This document shows, piece by piece, positions 1 through 64,000 of a stretch of 64,000 nucleotides of DNA. The position numbers and the translations under genes are program-made. The stretch is taken from NCBI RefSeq assembly GCF_024508295.1, contig NZ_CP101990.1, positions 2,232,001 through 2,296,000 of the forward strand. The letters are read 5' to 3'. Under the pieces are notes generated by a model that had not been told where the DNA came from, ran no database searches, and worked only from the letters and a program-made list of their open reading frames with translations. This DNA is from Aeromicrobium duanguangcaii. GTDB lineage: Bacteria > Actinomycetota > Actinomycetes > Propionibacteriales > Nocardioidaceae. The stretch's first letter is position 1. Every line of letters begins with the position of its first letter.

Positions 1-32
1 CCCGGCCACGCACCCTGCGCCGCCGAGTGGTT

Positions 33-45
33 GCGACGCTAGGCA
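33..45 (-). promoter_or_regulatory. Promoter-like 13-mer, copy 1
   Basis: On the minus strand the 13-mer TGCCTAGCGTCGC contains a TAGCGT -10-like hexamer (36-41). The same 13-mer recurs at 1056-1068, in front of the CbiM gene. This copy would drive a gene lying left of the window. The exact repeat and the orientation are seen; promoter function is inferred. Confidence 0.4.
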
Positions 46-75
46 GGGCAGATTTCGAGTTACTTCCATCTGGTA

Positions 76-342
76 TTAACGGCGTGTAAACCCAGCGGTG
101 ACCCTCGTCACACCCACGACGGCCGCGAACACGAGCGCGCAGCCGGCGATCCCGGCCCATCCGCCCGGGTAGTCCGCCAGCGGTGATCCGGCCGTCAGGC
201 TCGTGCCGGCGGTGTGCGCGAAGCCCTGCGTCGCGGCCACGTGCTCGAGTCCGTCGGGACGCCCCGACGCGTAAGCGCTGACCACTCCGGCCAGCAGGAG
301 GCTCAGCAGCAGCGCCGCGCCCAGGAAGCGACGCGAGCTCAT
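76..342 (-). CDS. PDGLE domain protein (CbiN-like metal transport subunit)
   Basis: This is an 88-residue membrane protein with one hydrophobic segment near residues 6-24 and another near 62-80, separated by an extracytoplasmic stretch that carries the RPDGLE signature around residues 28-33. PDGLE proteins act as small accessory subunits of nickel/cobalt ECF-type importers, in the place of CbiN. The ATG overlaps the stop of the upstream CbiM gene by 4 bp (ATGA), so the two are translationally coupled. No CbiQ permease or CbiO ATPase lies inside the window; they may lie beyond its left edge, although the promoter-like site at 33-45 suggests a separate transcript starts there. Assignment to the family is firm, but the metal is not known. 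Confidence 0.75.
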   Translation of the reverse strand: MSSRRFLGAALLLSLLLAGVVSAYASGRPDGLEHVAATQGFAHTAGTSLTAGSPLADYPGGWAGIAGCALVFAAVVGVTRVTAGFTRR

Positions 343-1013
343 CGGGCCACCGCCCGCGTGCGGACGTACGGACGGGCGCCGAAGACCAGGTCGGGGCGCG
401 TCCACATCACGGCGGCGACCGCCGCGAGCGTGATCGCGGCCTCGCCCACGCCGATCAGCGAGTGCCAGCCCAGCATCGAGCCGGCCACGGCGCCGAGATC
501 GACCGCTGCCGTGCCGCCGACCGCGTAGAGGCCGGTGAAGGCGAGCGCCGTGGCCGGGACCGAGACCAGCGCCGCCAGCGCGGCCGCAAGCGGAACCGCC
601 ACGGGACGCCGGGGTGCGAGGCGCATCGCGACGCGGAACACCGCCCAGCCGACGAGGACGCCGACGACCGCCATGAGCGTGACGTTCGTGCCCAGTGCCG
701 TGACTCCCCCGTCGGCGAAGAACAGCGCCTGGACCGCGAGCACCGCCGTCAGGCACAGCACCGCCGTCGCTGGACCGACGAGCACGGCGGCCAGCACCCC
801 GCCCATCAGGTGTCCGCTGGTCCCGTCACCGACCGCGAAGTTGAGCATCTGCGCGGCGAACACGAACGTCGCCACGAGACCGGCCATCGGCACGCGGTCG
901 TCGTCCGGCAGCTCGCGCCGTGCGTGCCGGGTCGCCACGACCACGGCGGTCAGGGCGACGGCAGCCGTGGCGATGCTGGTCTGCGGATCGAGGAAGTGGT
1001 CGGGTACGTGCAT
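339..1013 (-). CDS. cbiM: CbiM-type energy-coupling factor transporter substrate-binding membrane protein
   Basis: This 224-residue integral membrane protein starts MHVPDHFL, matching the MHIPDGFL start of CbiM/NikM, whose N-terminal Met-His (His2) is used in metal binding. It has about six hydrophobic segments and a conserved HLMGG stretch near residue 67. It is the substrate-specific component of Co(II)/Ni(II) ECF importers. I chose the ATG at 1013 over the GTG seven codons upstream because the N-terminus of the family requires it and GGAGG lies 5 nt ahead. It is followed by the PDGLE gene with a 4-bp overlap. Cobalt supply would suit the B12-dependent mutase at 10.4-13.6 kb, but that link is inference. 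Confidence 0.8.
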   Translation of the reverse strand: MHVPDHFLDPQTSIATAAVALTAVVVATRHARRELPDDDRVPMAGLVATFVFAAQMLNFAVGDGTSGHLMGGVLAAVLVGPATAVLCLTAVLAVQALFFADGGVTALGTNVTLMAVVGVLVGWAVFRVAMRLAPRRPVAVPLAAALAALVSVPATALAFTGLYAVGGTAAVDLGAVAGSMLGWHSLIGVGEAAITLAAVAAVMWTRPDLVFGARPYVRTRAVAR

Positions 1014-1055
1014 GTCGCCCTCCGGGTCACTCACCCCCGAGCGAGGGCGATGCCG

Positions 1056-1068
1056 GCGACGCTAGGCA
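1056..1068 (-). promoter_or_regulatory. Promoter-like 13-mer, copy 2, upstream of cbiM
   Basis: This is an exact second copy of the 13-mer at 33-45. It contains TAGCGT (1059-1064) on the minus strand, about 45 nt before the cbiM start. It is probably the -10 region of the cbiM-PDGLE transcript. I looked for a cobalamin riboswitch B12 box in the leader and saw none. Confidence 0.5.
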
Positions 1069-1124
1069 CGCGGGTTTTCGACGAGGGTCACTCCGCGTTA
1101 CAGCAAGGTTTCATCTGGAAGGAT

Positions 1125-1138
1125 CCCGCCGCGGCGGG
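1125..1138 (-). terminator. 14-bp perfect palindrome after the ABC exporter
   Basis: CCCGCCGCGGCGGG is self-complementary and lies about 50 nt beyond the stop of the ABC exporter gene and upstream of the cbiM promoter. It could be a GC-rich terminator without a U-tract or a protein-binding palindrome. Confidence 0.35.
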
Positions 1139-1188
1139 CGAGATCTGTAGCGCTACGCACGTTCTGAGGGCGAAAAAGGTACGGACCG

Positions 1189-3003
1189 CTACACATCTCG
1201 GTCGGCGGAGACGACCAGGGCGCCGGTCTGGACGTTCCAGAGAGCGGCGTAGGCGCCGCCCGCGCTCACCAGCTCGTCGTGCGTGCCGGACTCGACGATG
1301 CGGCCGGCGTCCAGCACCCAGATGCGGTGTGCGTGGCGCACGGTCGAGAGCCGGTGGGCCACCACGATCGCCGTGCGGTCGCGCGTGGCCGTCTGCAACG
1401 AGACCTGGATCGCGGCCTCGGTCTCGTTGTCGACCGCGCTGGTGGCCTCGTCGAGGATCAGCACCGCGGGGTCGCGCAGCAGCGCCCGTGCCAGGGCGAG
1501 TCGCTGGCGCTGGCCGCCGGACAGGGTCACGCCGCGCTCGCCGACCCACGTGTCGTACCCGAGCGGCAGCGTCTCGATGAACCCGTCGGCGGCGGCCTGC
1601 TGGGCGGCCCGGCGCACCTCGTCCGCGCTGGCGCCGGGCCGGCCGTAGGCGATGTTCTCGGCGATCGTCCCGGCGAACAGGAAGACGTCCTGCGAGACGT
1701 AGCCGATCGATCCGCGCAGCGACTCCCACTCCAGCTCGCGCAGGTCGCGGCCGTCCAGGCGCACCTCGCCGGCCCGGGGATCGTCGAAGCGCAGCATGAG
1801 ACGCAGCAGCGACGACTTGCCCGCACCGGTCGGACCGACGATCGCGTGGGTCTGGCCGGCCGGCACCACGAGGTCGATGCCGTGCAGCACGTCGGGGCCG
1901 TCGGCATAGCCGGCGCGCACGCCCGACAGCTCGAGCCGGCCCGCCACCGGAGTCGGCAGCGCCACGGTCCCGGCGGGCACGTCGATCGGCTCGTCCAGCA
2001 GGGCCAGGATGCGGGCGGTCGAGGCACGGCCGCGCTGGTAGAGGTCGAGCATCTCGGCGATCTCGGTCAACGGCCACAGCAGGCGCTGCGTCATGAAGAC
2101 CAGCACCGAGTACAGGCCCACCTCGAGCTCGCCGTTGAGCGTCGCCCACCCGCCGAACAGCAGCGTGCAGGTGAAGCCGACGAGGATCGCCATGCGCACC
2201 AGCGGCACGAAGGCGGCCGACGACGCGATCGCGGTGACGTTGGCCTCGCGGTACGCGGCCGAGGCCGCCTCGACGCGATCACGCTCGCGGTCCTCCGCGG
2301 TGAACGCCTTGATCGTCGTGATGCCGCCGAGGTTGGCCCCGATCAGGCTCGAGAGCTCGGCGACGCGCTCGCGCACGGCGACGTAGAGCGGCTCGAGCCG
2401 GCGCTGGAACCACAGCGACCCGAAGACGATCAGCGGGATGGGCAGGAACGCCAGGAGCAGCAGCTCCCAGGACGCCACCGCGAAGACGGCGCCGACGAGC
2501 AGGATGTTCAGGGCGGTCTGCAGCAGCGCCGGGGCGCCGATGTCGAGGAACCGCTCCAGCTGGTTGACGTCGTCGTTGACGGTGGCGAGGGTCGCACCCT
2601 GCGGGCGTCCCTCGTGCCAGTGCACGTCCAGCCGCTGGGCGTGGTCGTAGGCCTCGACACGCAGGTCGTGCTCGACCGCCTGCGCCAGCCCACGCCACGT
2701 GACGGCGGCGAAGTACTGCGAGGCCGACTCGATCACCCAGACCACGGCGTTGATCGCGGCCAGCCAACCCAGCTGCGCGAAGCGCGACTCGACGCCGAGC
2801 ACCTCGGCGACGAAGGACCCCTCGCCGCGGACGACCACGTCCACGGCGGCGCCGATCAGCAGCTCCGGCACGACGTCGGCGACCTTGTTGACGACCGAGA
2901 GGACCACGGCCAGCACCAGCCGGCGGCGATACCGGTCGTACCGGCGCCACAGCTCCTCCAGCGGCGCGCGCTCCACCCGCGCCGCCTCCCGTCCCGCCGT
3001 CAT
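1189..3003 (-). CDS. ABC exporter, fused permease and ATPase
   Basis: This 604-residue protein has an N-terminal exporter membrane domain of about six helices (roughly residues 25-320) and a C-terminal ATPase. The ATPase shows Walker A GPTGAGKSS, the signature LSGGQRQRL, Walker B AVLILDEATSAVD and an H-loop (VAHRLSTV). The length and order are typical of MsbA/LmrA-type half-transporters that work as dimers in the cytoplasmic membrane, exporting lipids or drugs. The substrate cannot be read from the sequence. The ATG overlaps the stop of the upstream TRIC gene by 4 bp, so the two form an operon. The TAG stop is followed by a GC-rich palindrome. Confidence 0.88.
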   Translation of the reverse strand: MTAGREAARVERAPLEELWRRYDRYRRRLVLAVVLSVVNKVADVVPELLIGAAVDVVVRGEGSFVAEVLGVESRFAQLGWLAAINAVVWVIESASQYFAAVTWRGLAQAVEHDLRVEAYDHAQRLDVHWHEGRPQGATLATVNDDVNQLERFLDIGAPALLQTALNILLVGAVFAVASWELLLLAFLPIPLIVFGSLWFQRRLEPLYVAVRERVAELSSLIGANLGGITTIKAFTAEDRERDRVEAASAAYREANVTAIASSAAFVPLVRMAILVGFTCTLLFGGWATLNGELEVGLYSVLVFMTQRLLWPLTEIAEMLDLYQRGRASTARILALLDEPIDVPAGTVALPTPVAGRLELSGVRAGYADGPDVLHGIDLVVPAGQTHAIVGPTGAGKSSLLRLMLRFDDPRAGEVRLDGRDLRELEWESLRGSIGYVSQDVFLFAGTIAENIAYGRPGASADEVRRAAQQAAADGFIETLPLGYDTWVGERGVTLSGGQRQRLALARALLRDPAVLILDEATSAVDNETEAAIQVSLQTATRDRTAIVVAHRLSTVRHAHRIWVLDAGRIVESGTHDELVSAGGAYAALWNVQTGALVVSADRDV

Positions 3004-3632
3004 CCCTCGGGCTCCTCGAACCGGGGCAGCCGCCAGTGCCGGCGGATCGCGGCCACCCGGATGAGCAGCACCAGGGCGACGGCGGTCGCCGCGGCGAACC
3101 CGCTGGGCAGCTCGGTCTCGCGCAGCACGGTGTAGACCACACCCCCGGCGATCGAGGCCAGGGCGTAGATCTCGCCGACGAGCACCAGGGGCTTGCGCCG
3201 CACCAGGACGTCACGGATCACGCCGCCACCGGCACCCGTGATGACACCGAACATCACGGCGATCCACGGCTGGACGTCATGGGCGAGGGCGATCGAGGTG
3301 CCCGTGACGGTGAACGCCGCCAGTCCGATGGCGTCGGCGTAGAGGACCGTGCGCCGTGTGTCGAGCTTCGACTGGGGGTGCACGGTGGCGACCACCAGGA
3401 CGACCACCGACGTCACGCAGGCGACGATCAGCAGATCGGGCTCGCGCACCCACCAGATCGGATGGATCCCCAGCAGGACATCACGCAGGGTGCCACCGCC
3501 CACCGCGACCACGACCGCGAGCACGCCGACTCCGAGCCAGTCCATCCCCGCTCGCACCGCCGCGTACCCGCCCGAGACCGCGAAGGCCACGGTGCCGATC
3601 ACCTCGGCGACGCGGAAGAGAGCCTCGTTCAC
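3000..3632 (-). CDS. TRIC-type (YadS/UPF0126) trimeric cation channel family protein
   Basis: This 210-residue membrane protein is made of two repeated three-helix halves, each with a glycine-rich stretch ending in RD: GGGTLRDVLLG near residue 45 and GGGVIRDVLV near residue 130. This is the hallmark of prokaryotic TRIC channels (former UPF0126). Known members conduct K+/Na+ across the membrane; some related proteins are linked to glycine uptake. I chose the GTG at 3632 because TACCGT (3640-3645, minus) lies exactly 7 nt ahead, which fits a leaderless transcript, and the protein then has the family length of about 205 residues. It is coupled to the ABC exporter downstream and is divergent from the MFS gene at 3676. 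Confidence 0.82.
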   Translation of the reverse strand: MNEALFRVAEVIGTVAFAVSGGYAAVRAGMDWLGVGVLAVVVAVGGGTLRDVLLGIHPIWWVREPDLLIVACVTSVVVLVVATVHPQSKLDTRRTVLYADAIGLAAFTVTGTSIALAHDVQPWIAVMFGVITGAGGGVIRDVLVRRKPLVLVGEIYALASIAGGVVYTVLRETELPSGFAAATAVALVLLIRVAAIRRHWRLPRFEEPEG

Positions 3633-3675
3633 AGGCTCCACGGTAGGGGGCGCTCCGAGCAGTAGCGTGCGCAGC

Positions 3676-4878
3676 ATGGTCCGCACCCACACCCCGGACG
3701 ACCACACCGCTCGAGTCCTCGCGGGGCGGTGGCCGGCCCTCGCGGCCTTCTGCCTGCTGGTGATGACCACCCAGGCCCTCTGGCTGACCTTCGCCGCCAT
3801 CACCCCGCAGAGCGCCACGCACCTCGGTGTCTCCGAGGGAGCCGTGGGCGACCTCGCCGTCGTGAACGCCGCGGCATTCGTGCTGCTCGCGATCCCGGCC
3901 GGGCGGTGGATGGACCGCTCGTACGAGCGAGCTCTGGCCGCCGGCGCGCTCTTCACGGCGGCCGGCGCGATCATCCGGGCGCTCGACCCCTCGTCCTATC
4001 CGACGATCCTCGCCGGGCAGGTCGTGATGTCGATCGGCCAGCCCCTGGTGCTCAACGCGCTGACGAAGATCGCCGCCCGGCACTTCCCGCCGCGCGAGCA
4101 GACGCTGGCGATCTCGATCGCCGCCGGCTCCCAGTACGCCGGGATCCTCGTGGCGGTGCTGACCTCGTCGTGGCTCGTGGACGCGGGCGGATTCCGGGGC
4201 CTGCTGGTCGCCCACGCGGTCCTGGCCACGGTGGCCGCGGGCGCCGTGCTCGCGAGCCTGCGGCTGGCCTCGCATCCCACCGACGTCCTGGGCCGGGTCC
4301 GGCTCGGCCGGCTGCGCTCCGATCCACTGCTGTGGAAGCTGGCCGCCCTGCTGTTCCTGGGCTTCGGCATCTACAACGGGGTGGCGACATGGCTCGACGC
4401 GATCCTCGTCGACCTCGGCCATCCCGGACTGGCGGGTCCGGCCATCGCCACGATGACGCTGGGCGGTGTCGTGGGCGCCGCGATCCTGCCCAGTCTCGCC
4501 GCCGCGCGGGACGCCCGCCGCGCTGTGGCCGTGCTGGCGACGACCGCCCTGGCCGCCGTCATGCTCACGCTGGCGGCCGCGCAACCGGTCTGGCTCGTGT
4601 ACGGCGCGCTGGCGCTGCTGGGATTCCTGCTGATGGGGACCCTGCCCGTCGTGTTGGACTGGTCCGAGCGGCACGCCGGGCCGACCTTGGCCGGCACGGT
4701 GACGGGACTGCTGCTGCTCGCGGCGAACCTCGGCGCCGTGCTCGTCGTCCTGACGGTGCAGATCGCCATCGGCGACCCCGTCGCCGCGCTCGTGGTGATG
4801 GCGCTGTGGGCCGTTCCGGGGCTGGCGGTCGCGCTGTCGCTGCCCCGCACGGCCGGACCGCATCTGACCACGCAGTGA
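3676..4878 (+). CDS. MFS transporter
   Basis: This 400-residue protein has about twelve hydrophobic segments and the loop GRWMDRSYERAL between helices 2 and 3, a form of MFS motif A. It belongs to the CynX/NarK-like group of single-component transporters; I cannot name the substrate. The ATG at 3676 follows TAGCGT (3663-3668) by 7 nt, so the mRNA is probably leaderless. The promoter region is only 43 bp long and is shared with the divergent TRIC gene. An imperfect terminator-like stem follows at 4898-4936. Confidence 0.8.
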   Translation: MVRTHTPDDHTARVLAGRWPALAAFCLLVMTTQALWLTFAAITPQSATHLGVSEGAVGDLAVVNAAAFVLLAIPAGRWMDRSYERALAAGALFTAAGAIIRALDPSSYPTILAGQVVMSIGQPLVLNALTKIAARHFPPREQTLAISIAAGSQYAGILVAVLTSSWLVDAGGFRGLLVAHAVLATVAAGAVLASLRLASHPTDVLGRVRLGRLRSDPLLWKLAALLFLGFGIYNGVATWLDAILVDLGHPGLAGPAIATMTLGGVVGAAILPSLAAARDARRAVAVLATTALAAVMLTLAAAQPVWLVYGALALLGFLLMGTLPVVLDWSERHAGPTLAGTVTGLLLLAANLGAVLVVLTVQIAIGDPVAALVVMALWAVPGLAVALSLPRTAGPHLTTQ

Positions 4879-4897
4879 GCAGGGGGGACCGGGAGCA

Positions 4898-4936
4898 TCC
4901 GTGCCCCCGCCATCGGGGGTGTGGCAGGGGCACGGA
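4898..4936. terminator. Hairpin between convergent genes (MFS and TetR)
   Basis: TCCGTGCCCC at 4898-4907 pairs exactly with GGGGCACGGA at 4927-4936, giving a 10-bp stem. It sits between the convergent MFS and TetR genes and could serve either. No T-tract follows, as is common in high-GC actinobacteria. Confidence 0.6.
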
Positions 4937-5019
4937 CTCACTGACAGACACGGCTCGGCTGGGGGACCGAGCGTTTCCCTCCCGGCTGTCTCGAGTGGTG
5001 TGAGCTCGAGGCGCCAGGA

Positions 5020-5040
5020 CAAAAGTACACGCGCGGTACA
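5020..5040 (-). promoter_or_regulatory. TGTACC-TGTAC element, copy 1 (3' of a tetR gene)
   Basis: On the minus strand two TGTAC units are spaced 11 bp apart and followed by TTTTG. The element lies 76 bp past the stop of the TetR gene. It matches the element at 13740-13760 at 17 of 21 positions; that copy lies in the same place behind the paralogous TetR gene. The function is unknown. Confidence 0.45.
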
Positions 5041-5116
5041 TCAGCGTCTCGGGTTTCGCAGGAAATTGTCAGAACGCGTTGCCGCCTGCGATTCCAGCGC
5101 GAATCGCGGGGCCGAT

Positions 5117-5785
5117 TCACTGCGGACGCAGCAGCGCCGTGTGGATCGTGACGACGGGGTCCACGAGGTTCGTCAGCACGAGACGGCGACGCGGCGGGGT
5201 GTGCCGGATCCGGCGGGCGAAGAGCTCCTCGGTCGCGCCGATCGCGCCGACGACCTCCCACTCCGTGGGGATTCGGACGGGCGCGCCTGCGGCCTCGGCC
5301 AGGTCGGCGACCCGGGCCAGACTGCGGGCGTGGCGGTCGACGACGCGGTCGCGTTGCTCGGCCAGCCGCTCGCCCGCGCCGTGGACCTCGACCATGAAGC
5401 TGCGGGCGAACGTCGGACGCGCCTCGAGGCTGAGGGCCAGGGCCCGGACGCCGAGCGCGATGCGCTGCTCCCACGCCGAGTCCGGGATGGTCGCGGCCTG
5501 GTCACGGATGACCTGCACGAGCTGCTCGCTGATCGCGTCGTGGGCCGCGGCGAACGCCTCCTCCTTGCCGGCGAACCACCGGTAGAACGTCGTGCGCGAG
5601 ATCCGGGCTCGAGCCGTGATGCCCGCGACGGTCGTGCGGGCGTAGCCGCCCTCGGCGACCTCGTCGGTGACGGCCTGCATGATGCGAGCCCGGTGGGCCT
5701 CGCCCACCTCGGTCTCCGACAGCGCCGCCCGCCCACGGGGCAGCCCGACCCGTTCGGGCAGCAGGCGCAACGTCTCGGCGGGCAT
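5117..5785 (-). CDS. TetR/AcrR family transcriptional regulator (paralogue A)
   Basis: This 222-residue protein has a TetR DNA-binding domain at about residues 28-75 (TTVAGITARARISRTTFYRWF). A short N-terminal LPERVGLPRGRAAL segment precedes it. The same layout and segment occur in the regulator at 13802-14503, so the two are paralogues. I chose the ATG at 5785 because TACCCT (5792-5797, minus) lies 6 nt ahead, implying a leaderless message; an upstream in-frame start would add 46 unlikely residues. It is divergent from an ornithine cyclodeaminase gene, and the intergenic region holds two inverted repeats that could be its operators. The ligand is unknown. Confidence 0.85.
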   Translation of the reverse strand: MPAETLRLLPERVGLPRGRAALSETEVGEAHRARIMQAVTDEVAEGGYARTTVAGITARARISRTTFYRWFAGKEEAFAAAHDAISEQLVQVIRDQAATIPDSAWEQRIALGVRALALSLEARPTFARSFMVEVHGAGERLAEQRDRVVDRHARSLARVADLAEAAGAPVRIPTEWEVVGAIGATEELFARRIRHTPPRRRLVLTNLVDPVVTIHTALLRPQ

Positions 5786-5846
5786 CGAGACAGGGTAGCG
5801 GTAGCCGAACTCCCCCGTCTCTGGTTTCCCACCCGCCTCAGCCGAG

Positions 5847-5859
5847 CAACGAATCGTTG
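5847..5859. promoter_or_regulatory. Inverted repeat CAACGA-A-TCGTTG in the tetR/ocd divergent region
   Basis: Two 6-bp arms flank a single central base. The block GCAACGAAT...CGTTGTT recurs in the second repeat at 5900-5920 with a 3-bp insertion. This is a likely operator for the adjacent TetR protein. Confidence 0.5.
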
Positions 5860-5891
5860 TTTTCCAGAGGCGATGACGCAATGTTCCACCG

Positions 5892-5932
5892 GCGAACCCG
5901 CAACGAATGTTCGTTGTTGCCACCGGGTTCGC
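5892..5932. promoter_or_regulatory. Nested inverted repeat upstream of the ornithine cyclodeaminase gene
   Basis: The outer arms GCGAACCCG (5892-5900) and CGGGTTCGC (5924-5932) enclose inner arms CAACGA (5901-5906) and TCGTTG (5911-5916). The repeat ends 4 bp before the TAGCGT -10 box at 5937-5942 and would cover its -35 region. It looks like an operator that controls the ocd promoter. Confidence 0.5.
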
Positions 5933-5949
5933 TGCGTAGCGTGGGCGCC

Positions 5950-6996
5950 ATGACCCACGTCCCCTTCCTCGACGTCGCCGGCACCGCCCGATGGATCCGC
6001 CGCGACGGCGCCGAGGCGATCATCGCCGCCCTGACCGACGCGGTCGAGAGCGACTTCCGCCGCTGGCCCCGCTTCGACAAGACGCCTCGCGTGGCCTCCC
6101 ATTCACGGGACGGCGTCATCGAGCTGATGCCGACGAGCGACGGCGAGGCCTACGGGTTCAAGTACGTCAACGGACACCCCTCGAACCCCGCCCGCGGACT
6201 GCAGACCGTCACGGCCTTCGGCGTCCTGGCCCGGGTCGATTCGGGCTACCCCACCTTCGTCGCCGAGATGACGTTGCTGACGGCCCTGCGCACGGCGGCG
6301 ACCTCGGCGATGGCGGCTCGACACCTCGCGCGCCCCGACGCGAGCGTCATGGCGATGATCGGCACGGGCTCCCAGTCGGAGTTCCAGGCGCTCGGCTTCC
6401 GCGCCGCCCTGGGCATCCGGAGCCTGCGGATCTGGGATGTGGACGAGGCGGCGATGGCCAAGTTCGTGCGCAACGTCGAGCCGCTCGGCTTCACGGTGCA
6501 CGTCGCGTCGAGCGCGGCCGATGCCGTCCGCGGCGCCGACGTCATCACCACGTGCACGGCCGACAAGCAGCGTGCCGTCGTCCTGACCGACGACATGGTG
6601 GCCCCCGGGGTTCACATCAACGCGATCGGCGGGGACTGCCCCGGCAAGACCGAGCTCGACCCGGCGATCCTGCACCGCGCCGACGTGTTCGTCGAGTACG
6701 AGCCCCAGACCCGCATCGAGGGCGAGATCCAGGCCGTCGCCCCCGACTCCCCCGTGACCGAGCTGTGGCGCGTGGTCGGTGGCGAGGCACCCGGGCGCCG
6801 CGACGCGTCCAGCGTGACGGTGTTCGACTCGGTCGGCTTCGCCGTCGAGGACTTCGCCGCCCTGACGTTCGCGCACCGCGCGGTCGCCGGCACCGACCTG
6901 GTCTCGTGGCTGGACCTGATCGCCGACCCGGCCGACCCCAAGGACCTGTTCGCCCTGGTCGCCGAGGCGGGCGTCGCCCTCTCGCCCGCGAGCTGA
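5950..6996 (+). CDS. Ornithine cyclodeaminase / mu-crystallin family enzyme
   Basis: This 348-residue protein has the ornithine cyclodeaminase fold. It shows an NAD-binding stretch IGTGSQSEFQ near residue 137 and the NAIGGDCPGKTEL segment near residue 223, which is characteristic of true ornithine cyclodeaminases rather than of the broader crystallin family. The reaction converts L-ornithine to L-proline and ammonia with NAD as catalytic cofactor. The ATG at 5950 follows TAGCGT by 7 nt, so the message is probably leaderless. It is divergent from TetR paralogue A, with two inverted repeats between them, suggesting control of ornithine use by that regulator (inferred). Confidence 0.85.
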   Translation: MTHVPFLDVAGTARWIRRDGAEAIIAALTDAVESDFRRWPRFDKTPRVASHSRDGVIELMPTSDGEAYGFKYVNGHPSNPARGLQTVTAFGVLARVDSGYPTFVAEMTLLTALRTAATSAMAARHLARPDASVMAMIGTGSQSEFQALGFRAALGIRSLRIWDVDEAAMAKFVRNVEPLGFTVHVASSAADAVRGADVITTCTADKQRAVVLTDDMVAPGVHINAIGGDCPGKTELDPAILHRADVFVEYEPQTRIEGEIQAVAPDSPVTELWRVVGGEAPGRRDASSVTVFDSVGFAVEDFAALTFAHRAVAGTDLVSWLDLIADPADPKDLFALVAEAGVALSPAS

Positions 6997-7038
6997 TCTC
7001 CGCAGGGGTTGACCCCGGCCCTGCGCGAGACTAACGTG

Positions 7039-7052
7039 CAACCAAATGGTTG
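7039..7052. promoter_or_regulatory. Inverted repeat over the ArsR start codon
   Basis: CAACCA (7039-7044) and TGGTTG (7047-7052) flank AA, so the ATG at 7046 lies inside the dyad. The -10 box TAACGT is at 7032-7037. An autoregulatory operator placed on the start of a leaderless message is the simplest reading. Confidence 0.6.
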
Positions 7053-7393
7053 TAGATACCGACACGAAGCTCACCGACGACGAGGTCGACCGGATCTTCC
7101 ACGCTCTCGCCGACGCCACCCGACGCGACATCGTCCGGCGCACGCTGGTCGGCGAGGCGTCCGTCTCGCGGCTCGCCGAGTCCTACGACATGTCGTTCGC
7201 CGCCGTGCAGAAGCACGTCGCAGTCCTGGAGGGAGCGGGTCTGGTGACCAAGCATCCGCAGGGCCGAGAACGTCTGGTTCGCGGCAATCCCGAAACGATC
7301 GCCCGGGCCCAGCGCCTGCTCGACGAACTCGAGCTCATCTGGCGCTCGCGCGTCGAGCGACTCGACGCCCTCCTGGCCGAAGACCCCTCCTGA
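7046..7393 (+). CDS. ArsR/SmtB-like winged-helix regulator
   Basis: This 115-residue protein has a winged helix with the recognition segment VSRLAESYDMSFAAVQKHVAVLEGAGL in two adjoining parts around residues 38-65, then a wing ending PQGRERLVR. It lacks the paired cysteines of metal sensors, so it belongs to the ArsR group that partners SRPBCC proteins rather than to metal-responsive ArsR. The ATG follows TAACGT by 8 nt and is covered by an inverted repeat. The SRPBCC gene begins 11 bp downstream and is almost certainly in the same operon. Confidence 0.88.
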   Translation: MVVDTDTKLTDDEVDRIFHALADATRRDIVRRTLVGEASVSRLAESYDMSFAAVQKHVAVLEGAGLVTKHPQGRERLVRGNPETIARAQRLLDELELIWRSRVERLDALLAEDPS

Positions 7394-7404
7394 AAGGCAC
7401 TCCG

Positions 7405-8382
7405 ATGCCCATCACCTCCGTGTCCAAGGACACCGACGACCTCACCATGACGGTCGTCGCCGAGTTCCCCGTGCCGGTGCGCCGGCTGTGGGACGCCTAC
7501 GCCGATCCCCGCCAGCTCGAGCGGTTCTGGGGCCCGGTCGACTACCCCGCCACCTTCACCCGCCACGACATGGTCGCCGGCGGCGAGTCCCACTACGTCA
7601 TGACCGGTCCGCAGGGCGACACGAGCGCCGGGTACTGGAAGTTCCGCTCGGTCGACGAGGGCAAGGGATTCGAGGTCGAGGACGGCTTCTGCACGCACCC
7701 GGGAGTCCCCGATCACACGATGCCCTCCATGCGGATGACCTTCGCCTTCGAGGAGGCCGAAGACGGCTCCCGCGTCACCACCACGACGTGGTTCGCCTCG
7801 CTGGAGGACCTCGAGAAGCTCATCGGCATGGGCATGGACGAGGGCATGCGGTGCGCGATGGGCCAGATGGACGCCGTCCTGGCCGATCTGTCCGCCTACG
7901 CGGTGGGCTCCGGCACGACGCTCGACCTGCTCGACGACACGCACGTGCGGGTGTCCCGCGTGGTTCGCGGCACCGTCGACCAGGTGTGGGCGGCCCACCA
8001 GGATCCCGCGCTCGTGCGCCGCTGGATGCTGGGCCCCGACGGGTGGGTCATGACGACCTGCGAAGTCGCGACCGAGGTGGGCGACACCTACCGGTACGAG
8101 TGGGCGCGGGAGGACGGGTCGAACGGGTTCGGCTTCACCGGAGAGCTGCTCGAGGCGCAGCCGCCCGTCCGCTCCGTGACGACCGAGCAGATGATCGGCA
8201 TGGAGGGCGAGGGGACCCGCAACGACCTGACCCTCACGCCGGTCGAGGGCGGCACGCTCGTGTCGACGGTCATCACGTACCCCAGCCGCGAGCTGCGGGA
8301 CCAGATCCTGGCGACCGGCATGGTCGACGGCATGGAGATCAGCTACGCCCGGCTCGAGCGGGACGTGCTCGTCCCCGCCTGA
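7405..8382 (+). CDS. Double SRPBCC (AHSA1-like) domain protein
   Basis: This 325-residue protein holds two START/AHSA1-like domains, at roughly residues 10-150 and 170-325. Each begins with a VxRxVxxTVDxVWxA-type strand and helix and contains a WxLGPDGW- or FWGPVDY-type loop. Such domains bind hydrophobic ligands; ArsR-SRPBCC pairs are common in actinobacteria, but the ligand is seldom known. The start at 7405 is set by an upstream AAAGG and the short gap from the ArsR gene. A perfect 14-bp stem (8397-8426) follows the stop. Confidence 0.82.
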   Translation: MPITSVSKDTDDLTMTVVAEFPVPVRRLWDAYADPRQLERFWGPVDYPATFTRHDMVAGGESHYVMTGPQGDTSAGYWKFRSVDEGKGFEVEDGFCTHPGVPDHTMPSMRMTFAFEEAEDGSRVTTTTWFASLEDLEKLIGMGMDEGMRCAMGQMDAVLADLSAYAVGSGTTLDLLDDTHVRVSRVVRGTVDQVWAAHQDPALVRRWMLGPDGWVMTTCEVATEVGDTYRYEWAREDGSNGFGFTGELLEAQPPVRSVTTEQMIGMEGEGTRNDLTLTPVEGGTLVSTVITYPSRELRDQILATGMVDGMEISYARLERDVLVPA

Positions 8383-8392
8383 GCGACGCCCC

Positions 8393-9733
8393 TCACCGCA
8401 GCCGCAGCGGCACCGCTGCGGCTGCGACGAGGCCGGAGCCCAGGATCAGCAGGCTCGCCCCCAGCGCGGGCGACGACCCGACGAACCCGGCGAACACCAC
8501 CGCTCCGAGGGCCATCGCGAAGGCGTCCACGAGCGCGTCGTTGAGCTGCAGGTACGACGAGACCCGCCCCGCCTCGCCGTCCTCGGCGGTGGCGAGCGCG
8601 ACCACCGAGAGCGTCGAGAACGCCATCCCGATACCGAAGCCCGCACACGTCCACGCCACGACGGGGACGAAGAGCGGGACGCCCGAGATCCCGACGGCCG
8701 CCGTGCTCGCCACGGCCACCGCGACGACGGCGGTCCCGATCCGGATCCGGAGCAGCTCGTCCCTCAGCGCAGGCACGCGAGCGGCAGCCTGCGCGCCGAG
8801 GCACCAGGCGACGGCCGCAGCCGTCAGCACCAGGCCGGCGCGCGAGAGCGAGAGTCCCCGCTCGGTCGTCAACAGCAGCGGCAGGTAGACCTCGGCGCCG
8901 GCGAACGACGCGCCCAGCAGGCCCCGGGCCACGAGCACGGCCGGCAGCCCGGGGCGGGCCCGCCACGTGCCGGGAGGCAGCAGTCGTCCCGCCGCCAGCA
9001 GGGCGAGGATGACGCCCGCCCACACCGCCACGAGCCACGCGTCGAACTGACGCTGGCCGCCGAGGGCCAGGGACGCGACGGCGGCGGCAGCCAGGACGGC
9101 CCACCCCAGCCGCCGCCGGTCGACTCCCGCCGAGGACTCCCCCGGCTCCGCCGTCGCCGACCGCACGAGCCACCACGCGCCGAGCGCCACCGCCGGAACG
9201 GCCAGGAAGACCCATCGCCATCCGAGGAGGTCCGCGACGACCCCCGCGAGCAGGGGTCCCACCAGCGCGGGCAGGACCCATGCGGCGGTGAGGATCGCGA
9301 ACACGCGAGGGCGCAGGGCCACGGGGTACGACTCGGCGATCACGACGTAGAGCGCCACCCCCATGACACCCCCGCCCAGGCCGTGGACGAGCCGCCCGAC
9401 GAGGAAGACCTCCATCGACGACGCGAGCCCGGCGATCACGACACCGGCGCAGAACACGACCACGCCGACGCCCAGGGCCCGCGCCGAGCCGTGCCGGTCG
9501 ATCCAGTCGCCGGCGACCGACAGGGCCACGACCGAGGCGGCCACGGGAGCGGCGAACGCCAGCGCGTACAGCGAGAGGCCACCGAGGTCACGGACCACCT
9601 CGGGCATCACCGTCGCGACGGCGAGGGCCTCGAAGGCGAACAGGAAGGCGAGCGAGAACACGCCGACGGTCGTCCGCAGATGGGGCCGGACCCAGGGAGA
9701 TCCGGGCGGGCCCGTCAGCAGGGCGCTGCTCAC
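8393..9733 (-). CDS. MFS drug-efflux-type transporter, probable SoxR target
   Basis: This 446-residue membrane protein has twelve or more hydrophobic segments, with motif A GDWIDRHGSARALG between helices 2 and 3 and a glycine-rich VHGLGGGVMGVALYV stretch. It resembles exporters of the EmrB/Bcr type. The GTG overlaps the stop of a 46-residue upstream ORF (GTGA), and that pair is divergent from soxR across a SoxR box. SoxR regulons in actinobacteria commonly include exporters of redox-active compounds, so this is a good candidate. The last codons overlap a strong hairpin shared with the convergent SRPBCC gene. Confidence 0.8.
   Translation of the reverse strand: MSSALLTGPPGSPWVRPHLRTTVGVFSLAFLFAFEALAVATVMPEVVRDLGGLSLYALAFAAPVAASVVALSVAGDWIDRHGSARALGVGVVVFCAGVVIAGLASSMEVFLVGRLVHGLGGGVMGVALYVVIAESYPVALRPRVFAILTAAWVLPALVGPLLAGVVADLLGWRWVFLAVPAVALGAWWLVRSATAEPGESSAGVDRRRLGWAVLAAAAVASLALGGQRQFDAWLVAVWAGVILALLAAGRLLPPGTWRARPGLPAVLVARGLLGASFAGAEVYLPLLLTTERGLSLSRAGLVLTAAAVAWCLGAQAAARVPALRDELLRIRIGTAVVAVAVASTAAVGISGVPLFVPVVAWTCAGFGIGMAFSTLSVVALATAEDGEAGRVSSYLQLNDALVDAFAMALGAVVFAGFVGSSPALGASLLILGSGLVAAAAVPLRLR
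8397..8426. terminator. Bidirectional hairpin, 14-bp perfect stem
   Basis: CGCAGCCGCAGCGG (8397-8410) pairs exactly with CCGCTGCGGCTGCG (8413-8426) around a CA loop. It lies at the end of the SRPBCC gene (+) and inside the last codons of the MFS gene (-), so it can end both transcripts. Confidence 0.65.
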
Positions 9734-9870
9734 CGGAGCCGCAGGTTGATGACCGCGGCGGCGATGAAGCGGTCCTTCTCCTCGGGCCGGATGCGACCGT
9801 CGATGAGGCTGGAACGGGTGGACGGCAGGGGGCGGACGCGGCGGGAGCGCGGTGGCTTGGGCTGGAGCAT
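9730..9870 (-). CDS. Small basic protein upstream of the SoxR-linked exporter
   Basis: This 46-residue ORF starts with ATG at 9870 and ends with a TGA that overlaps the GTG start of the MFS gene, so it would be translationally coupled to it. The product is rich in Arg and Pro (MLQPKPPRSRRVRPLPS...) and ends with a short amphipathic segment (EEKDRFIAAAVINLRLR). I do not recognise a family. It is the first gene after the SoxR box on the minus strand. It may be a real leader protein or simply a translated leader that helps exporter translation. Confidence 0.5.
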   Translation of the reverse strand: MLQPKPPRSRRVRPLPSTRSSLIDGRIRPEEKDRFIAAAVINLRLR

Positions 9871-9884
9871 GTACTCAGCCAACA

Positions 9885-9904
9885 ACCTCAACTAAGGTTG
9901 AGGT
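9885..9904. promoter_or_regulatory. SoxR box
   Basis: ACCTCAAC-TAAG-GTTGAGGT is a 20-bp dyad that matches the known SoxR operator core CCTCAAG..CTTGAGG closely. On the minus strand it lies between TTGACC (-35) and TTGGCT (-10-like) with a 19-bp spacer. This long spacing is the one that MerR-type activators such as SoxR correct. On the plus strand it overlaps TAAGGT (9893-9898), the -10 of soxR, which allows autoregulation. Confidence 0.8.
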
Positions 9905-9906
9905 CA

Positions 9907-10344
9907 ATGCCTGATCTCCTCACCCCGTCGCAGGTCGCCGCCCGCGCCGGCGTCACCGTCTCGGCGCTGCACTTCTACGAGCGCGAAGGTCTCATCACGT
10001 CCACCCGCAGCGCGGGCAACCAGCGCCGGTACACCCGCGACGTCCTGCGCCGGATCGCCTTCGTCCGCACGTCGCAGCGGGTCGGGATCTCGCTCGCCGA
10101 GATCCGCGAGGCGCTCTCGACGCTGCCGGTCGACCGGGCGCCGTCCAGGGCCGACTGGTCGCGGTTGTCCCGGCGCTGGCGGACGTCGCTCGACGAGCGG
10201 ATCGCCCGCCTCCAGCGCCTGCGCGACGACCTCGACGGCTGCATCGGCTGCGGCTGCCTGTCGCTCAAGAAGTGCCGGCTGCGCAACCCCGACGACGCCC
10301 TCGCCACCGAGGGTCCCGGCCCCCGCCTGCTCGACCCCTCCTGA
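9907..10344 (+). CDS. soxR: Redox-sensing transcriptional activator SoxR
   Basis: This 145-residue MerR-family regulator has an N-terminal winged helix (SQVAARAGVTVSALHFYE, about residues 8-25), a dimerisation helix, and the [2Fe-2S] cluster motif CIGCGCLSLKKC with Cys at 112, 115, 117 and 123. Oxidation of the cluster, mostly by redox-cycling compounds, switches target promoters on. I chose the ATG at 9907 because TAAGGT lies 8 nt ahead; a TTG three codons upstream is less likely. The gene is divergent from a small ORF and an MFS exporter across the SoxR box. It is followed by IcmF in convergent orientation. Confidence 0.95.
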   Translation: MPDLLTPSQVAARAGVTVSALHFYEREGLITSTRSAGNQRRYTRDVLRRIAFVRTSQRVGISLAEIREALSTLPVDRAPSRADWSRLSRRWRTSLDERIARLQRLRDDLDGCIGCGCLSLKKCRLRNPDDALATEGPGPRLLDPS

Positions 10345-10369
10345 GCCCACCGCTCAGACAGCCCTGCGC

Positions 10370-13300
10370 TCAGACGTTGCGGCGGTACTGGCCCCCGACC
10401 TCGAAGAACGCCTCGGTCACCTGCTGCAGCGTGCACACGCGGGCGGCGTCCATCAGGACGCCGAACACGTTCTCCTGGCTCGTGGCCGCCTGCTTGAGCC
10501 GGGCCAGCGCGGCCTCGGCCTCGCGGCGGTGGGCCTGGCGGAACTCGTGCACGCGACGGAGCTGGGACTGCTTCTCCTCGTCCGTGCCCCGCGCCAGCTC
10601 GAGCTTCACCGCCACCTCGTCACCCGCGGGATTGCGGAACGTGTTCACGCCGACGATGGGCAGGGAGCCGTCGTGCTTGCGGTGCTCGTAGAGCATCGAC
10701 TCGTCCTGGATCCGGCCACGCTGGTAGCCCGTCTCCATCGCGCCGAGGACTCCCCCGCGCTCGCTGATCGCCTCGAACTCGCGCAGCACGGCCTCCTCGA
10801 CCAGCTCGGTCAGCTCGTCGATGACGAACGAGCCCTGCAGCGGGTTCTCGTTCATGGCCAGGCCCCACTCGCGGTTGATGATCAGCTGGATCGCCAGGGC
10901 GCGGCGCACGGACTCCTGCGAGGGCGTCGTGACCGCCTCGTCGAACGCGTTGGTGTGCAGGCTGTTGGCGTTGTCGTAGATCGCGATGAGCGCCTGCAGC
11001 GTCGTGCGGATGTCGTTGAAGTCCATCTCCTGCGCGTGCAGGGACCGACCCGACGTCTGCACGTGGTACTTCAGCTTCTGGCTGCGCTCGCCGGCTCCGT
11101 ACCGCTCCTTCATCGCGATCGCCCAGATCCGCCGGGCGACCCGGCCGAGCACCGAGTACTCCGGGTCCATGCCGTTGCTGAAGAAGAACGACAGGTTCGG
11201 GGCGAAGTCGTCGATGTCCATGCCCCGGGCCAGGTACGACTCGACGTAGGTGAAGCCGTTCGCCAGCGTGAACGCCAGCTGGCTGATGGGGTTCGCCCCG
11301 GCCTCGGCGATGTGATAGCCCGAGATCGACACCGAGTAGAAGTTGCGGACGCCCTGGTCGATGAACCACTGCTGGACGTCGCCCATCATCCGCAGGCTGA
11401 ACTCGGTCGAGAACAGGCAGGTGTTCTGGCCCTGGTCCTCCTTGAGGATGTCGGCCTGCACCGTGCCGCGGACGTTCTGCAGGGCGTGGGTGCGCAGATC
11501 GGCGTACTCGGCCTCGTCGGGCTCGCGGCCCTCGCGCTCGCGGAAGGCATCGACCTGCTGGTCGATCACCGTGTTGAGGAAGAACGCCAGGACGGTCGGC
11601 GCCGGCCCGTTGATCGTCATCGAGACGCTCGTCGTGGGCGAGACGAGATCGAACCCGTCGTACAGCGCCCGCATGTCGTCCACCGTCGCGACCGAGACGC
11701 CCGACGTGCCGACCTTGCCGTAGATGTCCGGCCGCGGATCGGGGTCGCGCCCGTAGAGCGTGACCGAGTCGAACGCCGTCGACAGGCGGGTCGCCGGCTG
11801 CCCCTCGCTGAGCAGCTGGAACCGGCGGTTCGTGCGGAAGGGGTCGCCCTCACCGGCGAACATCCGGGCCGGGTCCTCGTTGTCGCGCTTGAACGTGAAG
11901 ACGCCGGCGGTGAAGGGGAAGAACCCCGGCAGGTTCTCGCGCCGCCAGAAGCGGACGAGGTCACCGTGGGAGCGGTAGCGAGGCAGGCTGACGCGACGGA
12001 TCTGGTTGCCCGAGAGCGTCTCGCGCACGAGGTCGAAGCGCAGCTCGCGGTCACGGACGGTCACGACCTGCGTGTCGCCGGAGTACGACTCCACGATCGA
12101 CGGCCAGGCCTCCAGCGCCTCGCGGACCGGAGCCGGCAGCTCGGCCTCGGCGCGGCGCGCCGCCTCCGCGAGACCCGGGACGTCCGGCAGCTCGGCCGCG
12201 GCCGCCGCGAGGTGCTGGGCCCGGTCGGCGAGGTCGGCCCAGCGCTCGGTCTCGTCGTGGTGGTCGCGGATCGTCTCGGCGATCTCGGCCAGGTACCGCA
12301 CCCGCTGCGGGGGCACGACGTGGTTCTCGTCGCCGGTGTGGCGCACGTCCACGGCGGGCAGGACGCCGAGCTCGAGCCCCAGCACCGTGCGCAGCTCCTG
12401 GTAGAGCGCGGTGACGCCCTCGTCGTCGAAGTGCGCCGCCGAGGTGCCGAAGACGGGCATGTCCTGCGGCTGCTTGCCGAAGGCCTCACGGTTGCGGACC
12501 AGCTGGCGACCGACGTCGCGCAGGGCGTCCTTGGCACCACGCCGCTCGAACTTGTTGATCGCGACGACGTCGGCGAAGTCGAGCATGTCGATCTTCTCCA
12601 GCTGGCTCGCCGCACCGAACTCGGGCGTCATGACGTACAGCGAGGCGTCGACGAACGGCAGGATGCCGGCGTCGCCCTGGCCGATCCCGGGCGTCTCGAC
12701 GATCACGAGGTCGTTGCCGGCGGCCTTGAGCACCGCGATCACGTCCGCGAGGTGGTCGGGGATCTCGTGACTGCCCCGGGTCGCGAGCGAGCGGAACGAG
12801 ACCGGCCCCCCGATCGCATTCATCCGAATGCGGTCACCGAGCAGGGCGCCGCCGCCCTTGCGTCGGGTCGGGTCGATCGCCACCACCGCGACGCGCAGCT
12901 TATCGCCGTGGTCGATCCGCAGCCGGCGCACCAGCTCGTCGGTGAGCGAGCTCTTGCCCGAGCCGCCGGTGCCGGTGATGCCCAGGACCCGCGCCGCCGA
13001 GCTCGCGGCGCCTCCGCGAACCGCCTCCTCCAGCTCGGAGCCGAGCCGCCCGCTCTCGGCCGCCGTCACGGCACGCGCGACGGCCGAGGGATCGCCCGCC
13101 AGCACGGCCTCGGCGCTCGGCAGGCCGTGGTCGACCAGGTCGACGTCGCACGTCTCGATGAGCGTGTTGACCATCCCCACCAGACCCAGCCGCTGGCCGT
13201 CCTGCGGGCTGAAGATCGTGACGCCCGCGCTGCGCAGCCGGTCGACCTCGCCGGGGACGATCACCCCACCCCCGCCGCCGAAGACCCGGACGTGTCCGGC

Positions 13301-13558
13301 GCCGCGCTCGGCCAGGAGCTGCACGAGGTACTCGAAGTACTCGACGTGGCCGCCCTGGTAGGAGCTGACGGCGACGCCCTGCACGTCCTCCTCGACGGCG
13401 GCGTCGACGATCTCGGCCACCGAGCGGTTGTGCCCCAGGTGGATCACCTCGGCACCCTGACTCTGCAGGATGCGTCGCATGATGTTGATGCTCGCGTCGT
13501 GGCCGTCGAACAGGCTGGAGGCCGTGACGAAGCGGACCGGATGGGCAGGAGCGTGCAT
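10370..13558 (-). CDS. icmF: IcmF: fused isobutyryl-CoA mutase with G-protein chaperone
   Basis: This 1062-residue protein is an adenosylcobalamin-dependent acyl-CoA mutase fused to its MeaB-type GTPase. The N-terminal B12 domain has FDGHD with axial ligand His20. The G domain follows, with P-loop GTGGSGKSS near residues 196-204 and an NKFE base-recognition motif. The large mutase barrel occupies the C-terminal half. Domain order and length match IcmF, which interconverts isobutyryl-CoA and n-butyryl-CoA; some relatives act on isovaleryl- or pivalyl-CoA. I chose the ATG at 13558 because GAGG lies 5 nt ahead. An inverted repeat sits on its promoter. The acyl-CoA ligase and dehydrogenase at 21-25 kb may act in the same branched-chain pathways. 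Confidence 0.93.
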   Translation of the reverse strand: MHAPAHPVRFVTASSLFDGHDASINIMRRILQSQGAEVIHLGHNRSVAEIVDAAVEEDVQGVAVSSYQGGHVEYFEYLVQLLAERGAGHVRVFGGGGGVIVPGEVDRLRSAGVTIFSPQDGQRLGLVGMVNTLIETCDVDLVDHGLPSAEAVLAGDPSAVARAVTAAESGRLGSELEEAVRGGAASSAARVLGITGTGGSGKSSLTDELVRRLRIDHGDKLRVAVVAIDPTRRKGGGALLGDRIRMNAIGGPVSFRSLATRGSHEIPDHLADVIAVLKAAGNDLVIVETPGIGQGDAGILPFVDASLYVMTPEFGAASQLEKIDMLDFADVVAINKFERRGAKDALRDVGRQLVRNREAFGKQPQDMPVFGTSAAHFDDEGVTALYQELRTVLGLELGVLPAVDVRHTGDENHVVPPQRVRYLAEIAETIRDHHDETERWADLADRAQHLAAAAAELPDVPGLAEAARRAEAELPAPVREALEAWPSIVESYSGDTQVVTVRDRELRFDLVRETLSGNQIRRVSLPRYRSHGDLVRFWRRENLPGFFPFTAGVFTFKRDNEDPARMFAGEGDPFRTNRRFQLLSEGQPATRLSTAFDSVTLYGRDPDPRPDIYGKVGTSGVSVATVDDMRALYDGFDLVSPTTSVSMTINGPAPTVLAFFLNTVIDQQVDAFREREGREPDEAEYADLRTHALQNVRGTVQADILKEDQGQNTCLFSTEFSLRMMGDVQQWFIDQGVRNFYSVSISGYHIAEAGANPISQLAFTLANGFTYVESYLARGMDIDDFAPNLSFFFSNGMDPEYSVLGRVARRIWAIAMKERYGAGERSQKLKYHVQTSGRSLHAQEMDFNDIRTTLQALIAIYDNANSLHTNAFDEAVTTPSQESVRRALAIQLIINREWGLAMNENPLQGSFVIDELTELVEEAVLREFEAISERGGVLGAMETGYQRGRIQDESMLYEHRKHDGSLPIVGVNTFRNPAGDEVAVKLELARGTDEEKQSQLRRVHEFRQAHRREAEAALARLKQAATSQENVFGVLMDAARVCTLQQVTEAFFEVGGQYRRNV

Positions 13559-13574
13559 GGTGACCTCAGCATTA

Positions 13575-13588
13575 CTAGGATGTCCTAG
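13575..13588. promoter_or_regulatory. Operator-like palindrome on the icmF promoter
   Basis: CTAGGA and TCCTAG flank two central bases. On the minus strand TATATT (13590-13595) lies just ahead and would place the transcription start inside this dyad, so a bound repressor would block icmF. The regulator is not identified; TetR paralogue B (13802-14503) is the nearest candidate. Confidence 0.5.
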
Positions 13589-13655
13589 CAATATAGCCGG
13601 AGTGAGCCACGTCACCAAGGAGTGAACGAGCGGCGCTCCGGCTGCAGGATGGAGT

Positions 13656-13697
13656 GGTCGGCGCCCCTGGCCGAGGGGGGAGGCAGGGGCGCCGACC
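13656..13697 (-). terminator. 14-bp perfect stem downstream of TetR paralogue B
   Basis: GGTCGGCGCCCCTG (13656-13669) pairs exactly with CAGGGGCGCCGACC (13684-13697). It lies about 105 bp past the tetR stop and ahead of the icmF promoter, so it should separate the two transcripts. Confidence 0.65.
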
Positions 13698-13739
13698 CGA
13701 CGGGGCCCGAATCGGGGGTTTCAGGCCGCACCGTCCACG

Positions 13740-13760
13740 CAAAAGTACACCGTGGGTACA
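13740..13760 (-). promoter_or_regulatory. TGTACC-TGTAC element, copy 2 (3' of a tetR gene)
   Basis: Two TGTAC units spaced 11 bp apart are followed by TTTTG on the minus strand. The element lies 41 bp past the stop of TetR paralogue B and is followed by a strong hairpin, as in copy 1 at 5020-5040. Its function is unknown. It could start a short structured RNA or bind a regulator. Confidence 0.45.
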
Positions 13761-13801
13761 CATGGGCCGCGTGGGGCGCGAGAAGGTCTCGGTACCGAGG
13801 T

Positions 13802-14503
13802 TCAGTCGGCGCGGACGACGCCCAGGAGAAGCTCGGTGAACGGCTCCACCGCGCCGGAGAGGTCCAGTCGCTCGTCACGCCCGCGCTGGCGCCGGACCGC
13901 CCGGGAGACGAGCTCGTCGAAGGCCCCGACCAGACCGCGCAGGACGTCGCGCGACGGCACCCGCAGCGAGCCGTCGGCGGCGGACACCTTGGCCAGCTCG
14001 TGCATGATCTCGACGTGCCGGTCGAGCATCTCCTCGCGCTGCGTCGCGAGGCGCTCGCCGGCGGTCTTGATCTCGACGAAGAAGCAGATGGCGAAGGTCG
14101 GCTCGGCCTCGAGGACCTCGACGTAGGCGCGCACCAGCCGGCGGGTCCGGTCGTGGAAGTGCAGGTGGCGCAGTCGCAGGGCCGGCTTCCAGATCCGCGT
14201 CAGCGAAAGGTCGGTGGCGTTCCAGTGGGCGGCCGCGAACGCGTCCTCCTTGTCGGCGAACGCCTCGTAGAAGGAGGTGCGGGACACGTGGGCCCGTCGG
14301 GTGATCAGAGCGACGGTGGTCGAGGCGTAGCCCGAGGCCGCGACCTCGTCGAGCGTCGCCTGCAGGATCCGGCCACGGCGCGACTCCTCGACGGCGGACT
14401 TCGGCAGCGCGGCTCGGCCGCGCGGGAGCGCCAGGCGCTCGGGCAGCAGACTCAGCAGGCCGTCGTCACGCGACGGCTCGTCCTCACGTCCGGAGCCGCC
14501 CAC
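13802..14503 (-). CDS. TetR/AcrR family transcriptional regulator (paralogue B)
   Basis: This 233-residue regulator has a TetR helix-turn-helix (STTVALITRRAHVSRTSFYEAF, in part) near residues 60-82 and the same LPERLALPRGRAAL lead segment as paralogue A at 5117-5785. The C-terminal ligand domain differs. The GTG at 14503 lies 2 nt after the sbcC stop, so it may be cotranscribed with sbcDC, although a promoter within sbcC cannot be excluded. It is followed by the TGTACC element and a strong hairpin before icmF. The ligand and target are unknown; the dyad on the icmF promoter is a possible site. Confidence 0.82.
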   Translation of the reverse strand: MGGSGREDEPSRDDGLLSLLPERLALPRGRAALPKSAVEESRRGRILQATLDEVAASGYASTTVALITRRAHVSRTSFYEAFADKEDAFAAAHWNATDLSLTRIWKPALRLRHLHFHDRTRRLVRAYVEVLEAEPTFAICFFVEIKTAGERLATQREEMLDRHVEIMHELAKVSAADGSLRVPSRDVLRGLVGAFDELVSRAVRRQRGRDERLDLSGAVEPFTELLLGVVRAD

Positions 14504-14505
14504 GA

Positions 14506-17394
14506 TCAGACCCGGACCTCGACGCGGCTGCAGCCCTGCGCCGTCTTCTCGACCGCGAGCTGGGCGGGGATGCGTTCCTTCATCGTCTCGACGTGGCTGA
14601 TCAGACCGATCGTGCGGCCGTTCTGACGCAACGAGTCCAGGGTCTCCATGGCCACGTCCAGCGTCTCGGCGTCCAGGGAGCCGAATCCCTCGTCAATGAA
14701 CAGCGTGTCGAGGGTGATGCCCCCGGAGCGGCTCGTCACGACCTCGGCCAGACCCAGGGCCAGCGCCAGCGAGGCGAGGAACTTCTCACCGCCGGACAGG
14801 GACTCGGGCGTGCGGGCCACGCTCGTGTACTGGTCCCGGACGCGGACCTCGAGGCCGCCGTTCGACCCGCGCGTGGCGACCGCGTCGCTGCGCTCGAGGG
14901 CGTACCGACCCGACGACATGGCATGGAGCCGGACATTGGCGGCGGCCACGATCTCGTCCAGCTCGATGCCCAGGACATAGCTCTCGAGCCGCATCCGCTT
15001 CGTGTTCGGGGACTCACCGTGCAGGGACCGGGCCAGGCGATCGAGGACCTGGAAGGCCGCCCGCGCCTGGGCGTTCTGACTCCAGGCGGCACGGATCGCC
15101 GTGGCGAGGTCGTGCGATGTCTTGGCGCGGCTCTCGGCCGCGCCGCAGCGCCGGGACGCCGCCTCGCAGACCGACTTGGCCTCGGCGTGGGCCACCCGCG
15201 GCCCGTCGACGTCGACGGGCTCGGTCGGCAGGTCCTGCAGCTCGGGTGCGGCGACGGTCCCCTCGGCCCCGGCCAGCGCGCGGTCGTGAGCCTGGATGCG
15301 ACGGGTCAGCTCGGCGATCGTTCGGGCGTCGGTCCGCGCCGCCAGGAAGGCCTGCGCGTCGTCGAACTCGTGGTGGCTCAGCGAGGTCTCGAAGGCTTCG
15401 CGGCACTCGGTGAGTCGCTGTCGGGCGGCGGCGTCCGCGGCGCGCGCGTCGATGAGCGCGGTCGCCGCCTCGATGTGCGAGGTCAGCACCGTGATCCGCT
15501 CGACGACCGACCCGGCGTCGGCGCGGGCCTCCTCGATCCGGCTGCTGAGCCGATCGATCCGCTGGTCCACGTGCTCGGAACGCTGCTCGAGCTTGGCCCG
15601 GCGCACCCCGAGCGTCGTGACCTCGGCGTCGATGCGCTCCCTGGCCGTGCGCGACGCCTCGCGCTCGCGCTCGGCCTGCGTCACCTGGGTCAACGACGCG
15701 CGAGCGTCGGCGACGAGCACCGTCAGCTCGGCGGCCGCGCGGACCTGCGCCCACCCCTCGAGGGTGGTGCGCAGGGCGACGACCTGCTCGGCGGCGTCCC
15801 GGGCCTGGCGATCGGCACGGTCCAGCACCTCCTGGGCGCTCTCGAGCATCGCCTCGGTGACGGGTTCGCCGGCAGCCTCGGCCGGCTCGGGATGGTCGGT
15901 GGAGCCGCACACGGCGCACGCCTGGCCGTCGACGAGCTCGGCCGCCAGCGTTCCGGCGTACTCGGCCAGCCGGCGCTCACGGAGCCGGTCGAGCTCGGTG
16001 GAGGCGGCGGTGCGGGCCTTGCCGCGCCGCAGCTGCTCGACCTCGGCCTCGGCGAGTGCCGCCCGGGTCAGGTCGCGCTTGGCGGCCAGGTCGAGCTCCT
16101 CCAGGAGACGGTCGAGCACGCCCTGGGCCTGGTCGACCGTGACCTCGACCGGCGCGGTCAGGATCGCGTCGTGCGCGAGCGACTCCTCGGCCAGCTCCTC
16201 GGCGCGGCGCGCGACGACCTCGAGCTGGTGCCCGAGCGTCTCGGCCTCGTCGCGCAGTCGATCGAGCTCCTGCTCGTCGGCCAGCCGGTCGCGCAGGACC
16301 GCGAGCTGGGACGTGGCCTCGTCACGGTGGGCGATCAGGTCGGCCGGCACCGGCCCGGGCGCGATCTCGGCGAACCGCTCAGCGGCGCGCTCGAGCACCA
16401 CGGCCGCGGCGTCGGCCCGCTGGGTCGAGGACAGCACGCCGCCGTGCACGACCTCGACCGACTGCGCAGCCAGGGCGAGGTCGCGACGACGCCGCTCGAC
16501 CTCGATCACCGGCCGCTCGGCCATCAGCCGGGCGAGCTGCTCGTGGGCGTCGGCCAGGCGACGCTGCCGGTCGGCGAGACCGGTGGCCTGCTGCAGGAGG
16601 TCGTGAGCTGCCTGCACCTCCTTGCCGGCCTGTTCCAGATCGGCTCGCGCGAGCTCGAGGTCGGCGTCATGGGCGTCGAGGACCTCACCGAGCCAGTCCT
16701 CGTCCGGCTCCTGCGGTACGTCACGCCCCGAGTGCTCGGCCAGCGCGGCGACCGTGGCGGCGATCCCCGACTCGGCCAGCGACAGCTGCTGGCGCAGCGC
16801 GCCGGCGCGCTGCTGCAGATGGGTGTCGTAGTCACGGAACCGGTCGCTGCGGAACAGCGTGCGCAGCAGCTGCTGCCGCTCGTCGCTGGAGGCGACCAGG
16901 AACCGCTGGAACTGGCCCTGCGCCAGCAGGACGACCTGCAGGAACTGGTCGCAGCTGAGCGGCACGATGTGGTGCAGCTCCTCGCCCACGGTGCGCAGCT
17001 GGGATGCGATGCCGACCCACTGGTCGCCCTCGCGACGAGCCAGCTCGGCCGTGGCCTTCTCGGTCGTGAAGCCCGTGCCGCGGGCCTTCGGCCGCAGGTG
17101 CTCGGGCGTGCGGATGATCCGATAGGTCTGACCGCCGGCGCTGAAGACGAGCTCGACCCGGCTGGGCTCCTCGGGGCCGCAGTGGGTGCTGCGCACCTGC
17201 TTGCCGCCGGCGGTTCCGTAACGGGGCGCCGCGTCGTACAGGGCGTAGACGATCGCGTCGAGGATGCTGGACTTGCCGGCACCGGTCCGGCCGGTGATCA
17301 GGAAGATCCCGTGATCGGCGAACTGGTCGAGATCGACCGTCTGGGTCTGGCGGAACGGGCCGAAGCCCGTCATGGACACCTGGTGGATCCTCAC
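14506..17394 (-). CDS. sbcC: SbcC: SMC-like ATPase subunit of the SbcCD nuclease
   Basis: This 962-residue protein begins with the Walker A segment ITGRTGAGKSSILDAI (about residues 28-43). It continues through long coiled coils that flank a zinc-hook CAVC motif near the centre, and ends with the ABC signature LSGGEKFLASLAL and Walker B LFIDEGFGSLD. This is the Rad50-like subunit that works with SbcD to open hairpin and protein-blocked DNA ends. The GTG at 17394 overlaps the sbcD stop (GTGA), so translation is coupled. Arrangement and length are standard. Confidence 0.94.
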   Translation of the reverse strand: MRIHQVSMTGFGPFRQTQTVDLDQFADHGIFLITGRTGAGKSSILDAIVYALYDAAPRYGTAGGKQVRSTHCGPEEPSRVELVFSAGGQTYRIIRTPEHLRPKARGTGFTTEKATAELARREGDQWVGIASQLRTVGEELHHIVPLSCDQFLQVVLLAQGQFQRFLVASSDERQQLLRTLFRSDRFRDYDTHLQQRAGALRQQLSLAESGIAATVAALAEHSGRDVPQEPDEDWLGEVLDAHDADLELARADLEQAGKEVQAAHDLLQQATGLADRQRRLADAHEQLARLMAERPVIEVERRRRDLALAAQSVEVVHGGVLSSTQRADAAAVVLERAAERFAEIAPGPVPADLIAHRDEATSQLAVLRDRLADEQELDRLRDEAETLGHQLEVVARRAEELAEESLAHDAILTAPVEVTVDQAQGVLDRLLEELDLAAKRDLTRAALAEAEVEQLRRGKARTAASTELDRLRERRLAEYAGTLAAELVDGQACAVCGSTDHPEPAEAAGEPVTEAMLESAQEVLDRADRQARDAAEQVVALRTTLEGWAQVRAAAELTVLVADARASLTQVTQAEREREASRTARERIDAEVTTLGVRRAKLEQRSEHVDQRIDRLSSRIEEARADAGSVVERITVLTSHIEAATALIDARAADAAARQRLTECREAFETSLSHHEFDDAQAFLAARTDARTIAELTRRIQAHDRALAGAEGTVAAPELQDLPTEPVDVDGPRVAHAEAKSVCEAASRRCGAAESRAKTSHDLATAIRAAWSQNAQARAAFQVLDRLARSLHGESPNTKRMRLESYVLGIELDEIVAAANVRLHAMSSGRYALERSDAVATRGSNGGLEVRVRDQYTSVARTPESLSGGEKFLASLALALGLAEVVTSRSGGITLDTLFIDEGFGSLDAETLDVAMETLDSLRQNGRTIGLISHVETMKERIPAQLAVEKTAQGCSRVEVRV

Positions 17395-18548
17395 TGCGCC
17401 ACCTCGCGTCCGGCGACCTGGCCGACCAGCTCGTCGAGCAGCTGCGCCTCGGCCTCGTCGGGCCCCTCGCCGTTGCGGACGAAGGCGAGGAAATCGGCCA
17501 TGACCTCCTGGTCGGTGCGGGACCGGAGCCGCTCGGGGTCGGTCGGCGTCTGGGCGTCGTCGACCCGGCTGGGCCGGAAGTCCAGGACGGCACAGTGCGG
17601 GAAGCGGTGCTGCAGGCGGCGCATCGGGTCGTCGGGCCGCGAGACGTCGGTGAGGATCGCGCGGACCCAGTGCTCGGCGTGGACCTCGAGGTCGGGATCG
17701 GAGAGCAGCTCGTCCAGCGTGCCGGTGAGGGTGACCAGCCGCCGCGGGACGGGCAGGTCGAGCCAGTCGACCGAGCCGAGCCCGTCGGCGTCGAGCGTCA
17801 CGAGCCACGCCCCGCGTGGCTTGTCCTGCTCGGAGAAGGACAGGTGCAGGGGCGCGCCGCTGTAGCGCACGTGATCCGCCAGGACGCTGCGTCCGTGGAT
17901 GTGGCCCAGCGCCGCGTAGGTGACGCCGTCGAAGACAGGAACCGGGACACGGTCGACGCCGCCGGAGGTGATGCCGCGCTCGGAGTCGCAGGACTCGCCG
18001 TCGGCGCCGGCCACGAAGGTGTGCGCCAGCACGACCGACCGGCCGCCGCGGACACCGAGGTCGGCGCGGATGTTCTCGAGGGCGAACCCGATGGCGTCCC
18101 TCTGGTGGGAGAGCCTCTGGTCGGGCCACCGGTGCCGGATGAGCGCCGGCTCGAGGTAGGCGATGCCGTAGAAGTGCACGGGCCCGTGCTGGTCGTCGAT
18201 CGTGACGGGCGTGGCGTGGTCCTCGGGCGAGGTGATGACATGGATGCCGGACTCGCGCGCGAAGGCGGCCTTGGCGCCCAGCCGGGCGGGCGAGTCGTGG
18301 TTGCCGCTGGTGACGATCACCCGCGCGCCGGTGCGCTGCAGGGCGAGCAGGATTCGGTCGAGCTCCTCGACCGCGGCCGCCGACGGAGTGGACGAGTCGA
18401 AGACGTCACCGGCCACCACGACGACGTCGACCGCGTGCTCGCGGACGAGGTCGACGAGCGCGTCGAGCACCGAGGCGAGGGCCTCGGCGGTCGAGTGCTG
18501 GTGGAACGTGCGACCGATGTGCCAGTCGGACGTGTGGAGGATCTTCAC
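17391..18548 (-). CDS. sbcD: SbcD: metallophosphatase nuclease subunit
   Basis: This 385-residue protein carries the Mre11-type phosphoesterase motifs in order: HTSDWHIG at the N-terminus, VVAGDVFDS near residue 50, TSGNHDSP near residue 85 and GHIHG further on. It is the nuclease subunit of SbcCD. I chose the GTG at 18548 because TACCGT (18555-18560, minus) lies 6 nt ahead, giving a leaderless message, and because the family starts MKILHTSDWH. It is divergent from the histidine phosphatase gene at 18663. Confidence 0.94.
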   Translation of the reverse strand: MKILHTSDWHIGRTFHQHSTAEALASVLDALVDLVREHAVDVVVVAGDVFDSSTPSAAAVEELDRILLALQRTGARVIVTSGNHDSPARLGAKAAFARESGIHVITSPEDHATPVTIDDQHGPVHFYGIAYLEPALIRHRWPDQRLSHQRDAIGFALENIRADLGVRGGRSVVLAHTFVAGADGESCDSERGITSGGVDRVPVPVFDGVTYAALGHIHGRSVLADHVRYSGAPLHLSFSEQDKPRGAWLVTLDADGLGSVDWLDLPVPRRLVTLTGTLDELLSDPDLEVHAEHWVRAILTDVSRPDDPMRRLQHRFPHCAVLDFRPSRVDDAQTPTDPERLRSRTDQEVMADFLAFVRNGEGPDEAEAQLLDELVGQVAGREVAQ

Positions 18549-18662
18549 ACTTCGACGGTAATCAGCCGCACCGACAATTCGAAGCAACGTGGCCGCGCGG
18601 GTCGTGACGAGCGTGACGCTCGATGCGTCGTTCGTCACACCGCGGCTGGCTAGGGTCGTCGC

Positions 18663-19343
18663 ATGGCTATCGTCCTGCTCGTCCGACACGGACGGTCCAC
18701 CGCGAACACCTCGGGCACGCTGGCCGGCCGGATGCCGGACGTCCACCTCGATGACACGGGCCGCGACCAGGTCGCCGGCATGGGCCGGCGACTGGCCGAC
18801 GCGCCCCTGGTCGAGGTCGTCACCAGCCCCCTCGAGCGGTGCCGCGAGACGGCGGCAGCGATCACCGAGCACCACGACCTCGAGGCCGTGGTCGACGAGG
18901 CGCTGACCGAGTGCGGCTACGGCCAGTGGCAGGGCCGCGCCCTCAAGGACCTCGCGGACGAGGACCTGTGGAAGACGGTCCAGCAGCACCCCTCCGCAGC
19001 CGTTTTCCCCGGGGGCGAGAGCCTCGCGGCGATGCAGGCCCGAGGCGTCGCGGCGATCCGCGGCCACGACGCGCGCATCGGGGCGGCCCACGGTCCGCAC
19101 GCCGTGTGGGCGGCGGTGTCTCACGGCGACGTCATCAAGGCTGTCCTGGCCGATGCCTTGGGCATGCACCTGGACCTGTTCCAGCGGCTGCACGTCGACC
19201 CCGCCTCGGTCTCGATCGTGCACTACGGGACGCGCCGGCCGGACGTCGTGGCGATCAACACCTCGGCCGGTGACCTGGCGTGGCTGAAGGGTCCGGCCCC
19301 CGAGGCCGACGCCGCGGTCGGCGGCGGCGCCGGGCGCGCCTGA
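18663..19343 (+). CDS. Histidine phosphatase family protein (MSMEG_4193-like)
   Basis: This 226-residue phosphoglycerate mutase-like phosphatase has the catalytic RHG motif at residues 8-10 (LLVRHGRST) and the second catalytic His in VSHGDVIK near residue 158. In many actinobacteria this gene stands beside DUF3090 and SCO1664-type genes, as it does here. The substrate is unknown. The ATG follows TAGGGT (18651-18656) by 6 nt, so the message should be leaderless. DUF3090 has its own promoter 87 bp downstream. Confidence 0.85.
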   Translation: MAIVLLVRHGRSTANTSGTLAGRMPDVHLDDTGRDQVAGMGRRLADAPLVEVVTSPLERCRETAAAITEHHDLEAVVDEALTECGYGQWQGRALKDLADEDLWKTVQQHPSAAVFPGGESLAAMQARGVAAIRGHDARIGAAHGPHAVWAAVSHGDVIKAVLADALGMHLDLFQRLHVDPASVSIVHYGTRRPDVVAINTSAGDLAWLKGPAPEADAAVGGGAGRA

Positions 19344-19430
19344 GCCGATCCTTCCTCGCACGAGGACCGTCCGCACGACTCGGGACCCGCGTGGTCTGCA
19401 GCGAGATGCATCCGCTCCTAGCATGGACCC

Positions 19431-19985
19431 ATGGCGCAACGGGTTCATGAATTCGACTGGCCCGACCGGCTCGTGATCGGCACGGTGGGCCGCCCCGGCG
19501 AACGCACCTTCTACCTCCAGGCGCGGACCGGCGAGCAGCTCGTCAGCGCCCTCATGGAGAAGGAGCAGTCGGCTGCCCTGGCCGAGAAGCTCGACGAGGT
19601 CCTGGACGAGCTGATGGTGCAGGACGGCAATCCCTACAGCGTCCCGGCCGAGGCGCCGCCCGCACTGGACGACCGGGATCCGCTGGACCAGCCGGTCGTG
19701 GAGCAGTTCCGGGTGGGCATCCTCTCGCTGGGCTTCGACCCGTCGACCGCCCAGGTCGTGATCGAGGCGTTCCCGCTGGTCGCGGACTCGCCCGAGTCAC
19801 TGCTCGAGCCCGAGGCCGACGAGCCCGCCGAGGTGCTGCACGTCAGGATCCCCGTGGGAGCGGCACGCTCGTTCTGCAAGCGCACGCGCGAGGTCGTCGA
19901 GGCCGGACGCCCGACGTGTCCGCTGTGCTTCGCCCCCATGGATCCGGAGGGTCACGTCTGCGACCTGCCCGACGGCCTGTCGTGA
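19431..19985 (+). CDS. DUF3090 family protein
   Basis: This 184-residue soluble protein matches DUF3090: it opens with the EFDWPDRLVIGTVGRPGERTF-type strand region, and it has a short zinc-ribbon-like tail CPLCFAPMDPEGHVC near residues 163-177. The function is unknown, but conservation beside the phosphatase and SCO1664 genes is strong in actinobacteria. The ATG at 19431 follows TAGCAT (19419-19424) by 6 nt. The stop overlaps the GTG of the next gene. Confidence 0.87.
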   Translation: MAQRVHEFDWPDRLVIGTVGRPGERTFYLQARTGEQLVSALMEKEQSAALAEKLDEVLDELMVQDGNPYSVPAEAPPALDDRDPLDQPVVEQFRVGILSLGFDPSTAQVVIEAFPLVADSPESLLEPEADEPAEVLHVRIPVGAARSFCKRTREVVEAGRPTCPLCFAPMDPEGHVCDLPDGLS

Positions 19986-20734
19986 CGCTCGAGGGCGACC
20001 TCGAGCTCGAGGGCCGGGTCCTCCCCGCGTCCAACGCCACCTTCGTCGGCCGGATCGCCGGCACGCGCGTCATCTACAAGCCGGTCGCCGGGGAGCGTCC
20101 CCTGTGGGACTTCCCCGGCGTGATCCTGGCCCACCGCGAGATCGCCGCCCACCTGGTGTCGGAGGCGACGGGGTGGGCCGTCGTCCCGCCGACGTGGTGG
20201 GGCGAGGGCCCCCACGGCCCGGGCATGCTGCAGGTCTGGCAGGACGCCGACCCCGACACCGAGGCCGTGACGCTCGTGCCCGCCGCGGAGCGACCCGAGG
20301 GCTGGTGCCACGTGCTCGACGGCCTGGACGCCGAGGACCGGCTGGTCTCGCTCGTGCACGAGGACTCCCCGGGCCTGCGCCGCATGGCCGTGTTCGACGT
20401 GCTGACCAACAACGCCGACCGCAAGGGCGGACACGTGCTGGCGATGCCCGACGGCCACCGCTACGGCGTCGACCACGGACTGACGTTCCACGTCGAGCCC
20501 AAGCTGCGCACCGTGCTGTGGGGCTGGATCGGTCAGCGGCTGACCGAGGACGAGGCCGCCGGCGTGCAGCGGGTCCGTGCCGCCCTCGGCGGCTCGCTCG
20601 GGGAGTCCCTGGCGGGGCTGCTGGGCGAGCCCGAGCTCGATGCCCTGGTCCAGCGGTGCGACCGGCTCGCGGCCGAGTCCGTCTTCCCGGCTCCCGCCGG
20701 GGACATGCCCGCCGTGCCCTGGCCCCCGTTCTGA
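19982..20734 (+). CDS. SCO1664 family (PI3/PI4-kinase-like) protein
   Basis: This 250-residue protein resembles the kinase-like SCO1664 family. It shows an N-terminal IYKPVAGERPLWDF strand with a putative ATP-binding lysine, a FDVLTNNADRKGGH catalytic-loop-like segment near residue 145 and YGVDHGLTFH, which looks like the metal-binding loop. A phosphotransfer role is inferred from the fold; no substrate is known. The GTG overlaps the DUF3090 stop (GTGA), so the two are coupled. A 13-bp stem terminator follows. Confidence 0.83.
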   Translation: MTLEGDLELEGRVLPASNATFVGRIAGTRVIYKPVAGERPLWDFPGVILAHREIAAHLVSEATGWAVVPPTWWGEGPHGPGMLQVWQDADPDTEAVTLVPAAERPEGWCHVLDGLDAEDRLVSLVHEDSPGLRRMAVFDVLTNNADRKGGHVLAMPDGHRYGVDHGLTFHVEPKLRTVLWGWIGQRLTEDEAAGVQRVRAALGGSLGESLAGLLGEPELDALVQRCDRLAAESVFPAPAGDMPAVPWPPF

Positions 20735-20753
20735 GACAGGGCCGGACACGGCG

Positions 20754-20782
20754 ACGGCCGCCCGGGGAGCCCGGGCGGCCGT
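20754..20782. terminator. Convergent terminator, 13-bp stem with 3-nt loop
   Basis: ACGGCCGCCCGGG and CCCGGGCGGCCGT pair exactly around GAG. The hairpin stands between the SCO1664 gene (+) and the membrane protein gene (-), 16 bp before the latter's stop. Confidence 0.75.
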
Positions 20783-20798
20783 TCGGTGTGGAGCTGGT

Positions 20799-21371
20799 TC
20801 AGATGGTGGCCAGCTCGGCTTCCTTGGTGCTGGCGTGGCGCAGGCCCAGCAGGGCGAGCACGGCCAGGAGGGCGGCTCCGACGAAGGAGGCGATCGCGGC
20901 CAGGCCGGCGATGGTGCCCATGGTGCCGAAGGCGTAGGCGTTCAGCAGCATGCCCCGCAGGGTGTTGCCCATGAAGAGCGACTGGCGCAGCGCGGCGACC
21001 TGCTGGCCGGCCTCGGAGGCCTTCTCCTCGTCGCTGAGGGCCATGAACTCGCCGCTGACCTCTTCGTAGGTGCGGTTGCCGCTGGAGGCGTTCATGTGGG
21101 CGAGGATGTAGTTGTCGGCGAAGGCCTTGGCCTCGTCGCCGCTGTCCAGCTTGCTGCCGGCGAAGGGCTCGAGGGCCTCGCGGTCCTTGTCGGACAGGCT
21201 CTTGAGCGCCTCACCCTCGGGCATCACGATCTTCTGTGAGACCAGCTGCGACTCGACCTGGTCTCCGATGAAGGAGCTGGCCCACGTGGCCAATCCACCG
21301 GCGACGACCAGCAGGGCAGCCAGGGCCAGTCCGGTCCACGAGATGAGCTTGTCGAATGCCGAGCGGCGCAT
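20799..21371 (-). CDS. Uncharacterised two-helix membrane protein
   Basis: I do not recognise this 190-residue protein. It has a hydrophobic helix at about residues 10-30 and another at about 150-178, with an acidic, mostly helical external domain of about 115 residues between them (LSDKDREALEPFAGSKLD...). This resembles actinobacterial membrane proteins with a large extracytoplasmic loop. AGGAGG lies 7 nt ahead of the ATG, one of the best ribosome sites in the window, so it may be strongly expressed. TAACGT (21421-21426, minus) is a likely -10 and lies inside a dyad ATCACT..AGTGAT. Confidence 0.65.
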   Translation of the reverse strand: MRRSAFDKLISWTGLALAALLVVAGGLATWASSFIGDQVESQLVSQKIVMPEGEALKSLSDKDREALEPFAGSKLDSGDEAKAFADNYILAHMNASSGNRTYEEVSGEFMALSDEEKASEAGQQVAALRQSLFMGNTLRGMLLNAYAFGTMGTIAGLAAIASFVGAALLAVLALLGLRHASTKEAELATI

Positions 21372-21413
21372 GTTCTTTCCTCCTGAGCGATGACTTCGCG
21401 GCGTTGCGTTGTC

Positions 21414-21431
21414 ATCACTGACGTTAGTGAT
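21414..21431. promoter_or_regulatory. Dyad on the promoter of the two-helix membrane protein
   Basis: ATCACT (21414-21419) and AGTGAT (21426-21431) flank GACGTT. The minus-strand -10 box TAACGT (21421-21426) lies inside it, so a bound protein would control this promoter directly. Confidence 0.45.
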
Positions 21432-21501
21432 CGGTCACCTGCGCCGGATGAGGCGAAGGGACCCAGTTGGCCGGGCCGTTAGTCCCGTCCCACCCGTGAC
21501 A

Positions 21502-21540
21502 CGCCGACGCCCGGTCCCCACGGGGGACCGGGCGTCGGCG
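21502..21540 (-). terminator. 18-bp perfect stem after the acyl-CoA ligase gene
   Basis: Positions 21502-21519 and 21523-21540 are exact reverse complements around an ACG loop. This is the strongest hairpin in the window and lies 22 bp past the stop of the acyl-CoA ligase. Confidence 0.8.
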
Positions 21541-21562
21541 ATGGATGCGGCGGGAGACGCGG

Positions 21563-23164
21563 TCAGGACAGCGTCTCGAACGCCGGCAGGTTGCGCTTCA
21601 TGACCTTGCCCGTGGGGTTGCGGGGCAGCTCGTCGAGGAACATCACCGCACGCGGCACGGCGAACCGGGCGACGTGGGCCTTGGCGTAGTCGATGACCTC
21701 GTCCTTGGTCAGGGTCTCGCCCTCACGCGTCACGACGTAGGCAGCCAGGCTCTGGCCCCACTGCGGGTCGGCGATGCCGGTGACGACGACGTCCTGGACC
21801 TTCGGGTGCTCGATGAGGGCGTCCTCCAGCTCGCGCGGGAAGACGTTCTCGCCACCGGAGATGACCATGTCGTCGTCGCGGCCGGCCACGAACAGACGGC
21901 CGTTCTCGTCGAAGTAGCCCAGGTCGCCCGAGTGCATGAGGCCGTCGCGGAAGTCCTTGGTGCGGCCGTCGGTGTAGCCGGCGAACATCATCGAGTTGCC
22001 CACGTAGATCACGCCGGTCTCGCCGGCGGGCAGCTCGTGGCCGTTCTCGTCGAGCACCTTGACCACCGTGTGCCACGGCACCGTGCCGGCCGTGCCGGGC
22101 GCGGCCCGCAGGTCCTGCGGCGTGGCGATCGTGACCCAGCCGGTCTCGGTCGCGCCGTAGAAGTTGTAGACCGAGTCGGTGAACGTGTCCATGAAGTGGG
22201 TGGCCAGGTCGCCGGCCAGCGCCGATCCGCTGGACGCCGTGATCTCCAGGCTGGAGACGTCGTTGTTCTTGATGACCTCGGGGTCGGCGTCGACCAGGCG
22301 CTGCATCATGAGCGGCACCACGACCAGGACCTTGGCCTTGTACTCGGCGACGTCCCGGATGACCTGCTCGGGCACGAAGCGCCGGCGCAGGACGTAGGTC
22401 GGGACGGTCGAGAGCCCGAAGCCGAAGTTCAACAGGCCCCAGGAGTGGAACAGCGGCGCCGCCACGACGACGGTCGAGTTGCCCTCGTAGGGGATCGAGC
22501 CGAAGAACGTGAGCAGCGGCTCGAGGTTCTCGGGCTCCTTGCGCTTGGCGCCCTTCGGCAGACCGGTCGTGCCGGACGTGAAGATCACGATGCCGCCCGG
22601 CTTCTCGGGCTTGTCGTGGTCCGCGGCGGACTTGCCGGCGGCCAGACCGGTGAGGGTCGGCAGGCCGTGCGTGTCGTCGTCCTCCCACGCCACGACGAGC
22701 AGGTCGCGGTCGAGGTCGGTGGCGACCGACAGGAACTCCTGGTCGAGGATGACCATCTTCGCGTTCTCGCGCTTGACCAGCTCGGTCAGCTGGCCGCCAC
22801 TGGCCATCGTGTTGAGCAGCAGCATCCGGCCGCCCATCTGGCTGATCGCGACCATGGCGACGACCATGTGGCGGTGGTTGCGGCACAGGACGGCGATGGG
22901 GTCACCGGGGACGAAGCCCTTGTCCTTGAGTGCCTGCGTCACGCGGTTGATCGCGTTGCTCGTCTCGCGCCAGGTCAGCTGGCCCTTGTCGTCGATGATC
23001 GCGAGCTGGTCGGGACGGCGCGCGGCCGCAGCGGCGACGGCGGACGGGAAACCCGGGCCCCATGAGGCGAGCTTGCGTCCGGCCTTCGCCAGCCGTACGG
23101 GGTTCTGGGCCTTCAACAGCCCGATCCGCCGCAGCACCTTCAACTTGTATCCGAGGTCGCCCAT
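21563..23164 (-). CDS. Long/medium-chain acyl-CoA ligase (FadD-like)
   Basis: This 533-residue AMP-forming ligase has the P-loop-like FTSGTTGLPKGA (about residues 197-208), the YNFYGATETGW A5 motif, MHSGDLGYFDENGRLF and the C-terminal lysine motif NPTGKVMKR. It activates a carboxylic acid to its CoA ester, probably feeding beta-oxidation or lipid synthesis; chain length cannot be read. I prefer the second of two adjacent ATGs (23164) because GGAG then stands at a normal distance. TAACCT (23207-23212, minus) is a likely -10. It is followed by a very strong hairpin. Confidence 0.85.
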   Translation of the reverse strand: MGDLGYKLKVLRRIGLLKAQNPVRLAKAGRKLASWGPGFPSAVAAAAARRPDQLAIIDDKGQLTWRETSNAINRVTQALKDKGFVPGDPIAVLCRNHRHMVVAMVAISQMGGRMLLLNTMASGGQLTELVKRENAKMVILDQEFLSVATDLDRDLLVVAWEDDDTHGLPTLTGLAAGKSAADHDKPEKPGGIVIFTSGTTGLPKGAKRKEPENLEPLLTFFGSIPYEGNSTVVVAAPLFHSWGLLNFGFGLSTVPTYVLRRRFVPEQVIRDVAEYKAKVLVVVPLMMQRLVDADPEVIKNNDVSSLEITASSGSALAGDLATHFMDTFTDSVYNFYGATETGWVTIATPQDLRAAPGTAGTVPWHTVVKVLDENGHELPAGETGVIYVGNSMMFAGYTDGRTKDFRDGLMHSGDLGYFDENGRLFVAGRDDDMVISGGENVFPRELEDALIEHPKVQDVVVTGIADPQWGQSLAAYVVTREGETLTKDEVIDYAKAHVARFAVPRAVMFLDELPRNPTGKVMKRNLPAFETLS

Positions 23165-23451
23165 CATCTCTCCAGATCCTGTGTGTTCCCACGAGTGGTG
23201 TGACGTAGGTTACCAGCGGGTCACTTGCCGCCGGGAGTCCCTGGTCCAACATGCGGTGTGGCGCACGCCACACGGGGCCCACCTGTCACCCCTCGGTGTA
23301 ACCGCCAGTGACACTGCGAGTTCGCAAACTCCCTCGGATTCCGGGGGTTTTCAGATACCCGAGGAATGTCGCGGAAAGACTCGTCCTTCCGGCCCCCGGC
23401 GCGCAGGATGGGCCTTGGACGGAATCTCCGTCCGCGACGGGAGTGGTGCAC

Positions 23452-24138
23452 GTGACGAACTCGGTGGCAGTCGTGACCGGCGGCTCCGGCGGTGTGGGAC
23501 TGGCGATGGCCAAGCTCCTGGCCCGCGACCACCACGTCGTCCTGAGCGACAGCAGCGGCGAACGCCTGCACCGCGCCCTGGACGAGCTGGACTCGAGCGG
23601 CGTCTCGGCGGAGTCGATCGTCGCGGACGTCACGGATCGCCGCAGCGTCGAGACGCTCCTACGGGCCGCGCGCGAGGCCGGGCCCATCGCCTCGGTCGTG
23701 CACGCCCCCTCCGGGGTGGCCCGACGCGCCTGCCCCGAGTCCATCGTCCGGTCGCGGGTCCTGGGCACGATCCACATCACGGCGGCCACCCTGGCGGTGG
23801 CCGGCTTCGGCACCACCCTCATCCACGCGTCGGGGCACGCCGCTCCCCCGGCGCCGCTGACATCGGTGCCGCGCTGGATCTTCCGGCTCGCGCCGACGGA
23901 CCCCGAGGGCGTCGCGACCGCGTTGACCCGGCTGGCCGATCTGGGACCGGCCCGCTGGGGCCCGGGCACGGCGCACGCGCTCAGCGGGACGTTCGTCGAC
24001 TGGTACACCGCGCGGATGGCGGAGGTCTACGACGCCTGCGGCGCACGCCTGCGCTCGGTGACGGCCGAGGCCGTTCTCGAGCTGTGCCGCGACGGTCTCG
24101 GCCGACCGGCGCCCGTCCTGGGCGAGCCGGCGGCCTGA
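23452..24138 (+). CDS. SDR-like Rossmann protein without canonical catalytic Tyr-Lys
   Basis: This 228-residue protein starts with the SDR cofactor motif VVTGGSGGVGLAMAKLL and keeps the first alpha-beta units (a DVTDR step at residues 60-64). The usual NNAG and YxxxK motifs are not visible; the middle reads THASGHAAPPAP-like (LIHASGHAAPP). It may bind NAD(P) without acting as a normal dehydrogenase, or it may use other residues. I chose the GTG at 23452 because GGGAG lies 8 nt ahead. It stands alone on the plus strand between two fatty-acid genes on the minus strand. Confidence 0.6.
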   Translation: MTNSVAVVTGGSGGVGLAMAKLLARDHHVVLSDSSGERLHRALDELDSSGVSAESIVADVTDRRSVETLLRAAREAGPIASVVHAPSGVARRACPESIVRSRVLGTIHITAATLAVAGFGTTLIHASGHAAPPAPLTSVPRWIFRLAPTDPEGVATALTRLADLGPARWGPGTAHALSGTFVDWYTARMAEVYDACGARLRSVTAEAVLELCRDGLGRPAPVLGEPAA

Positions 24139-24141
24139 GCC

Positions 24142-25278
24142 TCAGCCGCGCTTCTTCAGGTCGCGCCCGATGACCAGGCGCTGGATCTGGTTCGTGCCCT
24201 CGAAGATCTGCATCACCTTCGTCTCGCGCATGTACCGCTCGACCGGGAAGTCCTTGGTGTAGCCGGCGCCACCGAGCACCTGGACGGCATCGGTGGTGAC
24301 CTTCATGGCGTTGTCGGTGGCGACGAGCTTGGCGATCGAGGCCTGCCGCGAGAACGGGCGGCCCAGGTCGCGCAGCCGCGCCGCCGCCAGGTACGTGGCC
24401 CGGGCACTCTCGACCGCGGCGGCCATGTCGGCCAGCACGAAGGTGAGGCCCTGGTGGTCGATGATCGGCACGCCGAACGCCTCACGCTCCCTGGCGTAAC
24501 GGACGGCCGTGTCGAGCGCCCCCTGCGCCACGCCTGTCGCCACCGCGGCGATGCCGAGCCGACCGGAGTCGAGCCCCGCCAGCGCGATCGCGAGCCCCTG
24601 GCCCTCGTCGCCCAGCCGGCGCTCGACGGGCACCCGCACGTCGTCGAACAGCATCGTCGCCGTCGTCGAGCTCATCAGGCCCATCTTGTCCTCGGGCACG
24701 TCGGCAGTGAGGCCCTCGGCGTCGGCAGGAACGAGGAAGCACGTGATGCCGGCCTCGGCGCGCGCCATGACCTTGTAGTAGTCGGCCTGGCCGCCGTGGG
24801 TGGTCCAGGCCTTGGCGCCCCGGATCACGTACTCGTCGCCCTCGCGACGGGCCGTCGTCCGCATCGCACCGGGGTCGGAGCCGGCGTGCGCCTCGGACAG
24901 GCAGTAGGCGCCGAGCAGCTCGCCGCCGAGCATGTCGGGCAGCCACCGCTGCTTCTGCTCGGCCGTTCCGGCGTGGTCCAGGCCGAAGCAGCTGAGAGCG
25001 TGCACGCTGGTGCCCACACCGACGGCGGCCCACGCCATCGCGATCTCCTCGACGACCTGCAGGTAGACCTCGTAGGGCTGGCCGCCGCCGCCGAGCTCCT
25101 CGGAGTACGGCAGGCCCAGCAGGCCCGCCCGGCCGAGGGTTCGGAAGACGTCACGCGGGAACGTCGCGGTGCGCTCGGCCTGGTCGACGCGCGGACGCAG
25201 CTGGTCGTCGACGATCTGGCGGGTGAGGGCGATCAGGTCGCTCGCCTCGTCGCTGGGCATCAGACGCTCCACGGCCAC
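24142..25278 (-). CDS. Acyl-CoA dehydrogenase
   Basis: This 378-residue FAD enzyme has the acyl-CoA dehydrogenase signatures CLSEAHAGSDPGAMRT (flavin-binding loop, near residue 130), the QxxGGxGYTKDFPVER segment (QVLGGAGYTKDFPVE) and the FEGTNQIQRLVIGRDL C-terminus with the Glu of the catalytic region. It oxidises acyl-CoA to 2-enoyl-CoA. I chose the GTG at 25278 because AGGAGG stands 6 nt ahead; longer in-frame starts lack one. It is divergent from an SDR gene whose closest relatives act on 3-hydroxyacyl-CoA, which suggests a shared degradation pathway. Confidence 0.88.
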   Translation of the reverse strand: MAVERLMPSDEASDLIALTRQIVDDQLRPRVDQAERTATFPRDVFRTLGRAGLLGLPYSEELGGGGQPYEVYLQVVEEIAMAWAAVGVGTSVHALSCFGLDHAGTAEQKQRWLPDMLGGELLGAYCLSEAHAGSDPGAMRTTARREGDEYVIRGAKAWTTHGGQADYYKVMARAEAGITCFLVPADAEGLTADVPEDKMGLMSSTTATMLFDDVRVPVERRLGDEGQGLAIALAGLDSGRLGIAAVATGVAQGALDTAVRYAREREAFGVPIIDHQGLTFVLADMAAAVESARATYLAAARLRDLGRPFSRQASIAKLVATDNAMKVTTDAVQVLGGAGYTKDFPVERYMRETKVMQIFEGTNQIQRLVIGRDLKKRG

Positions 25279-25344
25279 GGCTGTCCTCCTGGGGTGTGTC
25301 GGCCCCACCAGCATGGACCACCGATCTGATGGTTGGATCGGGGC

Positions 25345-26121
25345 ATGGACATCAGTGGAGCATCAGCCATCGTCACCGGCGGCGCCTCGGGCATCGGCGC
25401 CGCAGTCGTCCGCCGCCTCGCCGCGGCGGGAGCCCGTGTCGTCGTCGCCGACCTCAACGACGACGCCGGACGGGCCCTCGCCTCGGAGGTGGGCGGCGTC
25501 TTCATCCACGTCGACGTCACGGACACCGAGCAGATCGCCACCGCCGTCGGCGCCGCCGAGGAGCTGGCGCCGCTGCGCGTGCTGGTGAACTCGGCCGGCA
25601 TCGGCTGGGCGCAGCGCACCGTCGGCCGCGACGGCAGCTTCGAGTCGGCCCACGACCTCGACGCGTACAAGAAGGTCATCGCGATCAACCTGATCGGCAC
25701 CTTCGACGCCATCCGACTGGCCGCCACCGCGATGAGCCGCACCGAGCCGCTGGAGTCCGGCGAGCGCGGCGCGATCTGCAACCTCGCCTCCGTGGCGGCG
25801 TTCGACGGCCAGATCGGCCAGGCCGCCTACTCCTCCTCGAAGGGCGGCGTGGTGGGCATGACGCTGCCCGTCGCCCGCGACCTCGCAGCCGTCGGCGTGC
25901 GGGTCAACACGGTCGCCCCCGGCCTCATCGACACGCCCATCTACGGCGAGGGCGAGGCCGCCGAGGAGTTCAAGGCCAAGCTCGGCCAGTCGGTGAACTT
26001 CCCGAAGCGTCTCGGGCAGCCCGACGAGCTCGCCAGCATGGTCCTGGAGTGCGTCACGAACTCGTACATGAACGGCGAGACGGTCCGCGTCGACGGCGCC
26101 ATCCGGATGCCTCCGCGCTGA
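25345..26121 (+). CDS. SDR dehydrogenase, 3-hydroxyacyl-CoA dehydrogenase type II-like
   Basis: This 258-residue classical SDR has TGGASGIGAAVV at residues 10-21, an NSAG motif, the catalytic Ser in NLASVAAFDG and YSSSK (Tyr and Lys). The segment from AAFDGQIGQAAYSSSK to GLIDTPI resembles HSD17B10-type 3-hydroxyacyl-CoA dehydrogenases. The ATG at 25345 lies 6 nt after TTGGAT, consistent with a leaderless message. It stands divergent from the acyl-CoA dehydrogenase gene, in keeping with beta-oxidation of a CoA thioester. The substrate is inferred. Confidence 0.8.
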   Translation: MDISGASAIVTGGASGIGAAVVRRLAAAGARVVVADLNDDAGRALASEVGGVFIHVDVTDTEQIATAVGAAEELAPLRVLVNSAGIGWAQRTVGRDGSFESAHDLDAYKKVIAINLIGTFDAIRLAATAMSRTEPLESGERGAICNLASVAAFDGQIGQAAYSSSKGGVVGMTLPVARDLAAVGVRVNTVAPGLIDTPIYGEGEAAEEFKAKLGQSVNFPKRLGQPDELASMVLECVTNSYMNGETVRVDGAIRMPPR

Positions 26122-26167
26122 CCCGATCCGGCTCGCCCGGGTGGGAGGCGTTCGGCAAGATGGATCC

Positions 26168-26725
26168 GTGCGTGCTCTCATCGTGATCGACCTGCAGGAA
26201 GACTTCCTCAACCCGCCGCCGCTGCGCGAACAACGCTCCGCGATCGTCCGCTCGGTGCAGGAATGGACCGATTGGGCCCGGCGCAGCGACGTGCCCATCG
26301 TCGAGGTCCGGACCGTCCTGCCGCAGGACAAGTCGACGTGGGCGCTCAACATGCGCGAGGACGACCAGCCGGTCGTCCTCGAGCGCACCCAGGGCGCCGA
26401 GCTGCTGGCCGAGCTGGACCTGCGACCCGACGTGACGATCCTCAAGCGCCGCGACGACGCCTTCCACGGGACCGACCTGCTGGAGCGACTGCACGAGCTG
26501 GACGTCGACGAGCTCGTGATCGCCGGTGTCGTGACCGAGGCCTGCATCGCCATGACGGCCGCGTCGGCCTACGCGAACGACTTCTTGGTGTGGATCGCCG
26601 AGGGCGCCGTGACGTCGGCCGACGAGAAGGCCCACCGGGCGGCGCTGCTGTGGCTCAAGGAGCAGTACCGCCAGGAGGTCGTCTCGCCCGAGGAACTCGA
26701 GCAGCGCGGCTCCGACTGGATGTGA
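26168..26725 (+). CDS. Isochorismatase-like cysteine hydrolase
   Basis: This 185-residue protein shows the isochorismatase-superfamily triad Asp8 (VIDLQEDF), Lys93 (ILKRRDDAF) and Cys126 (GVVTEACIAMTA). Members hydrolyse small amides such as nicotinamide, N-carbamoyl compounds or isochorismate; the specific substrate is not evident. The GTG at 26168 agrees with the family start MRALIVIDLQ. A 15-bp hairpin terminator lies 34 bp past the stop. Confidence 0.85.
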   Translation: MRALIVIDLQEDFLNPPPLREQRSAIVRSVQEWTDWARRSDVPIVEVRTVLPQDKSTWALNMREDDQPVVLERTQGAELLAELDLRPDVTILKRRDDAFHGTDLLERLHELDVDELVIAGVVTEACIAMTAASAYANDFLVWIAEGAVTSADEKAHRAALLWLKEQYRQEVVSPEELEQRGSDWM

Positions 26726-26759
26726 TGACGCCGTGCCGAGGCGCGGCCCCGGACGTCCA

Positions 26760-26793
26760 GACGCCCCGAGGACCCTGCGGTCCTCGGGGCGTC
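26760..26793. terminator. Convergent terminator, 15-bp stem with 4-nt loop
   Basis: GACGCCCCGAGGACC pairs exactly with GGTCCTCGGGGCGTC around CTGC. It ends the cysteine hydrolase transcript (+) and lies 8 bp beyond the last gene of the facing stress operon (-). Confidence 0.78.
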
Positions 26794-26800
26794 CCCCCGA

Positions 26801-27013
26801 TCAGTCGTCGGCCTCGTCGGGACCCGGGCCGCCGGTGCCCGGGTCGTCCGTGACGGGCAGGTCGGGCACACCGTCGGCACCCACCCCGGGAACGGTCGAG
26901 GCACCACCGTCGGGCTGCTCGCCGCCCGGCTCACCGACCTGCTCGTGCTGGGGGTCGACGGTCAGGTCCTCGGCGTCCGGTGTCTTCTTCTCAAGATTCG
27001 GCTTGGCGTCCAT
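26801..27013 (-). CDS. Small acidic, probably disordered protein (last gene of the haem-oxygenase-like operon)
   Basis: This 70-residue protein begins MDAKPNLEKKTPDAEDL and is rich in Asp, Glu, Pro and Gly with no hydrophobic core. I do not recognise a family. GGAAGGAAG lies 5 nt ahead of the ATG. The ATG lies 23 bp inside the end of the upstream methyltransferase gene, so it belongs to that operon. The composition resembles the products at 29844-30017 and 44107-44289, which also lie behind SigB-like promoters. Confidence 0.6.
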   Translation of the reverse strand: MDAKPNLEKKTPDAEDLTVDPQHEQVGEPGGEQPDGGASTVPGVGADGVPDLPVTDDPGTGGPGPDEADD

Positions 27014-27653
27014 CGGCTCTTCCTTCCGTCGTGCGTCGCAGCAGCAGGACCGCTCCGCCGTCGAACCGGCGGTTCTCGGCGATCGTGAGACCGCGCTGCT
27101 TCGCGTCCGACTCCAGTTCACGGCCCTGCTCGACATCGCGCAACTGCAACAGCGCGACGCCGTCGCGGACGAGGTGCCGCTCAATGACGTCGAGGCACTG
27201 CCGCGCCAGGTCCAGTCCGTCCCCGCCGCCGTCGATCGCCGTGAGCGGGTCCTCCGGGAACCGGGTGACGTCGTCGGACGGCAGGTACGGCGGATCGGCG
27301 AGGATCAGCGCGAATCGCTCGTCGACCATGACCGCCTCGGACATGGTGCCGTGGCGGATGTCGCTCGAGATGCCCCACGACCGGGCGTTGCGTGACGCCC
27401 AGACGCAGGCGTGCAGGTCGGCGTCGACCTGGACGAGCGTGCGGTCGGTCCCGCTGACCGCGAGCAGCCCGATGTGTCCGGCGCCGGAACAGATCTCGAG
27501 CACCGGGCCGGCGGGCACCTCGTCGAGCAGCTCACGGGCCCAGAGGGACTGGCCCTCGGTCCACGGCCGGGGCGTGAGGACTCGCTCGTCGTAGCCGATC
27601 CCCCGGCCCCCGAACGTCGCCGATCGCGCCGGCGGCTCCGACACGTCGAGCAT
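26991..27653 (-). CDS. Class I SAM-dependent methyltransferase (HemK/PrmC-like)
   Basis: This 220-residue enzyme has SAM motif I LEICSGAGHIGLLA near residues 52-65 and the ADPPYLPSDD motif near residue 118. This NPPY-type motif is used by methyltransferases that modify glutamine, adenine or guanine amino groups. It lacks the N-terminal domain of PrmC, so the substrate is uncertain. The ATG overlaps the stop of the SDR gene by one base (TGATG). It is the fourth gene of the operon that begins at 29701. Confidence 0.75.
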   Translation of the reverse strand: MLDVSEPPARSATFGGRGIGYDERVLTPRPWTEGQSLWARELLDEVPAGPVLEICSGAGHIGLLAVSGTDRTLVQVDADLHACVWASRNARSWGISSDIRHGTMSEAVMVDERFALILADPPYLPSDDVTRFPEDPLTAIDGGGDGLDLARQCLDVIERHLVRDGVALLQLRDVEQGRELESDAKQRGLTIAENRRFDGGAVLLLRRTTEGRADGRQAES

Positions 27654-28513
27654 CAGAAGACGGGCTTTCCGCCGGTGACGCCCAGCACGGTGGCCGAGAC
27701 GTAGCCGGCCTCGCGCTCACTGGCCAGGAACACGAACGCCCCGGCCAGCTCGGCCGGCTGCCCGGCACGGCCCAGCGGGGTGTCCGAGCCGAACTGCTCG
27801 ATCTTCTCCTCGGGCTGGGTGGCGGGCTGCAGCGGCGTCCAGATGGGTCCCGGCGCCACCGCGTTGACGCGGATGCCACGCGGTCCCAGATCGGCGGCCA
27901 GGTTCACCGTGAGGTTGTTGATGGCGGCCTTCGTCGAGGCGTAGTCCAACAGGCTCGTCGACGGCTCGTACGCCTGGATCGACGAGTTGTTGATGATGCA
28001 CGAGCCGCGTCCCAGGTGCGGCAGGGCCGCGCGGACCAGCCACAACAGGGCGAACACGTTCGTCTCGTAGGTGCGCTCGATGCGCTCGTCGCTCATCTGC
28101 TCGAGGCCCTCGTCGCGCGCCATCTGGAACCCGGCGTTGTTGACCAGGATGTCGAGTCCGCCGAGGCCGTCATGAGCCTGGGCGACGACGCGGTCGCACG
28201 TCGCGCTGTCGCGCAGGTCGGCCTCGATCGGCAGGCTCGTGCGGCCGGCCTCCTCGATCAGACGGGACGTCTCGCGGGCGTCCTCGACCTCCTCGGGCAG
28301 GTACGTGAAGGCCACGTCGGCGCCCTCGCGGGCGTACGCGATCGCGACGGCGCGTCCGATGCCGGAGTCGCCTCCGGTGATGAGCGCCTTGCGGCCCTCG
28401 AGACGCCCCGAGCCGACGTAGCTCTCCTCACCATGGTCGGGTCGCGGCTCCATCGGCTCGGTCAGACCCGGGGGCTCCTGCTGCTGGGCGGGGAATCCTG
28501 CGTCCTCACTCAT
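27653..28513 (-). CDS. SDR oxidoreductase of the general stress (YghA/GSP39-like) type
   Basis: This 286-residue SDR has a 40-residue N-terminal extension (PAQQQEPPGLTEPMEPRPDHG-like) before GGDSGIGRAVAIAYAREGAD. It also has an NNAG motif, Ser in NNSSIQAYE and YASTK. The extension and the core match the YghA/YdaD group, which includes stress proteins of bacilli. The cofactor is probably NADP or NAD; the substrate is unknown. The start overlaps the end of the CDGSH gene by 8 bp. Its position in a SigB-like operon agrees with the stress label of the family. Confidence 0.83.
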   Translation of the reverse strand: MSEDAGFPAQQQEPPGLTEPMEPRPDHGEESYVGSGRLEGRKALITGGDSGIGRAVAIAYAREGADVAFTYLPEEVEDARETSRLIEEAGRTSLPIEADLRDSATCDRVVAQAHDGLGGLDILVNNAGFQMARDEGLEQMSDERIERTYETNVFALLWLVRAALPHLGRGSCIINNSSIQAYEPSTSLLDYASTKAAINNLTVNLAADLGPRGIRVNAVAPGPIWTPLQPATQPEEKIEQFGSDTPLGRAGQPAELAGAFVFLASEREAGYVSATVLGVTGGKPVF

Positions 28514-28721
28514 CTGCGCTTCCTTCCTCGTCGATCTTGGTCTTGAGCGCCTGGTGCGTGGCGTCGCACCACGGCAGCGAGGCCGACTTGCCGCAGCGGC
28601 ACACGGCGCTGACCGGACGCTCGGTCCGGTGCACCTCACCGTCGGGGGTGCGCACCCCCAGGTCGCCACGGATGAGCAGCGGCCCGTTCGGGCACACCGT
28701 CAGGTCCACGCCCCGGCTCAT
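28506..28721 (-). CDS. CDGSH iron-sulfur domain protein
   Basis: This 71-residue protein carries the CDGSH cluster motif CRCGKSASLPWCDATH, with ligands Cys41, Cys43, Cys52 and His56 that hold a [2Fe-2S] cluster. The N-terminal half (VCPNGPLLIRGD) resembles the sulfite-reductase-like lead found in bacterial single-domain members. Such proteins carry or sense redox equivalents. The ATG overlaps the stop of the haem-oxygenase-like gene (ATGA), so the two are coupled, suggesting a joint role in iron or haem handling. Confidence 0.85.
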   Translation of the reverse strand: MSRGVDLTVCPNGPLLIRGDLGVRTPDGEVHRTERPVSAVCRCGKSASLPWCDATHQALKTKIDEEGSADE

Positions 28722-29701
28722 GCCTCGACCCCCCAGCGGCGGAACATCGCCTCGGCGAAGCGGGTCTCCTGGTCCAGGCACGTGAAGACACCGAACGCGA
28801 CGTCCTCGGCCAGCTTGGGCTCGGCCTCGACCAGCGCCCCGGCGATGAACCGGGCCGCCGTCTGCTCGTGCACGGCATCGGCCTCGACGTGCTCGTCGTA
28901 GTAGGCGCTCATCTGCTCGGGGAAGCCCAGCCGGCGCAGGCCCCGGGCCATGCGGCGCGAGGGACCCGAGCTGGAGGCCTCGAAGGCGACCAGGTGGCCC
29001 ACCGACGCACCGCGGAGCCGGCGCTGCAGGCCGAACATGGTCAGGACGACGTTCATCTCGAGGACCTCGACCGGGACGTCGTCGATCGCCGCGTTCTCGC
29101 GGGTGTCGAGGCCGCAGGCGCGCATGCCCTCGGCGAACAGCCCGGCGTGGAGACGCTCGGGACGGCCGGCGCCGTACTCGTCGTACTGCAGCTCGGCCAG
29201 CGCGGCCCGCGAGGGGCCGGGCAGCCTCGGGATCGTCCAGGCGGTCGGGTCGGCCTCCTTGAGGTGGTAGATCGATCGGTACCAGAGCAGCTCGCGGACC
29301 TGATCGGCCGTGGCGTCGCGCTGGACGTAGGCGGCCAACGAGGGACCGTCGTCCTCACGGACGAAGTCCAACAGCACGTCGGGATCGGCCGAGGCCGGCA
29401 GCCGGCCCTCGGCGCGCTCGCGCAGACGGGCCTCGAGCTCGCGCTCGATCCGCATCCGCACCTCGATCAGCTCGGGCGTCCACTCCGCGTCCTGCAGGTC
29501 GGGGAACCCCCGGTGGTGCAGCTCATGGGCGATCCAGACCGTCAGCAGGGAGTCCTCGACACTCGAGGCCTCGACCCGGGGGACGCGATCCCAGGGCATC
29601 GCCCCGGACAACGCAGCGACGGTCGCGGCGCTCAGATCACCGCGCGGTCGCGGCAGACTGGGCACGGCGGTCCCGGCTCCCACCAGAACGGCAGTTCGCA
29701 T
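28718..29701 (-). CDS. Iron-containing redox enzyme, haem-oxygenase-like fold
   Basis: This 327-residue all-helical protein resembles the haem-oxygenase-like diiron group (iron-containing redox enzyme family, PF14518-type). It has potential metal ligands in the segments IAHELHHRGF and DEHVEADAVHEQTAARF, spaced as expected for a diiron site. The ATG at 29701 has AGAGG 7 nt ahead. It is the first gene of a five-gene operon with CDGSH, SDR, methyltransferase and a small acidic protein. A SigB-like promoter lies 34 nt upstream. The reaction is unknown; related enzymes act on amino-acid or fatty-acid substrates with O2. Confidence 0.72.
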   Translation of the reverse strand: MRTAVLVGAGTAVPSLPRPRGDLSAATVAALSGAMPWDRVPRVEASSVEDSLLTVWIAHELHHRGFPDLQDAEWTPELIEVRMRIERELEARLRERAEGRLPASADPDVLLDFVREDDGPSLAAYVQRDATADQVRELLWYRSIYHLKEADPTAWTIPRLPGPSRAALAELQYDEYGAGRPERLHAGLFAEGMRACGLDTRENAAIDDVPVEVLEMNVVLTMFGLQRRLRGASVGHLVAFEASSSGPSRRMARGLRRLGFPEQMSAYYDEHVEADAVHEQTAARFIAGALVEAEPKLAEDVAFGVFTCLDQETRFAEAMFRRWGVEA

Positions 29702-29735
29702 CCATGGTCCTCTCCTCAGGGCGGCATCCAGGGGT

Positions 29736-29760
29736 GTACCCCGGCGGGCCCGCATCATGC
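29736..29760 (-). promoter_or_regulatory. SigB-like promoter GCAT-15-GGGTAC (haem-oxygenase-like operon)
   Basis: On the minus strand GCAT (29757-29760), 15 bp and GGGTAC (29736-29741) precede the start codon at 29701 by 34 nt. This is one of ten matches to GNNT-15-GGGTAC in the window and stands back to back with the one at 29786-29810. Confidence 0.7.
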
Positions 29761-29785
29761 GGCCCTTGCGCCATGTTCTCCCGAT

Positions 29786-29810
29786 GCATGAGGCGGCGCG
29801 AGTTGGGTAC
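29786..29810 (+). promoter_or_regulatory. SigB-like promoter GCAT-15-GGGTAC (FAD-Rieske operon)
   Basis: GCAT (29786-29789), 15 bp and GGGTAC (29805-29810) stand 33 nt before the ATG at 29844. With the facing promoter at 29736-29760 it forms a divergent SigB-like pair. Confidence 0.7.
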
Positions 29811-29843
29811 GCCGTGGGTGTCCGACACCACAGGAGGATCACC

Positions 29844-30017
29844 ATGAGCACGCCGCACCCCGAATCCCCGGCCGAGGGCCCCGATCCCGACGACCCGTCG
29901 ACCCAGCCCGACCAGCCCATCTCCCCCGACGAGCCCACCGCTCCGGGCGCCGAGGGCCAGCCCCAGGGCGTCCCCAACATCCCGGACAACCCGACCGATC
30001 CCGTCTTCCCGAGCTGA
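29844..30017 (+). CDS. Small proline- and acid-rich protein
   Basis: This 57-residue protein (MSTPHPESPAEGPDPDDPST...) consists almost wholly of Pro, Asp, Glu, Ser and Thr and should be disordered. I do not recognise a family. AGGAGG stands 6 nt ahead of the ATG. The FAD-Rieske gene starts 7 bp downstream, so it leads that operon. The strong ribosome site and the SigB-like promoter suggest that it is a real, abundant stress product. Confidence 0.65.
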   Translation: MSTPHPESPAEGPDPDDPSTQPDQPISPDEPTAPGAEGQPQGVPNIPDNPTDPVFPS

Positions 30018-30024
30018 GGTGCCG

Positions 30025-31527
30025 ATGACCGACGACAACCGCCCCGTCTGGCAAGTCCCCGCCGACGTAGGACCGAGCGATGAGCTGCCCGAAGCCTGCG
30101 AGGACCTCGTCATCGGGGCGGGGGTCGTCGGCCTGACGACTGCCCTGCTGCTCGCTCGGGCCGGCCGCCGCGTCTGCGTGGTCGAGGCCCGCTACGTCGG
30201 CGCCGGATCGACCGGGCACAGCAGCGCGAAGATCAGCCTGCTGCAGGGCACGCGACTGTCGAGCCTGATGAAGGACCACGATCGCGAGACCGTCCGCTCC
30301 TACGTCGAGTCGAACCGCGCCGGCTACGACTGGCTCACGAGCTTCGCCGACGAGCACGGCGTGCGGATCGATCGCCGGCCCGCTGTGACGTTCGCGGCGA
30401 ACCCCATGCAGGTGTCGTCCGCTCGGTCCGAGTACGTCGCCGCCAAGGCGATGGGGCTGCCCGTCGAGTGGACCGAGGACGACCTCGACCTGCCCTTCCC
30501 GACGCACGGAGCGGTCGTCCTGCCCCATCAGGCGCAGGTCGACCCCGGCTCCCTGCTGCAGGCCCTCGCCGAGCAGTTCCGCGAGAACGGCGGCGTCCTC
30601 GTCGAGGGGGCGCGGGTCGAGCACGTGAGCAAGGTCGGCCATCCCCGGGCCACGCTGACCGACGGCCGGGCGATCACCGCCGAGTCGATCGTGGTGGCGA
30701 CCGGCGCCCCCATCCTCGACCGCAGCCTGGCGTTCAGCGACCTCGAGCCCCAGCGCTCCTACGTCGTCGCCTACGAGATGGGCAACCCGCCCCGCGTCAT
30801 GGCGCTGTCGGCCGGGAGCCCGTCGGTGTCCATCCGCGACGCCTTCACCGACGACGGCCGGTCCGTCCTGCTGGTCGGCGGTTTCGGCCACGGCGTCGGC
30901 CGCACCTCCTCCGAGCGCGAGCACGTCGAAGCGATCCGCACCTGGGCCACCGAGCACTTCGCCGGCGTCCAGGAGACGGCCGTCTGGTCGGCCCAGGACT
31001 ACACCACCGGCAACGGCCTGCCGCGCTACGGCCGGATGCCCCGCGGCGGCGGCAGGATCTGGTTCGCGACGGGCTTCGCCAAGTGGGGCTTCACCAACGG
31101 CACGGCGGCCGCCATCGCCATCTGCGAGGACATCCTCGGCTCGCCCGTCCCGTGGATGCGCGACGTCGCCGAGCACTCGTCGCCGCTGGTCTCGGTGCGA
31201 GGCCGCGCGCTCATCAACGCCGGCGTCGCCCGCGAGACGGCCACCGGCCTGGCGCGCGCCGTCACGACCGGACACCGGGCACTCGAGCCGGGCCAGGGCG
31301 CGGTGCACCGCGAGGGGGCGCACATCGTGGCGGAGTCCCGCACGGAGTCCGGCGTCTGCCGCGTGTCGGGCCTGTGCACCCACTTGGGTGGCGTCCTGCG
31401 CTGGAACGACGTCGAGCAGTCGTGGGACTGCCCGCTGCACGGATCGCGCTTCTCGGCCGAGGGCGAGGTGCTGAACGGTCCCGCCACCCGGTCGTTGGCC
31501 CGCCTCGACGACGAGCCGAACGGCTGA
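30025..31527 (+). CDS. FAD-dependent oxidoreductase with C-terminal Rieske domain
   Basis: This 500-residue protein has an N-terminal DAO-type FAD domain (LVIGAGVVGLTTALLLARAG, residues 29-48; GHSSAK next) and a C-terminal Rieske [2Fe-2S] domain with CTHLG and CPLHGS as cluster ligands (about residues 450-480). The fusion is known as a family in bacteria; the physiological substrate is uncertain. I chose the ATG at 30025, with GAGG 5 nt ahead, over the GTG two codons upstream. It follows the small protein gene by 7 bp, and the DUF72 gene follows by 8 bp, all behind a SigB-like promoter. Confidence 0.88.
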   Translation: MTDDNRPVWQVPADVGPSDELPEACEDLVIGAGVVGLTTALLLARAGRRVCVVEARYVGAGSTGHSSAKISLLQGTRLSSLMKDHDRETVRSYVESNRAGYDWLTSFADEHGVRIDRRPAVTFAANPMQVSSARSEYVAAKAMGLPVEWTEDDLDLPFPTHGAVVLPHQAQVDPGSLLQALAEQFRENGGVLVEGARVEHVSKVGHPRATLTDGRAITAESIVVATGAPILDRSLAFSDLEPQRSYVVAYEMGNPPRVMALSAGSPSVSIRDAFTDDGRSVLLVGGFGHGVGRTSSEREHVEAIRTWATEHFAGVQETAVWSAQDYTTGNGLPRYGRMPRGGGRIWFATGFAKWGFTNGTAAAIAICEDILGSPVPWMRDVAEHSSPLVSVRGRALINAGVARETATGLARAVTTGHRALEPGQGAVHREGAHIVAESRTESGVCRVSGLCTHLGGVLRWNDVEQSWDCPLHGSRFSAEGEVLNGPATRSLARLDDEPNG

Positions 31528-31535
31528 GGACGCAG

Positions 31536-32357
31536 GTGGCCGACGCCCGCTACCTGATCGGCGTGAGCGGCTGGAGCTACGCGTCCTGGCGCGGCGACTT
31601 CTACCCGAAGGGACTCGTCCAGCGGCGCGAGCTCGAGCACGTGGCCAGTCGCCTGACCGCCGTCGAGGTCAACGGCACCTTCTACTCCCTGCAGCGGCCG
31701 ACCACCTTCGCGCGGTGGGCCGAGCAGACGCCGCCGGGGTTCTCCTTCGCCCTCAAGGGGAGCCGCTACGTCACGCACCTGCTGAAGCTGGTGAACGTCG
31801 AGACCGCGCTGGCCAACTTCTTCGCCTCCGGTGTGCTGGAGCTGGGTGAGCGGCTCGGCCCGATCGTGTGGCAGCTGCCGGCCACGTCGGCCTACGACCC
31901 CGACGTGCTCGGCCGGTTCCTCGCCCTCCTGCCGCGCACCATGGCCGAGGCGGCCCGGCTGGCCGAGCGGCACGACGACCGACTGGGCCCGGACCGCGCC
32001 GTCACGCAGACCCGGGTCGACGGCCCGATCCGGCACGCCCTCGAGGTGCGACACCCCTCGTTCACCTCACCCGATTACGCCGCCGTGCTGCGCGACCTCG
32101 GCGTCGCCGGCGTGTGGACCGACGCGCCGAAGCCCTGGCCGGTGCTCGACCTGCCGTCCTCGTCGATCGCCTACGCGCGCCTGCACGGACACACGCGGCT
32201 GTACGCCAGTCGCTACTCGGACCGGTCCCTGGACGAGTGGGCCGCGTGGTGCCGACGCCGGCACGACGAGGGACTCGACGTCCACGTGTACTTCGACAAC
32301 GACTCCGAGGGGCATGCGCCGCACGACGCGGAGCGACTTCTGCAGCGACTGCGGTGA
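31536..32357 (+). CDS. DUF72 domain protein
   Basis: This 273-residue protein shows the DUF72 features: an opening VSGWSYASWRGDFYP strand-loop, EVNGTFYSLQ and F-ALKGSRYVTH segments, and the terminal VYFDNDSEGHAPHDA motif. DUF72 proteins adopt a TIM-barrel fold, but their activity is unsettled. The GTG at 31536 has GAGG 6 nt ahead and lies 8 bp after the FAD-Rieske gene, so it is the third gene of that operon. Confidence 0.85.
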   Translation: MADARYLIGVSGWSYASWRGDFYPKGLVQRRELEHVASRLTAVEVNGTFYSLQRPTTFARWAEQTPPGFSFALKGSRYVTHLLKLVNVETALANFFASGVLELGERLGPIVWQLPATSAYDPDVLGRFLALLPRTMAEAARLAERHDDRLGPDRAVTQTRVDGPIRHALEVRHPSFTSPDYAAVLRDLGVAGVWTDAPKPWPVLDLPSSSIAYARLHGHTRLYASRYSDRSLDEWAAWCRRRHDEGLDVHVYFDNDSEGHAPHDAERLLQRLR

Positions 32358-32468
32358 GAGCGCTGGGGCCGGGCATTCGCTCCTGTTGCCGACCTCTCGA
32401 CCCCGTGTGAAAGTGGAAATCGGTTGAGCCCCCCAGCCACTCGGTACCTCCAGCGATGCGGAGTATCC

Positions 32469-33149
32469 ATGACTGCGCTGTACGACCACCCCCCTCTCTC
32501 GGCTCCTGACGACCTCGTGCTGGACCATCTCAGCCTGGCGACCGCCTTGGCTCGCCGTTTCTCGGGACGCGGAGTCGATCCCGAGGATCTCGAGCAGGTC
32601 GCGCGACTGGCCCTGGTCAAGGCCGCCCGACGTTACGACCCCGATCAGGGGCCCTTTCCGCCGTTCGCCACCGCCACCATCCAGGGCGAGCTGAAGCGAC
32701 ACTTCCGGGACCGTGCGTGGATGGTGCGTCCGCCGCGCCGCGTGCAGGAGGTCCAGGCGCTCATCGTGAGCGAGCAGCTCCCCGAGATCACGTCCGCCAA
32801 CCTCGAGCAGATGGCCGCTCGGATCGGTGTCGTGCCCGAGGAGCTCCGGGCCGCGGTCGTGGCGCGTGGGTGCTTCCAGCCCGACTCGGTCGACGACCTC
32901 AGCCACGGCCGTCGCGAGTTCGCCCACACCGACGACAACCTCGACTTCCTCGTGGAGTGGATGTCCGTCGCCGGGCCGTTGCGCGAGCTGGCCCGCGAGG
33001 AGCGTCAGCTCCTGCACTGGAGGTTCGTCGAAGGGCTCACCCAGCAGGCGATCGCCGATCGCCTCGGGATCAGCCAGATGCAGGTGTCGCGCCGGCTCTC
33101 GAAGGTGCTGTCCACCGTGCGTCACCATCCGGACCTCGCCGCGGCCTGA
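32469..33149 (+). CDS. RNA polymerase sigma factor, SigB/SigF/SigG family
   Basis: This 226-residue sigma-70 factor has region 2 (LARRFSGRGVDPEDLEQVA, FPPFATATIQGELKRHFRD, MVRPPRRVQE), region 3 and a region 4 helix-turn-helix (TQQAIADRLGISQMQVSRRL). Lengths and region 2 match the actinobacterial SigB/SigF stress group, which reads GTTT/GNNT and GGGTAC/T promoters. No anti-sigma (RsbW) or anti-anti-sigma gene is adjacent, unlike in typical sigF loci. The ATG has GGAG 5 nt ahead. A weak match to its own consensus (GGTT-16-CGGTAC) lies upstream, so autocontrol is possible but unsure. Confidence 0.9.
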   Translation: MTALYDHPPLSAPDDLVLDHLSLATALARRFSGRGVDPEDLEQVARLALVKAARRYDPDQGPFPPFATATIQGELKRHFRDRAWMVRPPRRVQEVQALIVSEQLPEITSANLEQMAARIGVVPEELRAAVVARGCFQPDSVDDLSHGRREFAHTDDNLDFLVEWMSVAGPLRELAREERQLLHWRFVEGLTQQAIADRLGISQMQVSRRLSKVLSTVRHHPDLAAA

Positions 33150-33176
33150 CCGCAGCGCATCGCTTCATCCGTCGGT

Positions 33177-33202
33177 GCCCTCTCCCCCACCAGGGAGGGG
33201 GC
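33177..33202 (+). terminator. Hairpin after the sigma factor gene
   Basis: GCCCTCTCCC (33177-33186) pairs with GGGAGGGGGC (33193-33202) with one G-T pair and a 6-nt loop, 27 bp past the stop. Confidence 0.6.
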
Positions 33203-33247
33203 GTCGTCGTGTTTGCGGGCTTGTCGCCACCGCCGCACCGTTCTACT

Positions 33248-33263
33248 ATGCAACGAGTTGCAT
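33248..33263. promoter_or_regulatory. Palindrome ATGCAAC-GA-GTTGCAT upstream of the NMO-like gene
   Basis: Seven-bp arms flank GA. TACTAT (33244-33249) would serve as -10 and overlaps the left edge, so this is a likely repressor site for the enzyme at 33295. The repressor is not identified. Confidence 0.5.
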
Positions 33264-33294
33264 TAAGTTCCCATCGCGCCCTCGGAGGTCGACC

Positions 33295-34248
33295 ATGTCC
33301 CTGCCCGCCGTCCTGCAGAACCGCCTGTCGATCCCGGTGGTGGCCTCACCGATGTTCATCGCCTCGGGGCCGGACCTGGTGATCGCGCAGTGCAAGGCCG
33401 GCATCGTCGGCTCCTTCCCCGCGCTGAACGCCCGGCCGGCGTCGCTGCTGGGCGAGTGGCTCGACCGGATCGAGGGCGAACTGGCGGGCACCGACGCCGC
33501 GCCGTTCGCGGTGAACCAGATCGTGCACCGGTCGAACGCCCGGCTCGAGGAGGACATGGCCACGATCGTCGAGCACCGCGTGCCGATCGTCATCACCTCG
33601 CTGGGAGCACGTCCGGAGATCAACGACGCGGTCCACTCCTACGGCGGCATCGTCCTGCACGACATCATCAACGACCGGTTCGCCCGCAAGGCGATCGAGA
33701 AGGGCGCCGACGGCCTGATCGCCGTGGCGGCCGGCGCCGGCGGACATGCGGGCACGCTGTCCCCCTTCGCCCTGATCCAGGAGATCCGCCAGTGGTTCGA
33801 CGGCCCCCTGCTGCTGTCGGGCTCCATCGCGCACGGCCGCTCGGTGCTGGCCGCGCAGGCCGCCGGTGCGGACCTGGCCTACGTCGGCTCGGCGTTCCTG
33901 GCGACGGACGAGGCGAACGTCGTCGACGCCTACAAGCAGATGATCGTCGAGAGCTCCGCCGACGACATCGTCTACTCCAGCCTCTTCACCGGCGTGCACG
34001 GCAACTACCTGCGCGGCAGCATCGAGGCCGCCGGGCTCGATCCCCTCAACCTCCCGCAGGGCGACCCCACGACGATGAACTTCGGCTCGGGCGGCACGAA
34101 CGACAGCAAGGCCTGGAAGGACATCTGGGGTGCCGGCCAGGGCCTGGGCGTGATCGACGCGACCGTCCCCGCCGCCGATCTGGTGGCCCGGCTGCGTCGC
34201 GAGTACGAGGAGGCGCGGCGGGAGCTGCTGGCCGCCGTCCCGGTCTGA
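33295..34248 (+). CDS. Nitronate monooxygenase-like flavin oxidoreductase
   Basis: This 317-residue FMN TIM-barrel protein resembles the NMO/2-nitropropane dioxygenase family. It has VVASPMFIASGPDLV near the N-terminus, AAGAGGHAG (phosphate-binding loop, near residue 145) and LLLSGSIAHG, GSAFLATDE segments. Family members oxidise nitronates; many in actinobacteria lack a proven substrate. The ATG has GGAGG 6 nt ahead. A palindrome sits on the promoter (33248-33263). Confidence 0.83.
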   Translation: MSLPAVLQNRLSIPVVASPMFIASGPDLVIAQCKAGIVGSFPALNARPASLLGEWLDRIEGELAGTDAAPFAVNQIVHRSNARLEEDMATIVEHRVPIVITSLGARPEINDAVHSYGGIVLHDIINDRFARKAIEKGADGLIAVAAGAGGHAGTLSPFALIQEIRQWFDGPLLLSGSIAHGRSVLAAQAAGADLAYVGSAFLATDEANVVDAYKQMIVESSADDIVYSSLFTGVHGNYLRGSIEAAGLDPLNLPQGDPTTMNFGSGGTNDSKAWKDIWGAGQGLGVIDATVPAADLVARLRREYEEARRELLAAVPV

Positions 34249-34362
34249 ACCCCGGCCGCCGCCCGGGGCGGGAGTCCTCGTCTCGGGGCGGTAAGGCAGG
34301 CTTGATCTGCAAGGACGAAATCCGAGCGTGACAATGGGACGTACCGAAGCAGACAGGAATGA

Positions 34363-35712
<1,350 letters not shown>

Positions 35713-35730
35713 CGTCTCACCGAGACAGCG

Positions 35731-35760
35731 ACGCCCCGGATCCTCGCGGATCCGGGGCGT
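35731..35760. terminator. Convergent terminator, 13-bp stem with 4-nt loop
   Basis: ACGCCCCGGATCC and GGATCCGGGGCGT pair exactly around TCGC, between gdhA (+) and the DUF5302-like gene (-). Confidence 0.78.
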
Positions 35761-35777
35761 TCGTCGTACTCCGGGAA

Positions 35778-35942
35778 TCAGACCGACTTGCGGCGGAACT
35801 CCGGCTGGTCGATCGGCTTGCTGGAGCCGTGCGACTTCTCACTGCCGTCGTGCTCGGCCCCTTCGGCCGTGGCGTGGTGGCGCTCCTTCTTCTTGTCGAG
35901 CGCCTCGCGGAACTTGGCCTTCACATCTTCTGCGTCAGTCAC
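35778..35942 (-). CDS. DUF5302-like small protein
   Basis: This 54-residue protein (VTDAEDVKAKFREALDKKK...) is charged, has a helical KFREALDKKKERH start and ends PEFRRKSV. This pattern fits DUF5302 proteins of actinobacteria, which are small and of unknown role. The GTG at 35942 has GAGGAGG 5 nt ahead. It follows the catalase-like gene (start 36645, stop 35953) by 10 bp on the same strand and could belong to that operon. Confidence 0.65.
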   Translation of the reverse strand: MTDAEDVKAKFREALDKKKERHHATAEGAEHDGSEKSHGSSKPIDQPEFRRKSV

Positions 35943-35952
35943 TGCGGCCTCC

Positions 35953-36645
35953 TCAGGTTGTCTCCAACGTAGCCCCAGCACCGGCCGGCACGGAAGCGGT
36001 GTCCCCTCGGCTCGACCGGGCGACCCGGTAGGCCGGGGCGCGGACCCGACTGACCCACGCGTAGTTCCGCAGTCCGGGCAGCGGCCGGCGGATCGGGTCG
36101 TACGACGGCTCCTCGTCGGTCTCGTGCAACAGCCGCAGGTGCGCGAAGCCGATCCACTCGCCCGTCCCCTCGGCACGCAGCAGCACGTACTCCTCGGGCT
36201 GCGTCTGCACGGCCGCGAGCAGGATCGGTCCGGCCGGACCGCGGTACGGCACCAGGGTCGAGGTCAGGTGCCGGCTGGACGGTCGGACGGGACGCAGCAG
36301 GAAGCGGCTGAGTCGGCCCGCGCCCGTGCTGCCCAGCAGCAGGTCGGCCCCCTGCTGATCGGGCAGCCGGATCGCCACACCCTGCAGGTCCGGCCACCCG
36401 TGCGGCAGGCCGATCGCCGCGGACACGCGCACGAGGGCGGGATCGCGGCCCGGCTCGTCCAACCACGGCACGCCCGTCGGCAGGAGGGTTCCGACGCGGA
36501 CGACCTCGGCCTGCCACACCGATCCGCGCGGGTGCAGCGGCTTCGGCGCGGACCGCAGGGCCGAGCCGAGTCGCGTCGCTGCGGCGAGCACGTGGCCGGT
36601 TCCCGTGGCCACGGCCCCGGTCGCGGACTCCATGAAGCCGTTCAC
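35953..36645 (-). CDS. Catalase-fold-like protein of unknown activity
   Basis: This 230-residue protein shows the pattern LPHGWPDLQGVAIRLPD...ADLLLGS, which resembles the core of haem catalases (RGxAxxFxDxxGxxDLVxxN). However, the catalytic His region and the RxFxYxDxQ haem-ligand segment are not visible, and it is far shorter than catalase. I believe it belongs to a small family sometimes labelled phosphodiesterase; this is uncertain. The GTG overlaps the epimerase stop (GTGA), so it is coupled to that gene and would be transcribed from the same SigB-like promoter. Confidence 0.5.
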   Translation of the reverse strand: MNGFMESATGAVATGTGHVLAAATRLGSALRSAPKPLHPRGSVWQAEVVRVGTLLPTGVPWLDEPGRDPALVRVSAAIGLPHGWPDLQGVAIRLPDQQGADLLLGSTGAGRLSRFLLRPVRPSSRHLTSTLVPYRGPAGPILLAAVQTQPEEYVLLRAEGTGEWIGFAHLRLLHETDEEPSYDPIRRPLPGLRNYAWVSRVRAPAYRVARSSRGDTASVPAGAGATLETT

Positions 36646-37640
36646 GGGTGCAGCGGTGGCATCGTGCTGCCGGCGCGCTGCGGCATGCCTTCCAACAGGG
36701 CGTTGACCGCGTCGCGGCCGGAGTGACGGGGCGTCCAGCCCAGCTCGGTCCGGGCACGGCCGGTCGACATCAGGGGGACGTGCATCAGGGCGTTGAACAG
36801 GCTGCCGGGGACCGGCACGGCGTGCAGCCGCCACGCCGCGTCGAGCCCTCGCTGGACCAGTCCCGGTGGAACCTCGACGGTCTTCGCGCCCATGAGGTCG
36901 CCGATCTCGTCCCGGCGCAGCACGCCCTCCCCCGCCAGGTTGAACGCGCCCGACACGGGACGCTCGACGGCGGCCGCGATGGCTCGCGCCACGTCCCCCG
37001 CGTGGACGGCCTGCAGCCGCAGTCCCGAGGGGACGGGGACGATCGGGATGCGGCGGCGGTCGAGCAGCGCGGGCCGGGCCAGCGCTCCGCCGAAGATCCG
37101 GCGCTGCTCGCTGGCTGCGGAGCGCTGGAACGCGAAGGCGGGCCGCAGCCGCACGACCCGGGTGTCCGGGTGCGAGGCCTCGAACCCGTCGAGCGTGCGC
37201 TCGACGTAGGCCTTCTCGCGGCAGTACGTCGCCTCGGACGCCCCGTCGGTCAGCCAGGTCTCGTCGACCGGGGTGTCGTGGTCGACCGGTGAGTACGCCG
37301 CCACGGACGACGCGCACACCACCGCCGGCACGCCCACCTCGGCGACCGCGTCGAGCACCCGGCGGGTGCCCACCGCGTTGGTCCGCCACGTGACGTCCTG
37401 CCGGTGCGTGGGCTGGAACTTCCACGCCAGGTGCACCACGGCGTCGACTCCCGTGAAGATCGTGGTGAGGTCGTCGCGCGACACGTCCGCGGGGTGCCAG
37501 CGCACCGAGGCGGCGCCCGCGTTCTCGACCTCGGGGCGGCGCCGCGCGAGCGCGATCACCTCGTGCTCCCCGTCCGCCGACAACTCGCGCAGGGCTGCCG
37601 ATCCCAAGTTCCCGGACGCGCCGGTGATGACGACCTTCAT
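36642..37640 (-). CDS. NAD-dependent epimerase/dehydratase (extended SDR)
   Basis: This 332-residue extended SDR starts MKVVITGASGNLGSAAL, keeps VVHLAWKF, CASSVAAYSP, a YxxxK site (YCREK) and VRLRPAFAF, as in nucleotide-sugar epimerases. GTGT-15-GGGTAC lies upstream with only 9 nt between GGGTAC and the ATG, so the message should be leaderless. The adjoining glycosyltransferases (37669-41616) read in the same direction upstream of it, so sugar modification is plausible; the substrate is unknown. Confidence 0.83.
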   Translation of the reverse strand: MKVVITGASGNLGSAALRELSADGEHEVIALARRRPEVENAGAASVRWHPADVSRDDLTTIFTGVDAVVHLAWKFQPTHRQDVTWRTNAVGTRRVLDAVAEVGVPAVVCASSVAAYSPVDHDTPVDETWLTDGASEATYCREKAYVERTLDGFEASHPDTRVVRLRPAFAFQRSAASEQRRIFGGALARPALLDRRRIPIVPVPSGLRLQAVHAGDVARAIAAAVERPVSGAFNLAGEGVLRRDEIGDLMGAKTVEVPPGLVQRGLDAAWRLHAVPVPGSLFNALMHVPLMSTGRARTELGWTPRHSGRDAVNALLEGMPQRAGSTMPPLHP

Positions 37641-37649
37641 GCGGTGGAC

Positions 37650-37674
37650 GTACCCGTCCGGTCCGTCCTCACAC
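37650..37674 (-). promoter_or_regulatory. SigB-like promoter GTGT-15-GGGTAC (epimerase)
   Basis: GTGT (37671-37674), 15 bp and GGGTAC (37650-37655) on the minus strand. The gap to the ATG at 37640 is 9 nt. The -35 side overlaps the 3' end of the GT2 gene. Confidence 0.65.
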
Positions 37675-38496
37675 GCCGCGGGACCGGACCCAGTCGTCCC
37701 CGTCGCGCTCGACGAGTCCGCGCTCCGCAAACGCGTCCAGCCAACCCTGCATCGGCCACCACCCCCAGTGGCGACGGAAGATGGCGCCGTTGCGCAGGAT
37801 GTCGTCGAGGTGGCGCACCGGCGGGCTCTCGACCGCGTGGTGCTGGTGGAAGGCACGGGCCGCTCCGGTCCAGCCGAGCTCGACGCCGGCGGTGACGGCA
37901 CGCCGGCCGAAGTCGGTGTCCTCGCCGCCGTAGCCGACGTACTCCTCGCAGAACCCGCCGATGCGCGTCCACGTGTCGCGGTGGACCGCGAACGACAGCG
38001 ACCAGAAGAGGTCGGGGTCGCCGCCGTGCACCCGTTCCCCGGGGTCGGGGGCCGGCCTCGCCGGGTGCGGGTCATCCCACGCCTCGAGGTCGTCGAGGCG
38101 GTAGCCACCCGCCGGAGCCGGCGGCAGGTAGGTGACGGGCCCGCACCACAGACGGCCCGGCTCCGTCGTGACGGCGTCGGCGTAGTCGGCGACGAGCCAC
38201 GGCGAGGCGAGGCAGTCGACGTCCAGGAAGACGAGCACGTCCGCTCCCCGGTCGATCGCCGCCTGCGCCCCGAGGTTCCGCGCCGCCGCGAGCGGCAGGC
38301 CGTCCGGATGGGCCTCGATCGGCAGGACGCGCGGCGTGGGCACCTCCGCAGGCGCCCAGCCGTGCAGCTCGGGGTCACCCATCGCGACGACGATCCGGTC
38401 GTCGGGGCACCGCGAGCCCGTTGCCAGCGAGCCGTGCTGGGCGACCAGGTGCTCATGACGGCCGCGGACCACGGTGATGACGGCGACAGAGGTCAT
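37669..38496 (-). CDS. Glycosyltransferase family 2-type protein
   Basis: This 275-residue GT-A transferase has the sequence VFLDVDC (metal-binding DxD, near residue 93), a LAAARNLGAQ region and the acceptor-site GGEDTDFGRRA (ED motif near residue 197). It adds a sugar to an acceptor that cannot be identified from sequence. The ATG overlaps the stop of the upstream transferase gene by 4 bp. It is the last of four overlapping glycosyltransferase genes. Confidence 0.82.
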   Translation of the reverse strand: MTSVAVITVVRGRHEHLVAQHGSLATGSRCPDDRIVVAMGDPELHGWAPAEVPTPRVLPIEAHPDGLPLAAARNLGAQAAIDRGADVLVFLDVDCLASPWLVADYADAVTTEPGRLWCGPVTYLPPAPAGGYRLDDLEAWDDPHPARPAPDPGERVHGGDPDLFWSLSFAVHRDTWTRIGGFCEEYVGYGGEDTDFGRRAVTAGVELGWTGAARAFHQHHAVESPPVRHLDDILRNGAIFRRHWGWWPMQGWLDAFAERGLVERDGDDWVRSRGV

Positions 38497-39485
38497 CGGA
38501 CCGCGGCCTCCTGCGTGACCCGAGCAACGACGTCCGCGAAGCGCTCGGCTGCTCGCCCGTCGCACCAGCCGGCCCACTCCCGGCCGTCCAGTCCGGCCGC
38601 CCGGTCGAGCCGCTCGGCCCAGTCCGTCGACGGGAACTCCCGCTCGACCACGGCGGGCCACCGGCCCGAAGACAGCACGCCGGCCGTGGTGCCCTGCTCG
38701 TCATGGGGGCGGGCGGAGGGGATCACGACGGCCGGGCGCCGGGCGGCGGCGACCTCGGCGATCGCGTTCTGGCCGGCATGGGTCAGGACGACGTCGGCGT
38801 CACGGATCGACGGGAACGGGTCGGCGAGCCACGGGCCGTCGGATCCACCGAGGATCTCCCACTGCCAGCCCGGCGTCTGCCGGCGCGCCTCGTCCAGCTG
38901 CGCCGGGGTGGGGCCTCCCCCACCGCGACCATGAAGCACGACCACCCGCCGGGTCGACGCCGACCGCTGCGGCATCTCCCCGGCGGCGGGGAACCGCGAG
39001 AGCGCCCCCAGGGGCCGCAGCCGATCGCCGACGCCGATGGCCATGCCCTCGGCACTCGGCGGCCAGAACGAGATCAGCTCGGTCGACGCGGCATACCCCA
39101 GCTGGTGGGCCCGATCGGACCGGTCACCGGGAAGCACGACCGAGATCACGGGCACGCCGTGCAGGCGTGCCAGCAGGGCGATCTCGACCGAGACGTCGCT
39201 GACCAGCAGGTCCGGCGCCGCCCGATCGATCCACGACGCCACGGCGGCCATGCGGCTGCGCAGTCCGGGCTCGCCGAACGGGGCCCAGTGCAGGTAGCCC
39301 GCGGCCGTGTCACCGGCCGCCTCTGCGGTGAGATCGTCACGCTCGAGCTCGACCCAGTCACCGGTCCACGACGCGGGCCGCGGCAGGGACGACAGACCCG
39401 TGACGGGAAGGTCGAGCGCCGCGGCCAGCGCGGTGGCACGGTGCACATGACCGCTTCCGACGTGATGGACGTAGTAACCGATCAT
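38493..39485 (-). CDS. Glycosyltransferase, GT-B fold (family 28-like)
   Basis: This 330-residue protein has the GT-B two-domain layout. It begins with IGYYVHHVGSGHVHRATAL, typical of MurG/GT28-like enzymes, and its second half carries VVLHGRGGGG and the donor-site stretch VLTHAGQNAIAEVAAARRP. A nucleotide-sugar donor is expected. It overlaps both neighbours by 4 bp (ATGA at each end), so the cluster is translated as a unit. Confidence 0.78.
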   Translation of the reverse strand: MIGYYVHHVGSGHVHRATALAAALDLPVTGLSSLPRPASWTGDWVELERDDLTAEAAGDTAAGYLHWAPFGEPGLRSRMAAVASWIDRAAPDLLVSDVSVEIALLARLHGVPVISVVLPGDRSDRAHQLGYAASTELISFWPPSAEGMAIGVGDRLRPLGALSRFPAAGEMPQRSASTRRVVVLHGRGGGGPTPAQLDEARRQTPGWQWEILGGSDGPWLADPFPSIRDADVVLTHAGQNAIAEVAAARRPAVVIPSARPHDEQGTTAGVLSSGRWPAVVEREFPSTDWAERLDRAAGLDGREWAGWCDGRAAERFADVVARVTQEAAVR

Positions 39486-40555
39486 GCCGCTGCTCGCGGG
39501 GCCAACTGGTCGTACAGCCGCTCGTAGCCGTCGACCATGACCGAGATCGAGCACCGCTCGACCGCGACGCGACGCACGTGCGACCGGTCGAGGCCGGCGG
39601 CGTGCGCCATCACCCGCGCGAGGTCGGTGACGTCGTTCGGCCGCGCCAGGGCGCCGACGGTCTCGTCGACGATCTCGGGCAGGGCGCCGCGGGAGAACGC
39701 GGCGACGGGCGTGCCGCAGGCCAGTGCCTCGGCGGCGACGAGGCCGTACGGCTCGTCCCACGTCGGGGTGACGACGGCGACCCGGGCGGCGGCCACCTGC
39801 AGGCGCAGGTGGTCGTGGTCGAGGTGCCCCAGGTACGTGACGTCGTCACCGAGTCGCGGGGCGATCTCGGCATCGAAGTAGGCGCGGTCGAGGCTCGGAC
39901 CCGCCAGGACGAGCGGCATCCCGGCGAGCCGAGCCGCGTCGATCGCCAGGTGCGGTCCCTTCTCGGGGACGAGGCGGCCCGACCAGATGGCCGGCCCCCC
40001 GCCCGGGCCCTGCTGCCACCGGTCGACGTCGACACCGTTGAGGATCGTCGTGCTCGTGACGGCATGCGCCCAGGCCAGCGCCGTGAACCGGCTGACCGAG
40101 ACGAACGCGCTGTTCGCCGACGCATAGTGCAGCGCCGACTCCAGCCAGGGCACGGGCGGCGTGTGCAGTGTCGTGACCATGGGCACGGCGAGCGTCGAGG
40201 CCATCGCGACGGGCAGGTGGTGCAGGCTGTTGTTGTGGACGACGTCGAACCGCTGACGTCCCGACGCGGCGAGCTCCAGCATCAGGCCCAGGTACGCGTG
40301 GTGCTCGGCCATCCAGGTCTCCGGCGTGACCGAGACGTCGGGCCGGCCGACGAAGCCGGGCGCGAACGCCTGGACGGGCAGGTGCCGCGTGCCCAGGGTC
40401 GGGTCGGAGCCGGGCGCCGCGAAGAGCGTGACCTCGTGCCCCCGCGAGGTCAGCTCGTGGGCCAGGGCGTGGGTGTGGGACTCCAGCCCGCCGGCGAACG
40501 GCTCACGGATCGGGAAGCGGCTGGAGGCGATCAGGCAGATCCTCAGGCCGCTCAT
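39482..40555 (-). CDS. Glycosyltransferase family 4
   Basis: This 357-residue GT-B enzyme has an N-terminal acceptor domain (FAGGLESHTHALAHEL, a GT4 opening) and a C-terminal donor domain with WSGRLVPEKGPHLAIDAA and the EX7E region TWDEPYGLVAAEALACG. It is a retaining transferase using a nucleotide-sugar or activated sugar. It overlaps both neighbours by 4 bp. The product of the cluster may be a surface glycolipid or polysaccharide; this is inference. Confidence 0.85.
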   Translation of the reverse strand: MSGLRICLIASSRFPIREPFAGGLESHTHALAHELTSRGHEVTLFAAPGSDPTLGTRHLPVQAFAPGFVGRPDVSVTPETWMAEHHAYLGLMLELAASGRQRFDVVHNNSLHHLPVAMASTLAVPMVTTLHTPPVPWLESALHYASANSAFVSVSRFTALAWAHAVTSTTILNGVDVDRWQQGPGGGPAIWSGRLVPEKGPHLAIDAARLAGMPLVLAGPSLDRAYFDAEIAPRLGDDVTYLGHLDHDHLRLQVAAARVAVVTPTWDEPYGLVAAEALACGTPVAAFSRGALPEIVDETVGALARPNDVTDLARVMAHAAGLDRSHVRRVAVERCSISVMVDGYERLYDQLAPRAAA

Positions 40556-41616
40556 GTCAGCAGCTCGCGGTACAGCCTGTCGTGGGCCCGAGCCACTTCG
40601 ATCCGTTGGTCACGTCGCTCGTCCACCGACGCACCGTGATCCGGCCGCGTCCCGTACGCGAGGCGAACGGCCTCGGCCAGCGAATCGGCGTCGAACTGCG
40701 TCTCATCGAACCCATAGGACAGCACGGGCCCCTGGTCGGCGTAGTGGCCGCACGTCGGCGCGAGCACCGTCGTCCCCAGGTCGCGGCAGGCCTCGAGCCA
40801 GCCCGAGTGGGTGCCGAACCGATACGGCAGGACCGCCAGGTCCAGGCTGGCCAGGTAGTCCCAGAGCTCGGGGTCGGGCAGGAAGTCGTGGACCCGCAGG
40901 TCGATGCGTCCGTCGGCGCCGGCCTGCTCCAGCCACTGCGCGATGACCGGCTCGCGCCGGGCGCCGTCGGGATCGAGCACGTCGTGGTGCCCGTTCACCT
41001 GCAGCACCGCGCCGGGCAGGTCGCGGATCGTCTCGTCGAGGACGCGCAGCACCGGCAGCGGGTCCATGCTCTGACGCAGGCTCTTGATGTGGACGCCGAC
41101 GCGGAACTCGCTCGACGTCGACAGCGCGCGCTCACGGCGCAGCCGCGCCATCGTGTCGAGCTCGACGACGTGCGGATGGGGCAGCACGAGCGCCTCGCGC
41201 CCCCACCGGCGGGCGATCTCGGCGGCGGCACCGTCGGTCAGGGTGATGACCGCGTCGGCCGCCGTCATCAGGACGCCGAGCTGCTCGTCGTGCAGCTCGC
41301 GCGTGGGGTGGTGCGGATTGCGCAGGTCGTGGGCCGTCAGGACGAGCGGCTTGCCCCGCTCGCGCAGGACGCCGACGAGTCGGGACAGGTCCTCGGGCGA
41401 GCAGGCGTCGAAGCCGAACTGCACGTGGAACACGTCGAAGTCGGCGGTCGCCGCCCACTCCGGTCGCAGCATGACGGGCGGCCACCACTTCGTGGTGGCG
41501 CTGCGCGACGGGTGGTCGGGATCGGGATCGGGCAGGTGCACGAACGGACTCGGCCCCGACGGGGGCCGCAGGTGACGCACGTAGACGTGCGTCGAGGGGA
41601 CGGAGGCGACCCGCAC
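40552..41616 (-). CDS. Glycosyltransferase (GT-B fold), first gene of the cluster
   Basis: This 354-residue protein starts VRVASVPSTHVYVRHL and has WWPPVMLRPEW, FDVFHVQFGFDACSPED and PLVLTAHDLRNPHH, a pattern of GT1/GT4-like enzymes. I chose the GTG at 41616 over an in-frame GTG at 41697 because a 28-bp perfect palindrome (41646-41673) would otherwise lie inside the coding region and because the family begins at this residue. The downstream three transferases overlap by 4 bp each. The gene follows the catalase by 92 bp on the same strand. Confidence 0.75.
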   Translation of the reverse strand: MRVASVPSTHVYVRHLRPPSGPSPFVHLPDPDPDHPSRSATTKWWPPVMLRPEWAATADFDVFHVQFGFDACSPEDLSRLVGVLRERGKPLVLTAHDLRNPHHPTRELHDEQLGVLMTAADAVITLTDGAAAEIARRWGREALVLPHPHVVELDTMARLRRERALSTSSEFRVGVHIKSLRQSMDPLPVLRVLDETIRDLPGAVLQVNGHHDVLDPDGARREPVIAQWLEQAGADGRIDLRVHDFLPDPELWDYLASLDLAVLPYRFGTHSGWLEACRDLGTTVLAPTCGHYADQGPVLSYGFDETQFDADSLAEAVRLAYGTRPDHGASVDERRDQRIEVARAHDRLYRELLT

Positions 41617-41645
41617 GGTCGCACCACCCGCCGGGGGGACCGAGC

Positions 41646-41673
41646 CGGGCCACGGACGATCGTCCGTGGCCCG
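41646..41673. terminator. 28-bp perfect palindrome between catalase and glycosyltransferase genes
   Basis: Two 14-bp arms (41646-41659 and 41660-41673) are exact reverse complements with no loop bases. It lies 36 bp past the catalase stop and 30 bp ahead of the chosen start of the glycosyltransferase, so it probably ends the catalase transcript. It could also be a protein-binding site. Confidence 0.55.
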
Positions 41674-41708
41674 ACTCTCGAGGGCTGACCTCGTCACGAA
41701 GCCTCCAT

Positions 41709-43985
<2,277 letters not shown>

Positions 43986-44022
43986 GAAGTGGTCGCTCCT
44001 CAGGTTGGGTGACCCATGTCAG

Positions 44023-44047
44023 GTACCCACGTCCCGGCGATCCATGC
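44023..44047 (-). promoter_or_regulatory. SigB-like promoter GCAT-15-GGGTAC (catalase)
   Basis: GCAT (44044-44047), 15 bp and GGGTAC (44023-44028) on the minus strand, 37 nt before the katE start codon. It forms a divergent pair with 44058-44082. Confidence 0.72.
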
Positions 44048-44057
44048 GCGCGCCTCC

Positions 44058-44082
44058 GAATCACCCGACCGCGATCGGGTAC
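44058..44082 (+). promoter_or_regulatory. SigB-like promoter GAAT-15-GGGTAC (small acidic protein)
   Basis: GAAT (44058-44061), 15 bp and GGGTAC (44077-44082) lie 24 nt before the ATG at 44107. Confidence 0.62.
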
Positions 44083-44106
44083 TTCCCCTGCAGAAGGAGG
44101 AATCAC

Positions 44107-44289
44107 ATGAACCACGACCCCCACGATTCCGAGCACGAGGACCAGGACGAGGCGTCCGGCACCGTCAGCGAGAGCTCGGCGGACCCCACTCCCCCGGCCA
44201 CCGACGCGACCACGTCCGAGGACGTGCACGACACACCCCAGGAGCCGACCCGGCCCGACGTCGCGGACCAGGACGAGAACCACGCCTGA
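44107..44289 (+). CDS. Small acidic, probably disordered protein beside catalase
   Basis: This 60-residue protein (MNHDPHDSEHEDQDE...) has about one Asp or Glu in three residues, several His and no hydrophobic core. No family is recognised. AAGGAGG stands 6 nt ahead of the ATG, a very strong ribosome site. It faces the katE gene across a pair of SigB-like promoters and converges on the CsoR-type gene. The high acid and His content would allow metal or water binding, but that is guesswork. Confidence 0.65.
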   Translation: MNHDPHDSEHEDQDEASGTVSESSADPTPPATDATTSEDVHDTPQEPTRPDVADQDENHA

Positions 44290-44314
44290 GCGCTGAGGCC
44301 CCGCTGGGGGCGGG

Positions 44315-44575
44315 TCACGCCAGCGCGAGGAAGAGTTTCTCCATCTTCTTGGCGTCGACGCTGTCCGGCCCGCCCTCGACGAGGCACTTCTGCAGGCCCG
44401 TCGCCACGAGCGCGTAGCCGCCGCGGCCGATCGCCTTGTTGACCGCCGCCAACTGGGTCAGGGCGTCCTCGCACTCCGCACCCTCCTCGAGCATCCGGAT
44501 CACCGATGCCAAGTGTCCGTTGGCTCGCTTCAGTCGCAGGGTGATCGCCTTGACCTCGTCGGGCTCCAGTTGCAT
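44315..44575 (-). CDS. CsoR/RcnR-family repressor, CstR-like
   Basis: This 86-residue all-helical repressor matches the CsoR (DUF156) family. It keeps the two cysteines (Cys35 and Cys64) but has Gly60 where copper-sensing CsoR carries its His ligand. Loss of that His is a feature of CstR, which senses sulfane sulfur/persulfides with the two Cys. I therefore expect a persulfide sensor, although a metal sensor is not excluded. It is divergent from an AhpD-like gene across two identical 18-bp CCCCC/GGGGG sites that suit this family. Confidence 0.82.
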   Translation of the reverse strand: MQLEPDEVKAITLRLKRANGHLASVIRMLEEGAECEDALTQLAAVNKAIGRGGYALVATGLQKCLVEGGPDSVDAKKMEKLFLALA

Positions 44576-44600
44576 CGATCGTTCCTCTCGTTCCGGTTTT

Positions 44601-44618
44601 GTATCCCCCCAGGGGGTT
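44601..44618. promoter_or_regulatory. CsoR-family operator, copy 1
   Basis: GTATCCCCCCAGGGGGTT is identical to copy 2 at 44636-44653 with a period of 35 bp. The C-tract/G-tract dyad is typical of CsoR-family operators. Confidence 0.72.
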
Positions 44619-44635
44619 CTGTTATCGTACTACAC

Positions 44636-44653
44636 GTATCCCCCCAGGGGGTT
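44636..44653. promoter_or_regulatory. CsoR-family operator, copy 2
   Basis: This is an exact repeat of the 18-mer at 44601-44618. It lies 22 bp before the ATG of the AhpD-like gene at 44676, and the two copies bracket the short promoter region shared with the repressor gene. Confidence 0.72.
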
Positions 44654-44675
44654 ATTCACACGAATCGAGAGAACC

Positions 44676-45065
44676 ATGACCGACTCCCCCACGACGGGCT
44701 CCCCGCACGGCAAGGCCGTGCTCCGCGAGCTCTCCCCCCAGCACCGCCAGCTGCGCAAGGCCATCCCCGACGTCTACAAGGGATTCGCCGAGCTGTCGGG
44801 CGCGGCGTTCGCCGACGGCGACCTGGACCGCAAGACCAAGGAGCTCATCGCGCTGGCCATCGGTGTCGTCGAGGGCTGCGACGGGTGCATCGCCTCGCAC
44901 GGCCAGTCGGCCGCTCGCGCCGGCGCCACCCGCCAGGAGGCCGCTGAGGCGATCGGCGTCACCTTCCTCATGCACGGTGGCCCCGCCACGGTCCACGGCG
45001 CCCGCGCCTACGAGGCGTTCTGCGAGTTCGCGGACGCCGTCGACGCCAGTGAGCAGGCCGTCTGA
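44676..45065 (+). CDS. Carboxymuconolactone decarboxylase/AhpD-like protein
   Basis: This 129-residue protein has the AhpD-type redox motif CDGCIASH (Cys68, Cys71, His75) in the carboxymuconolactone decarboxylase fold. Such proteins are thiol-dependent peroxidases or reductants. Placement behind operators of a CstR-like repressor suggests a role with persulfides or peroxides. The stop overlaps the next start by one base (TGATG), so a Cys-rich mini-protein is coupled to it. Confidence 0.85.
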   Translation: MTDSPTTGSPHGKAVLRELSPQHRQLRKAIPDVYKGFAELSGAAFADGDLDRKTKELIALAIGVVEGCDGCIASHGQSAARAGATRQEAAEAIGVTFLMHGGPATVHGARAYEAFCEFADAVDASEQAV

Positions 45066-45226
45066 TGTGCCGAGCGACGTCGTGCAAGACCTGCGGCAAG
45101 ACCACGTGGGCCGGTTGCGGCAACCACGTGGCCTCCGTGAAGGCAACGGTCCCGGCCGCCCAGTGGTGCGGTGGCCATGAGGACCCCGACAACGACTCCT
45201 GGTTGAAGCGCCTGCTGGGACGCTGA
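45065..45226 (+). CDS. Small Cys-rich zinc-ribbon-like protein
   Basis: This 53-residue protein (MCRATSCKTCGKTTWAGC...) carries CxxC (SCKTCG), WAGCGNH and WCGGH, giving a set of Cys/His ligands that could hold a metal ion or react as thiols. A similar short actinobacterial protein is familiar to me, but no function is known. The ATG overlaps the stop of the AhpD-like gene by one base, so the two should be co-translated. It is likely to be under the CsoR-type operators. Confidence 0.7.
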   Translation: MCRATSCKTCGKTTWAGCGNHVASVKATVPAAQWCGGHEDPDNDSWLKRLLGR

Positions 45227-45234
45227 GCCCGCGC

Positions 45235-45259
45235 GTTTGGGTTCATTACCCGCGGGTAC
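45235..45259 (+). promoter_or_regulatory. SigB-like promoter GTTT-15-GGGTAC (YbdK-type ligase)
   Basis: GTTT (45235-45238), 15 bp and GGGTAC (45254-45259) are the best match to the classical SigB/SigF consensus in the window. The gap to the GTG at 45269 is 9 nt. TACGTT (45257-45262) overlaps and could act as a housekeeping -10, with 6 nt to the start. Confidence 0.75.
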
Positions 45260-45268
45260 GTTGGGCCC

Positions 45269-46351
45269 GTGCACACCGTCGGAATCGAAGAAGAGCTGTT
45301 CGTCGTCGACGACGAGGGGCGGTTGGTCGCCGGTTCCGAGGCGGTGTTGCGGGCCCATCGTCGGCTCGAGCCCGGCGATGAGCTCGACCACGAGCTGTTC
45401 CTGCAGCAGGTCGAGATCCAGACTGATGCCCACGCGGACCCCGACGCGCTGCACGACGACCTGCTCGCGCAGCGGTCCTCCGCGGTCTCGGCGGCGCGCG
45501 CTGCCGGGCTCCACCTGGCCGCCGTCCCCGTCGACGTCCTCGGCGGGACGGAGCCGGCTCCGACCCCGAAGTCGCGCTACGAGGAGATGATCTCCCGCTA
45601 CGGCGAGATCGCGCGCAACGGGATGACCTGTGGCATGCACATCCACGTGCAGGTTCCCGACGAGGACGCCGTGCGCGTCATCGACAGCCTCCGCCCGTGG
45701 ACGCCGATCCTCACCGCCCTGTCGGCGAACGCCCCCTTCTTCAACGGCCGCGACACCTCGCACGCCAGCTGGCGCGGGCACCTGTGGGACACCTGGCCCA
45801 CCGCCGGTCCGGTCGAGGCGTTCGGCGACCACGCCACCTACCGGGCGATGGTCGACGGATGGATCGCCTCGGGCGCGGCCCTGGACGAGCACATGGTCTA
45901 CCTCGACGCCCGTCCGGCCGAGAGCTACCCGACCGTCGAGGTGCGTGTCGCCGACGTCTGCACCGAGGTCGACGACGCCCTGCTCGTCGCCGAGGTCACG
46001 CGCGGCCTCGTCGCGACCATCCTGTCCGGCGGGCTCGACACCGGCAGCTGGCGCCTCGAGACGCTCAAGGCCGCCCGCTGGCGGGCCCGGCACGACGGCC
46101 TCGAGGGCGCCCTGCTCGATCCCACGACCGGGACGTTCGTGGCCGCCGAGCAGGCCCTCGAGTCGCTGCTCAAGGCCACCCACCAGGGCCTCGCCGAGAC
46201 GGGCACGACCGAGCGCGTCACCGACGGCGTCCATCGCCTGCTCACCAGCGGCAACGGAGCCGTCCGCCAGCGCGCCGTCGCCGGCGCGGACCTCGACCTC
46301 GCCGCCGTCATGGCGGACCTGATCCACCGCACGAACCCGAAGCACGACTGA
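45269..46351 (+). CDS. Carboxylate-amine ligase, YbdK/GCS2-type
   Basis: This 360-residue protein belongs to the glutamate-cysteine ligase 2 (YbdK) family. It begins with VGIEEELFVV (the GIEEE motif) and has MTCGMHIHVQVPD and EVRVADVCTEVDD in the ATP-grasp-like core. YbdK has weak glutamate-cysteine ligase activity. Actinobacteria make mycothiol rather than glutathione, so the true product is uncertain. The start is GTG with a 9-nt leader behind the SigB-like promoter. A nearly perfect 14-bp stem follows the stop. Confidence 0.85.
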   Translation: MHTVGIEEELFVVDDEGRLVAGSEAVLRAHRRLEPGDELDHELFLQQVEIQTDAHADPDALHDDLLAQRSSAVSAARAAGLHLAAVPVDVLGGTEPAPTPKSRYEEMISRYGEIARNGMTCGMHIHVQVPDEDAVRVIDSLRPWTPILTALSANAPFFNGRDTSHASWRGHLWDTWPTAGPVEAFGDHATYRAMVDGWIASGAALDEHMVYLDARPAESYPTVEVRVADVCTEVDDALLVAEVTRGLVATILSGGLDTGSWRLETLKAARWRARHDGLEGALLDPTTGTFVAAEQALESLLKATHQGLAETGTTERVTDGVHRLLTSGNGAVRQRAVAGADLDLAAVMADLIHRTNPKHD

Positions 46352-46382
46352 GCCCTCCCCCGCCTGACGGCGGGAGAGGGCT
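46351..46382. terminator. Convergent terminator, 14-bp stem with one mismatch
   Basis: AGCCCTCCCCCGCC and GGCGGGAGAGGGCT pair except at one position, around TGAC. It separates the ligase (+) from the zinc alcohol dehydrogenase (-). Confidence 0.68.
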
Positions 46383-46399
46383 CGGTGCGTCGGCGTCGG

Positions 46400-47578
46400 T
46401 CAGGGCTTGAAGAGCACCTTCACGGTGTTGTCGGTCTTCTCCTGGAAGCTCTTGTAGACGTGCGGCGCCTCGTCCAGCGGCACGCGATGGGTCGCGAAGT
46501 CGCCCAGACCCAGCGGGTCGGACGAGTCCTCGGCGAGCGGCTTGACGTCGTCGACCCAGTGCTTCACGTTCGCCTGGCCCATCTTGAGCGTCACCTGCTT
46601 GTCGAACAGGATCTGCAGCGGGACCGGGTCGACCGTGCCGGCGTAGACGCCGATCAGCGAGATCGTGCCGCCGCGGCGGACCGCGTCGACGGCCAGGTTG
46701 AAGGCGCTCATCCGGTCGACGCTCACGGTCGTCATGGCCTTACGGGCCAGGAAGTCGGGCAGGAACCCCACGGCGGTCTGCGCCGCGGTGGCCACCGGCG
46801 ACCCGTGGGCCTCCATGCCGACCGCCTCGATGACCCCGTCGGCGCCACGGCCACCCGTGGCGTCACGGACGATGTCGGCCACGTCGACCTTGGTGACGTC
46901 GTAGGTCTCGGCGCCGCGCGCAGCGGCACGCGCCAACCGCTCGGGGACGAGATCCACGGCGATGACGCGGATGCCCTCGAGCAGCGCCAGCCGCACGGCC
47001 ATGTCGCCGATCGGGCCCAGCCCGATCACCAGGAGCGTGTCGCCCGGGTTGACCTGGGCGTACCGCAGCGACTGGTACGCCGTGGGCAGCACGTCGGACA
47101 GGTACACGAAGTGCTCGTCATCGAGATCGGACTCGATCTTGATCGGCCCGTAGTCGGCGTGCGGCACGCGCAGCAGCTCGGCCTGGCCACCCGGGACCGC
47201 GCCGTAGAGGCTGCTGAAGCCGAACAGGGCTGCGCCCATGCCCTGGTCGCGCACCTGCGTCGTCTCGCACTGCGTCTGCAGGTTGTGGCTGCACATCCAG
47301 CACGAGCCGCAGGCGATCTGGAACGGGACGACGACCCGGTCGCCGACCTGCAGGTTGCTCACGCCCGAGCCGGTCTCGACGACCCGGCCCATCGGCTCGT
47401 GGCCCAGGATGTCGCCCGGCGTCATGAACGGTCCCAGCACCTCGTAGAGGTGCAGGTCCGAGCCGCACAGGCCCGTCGTCGTCACCTCGATGATCGCGTC
47501 GGTGTCCTGCTGGATCGTCGGGTCGGGCATCTCCTCGACTCGCACGTCGCGCTTGCCCTGCCAGGTCACGGCCTTCAT
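46400..47578 (-). CDS. Zinc-dependent alcohol/aldehyde dehydrogenase A
   Basis: This 392-residue MDR dehydrogenase has the catalytic-zinc segment GLCGSDLHLYE and GHEPMG, structural-zinc Cys in ACGSCWMCSHNLQTQC and the cofactor fold VIGLGPIGDMAV. Its length and the LYEVLGPFMTPGDILGHE sequence suit the glutathione-independent formaldehyde dehydrogenase-like/threonine-dehydrogenase-like group. A SigB-like promoter lies 41 nt upstream. It is similar in type to the dehydrogenase at 55803-56948, which also stands behind a SigB-like promoter. Confidence 0.87.
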   Translation of the reverse strand: MKAVTWQGKRDVRVEEMPDPTIQQDTDAIIEVTTTGLCGSDLHLYEVLGPFMTPGDILGHEPMGRVVETGSGVSNLQVGDRVVVPFQIACGSCWMCSHNLQTQCETTQVRDQGMGAALFGFSSLYGAVPGGQAELLRVPHADYGPIKIESDLDDEHFVYLSDVLPTAYQSLRYAQVNPGDTLLVIGLGPIGDMAVRLALLEGIRVIAVDLVPERLARAAARGAETYDVTKVDVADIVRDATGGRGADGVIEAVGMEAHGSPVATAAQTAVGFLPDFLARKAMTTVSVDRMSAFNLAVDAVRRGGTISLIGVYAGTVDPVPLQILFDKQVTLKMGQANVKHWVDDVKPLAEDSSDPLGLGDFATHRVPLDEAPHVYKSFQEKTDNTVKVLFKP

Positions 47579-47619
47579 CTATCCACCTCTTGCGTCGAGA
47601 ATCTCGGTCTTCGAAAGAC

Positions 47620-47644
47620 GTACCCATCACCGGTGGGACTACAC
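47620..47644 (-). promoter_or_regulatory. SigB-like promoter GTGT-15-GGGTAC (dehydrogenase A)
   Basis: GTGT (47641-47644), 15 bp and GGGTAC (47620-47625) on the minus strand, overlapping the stop of the upstream permease gene. The gap to the ATG at 47578 is 41 nt. Confidence 0.65.
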
Positions 47645-49513
47645 GGGGGCGCCCGCCGTGAGGCGCCGTCCCGACACGATCGGCAGCAGGCTGACGGCGA
47701 TCACCGCGCCCACCAGGCCCACACTGATCGGCCAGTTCACCGCGGGCACGACGGTGCCCAGCAAGCCGTAGGCAGCGCCGACGAGCGACGGCAGCACGCA
47801 CGCCACTCCGATGACGATCGCGGTGAACGCCACGACCAGCGACTCCGTCGCGACCATCGCCAGCAGTTGGGTGCGGGTCGCGCCCGTCCGGCGCAACAGC
47901 CGGAACTCGGCGGCGCGACCGGCGGTGAGCATCACCAGGGTGTTCGCGGCGACCAGCGCGCTGAACGCCAGCAGCACGAGCAGCAGCACGTCGGACAGAC
48001 GTTGCCCGTCCGCGCTCGCGTCCGTCGCATGTGCGACGTGCTCGTCGACGTCCACGGCCGTGATGCCCTGATCCGCCAGGGCATCGCTGACCGATGCCTC
48101 GGCGCCATCGGCCACGGACACCAGCGTCACCGGCTCGGCCCCCGACGCCGGCAACGCGGCGGGATCCATCATGAAGTCACCGAAGCCCAGGCCTCGCTCG
48201 TACACGGCGACGATCGTCGCCTGCACCTCGTCGCCCCGGCCCATCCGCAGGTCGACCGTGTCGCCCACGCCCTTGAAGCCTCCGATCATCGCGTCGCGAC
48301 TGACGGCGATCGTCGCGGGACCGTCCAGATCGTCCAGCGAGCCCTCACGCACCACCGGGTCGACCAACTCGGTGTCCCCGCCCAGCGCCAGGACGCTCGA
48401 CGACTCCCAGGCGAGGAAGCCGATCGAGTCGTCCTCGTCGGTCTTCACGTCCACGGGCACGCGCGTCATGGTCGCGACGGAATCGACGCCCGGAGTTCCG
48501 GAGATCCTCGCCGCGTCACCGCGACCGGTTGGCTCGATCACGAGGTCGGCGGCGAGTCCGTCGCCCAACTGTCGGCCTGCCGCCTGGGTGGCGGTCATCG
48601 CGAAGCCGGTCTGCACCCCACCGAGAGCAACGAGCAGCGCCAGCGGCACGACCGCGGTCGTCAGCCGCCGCGAGAAGCCGCGCGCGTTGAGCAGCGCCAG
48701 GGTCGACGCGGCGCCCGCCCGGCCACCGATGAGCCCCAGCGCGCGGCTCGCGACGGTGTGCACCAGGCGCGATCCGGCGACGGCCACGGCGGCCAGGAGC
48801 AACAGCGCGGAGGTCGAGCCCATCGCGCTTGCGAGGGTGCCCGAGACCACGAACGGCACGCCGGCCACCACCAGTCCCGAGACGAGCAGGACACCGGCGA
48901 CGATCCGCCGGGTCCGGCCGAGTCCGGGTGCCTCGACGCCGGCCTGGCGCACGGCGCTCGCCGCTCCGTCGGACACCTGGCGCGACGCCATCAACCCTGC
49001 GGCCAACGCCGCCGGGACGAGCATCAGTACCGTCGCGACCGGCGCGGCCCCTGACAGACCCAGCTCGAACCCTGCGGGCACGATGCCGCTGGAGATCAGC
49101 AGCCCGGTCAGCCACGGTGCGGCCAGCAGGCCGGGAACGACACCGACCGGGATGGCGACGGCGGTCACCAGCAGCACCTCGGCCACGACCATCGACCTGA
49201 CCTGGCGCGGCGTCGCCCCCACGGTGCGCAGGAGAGCGAACTGGCGGCGTCGTTGCCGCAACGACTGGCCGAATGTCGCGGCCACGAGGAACAGGGCGAT
49301 CAGGACGGTCGTCCCGGCGAAGGAGGTCGAGACGGCGAGCAACTCGCCCGCACCGGGCTCGACCGCTCCCTGGGTGCGGCGAATCCCCGCTTCGACCCAG
49401 GCGCCCGTGGCCGTGAGCAGGGCGGACGCGAGGACGACCACCGCGAAGCTGCCGGCGATGCTGGCCCGGTGGACCCGCGCCGCGGCGCGCGCCGAGGCCC
49501 ACACGACGCTCAT
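47639..49513 (-). CDS. ABC transporter permease, FtsX/MacB-like
   Basis: This 624-residue permease carries two FtsX-type blocks, each preceded by a GATPRQVRSMVVAE or GATRTQLLAMVATE coupling helix (near residues 98 and 545), and about eight to ten transmembrane segments with a large extracellular loop between them. Such MacB/BceB-like permeases export peptides or act in stress sensing. The ATG overlaps the stop of the ATPase gene (ATGA). The end of the gene carries the -35 part of the SigB-like promoter for dehydrogenase A. Confidence 0.85.
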   Translation of the reverse strand: MSVVWASARAAARVHRASIAGSFAVVVLASALLTATGAWVEAGIRRTQGAVEPGAGELLAVSTSFAGTTVLIALFLVAATFGQSLRQRRRQFALLRTVGATPRQVRSMVVAEVLLVTAVAIPVGVVPGLLAAPWLTGLLISSGIVPAGFELGLSGAAPVATVLMLVPAALAAGLMASRQVSDGAASAVRQAGVEAPGLGRTRRIVAGVLLVSGLVVAGVPFVVSGTLASAMGSTSALLLLAAVAVAGSRLVHTVASRALGLIGGRAGAASTLALLNARGFSRRLTTAVVPLALLVALGGVQTGFAMTATQAAGRQLGDGLAADLVIEPTGRGDAARISGTPGVDSVATMTRVPVDVKTDEDDSIGFLAWESSSVLALGGDTELVDPVVREGSLDDLDGPATIAVSRDAMIGGFKGVGDTVDLRMGRGDEVQATIVAVYERGLGFGDFMMDPAALPASGAEPVTLVSVADGAEASVSDALADQGITAVDVDEHVAHATDASADGQRLSDVLLLVLLAFSALVAANTLVMLTAGRAAEFRLLRRTGATRTQLLAMVATESLVVAFTAIVIGVACVLPSLVGAAYGLLGTVVPAVNWPISVGLVGAVIAVSLLPIVSGRRLTAGAPV

Positions 49514-50262
49514 CGGGCCAGCTCCAGCATGCGGGCCGCGACCAGGTCGGCGGTCGGGGCCTCGAGCCGGTCGGTGAACCGACCGTCGGCCAGGAACAGG
49601 ACCTGGTCGGCGACTGCGGCGACCTTCGGGTCGTGGGTCACGAGGAGCACCGTCTGACCCAGCTCGCGCGCGGATGTCACCAGCACGTCCAGCACCTGCT
49701 CGGCCGTTCTGGAGTCGAGGGCTCCGGTGGGCTCGTCGGCGCAGACGATCGTCGGCCGCGTCACGAGCGCCCGGGCGATGGCCACGCGCTGCGCCTGTCC
49801 CCCGGACAGCTCGCCGGGCAGCCGCCGCTCCATCCCCTCGAGTCCCACGGAGGCCACCAGCTCGGCCCGCCACGCGGGGTCGGGGCGGCGACCCGCCAGC
49901 AGCAGGGGCAGGTCGATGTTCTCGGCGACCGTCAGGTGCTCGATGAGGTTGTACGCCTGGGCGACGAACCCGATGCGGTCGCGCCGCAGCCGGGTCACCG
50001 CGTCCCTCGACAGAGTCCCCAGGTCGACCCCTCCGACGAGGACGTGACCGCCGGTGGGCGTGTCCAGCCCGGCGGCGCACTGCAGGAAGGTCGACTTGCC
50101 CGAGCCCGACGGGCCCATGACCGCCGTGAACGAGCCCGGCGTCAGCGCCACGGAGACGCCCTGCAGGGCCGAGACGGTCGAGTCGCCGTCGGGATAGGTC
50201 TTGTCGACGTGGACGAACCGCACGGCGGTGTCCGATGGTGTGGTGAGCGGCGCGGTGGTCAT
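49510..50262 (-). CDS. ABC transporter ATPase, MacB/LolD-like
   Basis: This 250-residue ATPase has Walker A GPSGSGKST, the Q-loop FVAQAYNLIEHL, the signature LSGGQAQRV and Walker B IVCADEPTGALDS. It partners the FtsX-type permease downstream, with a 4-bp overlap. TAGCGT (50311-50316, minus) supplies a probable -10, about 48 nt before the ATG. The response regulator gene lies just upstream, so control by the two-component system is likely. Confidence 0.9.
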   Translation of the reverse strand: MTTAPLTTPSDTAVRFVHVDKTYPDGDSTVSALQGVSVALTPGSFTAVMGPSGSGKSTFLQCAAGLDTPTGGHVLVGGVDLGTLSRDAVTRLRRDRIGFVAQAYNLIEHLTVAENIDLPLLLAGRRPDPAWRAELVASVGLEGMERRLPGELSGGQAQRVAIARALVTRPTIVCADEPTGALDSRTAEQVLDVLVTSARELGQTVLLVTHDPKVAAVADQVLFLADGRFTDRLEAPTADLVAARMLELAR

Positions 50263-50364
50263 CGCGGTTCCCTTGCGTGTGGACGGACCCGGGTGGTCCG
50301 TGCATGTTTCACGCTAGGAACGAACGGCCGTCCGATCGAGCCGCTTCGGGAGGCGTTCGCGAAG

Positions 50365-50382
50365 TTGCATCCTTCGATGCAA
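50365..50382. promoter_or_regulatory. Inverted repeat between the response regulator and ABC genes
   Basis: TTGCATC (50365-50371) and GATGCAA (50376-50382) flank CTTC. It stands about 50 bp upstream of the -10 box of the ABC operon, where an activating response regulator would bind. A weak terminator role for the upstream gene is the alternative. Confidence 0.45.
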
Positions 50383-50389
50383 GCGGTGC

Positions 50390-51073
50390 TCAGCGCTCGC
50401 GCGGGCCGGACGGATCGATCGTCACGATGCGGTTCTGGTAGGCCCAGACCACCGCCTGCAGGCGTGATCGCACCCCGAGCTTGGGCATCATCCGCGCCAG
50501 GTGCGACTTGACCGTCGAGACCTCGAGCACGAGCTCGCGGGCGATCTCCTCGTTCGACATCCCCTCGGCCAGCAGCATGAGGATCTCGCGCTCGCGGGGG
50601 GTCAGCAGGTCGTCGGCGCGCTCGGCGGTCACCGGCTGCAGCCGCCGGCGGCTGTTGAACTCGGCGATGATGCGCACGGTCAGCGTCTCGTCGATCGTGC
50701 CGTGCCCCTCGGCGACGCGGCGGACCGCTCGCACGATGATCTCGGGCTCGGCGTCCTTGAGCAGGAAGCCCGCGGCCCCGGCCTCGAGGGCGCCGAAGAC
50801 GTAGTCGTCGAGGTCGAAGGTCGTGAGGATGACGACCGGGACCTCGGGGTCGGCGTCGGGGCCCGACAGCTCGCGGGTGACGCTGACGCCGTCGAGGCCG
50901 GGCATCCTGATGTCGAGGCAGGCCACGTCGGGACGCAGCGACCGCGCCAGCTCGAGAGCCTCACGACCGTCGGACGCGACGCCCACGACCTGGATGTCGG
51001 GCTCGGCGCCGAGCAGCGCCGACAGGCCCGCCCGGACGAGCGGCTGGTCGTCCGCGATGAGGACCCGGATCAT
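50390..51073 (-). CDS. NarL/LuxR-type response regulator
   Basis: This 227-residue regulator has a receiver domain (Asp8, Asp9, phosphoacceptor Asp54 in CLDIRMPGLD, LLKD with Lys) and a C-terminal LuxR helix-turn-helix (LTPREREILMLLAEGMSNEEI, in part, near residue 160). Its ATG overlaps the stop of the histidine kinase gene (ATGA). The ABC exporter genes follow, so it is a likely activator of them. Confidence 0.92.
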   Translation of the reverse strand: MIRVLIADDQPLVRAGLSALLGAEPDIQVVGVASDGREALELARSLRPDVACLDIRMPGLDGVSVTRELSGPDADPEVPVVILTTFDLDDYVFGALEAGAAGFLLKDAEPEIIVRAVRRVAEGHGTIDETLTVRIIAEFNSRRRLQPVTAERADDLLTPREREILMLLAEGMSNEEIARELVLEVSTVKSHLARMMPKLGVRSRLQAVVWAYQNRIVTIDPSGPRER

Positions 51074-52320
51074 GCGTGCTCCCCTTCGGTCGTCGCCGCA
51101 CCCGGTTCGCGTGGCAGCGTCAGGCGCACCCGCCAGCCGCCGTCGACCGTGGGGCCGTGCTCCAGCCGCGCCCCGACGAGATCGGCCCGCTCCTGCATGC
51201 CGCGCAGGCCGAAGCCGCCGCTGGAGGCGGCCGGGACCTCGGACGAGGCCGCGTTGTCGACGGTCACGACGACCTGATCGGGGGCGCGGTCGTCGACCTC
51301 GACCCGGCACGGCGCGCCGGGCGCGTGCGACCGCGCGTTCGCGAGCGACTCCTGCACCATCCGGTAGGCGGCCAGCTGGGCCAGGGGGCCGACCCCGGCG
51401 GCGGTCGGCAGCCCGGTCGGCCCGTGGAGCACGACGAGCTCGACACCTCCGGGTGCCGCTGCGGCCTGCTCGACCAGGGCGGGGAGGGTCTCGATCGACT
51501 CGACCGACGTGTGGGCGGCGCCGTCGTCCCGCAGCAGGCCGACCAGGCGGCGGAGGTCGTCCAGCACGGCGCGGCTCTGGCCGCGAACCTCGCGCACGGC
51601 GGCGCGGGCCGCCTGCGGATCGGTCTCGATCTGCCGGTCCACCGCGGCCAGCATCACGGCGATCCCCGACAGGTGGTGGGCGGCGATGTCGTGCAGCTCG
51701 CGCGCCATCCCCGTGCGCTCGCGGGCGATGGCGGCCTCCCACCGCGCCTCCTGCTCGCGGACGATCGCCTCGGCCTCACTGCGGTGGGCCTGTGCGGCCG
51801 CCCGGCGTGATGCGACGAAGACCGCGACGGCGGCGGGTGCGGCCACGACGACGGCCGCCTGCAGGACTCCGGCGACGATCACCGACATGCTCCCGGCCGA
51901 GCCGCCCAGACCCGGCGCGATGATCGCGGCCGCGACCAGGCCCGCCGTTCCGACGAGGGCCCACCGGACGGACTCGGCCTGCGAGACGCTGACGGCGCGA
52001 TAGACCGCCACCACCACCGCCAGTGACGTCAGGCCCGGCGCCGCCTCTCCGGCGACGAGTGACACAGCGAGGCCCACGGCGGCGACTGCCAGCGGCACGA
52101 TGGCGGGGCGGGTTCGGGCGCCGAGCAGCACGAGTGCCTGCAGCGTCAGCCCGGCCAGCAGCAGCCACCAGCGCGCCTCGTCGGGCCCAGGGACGTCGCC
52201 CGTGCCCTCGCTGTCAGCGGCAGAGACGAGAGGCAGGGCCACGAGACCGGCGAGCGCGACGATCCAGGTGATCCCGGCCGCGAGCGCATCACGGGAACGC
52301 GGCGTCACTGCGGGGGTCAC
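51070..52320 (-). CDS. Sensor histidine kinase, HisKA_3 type
   Basis: This 416-residue protein has about six N-terminal membrane segments (residues 15-170), the HisKA_3 dimerisation/phosphoacceptor segment MARELHDIAAHHLSG with His210 and a C-terminal ATPase with the GGFGLRGMQERA G-box. It lacks a large external sensor domain, so it may sense the membrane or work with the ABC transporter, as is usual for this type. The GTG at 52320 gives the full-length protein; a second GTG lies four codons on. Confidence 0.88.
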   Translation of the reverse strand: MTPAVTPRSRDALAAGITWIVALAGLVALPLVSAADSEGTGDVPGPDEARWWLLLAGLTLQALVLLGARTRPAIVPLAVAAVGLAVSLVAGEAAPGLTSLAVVVAVYRAVSVSQAESVRWALVGTAGLVAAAIIAPGLGGSAGSMSVIVAGVLQAAVVVAAPAAVAVFVASRRAAAQAHRSEAEAIVREQEARWEAAIARERTGMARELHDIAAHHLSGIAVMLAAVDRQIETDPQAARAAVREVRGQSRAVLDDLRRLVGLLRDDGAAHTSVESIETLPALVEQAAAAPGGVELVVLHGPTGLPTAAGVGPLAQLAAYRMVQESLANARSHAPGAPCRVEVDDRAPDQVVVTVDNAASSEVPAASSGGFGLRGMQERADLVGARLEHGPTVDGGWRVRLTLPREPGAATTEGEHA

Positions 52321-52344
52321 CGGGACATCGTCGCATCGACGGGT

Positions 52345-52471
52345 TCAGTCGGTCCGCTCCCGGGCGAGGAACGAGAACTTTCCGTCCTGCTCCAGCACGG
52401 CCCACTCCAGGTCGTCGAGGCTGCGGATGCCCTCGGCGCGGGCGCAGCCACCCTGTCGATCGAGCGACAGG
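52345..52471 (-). pseudogene. Probable remnant of a DUF421 (YetF-like) protein C-terminus
   Basis: An open frame with no good start codon encodes about 40 residues ending in TGA at 52345. The segment GIRSLDDLEWAVLEQDGKFS resembles the C-terminal domain of DUF421 membrane proteins. No membrane part precedes it: the DUF488 gene occupies that space in another frame. I read this as a decayed 3' end left by a deletion or insertion. The homology is judged by eye. Confidence 0.4.
52452..52471 (-). terminator. Short hairpin directly after the DUF488 stop
   Basis: CCTGTCG and CGACAGG (7-bp stem, 6-nt loop) lie immediately past the DUF488 stop codon. Confidence 0.45.
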
Positions 52472-53029
52472 TCAGTGCTCGCCGACCGCGTCCGCCTCCG
52501 GGTAGACGAGCCCCTCCCCCGCGATGCGAGCCCCGGCCGAGGGCTCGTGCGGCTGACGGCGCCCGTCGGGCATGACGTGCTCGACGGGCAGGTCGTGCAC
52601 CAGCATCGCGACGTCCGAGATGAGCCGGCGGTGGCACCGCCACCAGACGAGCTCCGAGCACATGACAGCGACGCGAGAGCTCCCGGCGAGCTCGACGACC
52701 TCGGACATCGCGGCCTGGAACTCCGTCGTCCGGGTGTGCGCGGCGTAGGCCCGGAAGGCCTCGACCCGCCACCACCCGTCCACAGCCTCGTCGCCCGGTG
52801 GGACGCGGCGCCGGCCGCCCAATCGCTCCTGCCAGACGTAGTCGATCCCCTCGAGGGGCAGGAAGACATCGAGGGAGTCGCGGGAGACCTCGGGATTGCG
52901 CCGGCTGCCGGGGAACCGGCGGACGTCGACGAGCGTCTGGACTCCGGCAGCGCGCAGACGATCGGCCAGCTCATCGCGGGTGGACGTGCCGTGACCGATC
53001 GTGAGCAACGGGCCGGCGGAAGCGCTCAT
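52472..53029 (-). CDS. DUF488 domain protein
   Basis: This 185-residue protein has the DUF488 pattern: LLTIGHGTSTRDEL at the N-terminus, LVDVRRFPGSRRNPEVS, and the Cys/His-containing MCSELVWWRCHRRLI near residue 122. The function is unknown. The ATG has GGGAG 4 nt ahead. A short hairpin follows the stop, and then a probable remnant of another gene. Confidence 0.85.
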   Translation of the reverse strand: MSASAGPLLTIGHGTSTRDELADRLRAAGVQTLVDVRRFPGSRRNPEVSRDSLDVFLPLEGIDYVWQERLGGRRRVPPGDEAVDGWWRVEAFRAYAAHTRTTEFQAAMSEVVELAGSSRVAVMCSELVWWRCHRRLISDVAMLVHDLPVEHVMPDGRRQPHEPSAGARIAGEGLVYPEADAVGEH

Positions 53030-53116
53030 CGCGCTCCCACCGGCCCGTCGTTCAACGCCGAGCGCGCCACGGTCCGCGTCCCTCCACGCCGGACCGGGCG
53101 CCTCGCGCGTGCCGGA

Positions 53117-53596
53117 TCAGTGACCGGTGTGGCGGCCGGTGTCACGACCCGTGGTGCGGCCGAGGTCGCGGGCCTCACGGCTGAGCAGCACGCCCAGTCC
53201 GATCATCGCGACTGCCAGCACGAAGTGCAGCCAGTCGTCGGCCGTGTTCAAGGGGATGAAGTTGGCGTCGTGGTGCTTGTCGATGAACAGGCCGTAGAGC
53301 CACAGCAGCGCGTAGATGACGCCGCCGCCGATGAGGTACGCCCGAGCGGTGCTCCACGCACGCGCCAGAGCCAGTCCGGCGACACCGAACAGCAGGTGGA
53401 CGATGTTGTGCAGGATCGACACCTGGAAGATCCCGAGCAGCTTGGCCTCGGACTCGTGGCCGGCGAACTTCATCGTGTCGTAGTCACTGGTGATGCCCGG
53501 GATGAAGCCCAGGATCCCCACCACCAGGAACAGGGCGCCGACCACCGTGGCGGCGGTCTGCATCTTCGTGGCGGTCATGGATGAGGGTGTTGCCAT
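53117..53596 (-). CDS. DUF4383 membrane protein
   Basis: This 159-residue protein has four hydrophobic segments (about residues 14-33, 58-78, 87-107 and 120-140) and the HNIVHLLFGVAGLALAR motif of DUF4383. The C-terminal tail is rich in Arg, Thr, Gly and His (TTGRDTGRHTGH). Related proteins are small and of unknown function. GGAAGGAAG lies a few bases ahead of the ATG at 53596. A SigB-like promoter stands 32 nt upstream. Confidence 0.82.
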   Translation of the reverse strand: MATPSSMTATKMQTAATVVGALFLVVGILGFIPGITSDYDTMKFAGHESEAKLLGIFQVSILHNIVHLLFGVAGLALARAWSTARAYLIGGGVIYALLWLYGLFIDKHHDANFIPLNTADDWLHFVLAVAMIGLGVLLSREARDLGRTTGRDTGRHTGH

Positions 53597-53628
53597 GATC
53601 TTCCTTCCGTCGTTGGGACAAGTGGCGG

Positions 53629-53653
53629 GTACCCGTGGCCCCTGGAAACATGC
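53629..53653 (-). promoter_or_regulatory. SigB-like promoter GCAT-15-GGGTAC (DUF4383)
   Basis: GCAT (53650-53653), 15 bp and GGGTAC (53629-53634) on the minus strand, 32 nt before the DUF4383 start. It faces away from the promoter at 53702-53726. Confidence 0.7.
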
Positions 53654-53701
53654 GGTTTTCTGAACAAGTTCCACTGAGCAGCCGCTCAGTGGCACTCCCC
53701 T

Positions 53702-53726
53702 GTGTAAGAGGGCGGACGCGGGGTAC
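53702..53726 (+). promoter_or_regulatory. SigB-like promoter GTGT-15-GGGTAC (DUF2243-CtaG operon)
   Basis: GTGT (53702-53705), 15 bp and GGGTAC (53721-53726) lie 24 nt before the GTG at 53751. AGGAGG stands at 53741-53746. Confidence 0.68.
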
Positions 53727-53750
53727 TCGTGGGGCAGACGAGGAGGTCAC

Positions 53751-54230
53751 GTGACCGGAGAACGAGTGGACCCCGCGACCCGTGGACGTTCTGTGAACAC
53801 CCGATCCGCGTGGGGAGGGGTGCTCATCGGCCTGGGCCTGGTGGCGTCGATCGACGAGATCGTGCTGCACCAGCTGCTGCGCTGGCACCACTTCTACGAC
53901 AAGTCGACCTCCGAGATGGGCCTGATCTCCGACGGCCTGTTGCACGCCGCCACGGTCGTGGCCATGGTGGCCGGGTTCTTCGTCCTGATCGACGTCCGCC
54001 GGGCCGGGTCGCTCGTGCCCCGACAGGCGTGGGCGGGACTGCTGCTCGGGATGGGCGCCTTCCAGCTGTGGGACGGGACGATCAACCACAAGCTGCTCGG
54101 ACTGCACGAGATCCGCTACGGCGTCGACCTCCTCCCGTACGACCTGACGTGGCTGGTCTTCGCCGTGATCCTGCTGGGCGCGGGGGCACTGCTGCTCTGG
54201 CGCCGGCCCGCCGCGAGCCGCCCGTCGTGA
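53751..54230 (+). CDS. DUF2243 membrane protein
   Basis: This 159-residue protein has four transmembrane segments and the HQLLRWHHFYDKS motif with clustered His, as in DUF2243. It also has WDGTINHKLLGLHEIRYG. Its His pattern suggests haem or copper contact. It is often beside a CtaG-like gene, as here, with a GTGA overlap. AGGAGG lies 4 nt ahead of the GTG start. Confidence 0.83.
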   Translation: MTGERVDPATRGRSVNTRSAWGGVLIGLGLVASIDEIVLHQLLRWHHFYDKSTSEMGLISDGLLHAATVVAMVAGFFVLIDVRRAGSLVPRQAWAGLLLGMGAFQLWDGTINHKLLGLHEIRYGVDLLPYDLTWLVFAVILLGAGALLLWRRPAASRPS

Positions 54231-55060
54231 CCACGCACGCCGGTCACCACGCCGCCACGGGCGCCGATCCGGGCGCCTGGCTGCTGCCGCTGGTCGTCGT
54301 GCTGGTCACGGCCGGGATCTACCTGGTCGGGACGAGGCGGTGGCAACGGCGCCGAGGCCGAGCCTGGGACCCGTGGCGCACCGCCAGCTGGATCGCCGGC
54401 GCGGTAGCCATCGCGCTGGCGCTGTCGCCGCTGACGGACTCCCCCACGGCGCGGGCCCACATGGTCCAGCACCTGCTGCTCGGCATGCTGGCACCCGTCG
54501 GCCTGGTGCTGGGCGCTCCCGTGACCCTGTTGCTCGGGGTGCTGCGGCCCGACGCCGCGCGCGTCGTGACGGCGGTCCTGCGGACGCCCGCCTTCCACCT
54601 GCTCTCGCATCCGGTGACGGCGGCGGTGTTGAACGTCGGCGGCATGTTCGTGCTGTACCTGACGCCGCTGTACGCCCTGTCGACCGAGAGCACGGCCGTG
54701 CACCACCTCGTCCACGCGCACTTCCTCATCGCCGGCTACCTGTTCGCGTGGGCGATCGCGGGCCCGGACCCGGCCCCGCGACGACCTGGGATGGCGACGC
54801 GGGTCGTGGTCCTCATCACTGCCGGCGCGGCTCACGCCTACCTCGCCAAGCTGCTCTACGCGCGCGCCGGCGAGTTGCCCCCGGGCACCGACTACGCGGT
54901 CGCCGACATGCAGGCGGCGGCCCAGTGGATGTACTACGGCGGGGACGTCGTCGACGTCATGCTCGCGGTCGCCCTGTTCGCGACCTGGCTGAGGCGCCGA
55001 TCGAGATCGCGGGAAAACCTCGGTGTCGGCTCCGCCGTGGTGGGTACACCGCGGACATGA
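54227..55060 (+). CDS. CtaG-type cytochrome c oxidase assembly protein
   Basis: This 277-residue protein has about seven transmembrane helices and conserved His residues in ARAHMVQHLLLGMLAPVG and VHHLVHAHFLIAG, as in the caa3 CtaG family. Such proteins deliver or hold copper for the oxidase or take part in copper uptake. It overlaps the DUF2243 gene (GTGA) and the hemerythrin gene (ATGA). The C-terminal part carries an internal SigB-like promoter for the hemerythrin gene. Confidence 0.82.
   Translation: MTTHAGHHAATGADPGAWLLPLVVVLVTAGIYLVGTRRWQRRRGRAWDPWRTASWIAGAVAIALALSPLTDSPTARAHMVQHLLLGMLAPVGLVLGAPVTLLLGVLRPDAARVVTAVLRTPAFHLLSHPVTAAVLNVGGMFVLYLTPLYALSTESTAVHHLVHAHFLIAGYLFAWAIAGPDPAPRRPGMATRVVVLITAGAAHAYLAKLLYARAGELPPGTDYAVADMQAAAQWMYYGGDVVDVMLAVALFATWLRRRSRSRENLGVGSAVVGTPRT
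55023..55047 (+). promoter_or_regulatory. Internal SigB-like promoter GTGT-15-GGGTAC (hemerythrin)
   Basis: GTGT (55023-55026), 15 bp and GGGTAC (55042-55047) lie inside the 3' end of the CtaG gene, 9 nt before the ATG at 55057. The 9-nt gap also occurs at 45269 and 37640. Confidence 0.6.
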
Positions 55061-55806
55061 CCTCGCTCGCACTGCAGACCCAGGACCAGATGGGCGGCCG
55101 GCTGAGTGTGCTGACCCGTCAGAAGAAGGACCACGTCCGGCTGGACCGGCTCCTCAACGATCTGGCCGTGGCGCCGTCGGGCCCGGCCGAGGACCGCGTG
55201 CTGCGCGAGATCGCACGGCTGGTCTTCCCGCACGCGTTCGCCGAGGAGTCCGTGCTGTGGCCGGTCATGCGTCGCGTGCTGCCCGACGGCGAGGAGCTGA
55301 CGCTGCAGGTCGAGCAGGAGCACCAGGAGGTCAACGAGCTGTGGACCTCGCTGGAGGAGCTCGACGCGGACGATCCGCGCCGCGAGCCCCTTCTCGACCG
55401 GCTGACCCGCGTCCTGCAGGAGGACGTCCGCGACGAGGAGGACGAGCTCTTCCCCCGCCTGCAGGAGCGCATCAGCGAGCGGCAGCTGCAGGCCCTGGGC
55501 CTCGCGTGGGAGATCGTGCGCCGGATCTCGCCGACGCGCCCGCACCCGGTCGTGGCCCGGCGGCCCCCGGGCAACGCGCTCGCGGCGCTGCCGCTGACCC
55601 TCACCGACCGGGCCCGCGACAACCTCGATCGGGTGGCCCAGCGCTCCGAGCGGCTGCGCGACCCCGCCGAGCGCGCCAGCGCCGCCCTGGCGCGGATCGC
55701 CGGCCGGATCGAGGACCTGCCGATCATGCGCATCGGCGAGCGAGCATCGACCAGTCGGGCACCGGGCGCGACGGCCATGGCGGCAACGAACGGAGGACGT
55801 GCATGA
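55057..55806 (+). CDS. Hemerythrin HHE domain protein
   Basis: This 249-residue protein has an HHE-type domain in its first 150 residues, with diiron ligands expected in KKDHVRLDRLL, FPHAFAEESVLWP, EQEHQEVNELW and DEEDELFPRL. The C-terminal 90 residues are Arg/Ala-rich and poorly defined. Related proteins bind O2, H2O2 or NO and handle oxidative stress. The ATG overlaps the CtaG stop (ATGA), and the stop overlaps dehydrogenase B (ATGA). It may be expressed both from the operon promoter and from its own. Confidence 0.82.
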   Translation: MTSLALQTQDQMGGRLSVLTRQKKDHVRLDRLLNDLAVAPSGPAEDRVLREIARLVFPHAFAEESVLWPVMRRVLPDGEELTLQVEQEHQEVNELWTSLEELDADDPRREPLLDRLTRVLQEDVRDEEDELFPRLQERISERQLQALGLAWEIVRRISPTRPHPVVARRPPGNALAALPLTLTDRARDNLDRVAQRSERLRDPAERASAALARIAGRIEDLPIMRIGERASTSRAPGATAMAATNGGRA

Positions 55807-56948
55807 AGGCGATGGTGTACCGAGGCCCCTATCGGGTCCGCGTCGAGGAGAAGCCCCACCCGAAGATCGAGCACCCCAACGACGCGATCGTGCGTGTCAC
55901 CCGTGCCGCGATCTGCGGCTCGGACCTGCACCTGTTCCACGGGATGATGCCGGACACCCGGGTCGGCACGACCTTCGGTCACGAGTTCATCGGCGTCGTC
56001 GACGAGGTCGGCCCGTCGGTTCGGAGCCTCCAGGTCGGCGACCGGGTCATGGTGCCGTTCAACGTCTTCTGCGGGACCTGTTACTTCTGCGCCAAGGGCC
56101 TGTACTCGAACTGCCACAACGTGAACCCGAACGCCACGGCGGTCGGTGGGATCTACGGCTACTCGCACACCACGGGCGGATACGACGGCGGGCAGGCCGA
56201 GTACGTGCGCGTCCCGTTCGCCGACGTCGGACCCACCGTGATCCCCGAGTGGATGCACGAGGAGGACGCGCTGATGTGCACCGACGCGCTGCCCACGGGG
56301 TACTTCGGCGCCCAGCTGGCCGACATCTCCCAGGGCGACGTCGTGGTCGTCTTCGGCGCCGGTCCGGTGGGCCTGTTCGCGGCGAAGTCGGCCTGGCTGA
56401 TGGGTGCCGGCCGCGTCATCGTGGTCGACCACCTGAGCGACCGGCTCGAGTTCGCCAGCCGCTTCGCCCACGCCGAGACGGTGCACTTCGGCCAGGTCAA
56501 CGACGTGGTCGTGCACCTGAAGAAGATCACCGACGACCTCGGCGCCGACGTCGTCATCGAGGCGGTCGGGGCCGAGGCGGACGGCAACCTGATCCAGCAC
56601 GTCACCGCGGCGAAGCTCAAGCTGCAGGGTGGCTCGCCCATCGCGCTCAACTGGGCGATCGACTCCGTCCGCAAGGGCGGCACGGTCTCGGTGATGGGCG
56701 CGTACGGTCCGATGTTCAGCGCCGTGAAGTTCGGCGACGCGATGAACAAGGGCCTGACGCTGCGGATGAACCAGTGCCCGGTCAAGCGGCAGTGGCCGCG
56801 GTTGTTCGAGCACATCCGCAACGGGCACATCAGCCCGCGCGAGATCATCACCCACCGCATCCCCCTCGACCACGTCGCCGAGGGCTACCACCTGTTCTCG
56901 GCCAAGCTCGACGGGTGCATCAAGCCCGTCCTCGTGCCCGCATCGTGA
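55803..56948 (+). CDS. Zinc-dependent alcohol/aldehyde dehydrogenase B
   Basis: This 381-residue MDR dehydrogenase has AICGSDLHLFHG and GHEFIG (catalytic zinc), CGTCYFCAKGLYSNC (structural zinc) and VFGAGPVGLFAA (cofactor). The order is as in dehydrogenase A at 46400-47578, but the C-terminal half differs enough (ITHRIPLDHVAEGYHLF) to suggest another substrate. It overlaps the hemerythrin stop by 4 bp. The substrate is probably an alcohol or aldehyde formed under stress (inferred). Confidence 0.87.
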   Translation: MKAMVYRGPYRVRVEEKPHPKIEHPNDAIVRVTRAAICGSDLHLFHGMMPDTRVGTTFGHEFIGVVDEVGPSVRSLQVGDRVMVPFNVFCGTCYFCAKGLYSNCHNVNPNATAVGGIYGYSHTTGGYDGGQAEYVRVPFADVGPTVIPEWMHEEDALMCTDALPTGYFGAQLADISQGDVVVVFGAGPVGLFAAKSAWLMGAGRVIVVDHLSDRLEFASRFAHAETVHFGQVNDVVVHLKKITDDLGADVVIEAVGAEADGNLIQHVTAAKLKLQGGSPIALNWAIDSVRKGGTVSVMGAYGPMFSAVKFGDAMNKGLTLRMNQCPVKRQWPRLFEHIRNGHISPREIITHRIPLDHVAEGYHLFSAKLDGCIKPVLVPAS

Positions 56949-56959
56949 GGAGCTGAACG

Positions 56960-57535
56960 ATGGCGAAGATCCCCTACATCCGCGGCATCCGGCCCGGAAT
57001 CCCGACGCCGGAGGAGCTGCGCGAGCGGATCCCCGGGTGGGGCGTCGACCTCGACCCGGCCGACCGCCCGTCCTATCCGCGCGAGCTCGCCGACGGTGTC
57101 CCCGACGGCATCCTGTGGGACTTCCCCGAGGAGCAGCCCGACACGTCGCCGCCTCGCGAGCGCTCGATCGAGCACGCGCGGCTGACTCCCGTGTTCGGCA
57201 CGGTCGCTCCCCTGCACGGCGTCCCCGGCGCCGTCCGGCGCTTCGCCTACGCGAAGTTCAGCGAGGCCCGGGCGGCGCACTGGCTGTTGCTGCTCGCGGC
57301 CGACCGGATCGAGTCGAAGCAGGCGCTCTGGCAGTCGTTCTCGACCGACCGGCCCGACAGCTTCGTCGAGGAGACCGGCATCCGCGCCGAGCGCTCGCAC
57401 CACGGCCTCCGTTCGCGCTGGGGCCGCGGCCGGGTGGACAAGCACCAGGCGATGGATCCGGTGGTGCTGGCGCTGCCGGCGCTCCTCGGCGGCTGGGCGG
57501 TCACGCGAGTGGTCCGCCGGCTGGTCCGCTCCTGA
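56960..57535 (+). CDS. Uncharacterised protein, last gene of the DUF2243 operon
   Basis: I do not recognise this 191-residue protein. The N-terminal part is charged and rich in Pro and Arg (IRGIRPGIPTPEELRERIPG). A hydrophobic stretch near residues 164-180 (VVLALPALLGGWAVTRVV) may anchor it. GAGGAG lies 7 nt ahead of the ATG, and only 11 bp separate it from the dehydrogenase stop, so it belongs to the same operon. A strong hairpin follows the stop. Confidence 0.6.
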   Translation: MAKIPYIRGIRPGIPTPEELRERIPGWGVDLDPADRPSYPRELADGVPDGILWDFPEEQPDTSPPRERSIEHARLTPVFGTVAPLHGVPGAVRRFAYAKFSEARAAHWLLLLAADRIESKQALWQSFSTDRPDSFVEETGIRAERSHHGLRSRWGRGRVDKHQAMDPVVLALPALLGGWAVTRVVRRLVRS

Positions 57536-57540
57536 TCAGT

Positions 57541-57579
57541 GGGGAGGCGTGGAGTCACCCGGTGACCTCACGCCTCCCC
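57541..57579 (+). terminator. Nested hairpin after the DUF2243 operon
   Basis: GGGGAGGCGTG pairs with CACGCCTCCCC, and inside it GTCACC pairs with GGTGAC. It starts 6 bp after the stop and is a likely operon terminator. Confidence 0.72.
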
Positions 57580-57610
57580 GATCAGGGCCGCTGCGTGGAA
57601 GGCGGAGGGC

Positions 57611-57826
57611 ATGGAACTGCGGCCGCTGGGGCGCTCCGAGGCGCTGGAGTCCGCCGCGTACGACGACGCCAGCGGCACCCTGCGCGTGCGGTTCCGCAAC
57701 GGTGGGCTCTACGACTATCTCGACGTCCCGCGCGACGTGTTCGACCGCCTGGTCGAAGCCGACCACCCGTGGACGACGTGGCAGGAGCACATCACCACGG
57801 CGTACGACTACCGCCGGCTCGACTGA
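57611..57826 (+). CDS. KTSC domain protein
   Basis: This 71-residue protein matches the KTSC domain: ESAAYDDASGTLRVRFRNGGLYDYLDVP then FDRLVEADHPW and a terminal YDYRRL. The domain is common and small, with no settled function; some occur beside lysyl-tRNA synthetase. The ATG has GGAGG just ahead. It converges on the SigJ-type gene, with 3 bp between the stops. Confidence 0.82.
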   Translation: MELRPLGRSEALESAAYDDASGTLRVRFRNGGLYDYLDVPRDVFDRLVEADHPWTTWQEHITTAYDYRRLD

Positions 57827-57829
57827 TCC

Positions 57830-58696
57830 TCAGCGACTGAGACGGACGGGCCCGGGCAGCGACAGCTTGTCGGGGTTCCGCACGACGTGCATGGTCGTGA
57901 CGACGCCGTCCTCCACCACCGCGGTCGCGATGGCGGTGACCTCGCCCGCCTCGCGGAACACCAGGCCGTTCTCGCCGTTGATCCAGACCGACTCCAACCG
58001 GATGTCCGCCGGCAGCACCCCGGCGAGGAAGCGCAGTACCTTGTCGCGACCCAAGATCGGCCGGCGCGCCGCGCTGACCTTGCCGCCGCCGTCGCTGATG
58101 AGCACGACGTCCGGCGAGATGACGTCCAGCAGCTGCTGCAGATCGCCCTCGGCGATGGCCCGCTGGAATCGCACGAGGACCTCGGTGCGTTCCTGCGACG
58201 TGACCTCCGACCGAGGCCGTCGCGCGGCCACGTGCGCCCGGGCCCGTCGCGCGATCTGCCGGACGTTCTCGGGCGTGCGGTCCACCGCCGCGGCGATCTC
58301 GTCGTACGGCACGTCGAAGACCTCGCGCAGGACGAAGACGGCACGCTCGGTGCTGCCCAACGTCTCGAGGACGAGCAGCATCGCGGTCGACACCGACTCG
58401 GCGAGCGCGATGTCGTCGGCGACGTCCGGGACCGTCTCGAGCGGCTCGGGCAGCCACGGACCGACGTACGACTCGCGCTGCCGCGACAGCGTGCGCAGCC
58501 GATTGAGGGCGAGCCGGGTGACGATCCGGACCAGGTAGGCGCGCGGCTCCTGCACGTCCTCGCGGTCGTCCGCGCTCCAGCGCAGCCACGTCTCCTGCAC
58601 CACGTCCTCGGCATCCGCGGCGGAGCCGAGCATCTCGTACGCCACCGTGAACAGCAGCGGGCGGTGCGCCGTGAAATCGGCGAGGACGTCGGTCAC
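57830..58696 (-). CDS. ECF sigma factor, SigJ-like (with SnoaL domain)
   Basis: This 288-residue protein has sigma region 2 (FTAHRPLLFTVAYEMLGSAADAED, in two parts), region 4 with a helix-turn-helix (VPYDEIAAAVDRTPENVRQI) and a C-terminal SnoaL-like domain, about residues 175-288. This matches the SigJ (ECF41-type) group, where the C-terminal domain controls activity without an anti-sigma factor. The GTG overlaps the stop of the AhpD-like gene upstream, the usual partner of ECF41 sigma factors. Confidence 0.87.
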   Translation of the reverse strand: MTDVLADFTAHRPLLFTVAYEMLGSAADAEDVVQETWLRWSADDREDVQEPRAYLVRIVTRLALNRLRTLSRQRESYVGPWLPEPLETVPDVADDIALAESVSTAMLLVLETLGSTERAVFVLREVFDVPYDEIAAAVDRTPENVRQIARRARAHVAARRPRSEVTSQERTEVLVRFQRAIAEGDLQQLLDVISPDVVLISDGGGKVSAARRPILGRDKVLRFLAGVLPADIRLESVWINGENGLVFREAGEVTAIATAVVEDGVVTTMHVVRNPDKLSLPGPVRLSR

Positions 58697-59262
58697 CGCA
58701 CGTCCGCCAACGGCAGTTCGCACACGTCGCTGAAGCCCTGACTGGCCAGGCCTGCGGCGAAGTTGAAGCGTGATCGCTGGTTCTCCACGGCCACCATCAT
58801 GGTCAGTTCGACCAGCGCCTGGTCGCCCAATGCCTCACGAAGTCCCGCGACCTGCTCGTCCGTCACGGTCGGCGGCGTGGCCGTCATCGCCTCGGCGTAG
58901 GCCATGACCTCGCGCTCGAGCGGTGTGAACACGTCCGAGTCGCGCCAGCGCGGCACCTCGCGCACCTTGCGCTCGTCGAGGCCCTCGTCGTGCGCCAGGT
59001 AGTAGCCGAAGTCCAGGCACCAGCTGCACCCGATGCTGGCGGCCGACGCCATCACCGCGAAGGACTTGAGGTGCGCGTCGAGGGCGTCCCACGTCCCGAC
59101 GCGCCGCTCCCACGCCATCACGGCGCGCAGCAGCTTGGTGTGGTGCCACATCACCGGCACGATGTCGGGCACGCGCCCGTACATCCGACGGCTGGCGGCC
59201 TTGACGGCACGAGCCGCCGGCGAGGTCATCGGGGCGGCGGGGATGCGGAACGAGCTGGTCAT
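58693..59262 (-). CDS. Carboxymuconolactone decarboxylase/AhpD-like protein, ECF41 partner
   Basis: This 189-residue protein has the AhpD-like CSWC motif (Cys79, Cys82) in SIGCSWCLDFG and a compact helical fold. AhpD-like genes are the standard targets and neighbours of ECF41 sigma factors, so it is probably transcribed by the SigJ-like factor as well as with it. GGAG lies 5 nt ahead of the ATG at 59262. It is a second AhpD-like protein in the window, only distantly similar to the one at 44676. Confidence 0.83.
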   Translation of the reverse strand: MTSSFRIPAAPMTSPAARAVKAASRRMYGRVPDIVPVMWHHTKLLRAVMAWERRVGTWDALDAHLKSFAVMASAASIGCSWCLDFGYYLAHDEGLDERKVREVPRWRDSDVFTPLEREVMAYAEAMTATPPTVTDEQVAGLREALGDQALVELTMMVAVENQRSRFNFAAGLASQGFSDVCELPLADVR

Positions 59263-59352
59263 GACGTCTCCTTCGTCGGACCTCCGGCGAGGTCGTTCGA
59301 CATGGAGACACCGGCCGTGCCCGTTGCGTGACACGTGACGCAGGATGGGCCC

Positions 59353-59988
59353 ATGACGTCCTCGCCCCAGCCGCGCTGGTTCACCGACACCCAGCCCGGC
59401 CACTCGCAGTGGTTCATCGAGCGCTTCCGCACCCTCGAGGCCGAGGGAGCCGATCTGCTCGGCGAGGCCCGGTTCGCCGACATGCTGGCCGAGCGGGGAT
59501 CGCGGATCCTCGACGCGGGCTGCGGCGCGGGACGCATGGCCGCGGCGCTGCACGCCGCCGGCCATCAGGCCTACGGGGTCGACGTCGACCCCGAGCTGAT
59601 CGCCGCCGCCGAGTCCGACCACCCGGGCCCGACCTACGGCGTGGTCGACCTGAGCGAGCTGACCCTCGCCGACGTCGACGGCACAGCGATGGACCTCGTG
59701 GTGTGCGCCGGGAACGTCATGGTCTTCCTCGCGCCCGGGACGGAGCTGCGGGTCCTCGAGCGCCTCTGCGCCGTCACCCGCGAGGGCGGCCGCGTGGTCG
59801 TCGGCTCGCGTCCCGGGACGGACTACCCGTTCGAGCAGTACGACGCGGACCTCGCCGACCTCGCCGAACGTGGGATCGCTCGGGTCGAGCAGCGCTTCTC
59901 GACCTGGCACCTCGATCCGTTCGAGGAGGGCTCCGACTTCGCCGTCACCGTCCTGAGGCGCGGCCCGGCGCCATTGGACGTAGCGTGA
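59353..59988 (+). CDS. Class I SAM-dependent methyltransferase
   Basis: This 211-residue methyltransferase has motif I ILDAGCGAGRMAAAL near residues 53-67 and the acidic loop VDVDPELI after it. The N-terminal segment (PRWFTDTQPGHSQWFIERFR) is typical of small-molecule methyltransferases. The substrate is unknown. I chose the ATG at 59353 because CAGGAT lies 6 nt ahead, although a GTG at 59335 is possible. Confidence 0.8.
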   Translation: MTSSPQPRWFTDTQPGHSQWFIERFRTLEAEGADLLGEARFADMLAERGSRILDAGCGAGRMAAALHAAGHQAYGVDVDPELIAAAESDHPGPTYGVVDLSELTLADVDGTAMDLVVCAGNVMVFLAPGTELRVLERLCAVTREGGRVVVGSRPGTDYPFEQYDADLADLAERGIARVEQRFSTWHLDPFEEGSDFAVTVLRRGPAPLDVA

Positions 59989-60016
59989 GGGAAACCCACC
60001 TCGAAGGAGCCTTCCG

Positions 60017-60442
60017 ATGAAGCTGAGCCACGTCCCGCTGCGACTCGCCACCGGCGCATTCATCCTCAACAGCGGACTGTCCAAGCGGAACCTGCCCCGT
60101 GAGGCGGCCGAAGGACTCCAGGGCATGGCCGCCAACGCCGTTCCGCAGGTGAAGAGCATGGACCCGCAGTCATTCGGCAAGGCGCTCAGCACCGGCGAGA
60201 TCGCCCTCGGTGCCGCCCTGCTCACGCCGTTCGTCCCCGCCACCATGGCCGGTGCGGCGCTGACCGCGTTCGGCGGCGGCCTCGTCAAGATGTATCTCAA
60301 CACCCCGGGCATGACCGCCGAGGGCTCGAGCTTCCGGCCGAGCCAGGACGGCACCGCCATCGCGAAGGACATCTGGCTCGTGGGCGCGGGACTCAGCCTG
60401 CTGATCAGCGGCCTGACCTCGCGCAAGTCCATCAAGATCTGA
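60017..60442 (+). CDS. Small membrane protein, possibly DoxX-like
   Basis: This 141-residue protein has a hydrophobic start (LRLATGAFILNSGLSK), two or three further membrane-like segments and a C-terminal one (IWLVGAGLSLLISGL). It slightly resembles DoxX-type proteins, but the match is weak. GAAGGAG stands 7 nt ahead of the ATG. TAGCGT (about 59980) gives a likely promoter inside the end of the methyltransferase gene. Confidence 0.5.
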   Translation: MKLSHVPLRLATGAFILNSGLSKRNLPREAAEGLQGMAANAVPQVKSMDPQSFGKALSTGEIALGAALLTPFVPATMAGAALTAFGGGLVKMYLNTPGMTAEGSSFRPSQDGTAIAKDIWLVGAGLSLLISGLTSRKSIKI

Positions 60443-60451
60443 CGGAGTTCC

Positions 60452-61096
60452 TCAGGAGCGGGCGAAGGCGACGTGCACGATGCCGCTCTCCGCGGTCTCG
60501 GCCGTGACCTCGTAGCCCTGCTCGAGACCACGCAGGTCGTCCCACAGCCGGATGCCGTCGCCGAGGATCAGCGGCGCGATCCCCACGTGGAGGTCGTCGA
60601 CCAGGCCCGCCCTGAGGAAGTCCCGCACGACCGTGGGCCCGCCGCCGACCCGCACGTCGCCGCCGTCGGCGACGGCCACGGCCCGCTCGAGCGCCTCCTG
60701 TGGTGTGGCCTCGATGAACTGGAACGTCGTCCCGTTGTCGAACTCGAGGTCGGGGCGTGATTGGTGCGTCAGGACGAACACCGGGCACCGGAACGGCGGC
60801 TCGTCGCCCCACCAACCGCGCCAGCTCGGATCGTCGGGGAAGGTGTGCAGCCCGAACATGCCGGCGCCCATGATCTCGGCCCCGACCTCGTCGAAGTAGG
60901 CCGAGGCGTACTTCTCGTCGACACCGGTCGTCCCACCGCCGCTGGTGTCACCGAGGACGCGCTCGCGGAACGTCCGCGTGGCCGTGTACGCCGCGACGAG
61001 CCGCATCCAGTCCTCGCCGATCGGGTTCTCCGGCGTCCCGTCGGTCGTCGTGGCGAAGCCATCGAGCGAGATGTTCAGGTCGACGCGCACCCGCAT
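60452..61096 (-). CDS. Dihydrofolate reductase family (RibD C-terminal-like) protein
   Basis: This 214-residue protein matches the RibD C-terminal/DHFR-like family: VRVDLNISLDGFATT at the N-terminus, PVFVLTHQSRPDLEF, VRVGGGPTVVRDFLRAGLVDDLHVGIAPLILG. Such enzymes are NADPH-dependent reductases; true folate reduction is not assured. GGAGGAG stands 6 nt ahead of the ATG. It converges on the small membrane protein gene. Confidence 0.85.
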   Translation of the reverse strand: MRVRVDLNISLDGFATTTDGTPENPIGEDWMRLVAAYTATRTFRERVLGDTSGGGTTGVDEKYASAYFDEVGAEIMGAGMFGLHTFPDDPSWRGWWGDEPPFRCPVFVLTHQSRPDLEFDNGTTFQFIEATPQEALERAVAVADGGDVRVGGGPTVVRDFLRAGLVDDLHVGIAPLILGDGIRLWDDLRGLEQGYEVTAETAESGIVHVAFARS

Positions 61097-61158
61097 GGTG
61101 ATCTCCTCCGGTCGGTGTGCGGCCCAGTGTGACCGCTCCGGCGTCCGGCGACCAGACC

Positions 61159-61737
61159 TCAGCGGGGCGCGAGCAGCCGCTCGGCCGCCTCTCGCGCCCG
61201 ACTCATGAGCGCGTCGCCGTCGTCGATGCCGCGGTGGGCGATCGCGCCCTCCAGCAGCAGGAAGACCTCGTCCGCGACCGCGGCGGCATCGGCCAGATCG
61301 GGACAGTCTTGGGCGACGAGGTCCGCCAGGAGGCGGCGTACCGCTCGCTTGTGGGCGCGGACCACGTCCTGCGCGGAATGGTCCGACGGCAGCTCGCCCG
61401 CCGCGTTGAGGAAGGCGCAGCCGCGATCAGTGGCGACCGCGTCATCGACATAGGCATCGAACACGGCCAGCGCGCGCGGAGGCGGCGCCGCCGCGAGGCG
61501 CTCCTGCAGGCGAGCCCACCACGAGGCGTGGCGGGCCTGCAGGTAGGCGGCGACGAGGTGGTCCTTCGACCCGAACCGGTCGTAGAGCGTGCGCTTCGTG
61601 ATGCCCGACTCGGCCGCGATCGTGTCGACCCCGACGGCGTGGATCCCGCGGCGGTAGAACAGCTCGGAGGCGACGTCCAGGATGCGCCGCGCACCCGGCG
61701 TCAGCTCGGGCACGGTCAGTTCGGCGGCTTCCCTCAT
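61159..61737 (-). CDS. TetR/AcrR family regulator, divergent from an MFS gene
   Basis: This 192-residue protein has a TetR helix-turn-helix (VDTIAAESGITKRTLYDRFG) near residues 38-57 and a C-terminal ligand domain (DRGCAFLNAAGELPSD). A GTG at 61761 would add eight residues and could be leaderless, so the start is uncertain. It is divergent from an MFS transporter; a dyad TGAC..GTCA (61753-61767) in the gap is a likely operator for both. Confidence 0.85.
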   Translation of the reverse strand: MREAAELTVPELTPGARRILDVASELFYRRGIHAVGVDTIAAESGITKRTLYDRFGSKDHLVAAYLQARHASWWARLQERLAAAPPPRALAVFDAYVDDAVATDRGCAFLNAAGELPSDHSAQDVVRAHKRAVRRLLADLVAQDCPDLADAAAVADEVFLLLEGAIAHRGIDDGDALMSRAREAAERLLAPR

Positions 61738-61752
61738 CGCTCCCCCTCGCCT

Positions 61753-61767
61753 TGACTTCACAGGTCA
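61753..61767. promoter_or_regulatory. Dyad TGAC-7-GTCA between tetR and MFS
   Basis: TGAC (61753-61756) and GTCA (61764-61767) flank seven bases. A probable minus -10 TACACT (61767-61772) and plus -10 TAGCGT (61774-61779) lie next to it, so a bound TetR could control both genes. Confidence 0.4.
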
Positions 61768-61814
61768 GTGTACTAGCGTCGAGAGGGTTCACCGTCCTGT
61801 GAGATCGGAGCATC

Positions 61815-62972
61815 GTGAGCCGAACGATCGACCCCGGCGGCCTGCTCGACGCGTCGGCGCGATGGCGGCTCACCGCGGCCGGGGTCTGCCTGATCGCCGC
61901 CTGCTACGGGATGGCGCGGTTCGCGTACGGGATGTTCGTCCCCGTCTTCCGCGAGGAGTTCGGGCTCGACTCCACGACCTCCGGCGCGATCGCGTCGGGC
62001 TCGTTCCTGTCCTACTGCGTCGCGATCGTCGCCGCGAGCCTGCTGACGCCGCGATTCGGGGCGCGCATCGTGGCCGTGGCAGCGGGCGCGGTCGCCGTCC
62101 TCGGGACGCTCGTCATCGCCGCCGCTCCGAACGTCACCGTGCTGGCCATCGGCGTGCTCGTCGCGGGGTCCAGCACCGGTATCGCCTCGCCGCCGCTGGC
62201 CCATGCCGTCGCGCGCACGGTGATCGAGCGGGACCGCAGCCGCACCCAGACCGTCGTCAACGCCGGCACCGGCATCGGGGTGGCCGTCGCCGGTCCCATC
62301 GCCCTGCTGGCCCAGGACCACTGGCGGCTGGCGTGGGTCGCCTTCGCAGTGACCTGCGCGCTGGTGACCGCGTGGGCGGCGGCGTCGGTCCCGGCCGCTC
62401 GCGGAGCGTCGGACGATGCGTCGTTCCTCCCGGTGCCACTGCTGCCCGTCGGCAGTGGCCGACTGATCCTGGCCGCCGCGGCCGCGGGCCTCGCGAGCGC
62501 GGCCGTGTGGACCCTCGGACGCGAGGTCCTCGTCACCGACGGCGGACTCGGCGAGACCCGCTCGCTCGTGGCCTGGATCATCCTGGGCTGCTTCGGAGTG
62601 GTGGGTGCCGCCGCGGGCGACCTGATCCGGCGGCTGGGACTGCGCGGTGCGTGGCTCGCGACGATGCTCGCGATGGCCGGCGGCACAGCGCTGCTGGGAT
62701 CCTTCCCCGACCTGCTGGGCGTCGCGTGGTTCGCCGCTGCGGCGTTCGGCGCCTCGTACATCGCCGTGTCGGGGGTGCTGCTGTTGTGGGGGACGGAGGT
62801 CTATCCCGAGGACCCGGCCGCCGGCGTGGGGCTGGCCTTCTTGGTCCTGGCGCTGGGCCAGGCCGGGGGGTCGCTGCTGGTGGGAGCCCTCGCCGAGGCC
62901 GGGGCACAGTTCGCGTTCCTGACCGCCGCCGCCGTGGCGGTCGCCGGCACCCTCGTCCGCCCGCGGGCCTGA
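61815..62972 (+). CDS. YbfB/YjiJ family MFS transporter
   Basis: This 385-residue protein has about twelve helices and begins with the segment ACYGMARFAYGMFVPVFREEFGL, typical of the YbfB/YjiJ group. The substrate is unknown. The GTG at 61815 lies 35 nt after TAGCGT. It is divergent from a TetR regulator, as many such exporters are. A 10-bp stem terminator follows the stop. Confidence 0.8.
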   Translation: MSRTIDPGGLLDASARWRLTAAGVCLIAACYGMARFAYGMFVPVFREEFGLDSTTSGAIASGSFLSYCVAIVAASLLTPRFGARIVAVAAGAVAVLGTLVIAAAPNVTVLAIGVLVAGSSTGIASPPLAHAVARTVIERDRSRTQTVVNAGTGIGVAVAGPIALLAQDHWRLAWVAFAVTCALVTAWAAASVPAARGASDDASFLPVPLLPVGSGRLILAAAAAGLASAAVWTLGREVLVTDGGLGETRSLVAWIILGCFGVVGAAAGDLIRRLGLRGAWLATMLAMAGGTALLGSFPDLLGVAWFAAAAFGASYIAVSGVLLLWGTEVYPEDPAAGVGLAFLVLALGQAGGSLLVGALAEAGAQFAFLTAAAVAVAGTLVRPRA

Positions 62973-62985
62973 GGAGGGCAGACGA

Positions 62986-63015
62986 AGAGCGGCCCCGGTG
63001 CGCCAGGGCCGCTCT
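62986..63015. terminator. Convergent terminator, 10-bp stem
   Basis: AGAGCGGCCC pairs exactly with GGGCCGCTCT around a 10-nt loop, between the MFS gene (+) and the secreted protein gene (-). Confidence 0.7.
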
Positions 63016-63028
63016 CCAGTCCGTCAGC

Positions 63029-63592
63029 TCAGAAGCGCGAGAGCGGCTTCGGCGTGGCGTAGCCGAAGGTCGCGTTCTCCGCGAAGGCGTTGACGCCGAA
63101 CGTGGCGTTCAGCGCATCCGCCGCGGTCTTCGTCAGCGTCAGCTTCACCAGGCCGAGGTCGCGGCGATCGGAAGCCCGCACCTTGAACAGGTCCACGCGG
63201 CCGACGTTGCCGACGGTCCCGTTGACGTTGCCACTGACGCGCAGTCGCGCGAGGTCGATGTTGAAGTTCGAGACCGTGATCGTCGATGCGCCGGCGCTCA
63301 GGTTCAGGCCGCCGCTGTGCTTGATCCGGATGCCTCGCAGGCTGTAGCCGGTGATCGGGAACTTCGCGGCCAGCGTGCCCTTGAAGGCCCCCGCCTTCGC
63401 ACCCTGCACCGGAGCAGGCGTGATGCCGGCGCTGCCGATGAGGTCGTTCACGGCAGGCGCGACGACCACCTGCGTGTAACCGGTCTTCGTGTTGGATCGC
63501 TTGGCCGTGGCGGCCTCAGCCGGCGACCCCACGAGACCGGTCATGCCTGCCGTCAACACCAGTGCCAGCAGGGCAAGGATTGTCTTCTTCAT
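63029..63592 (-). CDS. Secreted protein of unknown function
   Basis: This 187-residue protein begins with a clear signal peptide (MKKTILALLALVLTAG..., cleavage probably after AEA near residue 28). The mature part is rich in Thr, Val, Gly and Asn with alternating hydrophobic residues, suggesting a beta-rich fold (SNFNIDLARLRVSGNVNGTV). No family is recognised. A Gly/Asn-rich stretch near residues 95-130 may repeat weakly. The gene is monocistronic. Confidence 0.6.
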   Translation of the reverse strand: MKKTILALLALVLTAGMTGLVGSPAEAATAKRSNTKTGYTQVVVAPAVNDLIGSAGITPAPVQGAKAGAFKGTLAAKFPITGYSLRGIRIKHSGGLNLSAGASTITVSNFNIDLARLRVSGNVNGTVGNVGRVDLFKVRASDRRDLGLVKLTLTKTAADALNATFGVNAFAENATFGYATPKPLSRF

Positions 63593-63688
63593 GATTTCCC
63601 CATTTCAGCGGCCGGGACCTCCGACCTCCTGTGGGTGATTCGGTGCGGTCCTCCAACTGGATGGGACGAATCCGAAGAAAAATGTGTG

Positions 63689-64000
63689 TCAGGTCACTCT
63701 GTTGTCGGGAGTCAGCAGGAACGGCGTTCCACCCACCGCCCGCAGGACCGGAAGTTCGACGAAGGTCATGCCGACCACGGTGCCGTCGGGGGTGGCGCGG
63801 AGCTCGTCGCGGACCCAGCGCCACGGCCGGGGTGCGTCGGCCGCGTACTCGACCACGAGGGCGGGCCTCCCGTCGGCCAGCGAGATGCCCTGCGACAGCC
63901 TCATGGGCAGGGTCTCGACCAAACCGCCTCCCCGCCGCACGAGGTTCACGCCGGAGGCACCGTCGCCCGCGTGCACGAACCGCTTGCCGTACCAGTGCCG
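63689..64000 (-). CDS. Partial uncharacterised protein running off the right edge
   Basis: The frame is open to the end of the window; the last 103 residues are visible (…RHWYGKRFVHAGDG… to PFLLTPDNRVT). The true start lies beyond 64000. The fragment has a beta-rich character with WVRDELRATPDGTVVGMTF. I do not recognise the family. Confidence 0.5.
   Translation of the reverse strand, partial: RHWYGKRFVHAGDGASGVNLVRRGGGLVETLPMRLSQGISLADGRPALVVEYAADAPRPWRWVRDELRATPDGTVVGMTFVELPVLRAVGGTPFLLTPDNRVT

Follow-up and report, generated by a model that had tools for sequence, protein, structure and literature searches.

The window, i.e., the whole stretch of 64,000 nt analysed from Aeromicrobium duanguangcaii (GCF_024508295.1, NZ_CP101990.1, positions 2,232,001-2,296,000 of the forward strand), carries ten copies of the element GNNT-N15-GGGTAC, which are very probably the promoters of a single sigma factor of the SigB/SigF type (group 3). 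This factor, most likely encoded by gene 32469-33149, would switch on a block of stress genes. Holoenzyme containing this sigma factor would recognise the -35 GNNT and the -10 GGGTAC, 15 bp apart, and turn on oxidative and general stress genes, whose products include a catalase, haem-oxygenase-like and CDGSH-like proteins, a hemerythrin, zinc dehydrogenases, a YbdK ligase, membrane proteins and small disordered proteins. At seven of the promoters, the mRNA would carry a leader and a Shine-Dalgarno sequence, while transcription from the other three would begin on the start codon or directly beside it, 9 nt past GGGTAC, giving leaderless mRNAs. We infer the sigma factor that reads these promoters, their activation by stress (from gene content only) and the transcription start points. 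The features are listed below, with the presence of each element at the orthologous genes of relatives.

29736..29760, minus strand: putative promoter GCAT-N15-GGGTAC, leadered, for the haem-oxygenase-like gene 28718-29701 with a CDGSH-like ORF behind; element at 4/4 close and 4/5 distant orthologs.
29786..29810, plus strand: putative promoter GCAT-N15-GGGTAC, leadered, for the small disordered protein 29844-30017 and probably also the frame from 30025 onward; element at 4/4 close orthologs.
32469..33149, plus strand: gene for a sigma factor of divergent SigB/SigF/SigG type, identified from profile matches and orthologs, which is proposed to read the ten promoters.
37650..37674, minus strand: putative promoter GTGT-N15-GGGTAC, leaderless class (start codon at 9 nt), for the epimerase-like gene 36642-37640; the last bases of the glycosyltransferase gene upstream overlap the -35, and both element and 9-nt distance are conserved in 4/4 close orthologs.
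44023..44047, minus strand: putative promoter GCAT-N15-GGGTAC, leadered, for the long (HPII-like) catalase gene 41709-43985; element at 4/4 close orthologs.
44058..44082, plus strand: putative promoter GAAT-N15-GGGTAC, leadered, for the small disordered protein 44107-44289; element at 2/2 reciprocal orthologs.
45235..45259, plus strand: putative promoter GTTT-N15-GGGTAC, leaderless class (GTG at 9 nt), for the YbdK-type carboxylate-amine ligase 45269-46351; 16-bp spacer in 3/4 close orthologs, while the G037 ortholog retains GGGTAC and the 9-nt distance without GNNT.
47620..47644, minus strand: putative promoter GTGT-N15-GGGTAC, leadered, for the zinc-dependent dehydrogenase 46400-47578; element at 8/8 orthologs (4 close, 4 distant), one with a different spacer.
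53629..53653, minus strand: putative promoter GCAT-N15-GGGTAC, leadered, for the DUF4383 membrane protein 53117-53578, or an earlier ATG 32 nt downstream of the element; element at 2/2 orthologs found.
53702..53726, plus strand: putative promoter GTGT-N15-GGGTAC, leadered, for the DUF2243 gene (GTG 53751-54230) and the CtaG-like gene 54227-55060; element at 2/2 orthologs found, one with a 16-bp spacer.
55023..55047, plus strand: putative promoter GTGT-N15-GGGTAC, leaderless class (ATG at 9 nt), for the hemerythrin 55057-55806 and the second zinc dehydrogenase 55803-56948; the site lies within the end of the CtaG-like gene, and the element is at 2/2 close orthologs found and missing at one G128 match of 29% identity.

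A pattern scan of the 64,000 nt returned exactly ten matches, at the coordinates and on the strands given in a preliminary description of this DNA, while 100 shuffles of the window gave a mean of 0.54 and a maximum of 3. GGGTAC itself occurs 20 times in the window, and half of these copies (10/20) have GNNT at 15 bp. It is missing at that distance from all ten others (1002, 1560, 3569, 7630, 8282, 9324, 13754, 42626, 53627 and 56298), as first described for copies inside genes; three of them have GNNT at 13, 14, 19 or 20 bp instead. The distance from GGGTAC to the start codon, 9-41 nt across the ten sites, was likewise confirmed. The automatic gene caller places a gene start behind nine of the sites, and the tenth (53702) faces GTG 53751, 24 nt on and behind GAGGAGG, where the gene caller picked a later start; with this GTG counted, all ten have a gene start behind them.

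SigB/SigF-type promoters have a -35 of GNNT/GTTT, a -10 of GGGTA(C/T) and a spacer of 14-16 bp. All ten window sites have this form, and in all ten the spacer is 15 bp. The SigB consensus of Streptomyces is GNNT-14 to 16-GGGTAC/T. As quoted in the preliminary description, this consensus stands in its -35 part, since the available portion of PMC8346170 gives GNNT for the SigB/L/M group of S. coelicolor, along with a -10 that has three near-invariant G and an A at the fifth place, but the full formula (exact string GNNTN14-16GGGTAC) was not found in the literature searched. It is very unlikely that the sites are instead promoters of the primary sigma factor (sigma-A), with GGGTAC lying within a TANNNT -10 box. 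The window YbdK site does read TACGTT, and outside the window site 92922, probably a sigma-A-type promoter, reads TACGCT and has a very similar counterpart in G118 (with G145, one of the only two genus genomes among 37 examined that have no detected match to the sigma gene). However, just one of the ten window sites fits TANNNT, with T at the sixth place of the box, none of 36 aligned ortholog rows does (YbdK being outside those rows), and this assignment leaves no role for the GGG or for a GNNT 15 bp away. The sigma-A assignment was rejected for the nine window sites that have no TANNNT.

Genome-wide, GNNT-N15-GGGTAC occurs 35 times, and 10 of the 35 sites fall within 25.3 kb, whereas the most found in any 25.3 kb was 6 when 35 sites were placed at random 20,000 times. 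The genome total is not above that of the reversed pattern (35 versus 43). When 49 genomes of the genus are summed, there are 1597 matches and 2217 for the backward control, which is surpassed in only 8 of the genomes; of the 25 sites beyond the window, 15 do not coincide with a gene start by the automatic criterion. With totals below the backward control and many outside sites away from gene starts, the bare pattern carries information only when combined with position, clustering and conservation. The clustered stress regulon put forward earlier is supported, but it is not limited to the window, as about eight further promoters beyond it are plausible. A 16-bp spacer was considered as a second class in this genome and rejected, none of the 30 matches examined (of 35) being at a gene start. 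Relatives employ a 16-bp spacer for YbdK and some other genes.

In four close relatives, the target genes have 32 orthologs, 31 of them with the element (27 with N15), whereas none of the 112 orthologs of non-target window genes has it; in five distant relatives, the figures are 8 of 10 for targets and 4 of 33 for non-targets. Identity in the spacers and flanks has dropped to about 50%, yet all 36 rows of eight orthologous sets have a readable element, a figure of 100% that is due to the rows having been picked by element presence. That the sites act as promoters is supported by their orientation, their constant spacer, their placement in front of genes and their conservation at orthologs, in agreement with the original assignment of the sites as SigB/SigF-type. 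Chance, or letters persisting by shared ancestry in DNA that has yet to diverge, is scarcely credible as an explanation: G037 is a near relative, its haem-oxygenase-like protein being 93% identical, but the elements are kept over five genomes in which spacer and flanks are near 50% identity, and this, together with their absence from all 112 non-target orthologs, contradicts it. The element also occurs in front of ZnADH1 and the haem-oxygenase-like protein in distant relatives, where these orthologs have 53-67% identity.

The SigB/SigF-family gene noted earlier amid the cluster, 32469-33149, is the top SigBFG (TIGR02980) match of the genome at about 156 bits (155.8 and 156.5). It scores 143 bits with SigF (PRK07122) and 56 with FliA/WhiG, contains both Sigma70_r2 and Sigma70_r4, and has orthologs of 78-89% identity in four relatives. 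The score does not reach the curated TIGR02980 cut-off (234 bits), and the gene is therefore called a divergent relative and not a certified member. That the window sites are genuine SigB/SigF-type promoters read by a different sigma factor of the cell is unlikely. In favour of this are the divergence of 32469-33149 and its lack of such a site: five loci of its own clade contain no element out to about 1.5 kb from the sigma gene, so that self-activation is not supported. However, the remaining SigBFG matches in the genome are lower, two full-length at 130 and 110 bits (taken to be putative primary-type sigmas) and a fourth that is a 60-position fragment, in a survey that covered sigma factors other than the ECF type, and the sites cluster around 32469-33149 and its relatives. 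Around 30 sigma loci, out to about 1.5 kb, there are 49 distinct N15/N16 sites versus 7 in reversed sequence, 6 with spacers of 9/10 and 7 with spacers of 20/21, loci that come, as do the 9-nt sites described below, from related genomes and so are not independent.

No anti-sigma gene lies beside 32469-33149, the neighbours being a DUF72 gene and a nitronate monooxygenase-like gene. Partner-switching candidates elsewhere in the genome are one small ATPase (82439), one small STAS frame (201951) and one SpoIIE (694056). A role for the RsbW-like gene 82439 as a dedicated anti-sigma factor is not supported, since all but one of 49 genus genomes (48) have it, the sigma-less G118 and G145 among them. 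At a threshold of 1e-20, 11 of 149 family genomes have no sigma match, six of them under 90% complete. Sites with a start codon at 9 nt number 2, 0, 0, 2, 2 and 4 in the sigma-less G118, G145, G009, G017, G032 and G034, and 0, 3, 1, 0 and 0 in G036, G042, G045, G095 and G119, against a mean of 3.7 in family genomes with a match. With 11 sigma-less family genomes, only two of them in the genus and six under 90% complete, presence and absence link sigma factor and sites weakly.

The arrangement looks like a SigB/SigF-type stress regulon island, a kind of regulation already known, e.g., from SigF of M. smegmatis. In the parts of PMC4694148 available, M. smegmatis SigF promoters have a GTTT-type -35, N14-19 and GGGTA; catalases, hemerythrin, dehydrogenases, a carboxylate-amine ligase and epimerases decrease when sigF is mutated; and the regulon includes a dense block running from MSMEG_1758 and ending at sigF (MSMEG_1804). 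The M. smegmatis regulon, similar and partly clustered, shares catalase, hemerythrin, carboxylate-amine ligase and dehydrogenases with this one. The two differ in that the M. smegmatis -35 is mostly GTTT and sigF is co-transcribed with the anti-sigma gene rsbW (PMC7693655, in the portion available), whereas here the -35 is GNNT, the spacers are all 15 bp and an adjacent anti-sigma gene is lacking. According to the available text of PMC8346170, S. coelicolor has nine SigB homologues with overlapping promoters and a role in osmotic stress, whereas one SigB/SigF-type gene was found here; the word 'clustered' is absent from that main text. As the regulon of a divergent SigB/SigF-type factor from neither Streptomyces nor Mycobacterium, the island would be compact and testable, and it marks the small disordered proteins, DUF4383 and DUF2243 as likely stress genes.

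Three of the ten window promoters have the start codon exactly 9 nt past GGGTAC, and their mRNAs are therefore probably leaderless, with a predicted start at the 10th base after GGGTAC. Among 37 genus genomes, ATG follows GGGTAC at 9 nt in 161 sites, compared to 10 at 8 nt and 26 at 10 nt, and the pattern read backwards gives 9 sites at 9 nt. Forty-three of 148 ATG-at-9-nt sites have a sigma gene no more than 30 kb away (3.7 expected). This sharp distance fits a -10 box, and it is highly improbable that the element is an operator for a DNA-binding regulator: two conserved blocks with a variable spacer would suit one, but in the window the element is asymmetric and always gene-facing, like published SigB-type promoters. 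Comparable distances occur in M. smegmatis, where by our count 14 SigF promoters in the available part of PMC4694148 sit 8-11 nt from the start codon. In S. coelicolor, the mapped start of the SigF-dependent sspA promoter is the start codon (PMC4282423, as far as available), a precedent for the leaderless class, but one from a single sporulation gene and not from a clustered stress regulon. It is possible, though doubtful, that SigB-like sigma factors sit inside self-contained regulon islands in this genus, with a share of the promoters having the start codon as the first transcribed base; if so, leaderless-class stress mRNAs could be translated by a route unlike that of housekeeping mRNAs. 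A gene may also change between the two classes: the site facing 44107 belongs to the leadered class, but in G056 and G086 the site in the equivalent place has ATG at 9 nt, in front of a gene unconfirmed as the reciprocal ortholog of 44107-44289.

A scan of the window for GNNT-N15-GGGTAC, the proposed -35 and -10 elements of a SigB/SigF-type promoter, returned exactly the ten sites of the preliminary description, with the same coordinates; shuffled sequences gave 0.54 sites on average and three at most (100 shuffles). GGGTAC occurs 20 times in the window, with GNNT at 15 bp in those ten copies and, as had been claimed, in none (0/10) of the remainder. All ten sites also point at a start codon, as described, at distances of 9–41 nt. 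A leader carrying a Shine-Dalgarno-like stretch follows seven of them. At the other three, 37650(-), 45235(+) and 55023(+), direct reading shows exactly 9 nt from GGGTAC to the start codon and no Shine-Dalgarno sequence between them (the probably leaderless class). The genes concerned, with products assigned by Pfam and NCBIfam, and the sigma gene proposed to serve them are:

28718, Haem_oxygenas_2 protein
29844, small protein without family, preceded by AGGAGG
32469-33149(+), sigma factor
36642, epimerase
41709, long catalase (sole NCBIfam match HPII, below that model's cut-off)
44107, small protein without family, preceded by AAGGAGG
45269, YbdK-type carboxylate-amine ligase
46400 and 55803, zinc dehydrogenases
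53117, DUF4383 protein
53751-54230, DUF2243 protein, GTG start preceded by GAGGAGG
54227, CtaG-like protein
55057, hemerythrin

The CDGSH reading frame of the preliminary description is present behind the haem-oxygenase-like gene, at 28506-28781(-), but it has no NCBIfam match and its name reflects a cysteine pattern seen by eye. A GTCT-N16-GGGTAT sequence at 23355-23380(-), upstream of gene 21563-23167, is possibly another kind of element; similar GGGTAT stretches in two relatives (G056 and G086) run on into the same downstream bases.

The genome (3,133,793 bp, one contig) holds 35 matches to the pattern, ten of them within 25.3 kb, a span in which 20,000 random placements put six sites at most. 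The bare pattern is not enriched genome-wide, since the backwards-read pattern gives 43 matches against these 35, and over 49 genus genomes the totals are 1597 and 2217, with only 8 of the 49 above their own control. Outside the window, 10 of 25 sites passed an automatic gene-start criterion. Two were dropped: genome position 605989 lies inside a gene start without a start codon closely downstream, and 92922 resembles a primary-sigma promoter. The match at 92922 (L054:1523-1547, in a fetched stretch) reads TACGCT, 9 nt ahead of a gene for a holin-X-type membrane protein (Pfam), and probably serves as a leaderless promoter of the primary sigma factor; G118, a relative without a sigma match, has a closely similar site. 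The eight sites kept face genes for metallo-beta-lactamase-fold, Polyketide_cyc2/AHSA1, pyridine-nucleotide oxidoreductase, luciferase-like monooxygenase, thioesterase and TPP-enzyme proteins and two without family (Pfam). The form with a 16 bp spacer has 35 matches in the genome, and none of the 30 fetched lies at a gene start.

The surroundings of sigma orthologs were fetched from four close relatives (sigma identity 78–89%) and five distant ones (53–56%), and orthologs were defined as reciprocal best hits within these stretches. The ten targets have 32 orthologs in the close set, and the element stands at 31 of these (27 with N15, four with another spacer of 14–16); of 112 orthologs of the remaining window genes, none has it. 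In the distant set it stands at 8 of 10 target orthologs and at 4 of 33 others. The single close-set miss, YbdK in G037, keeps GGGTAC and the 9 nt distance but lacks GNNT. Both distant-set misses are in G128 (haem-oxygenase-like, 44% identity; hemerythrin, 29%). Orthologs of DUF4383, DUF2243 and hemerythrin were present in the stretches of only two of the four close relatives. Eight orthologous promoter sets were compared (36 rows, 66 pairs), and the element is readable in 36/36 rows; as rows were selected by the element, this is not independent evidence, which the 31/32 is. The spacer shows 51% identity, the upstream flank 49% and the nine bases that follow GGGTAC 48%. Within a gene, the two variable positions of GNNT reach 82% identity, which suggests that every gene retains a -35 version of its own, such as GCAT at the haem-oxygenase-like gene and GTGT at the epimerase and the 46400-47578 dehydrogenase (site 47620-47644(-)).

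The 9 nt distance is retained in every ortholog sequence examined (epimerase, five genomes; YbdK, five, with two copies in G086; hemerythrin, three), although the nine bases themselves vary. A constant distance with changing bases suits transcription that begins at the start codon or next to it. In S. coelicolor, the SigF promoter of sspA has its mapped start at the start codon (PMC4282423), and in the consulted portion of the SigF table for M. smegmatis 14 promoters, by our count, lie 8–11 nt from a start codon (PMC4694148), a paper whose main text lacks the word 'leaderless'. A limited, partial literature search found no statement of a 9 nt rule. Searches restricted to ATG starts found 161 sites with the 9 nt distance in 37 genus genomes (at least one in 35 of 37), part of them, by eye, coding repeats of one conserved sequence (e.g., near-identical in G091, G097, G103 and G136); controls gave 10 at 8 nt, 26 at 10 nt and 9 for the backwards-read pattern. 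A further 367 occur in the remaining 112 family genomes searched. Back-to-back pairs of such promoters, their -35 ends abutting exactly, were seen at G144:C1:1432001-1432074, G126:C1:878824-878897 and G140:C1:324695-324768.

Sigma regions 2 and 4 are both present in the 32469-33149 product, which best matches the families TIGR02980 SigBFG (156 bits, below the curated cut-off of 234), PRK07122 SigF (143) and TIGR02941 SigB (93), with FliA/WhiG at 56; of four SigBFG matches in the genome it ranks top at 155.8, ahead of two at 129.5 and 109.7 and a fragment at 28 bits. Among solved structures its best relatives are 8x6g ('RNA polymerase sigma factor', 82 bits), 1l0o ('sigma factor', 56), 8hkc (RpoH, 38) and 8jzt ('SigF', region 4 only, 35). 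On the best reading, a SigB/SigF-type holoenzyme would read the ten promoters and so switch on a stress-protection gene block. The analysis shows the sites, their positions, spacing and conservation, and the family of the sigma factor; we infer the pairing of this sigma with these promoters, the signal from stress, the transcription starts and any control by an anti-sigma factor. Among known systems the SigF regulon of M. smegmatis comes nearest: it is similar in gene content and includes a SigF-dependent gene block from MSMEG_1758 to sigF, MSMEG_1804. The window's proposed regulon is of an ordinary kind, well preserved in detail.

Sites with the 9 nt distance cluster around sigma genes. Of the 161, 150 are listed, two of them in G118, which has no sigma match. 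Among the other 148, all from genus genomes for which a sigma gene is listed, 43 fall no more than 30 kb from one (3.7 expected) and 30 no more than 10 kb (1.2 expected); the genomes are related and not independent, so the P values overstate the significance. Within about 1.5 kb of the best 30 sigma loci there are 49 distinct N15/N16 sites (62 matches before removal of double counts), compared with 7 when the sequence is reversed, 6 for spacers of 9/10 and 7 for spacers of 20/21. No site occurs at any of the five loci from the window's own clade. In that clade the sigma gene is preceded by a block (32369-32468; GTTGCCGA, GTGTGA, CGGTTGA, CAGCC) that is kept in five genomes and contains no GGGTAC. 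No GAF-ANTAR gene adjoins the sigma gene in the window; such a regulator gene lies beside or near it in four relatives (L021:603-1328(-), L022:2300-3028(+), L029:3025-3651(+) and L045:2583-3272(+)), and L034 and L038 encode, by eye, a similar protein. G118, 99% complete with no sigma match at 1e-20, is a natural sigma-less test case. Four genus genomes, G048 (L026), G019 (L031), G121 (L028) and G083 (L033), each have two divergent sigma genes of the same family as the window's, about 1 kb apart.
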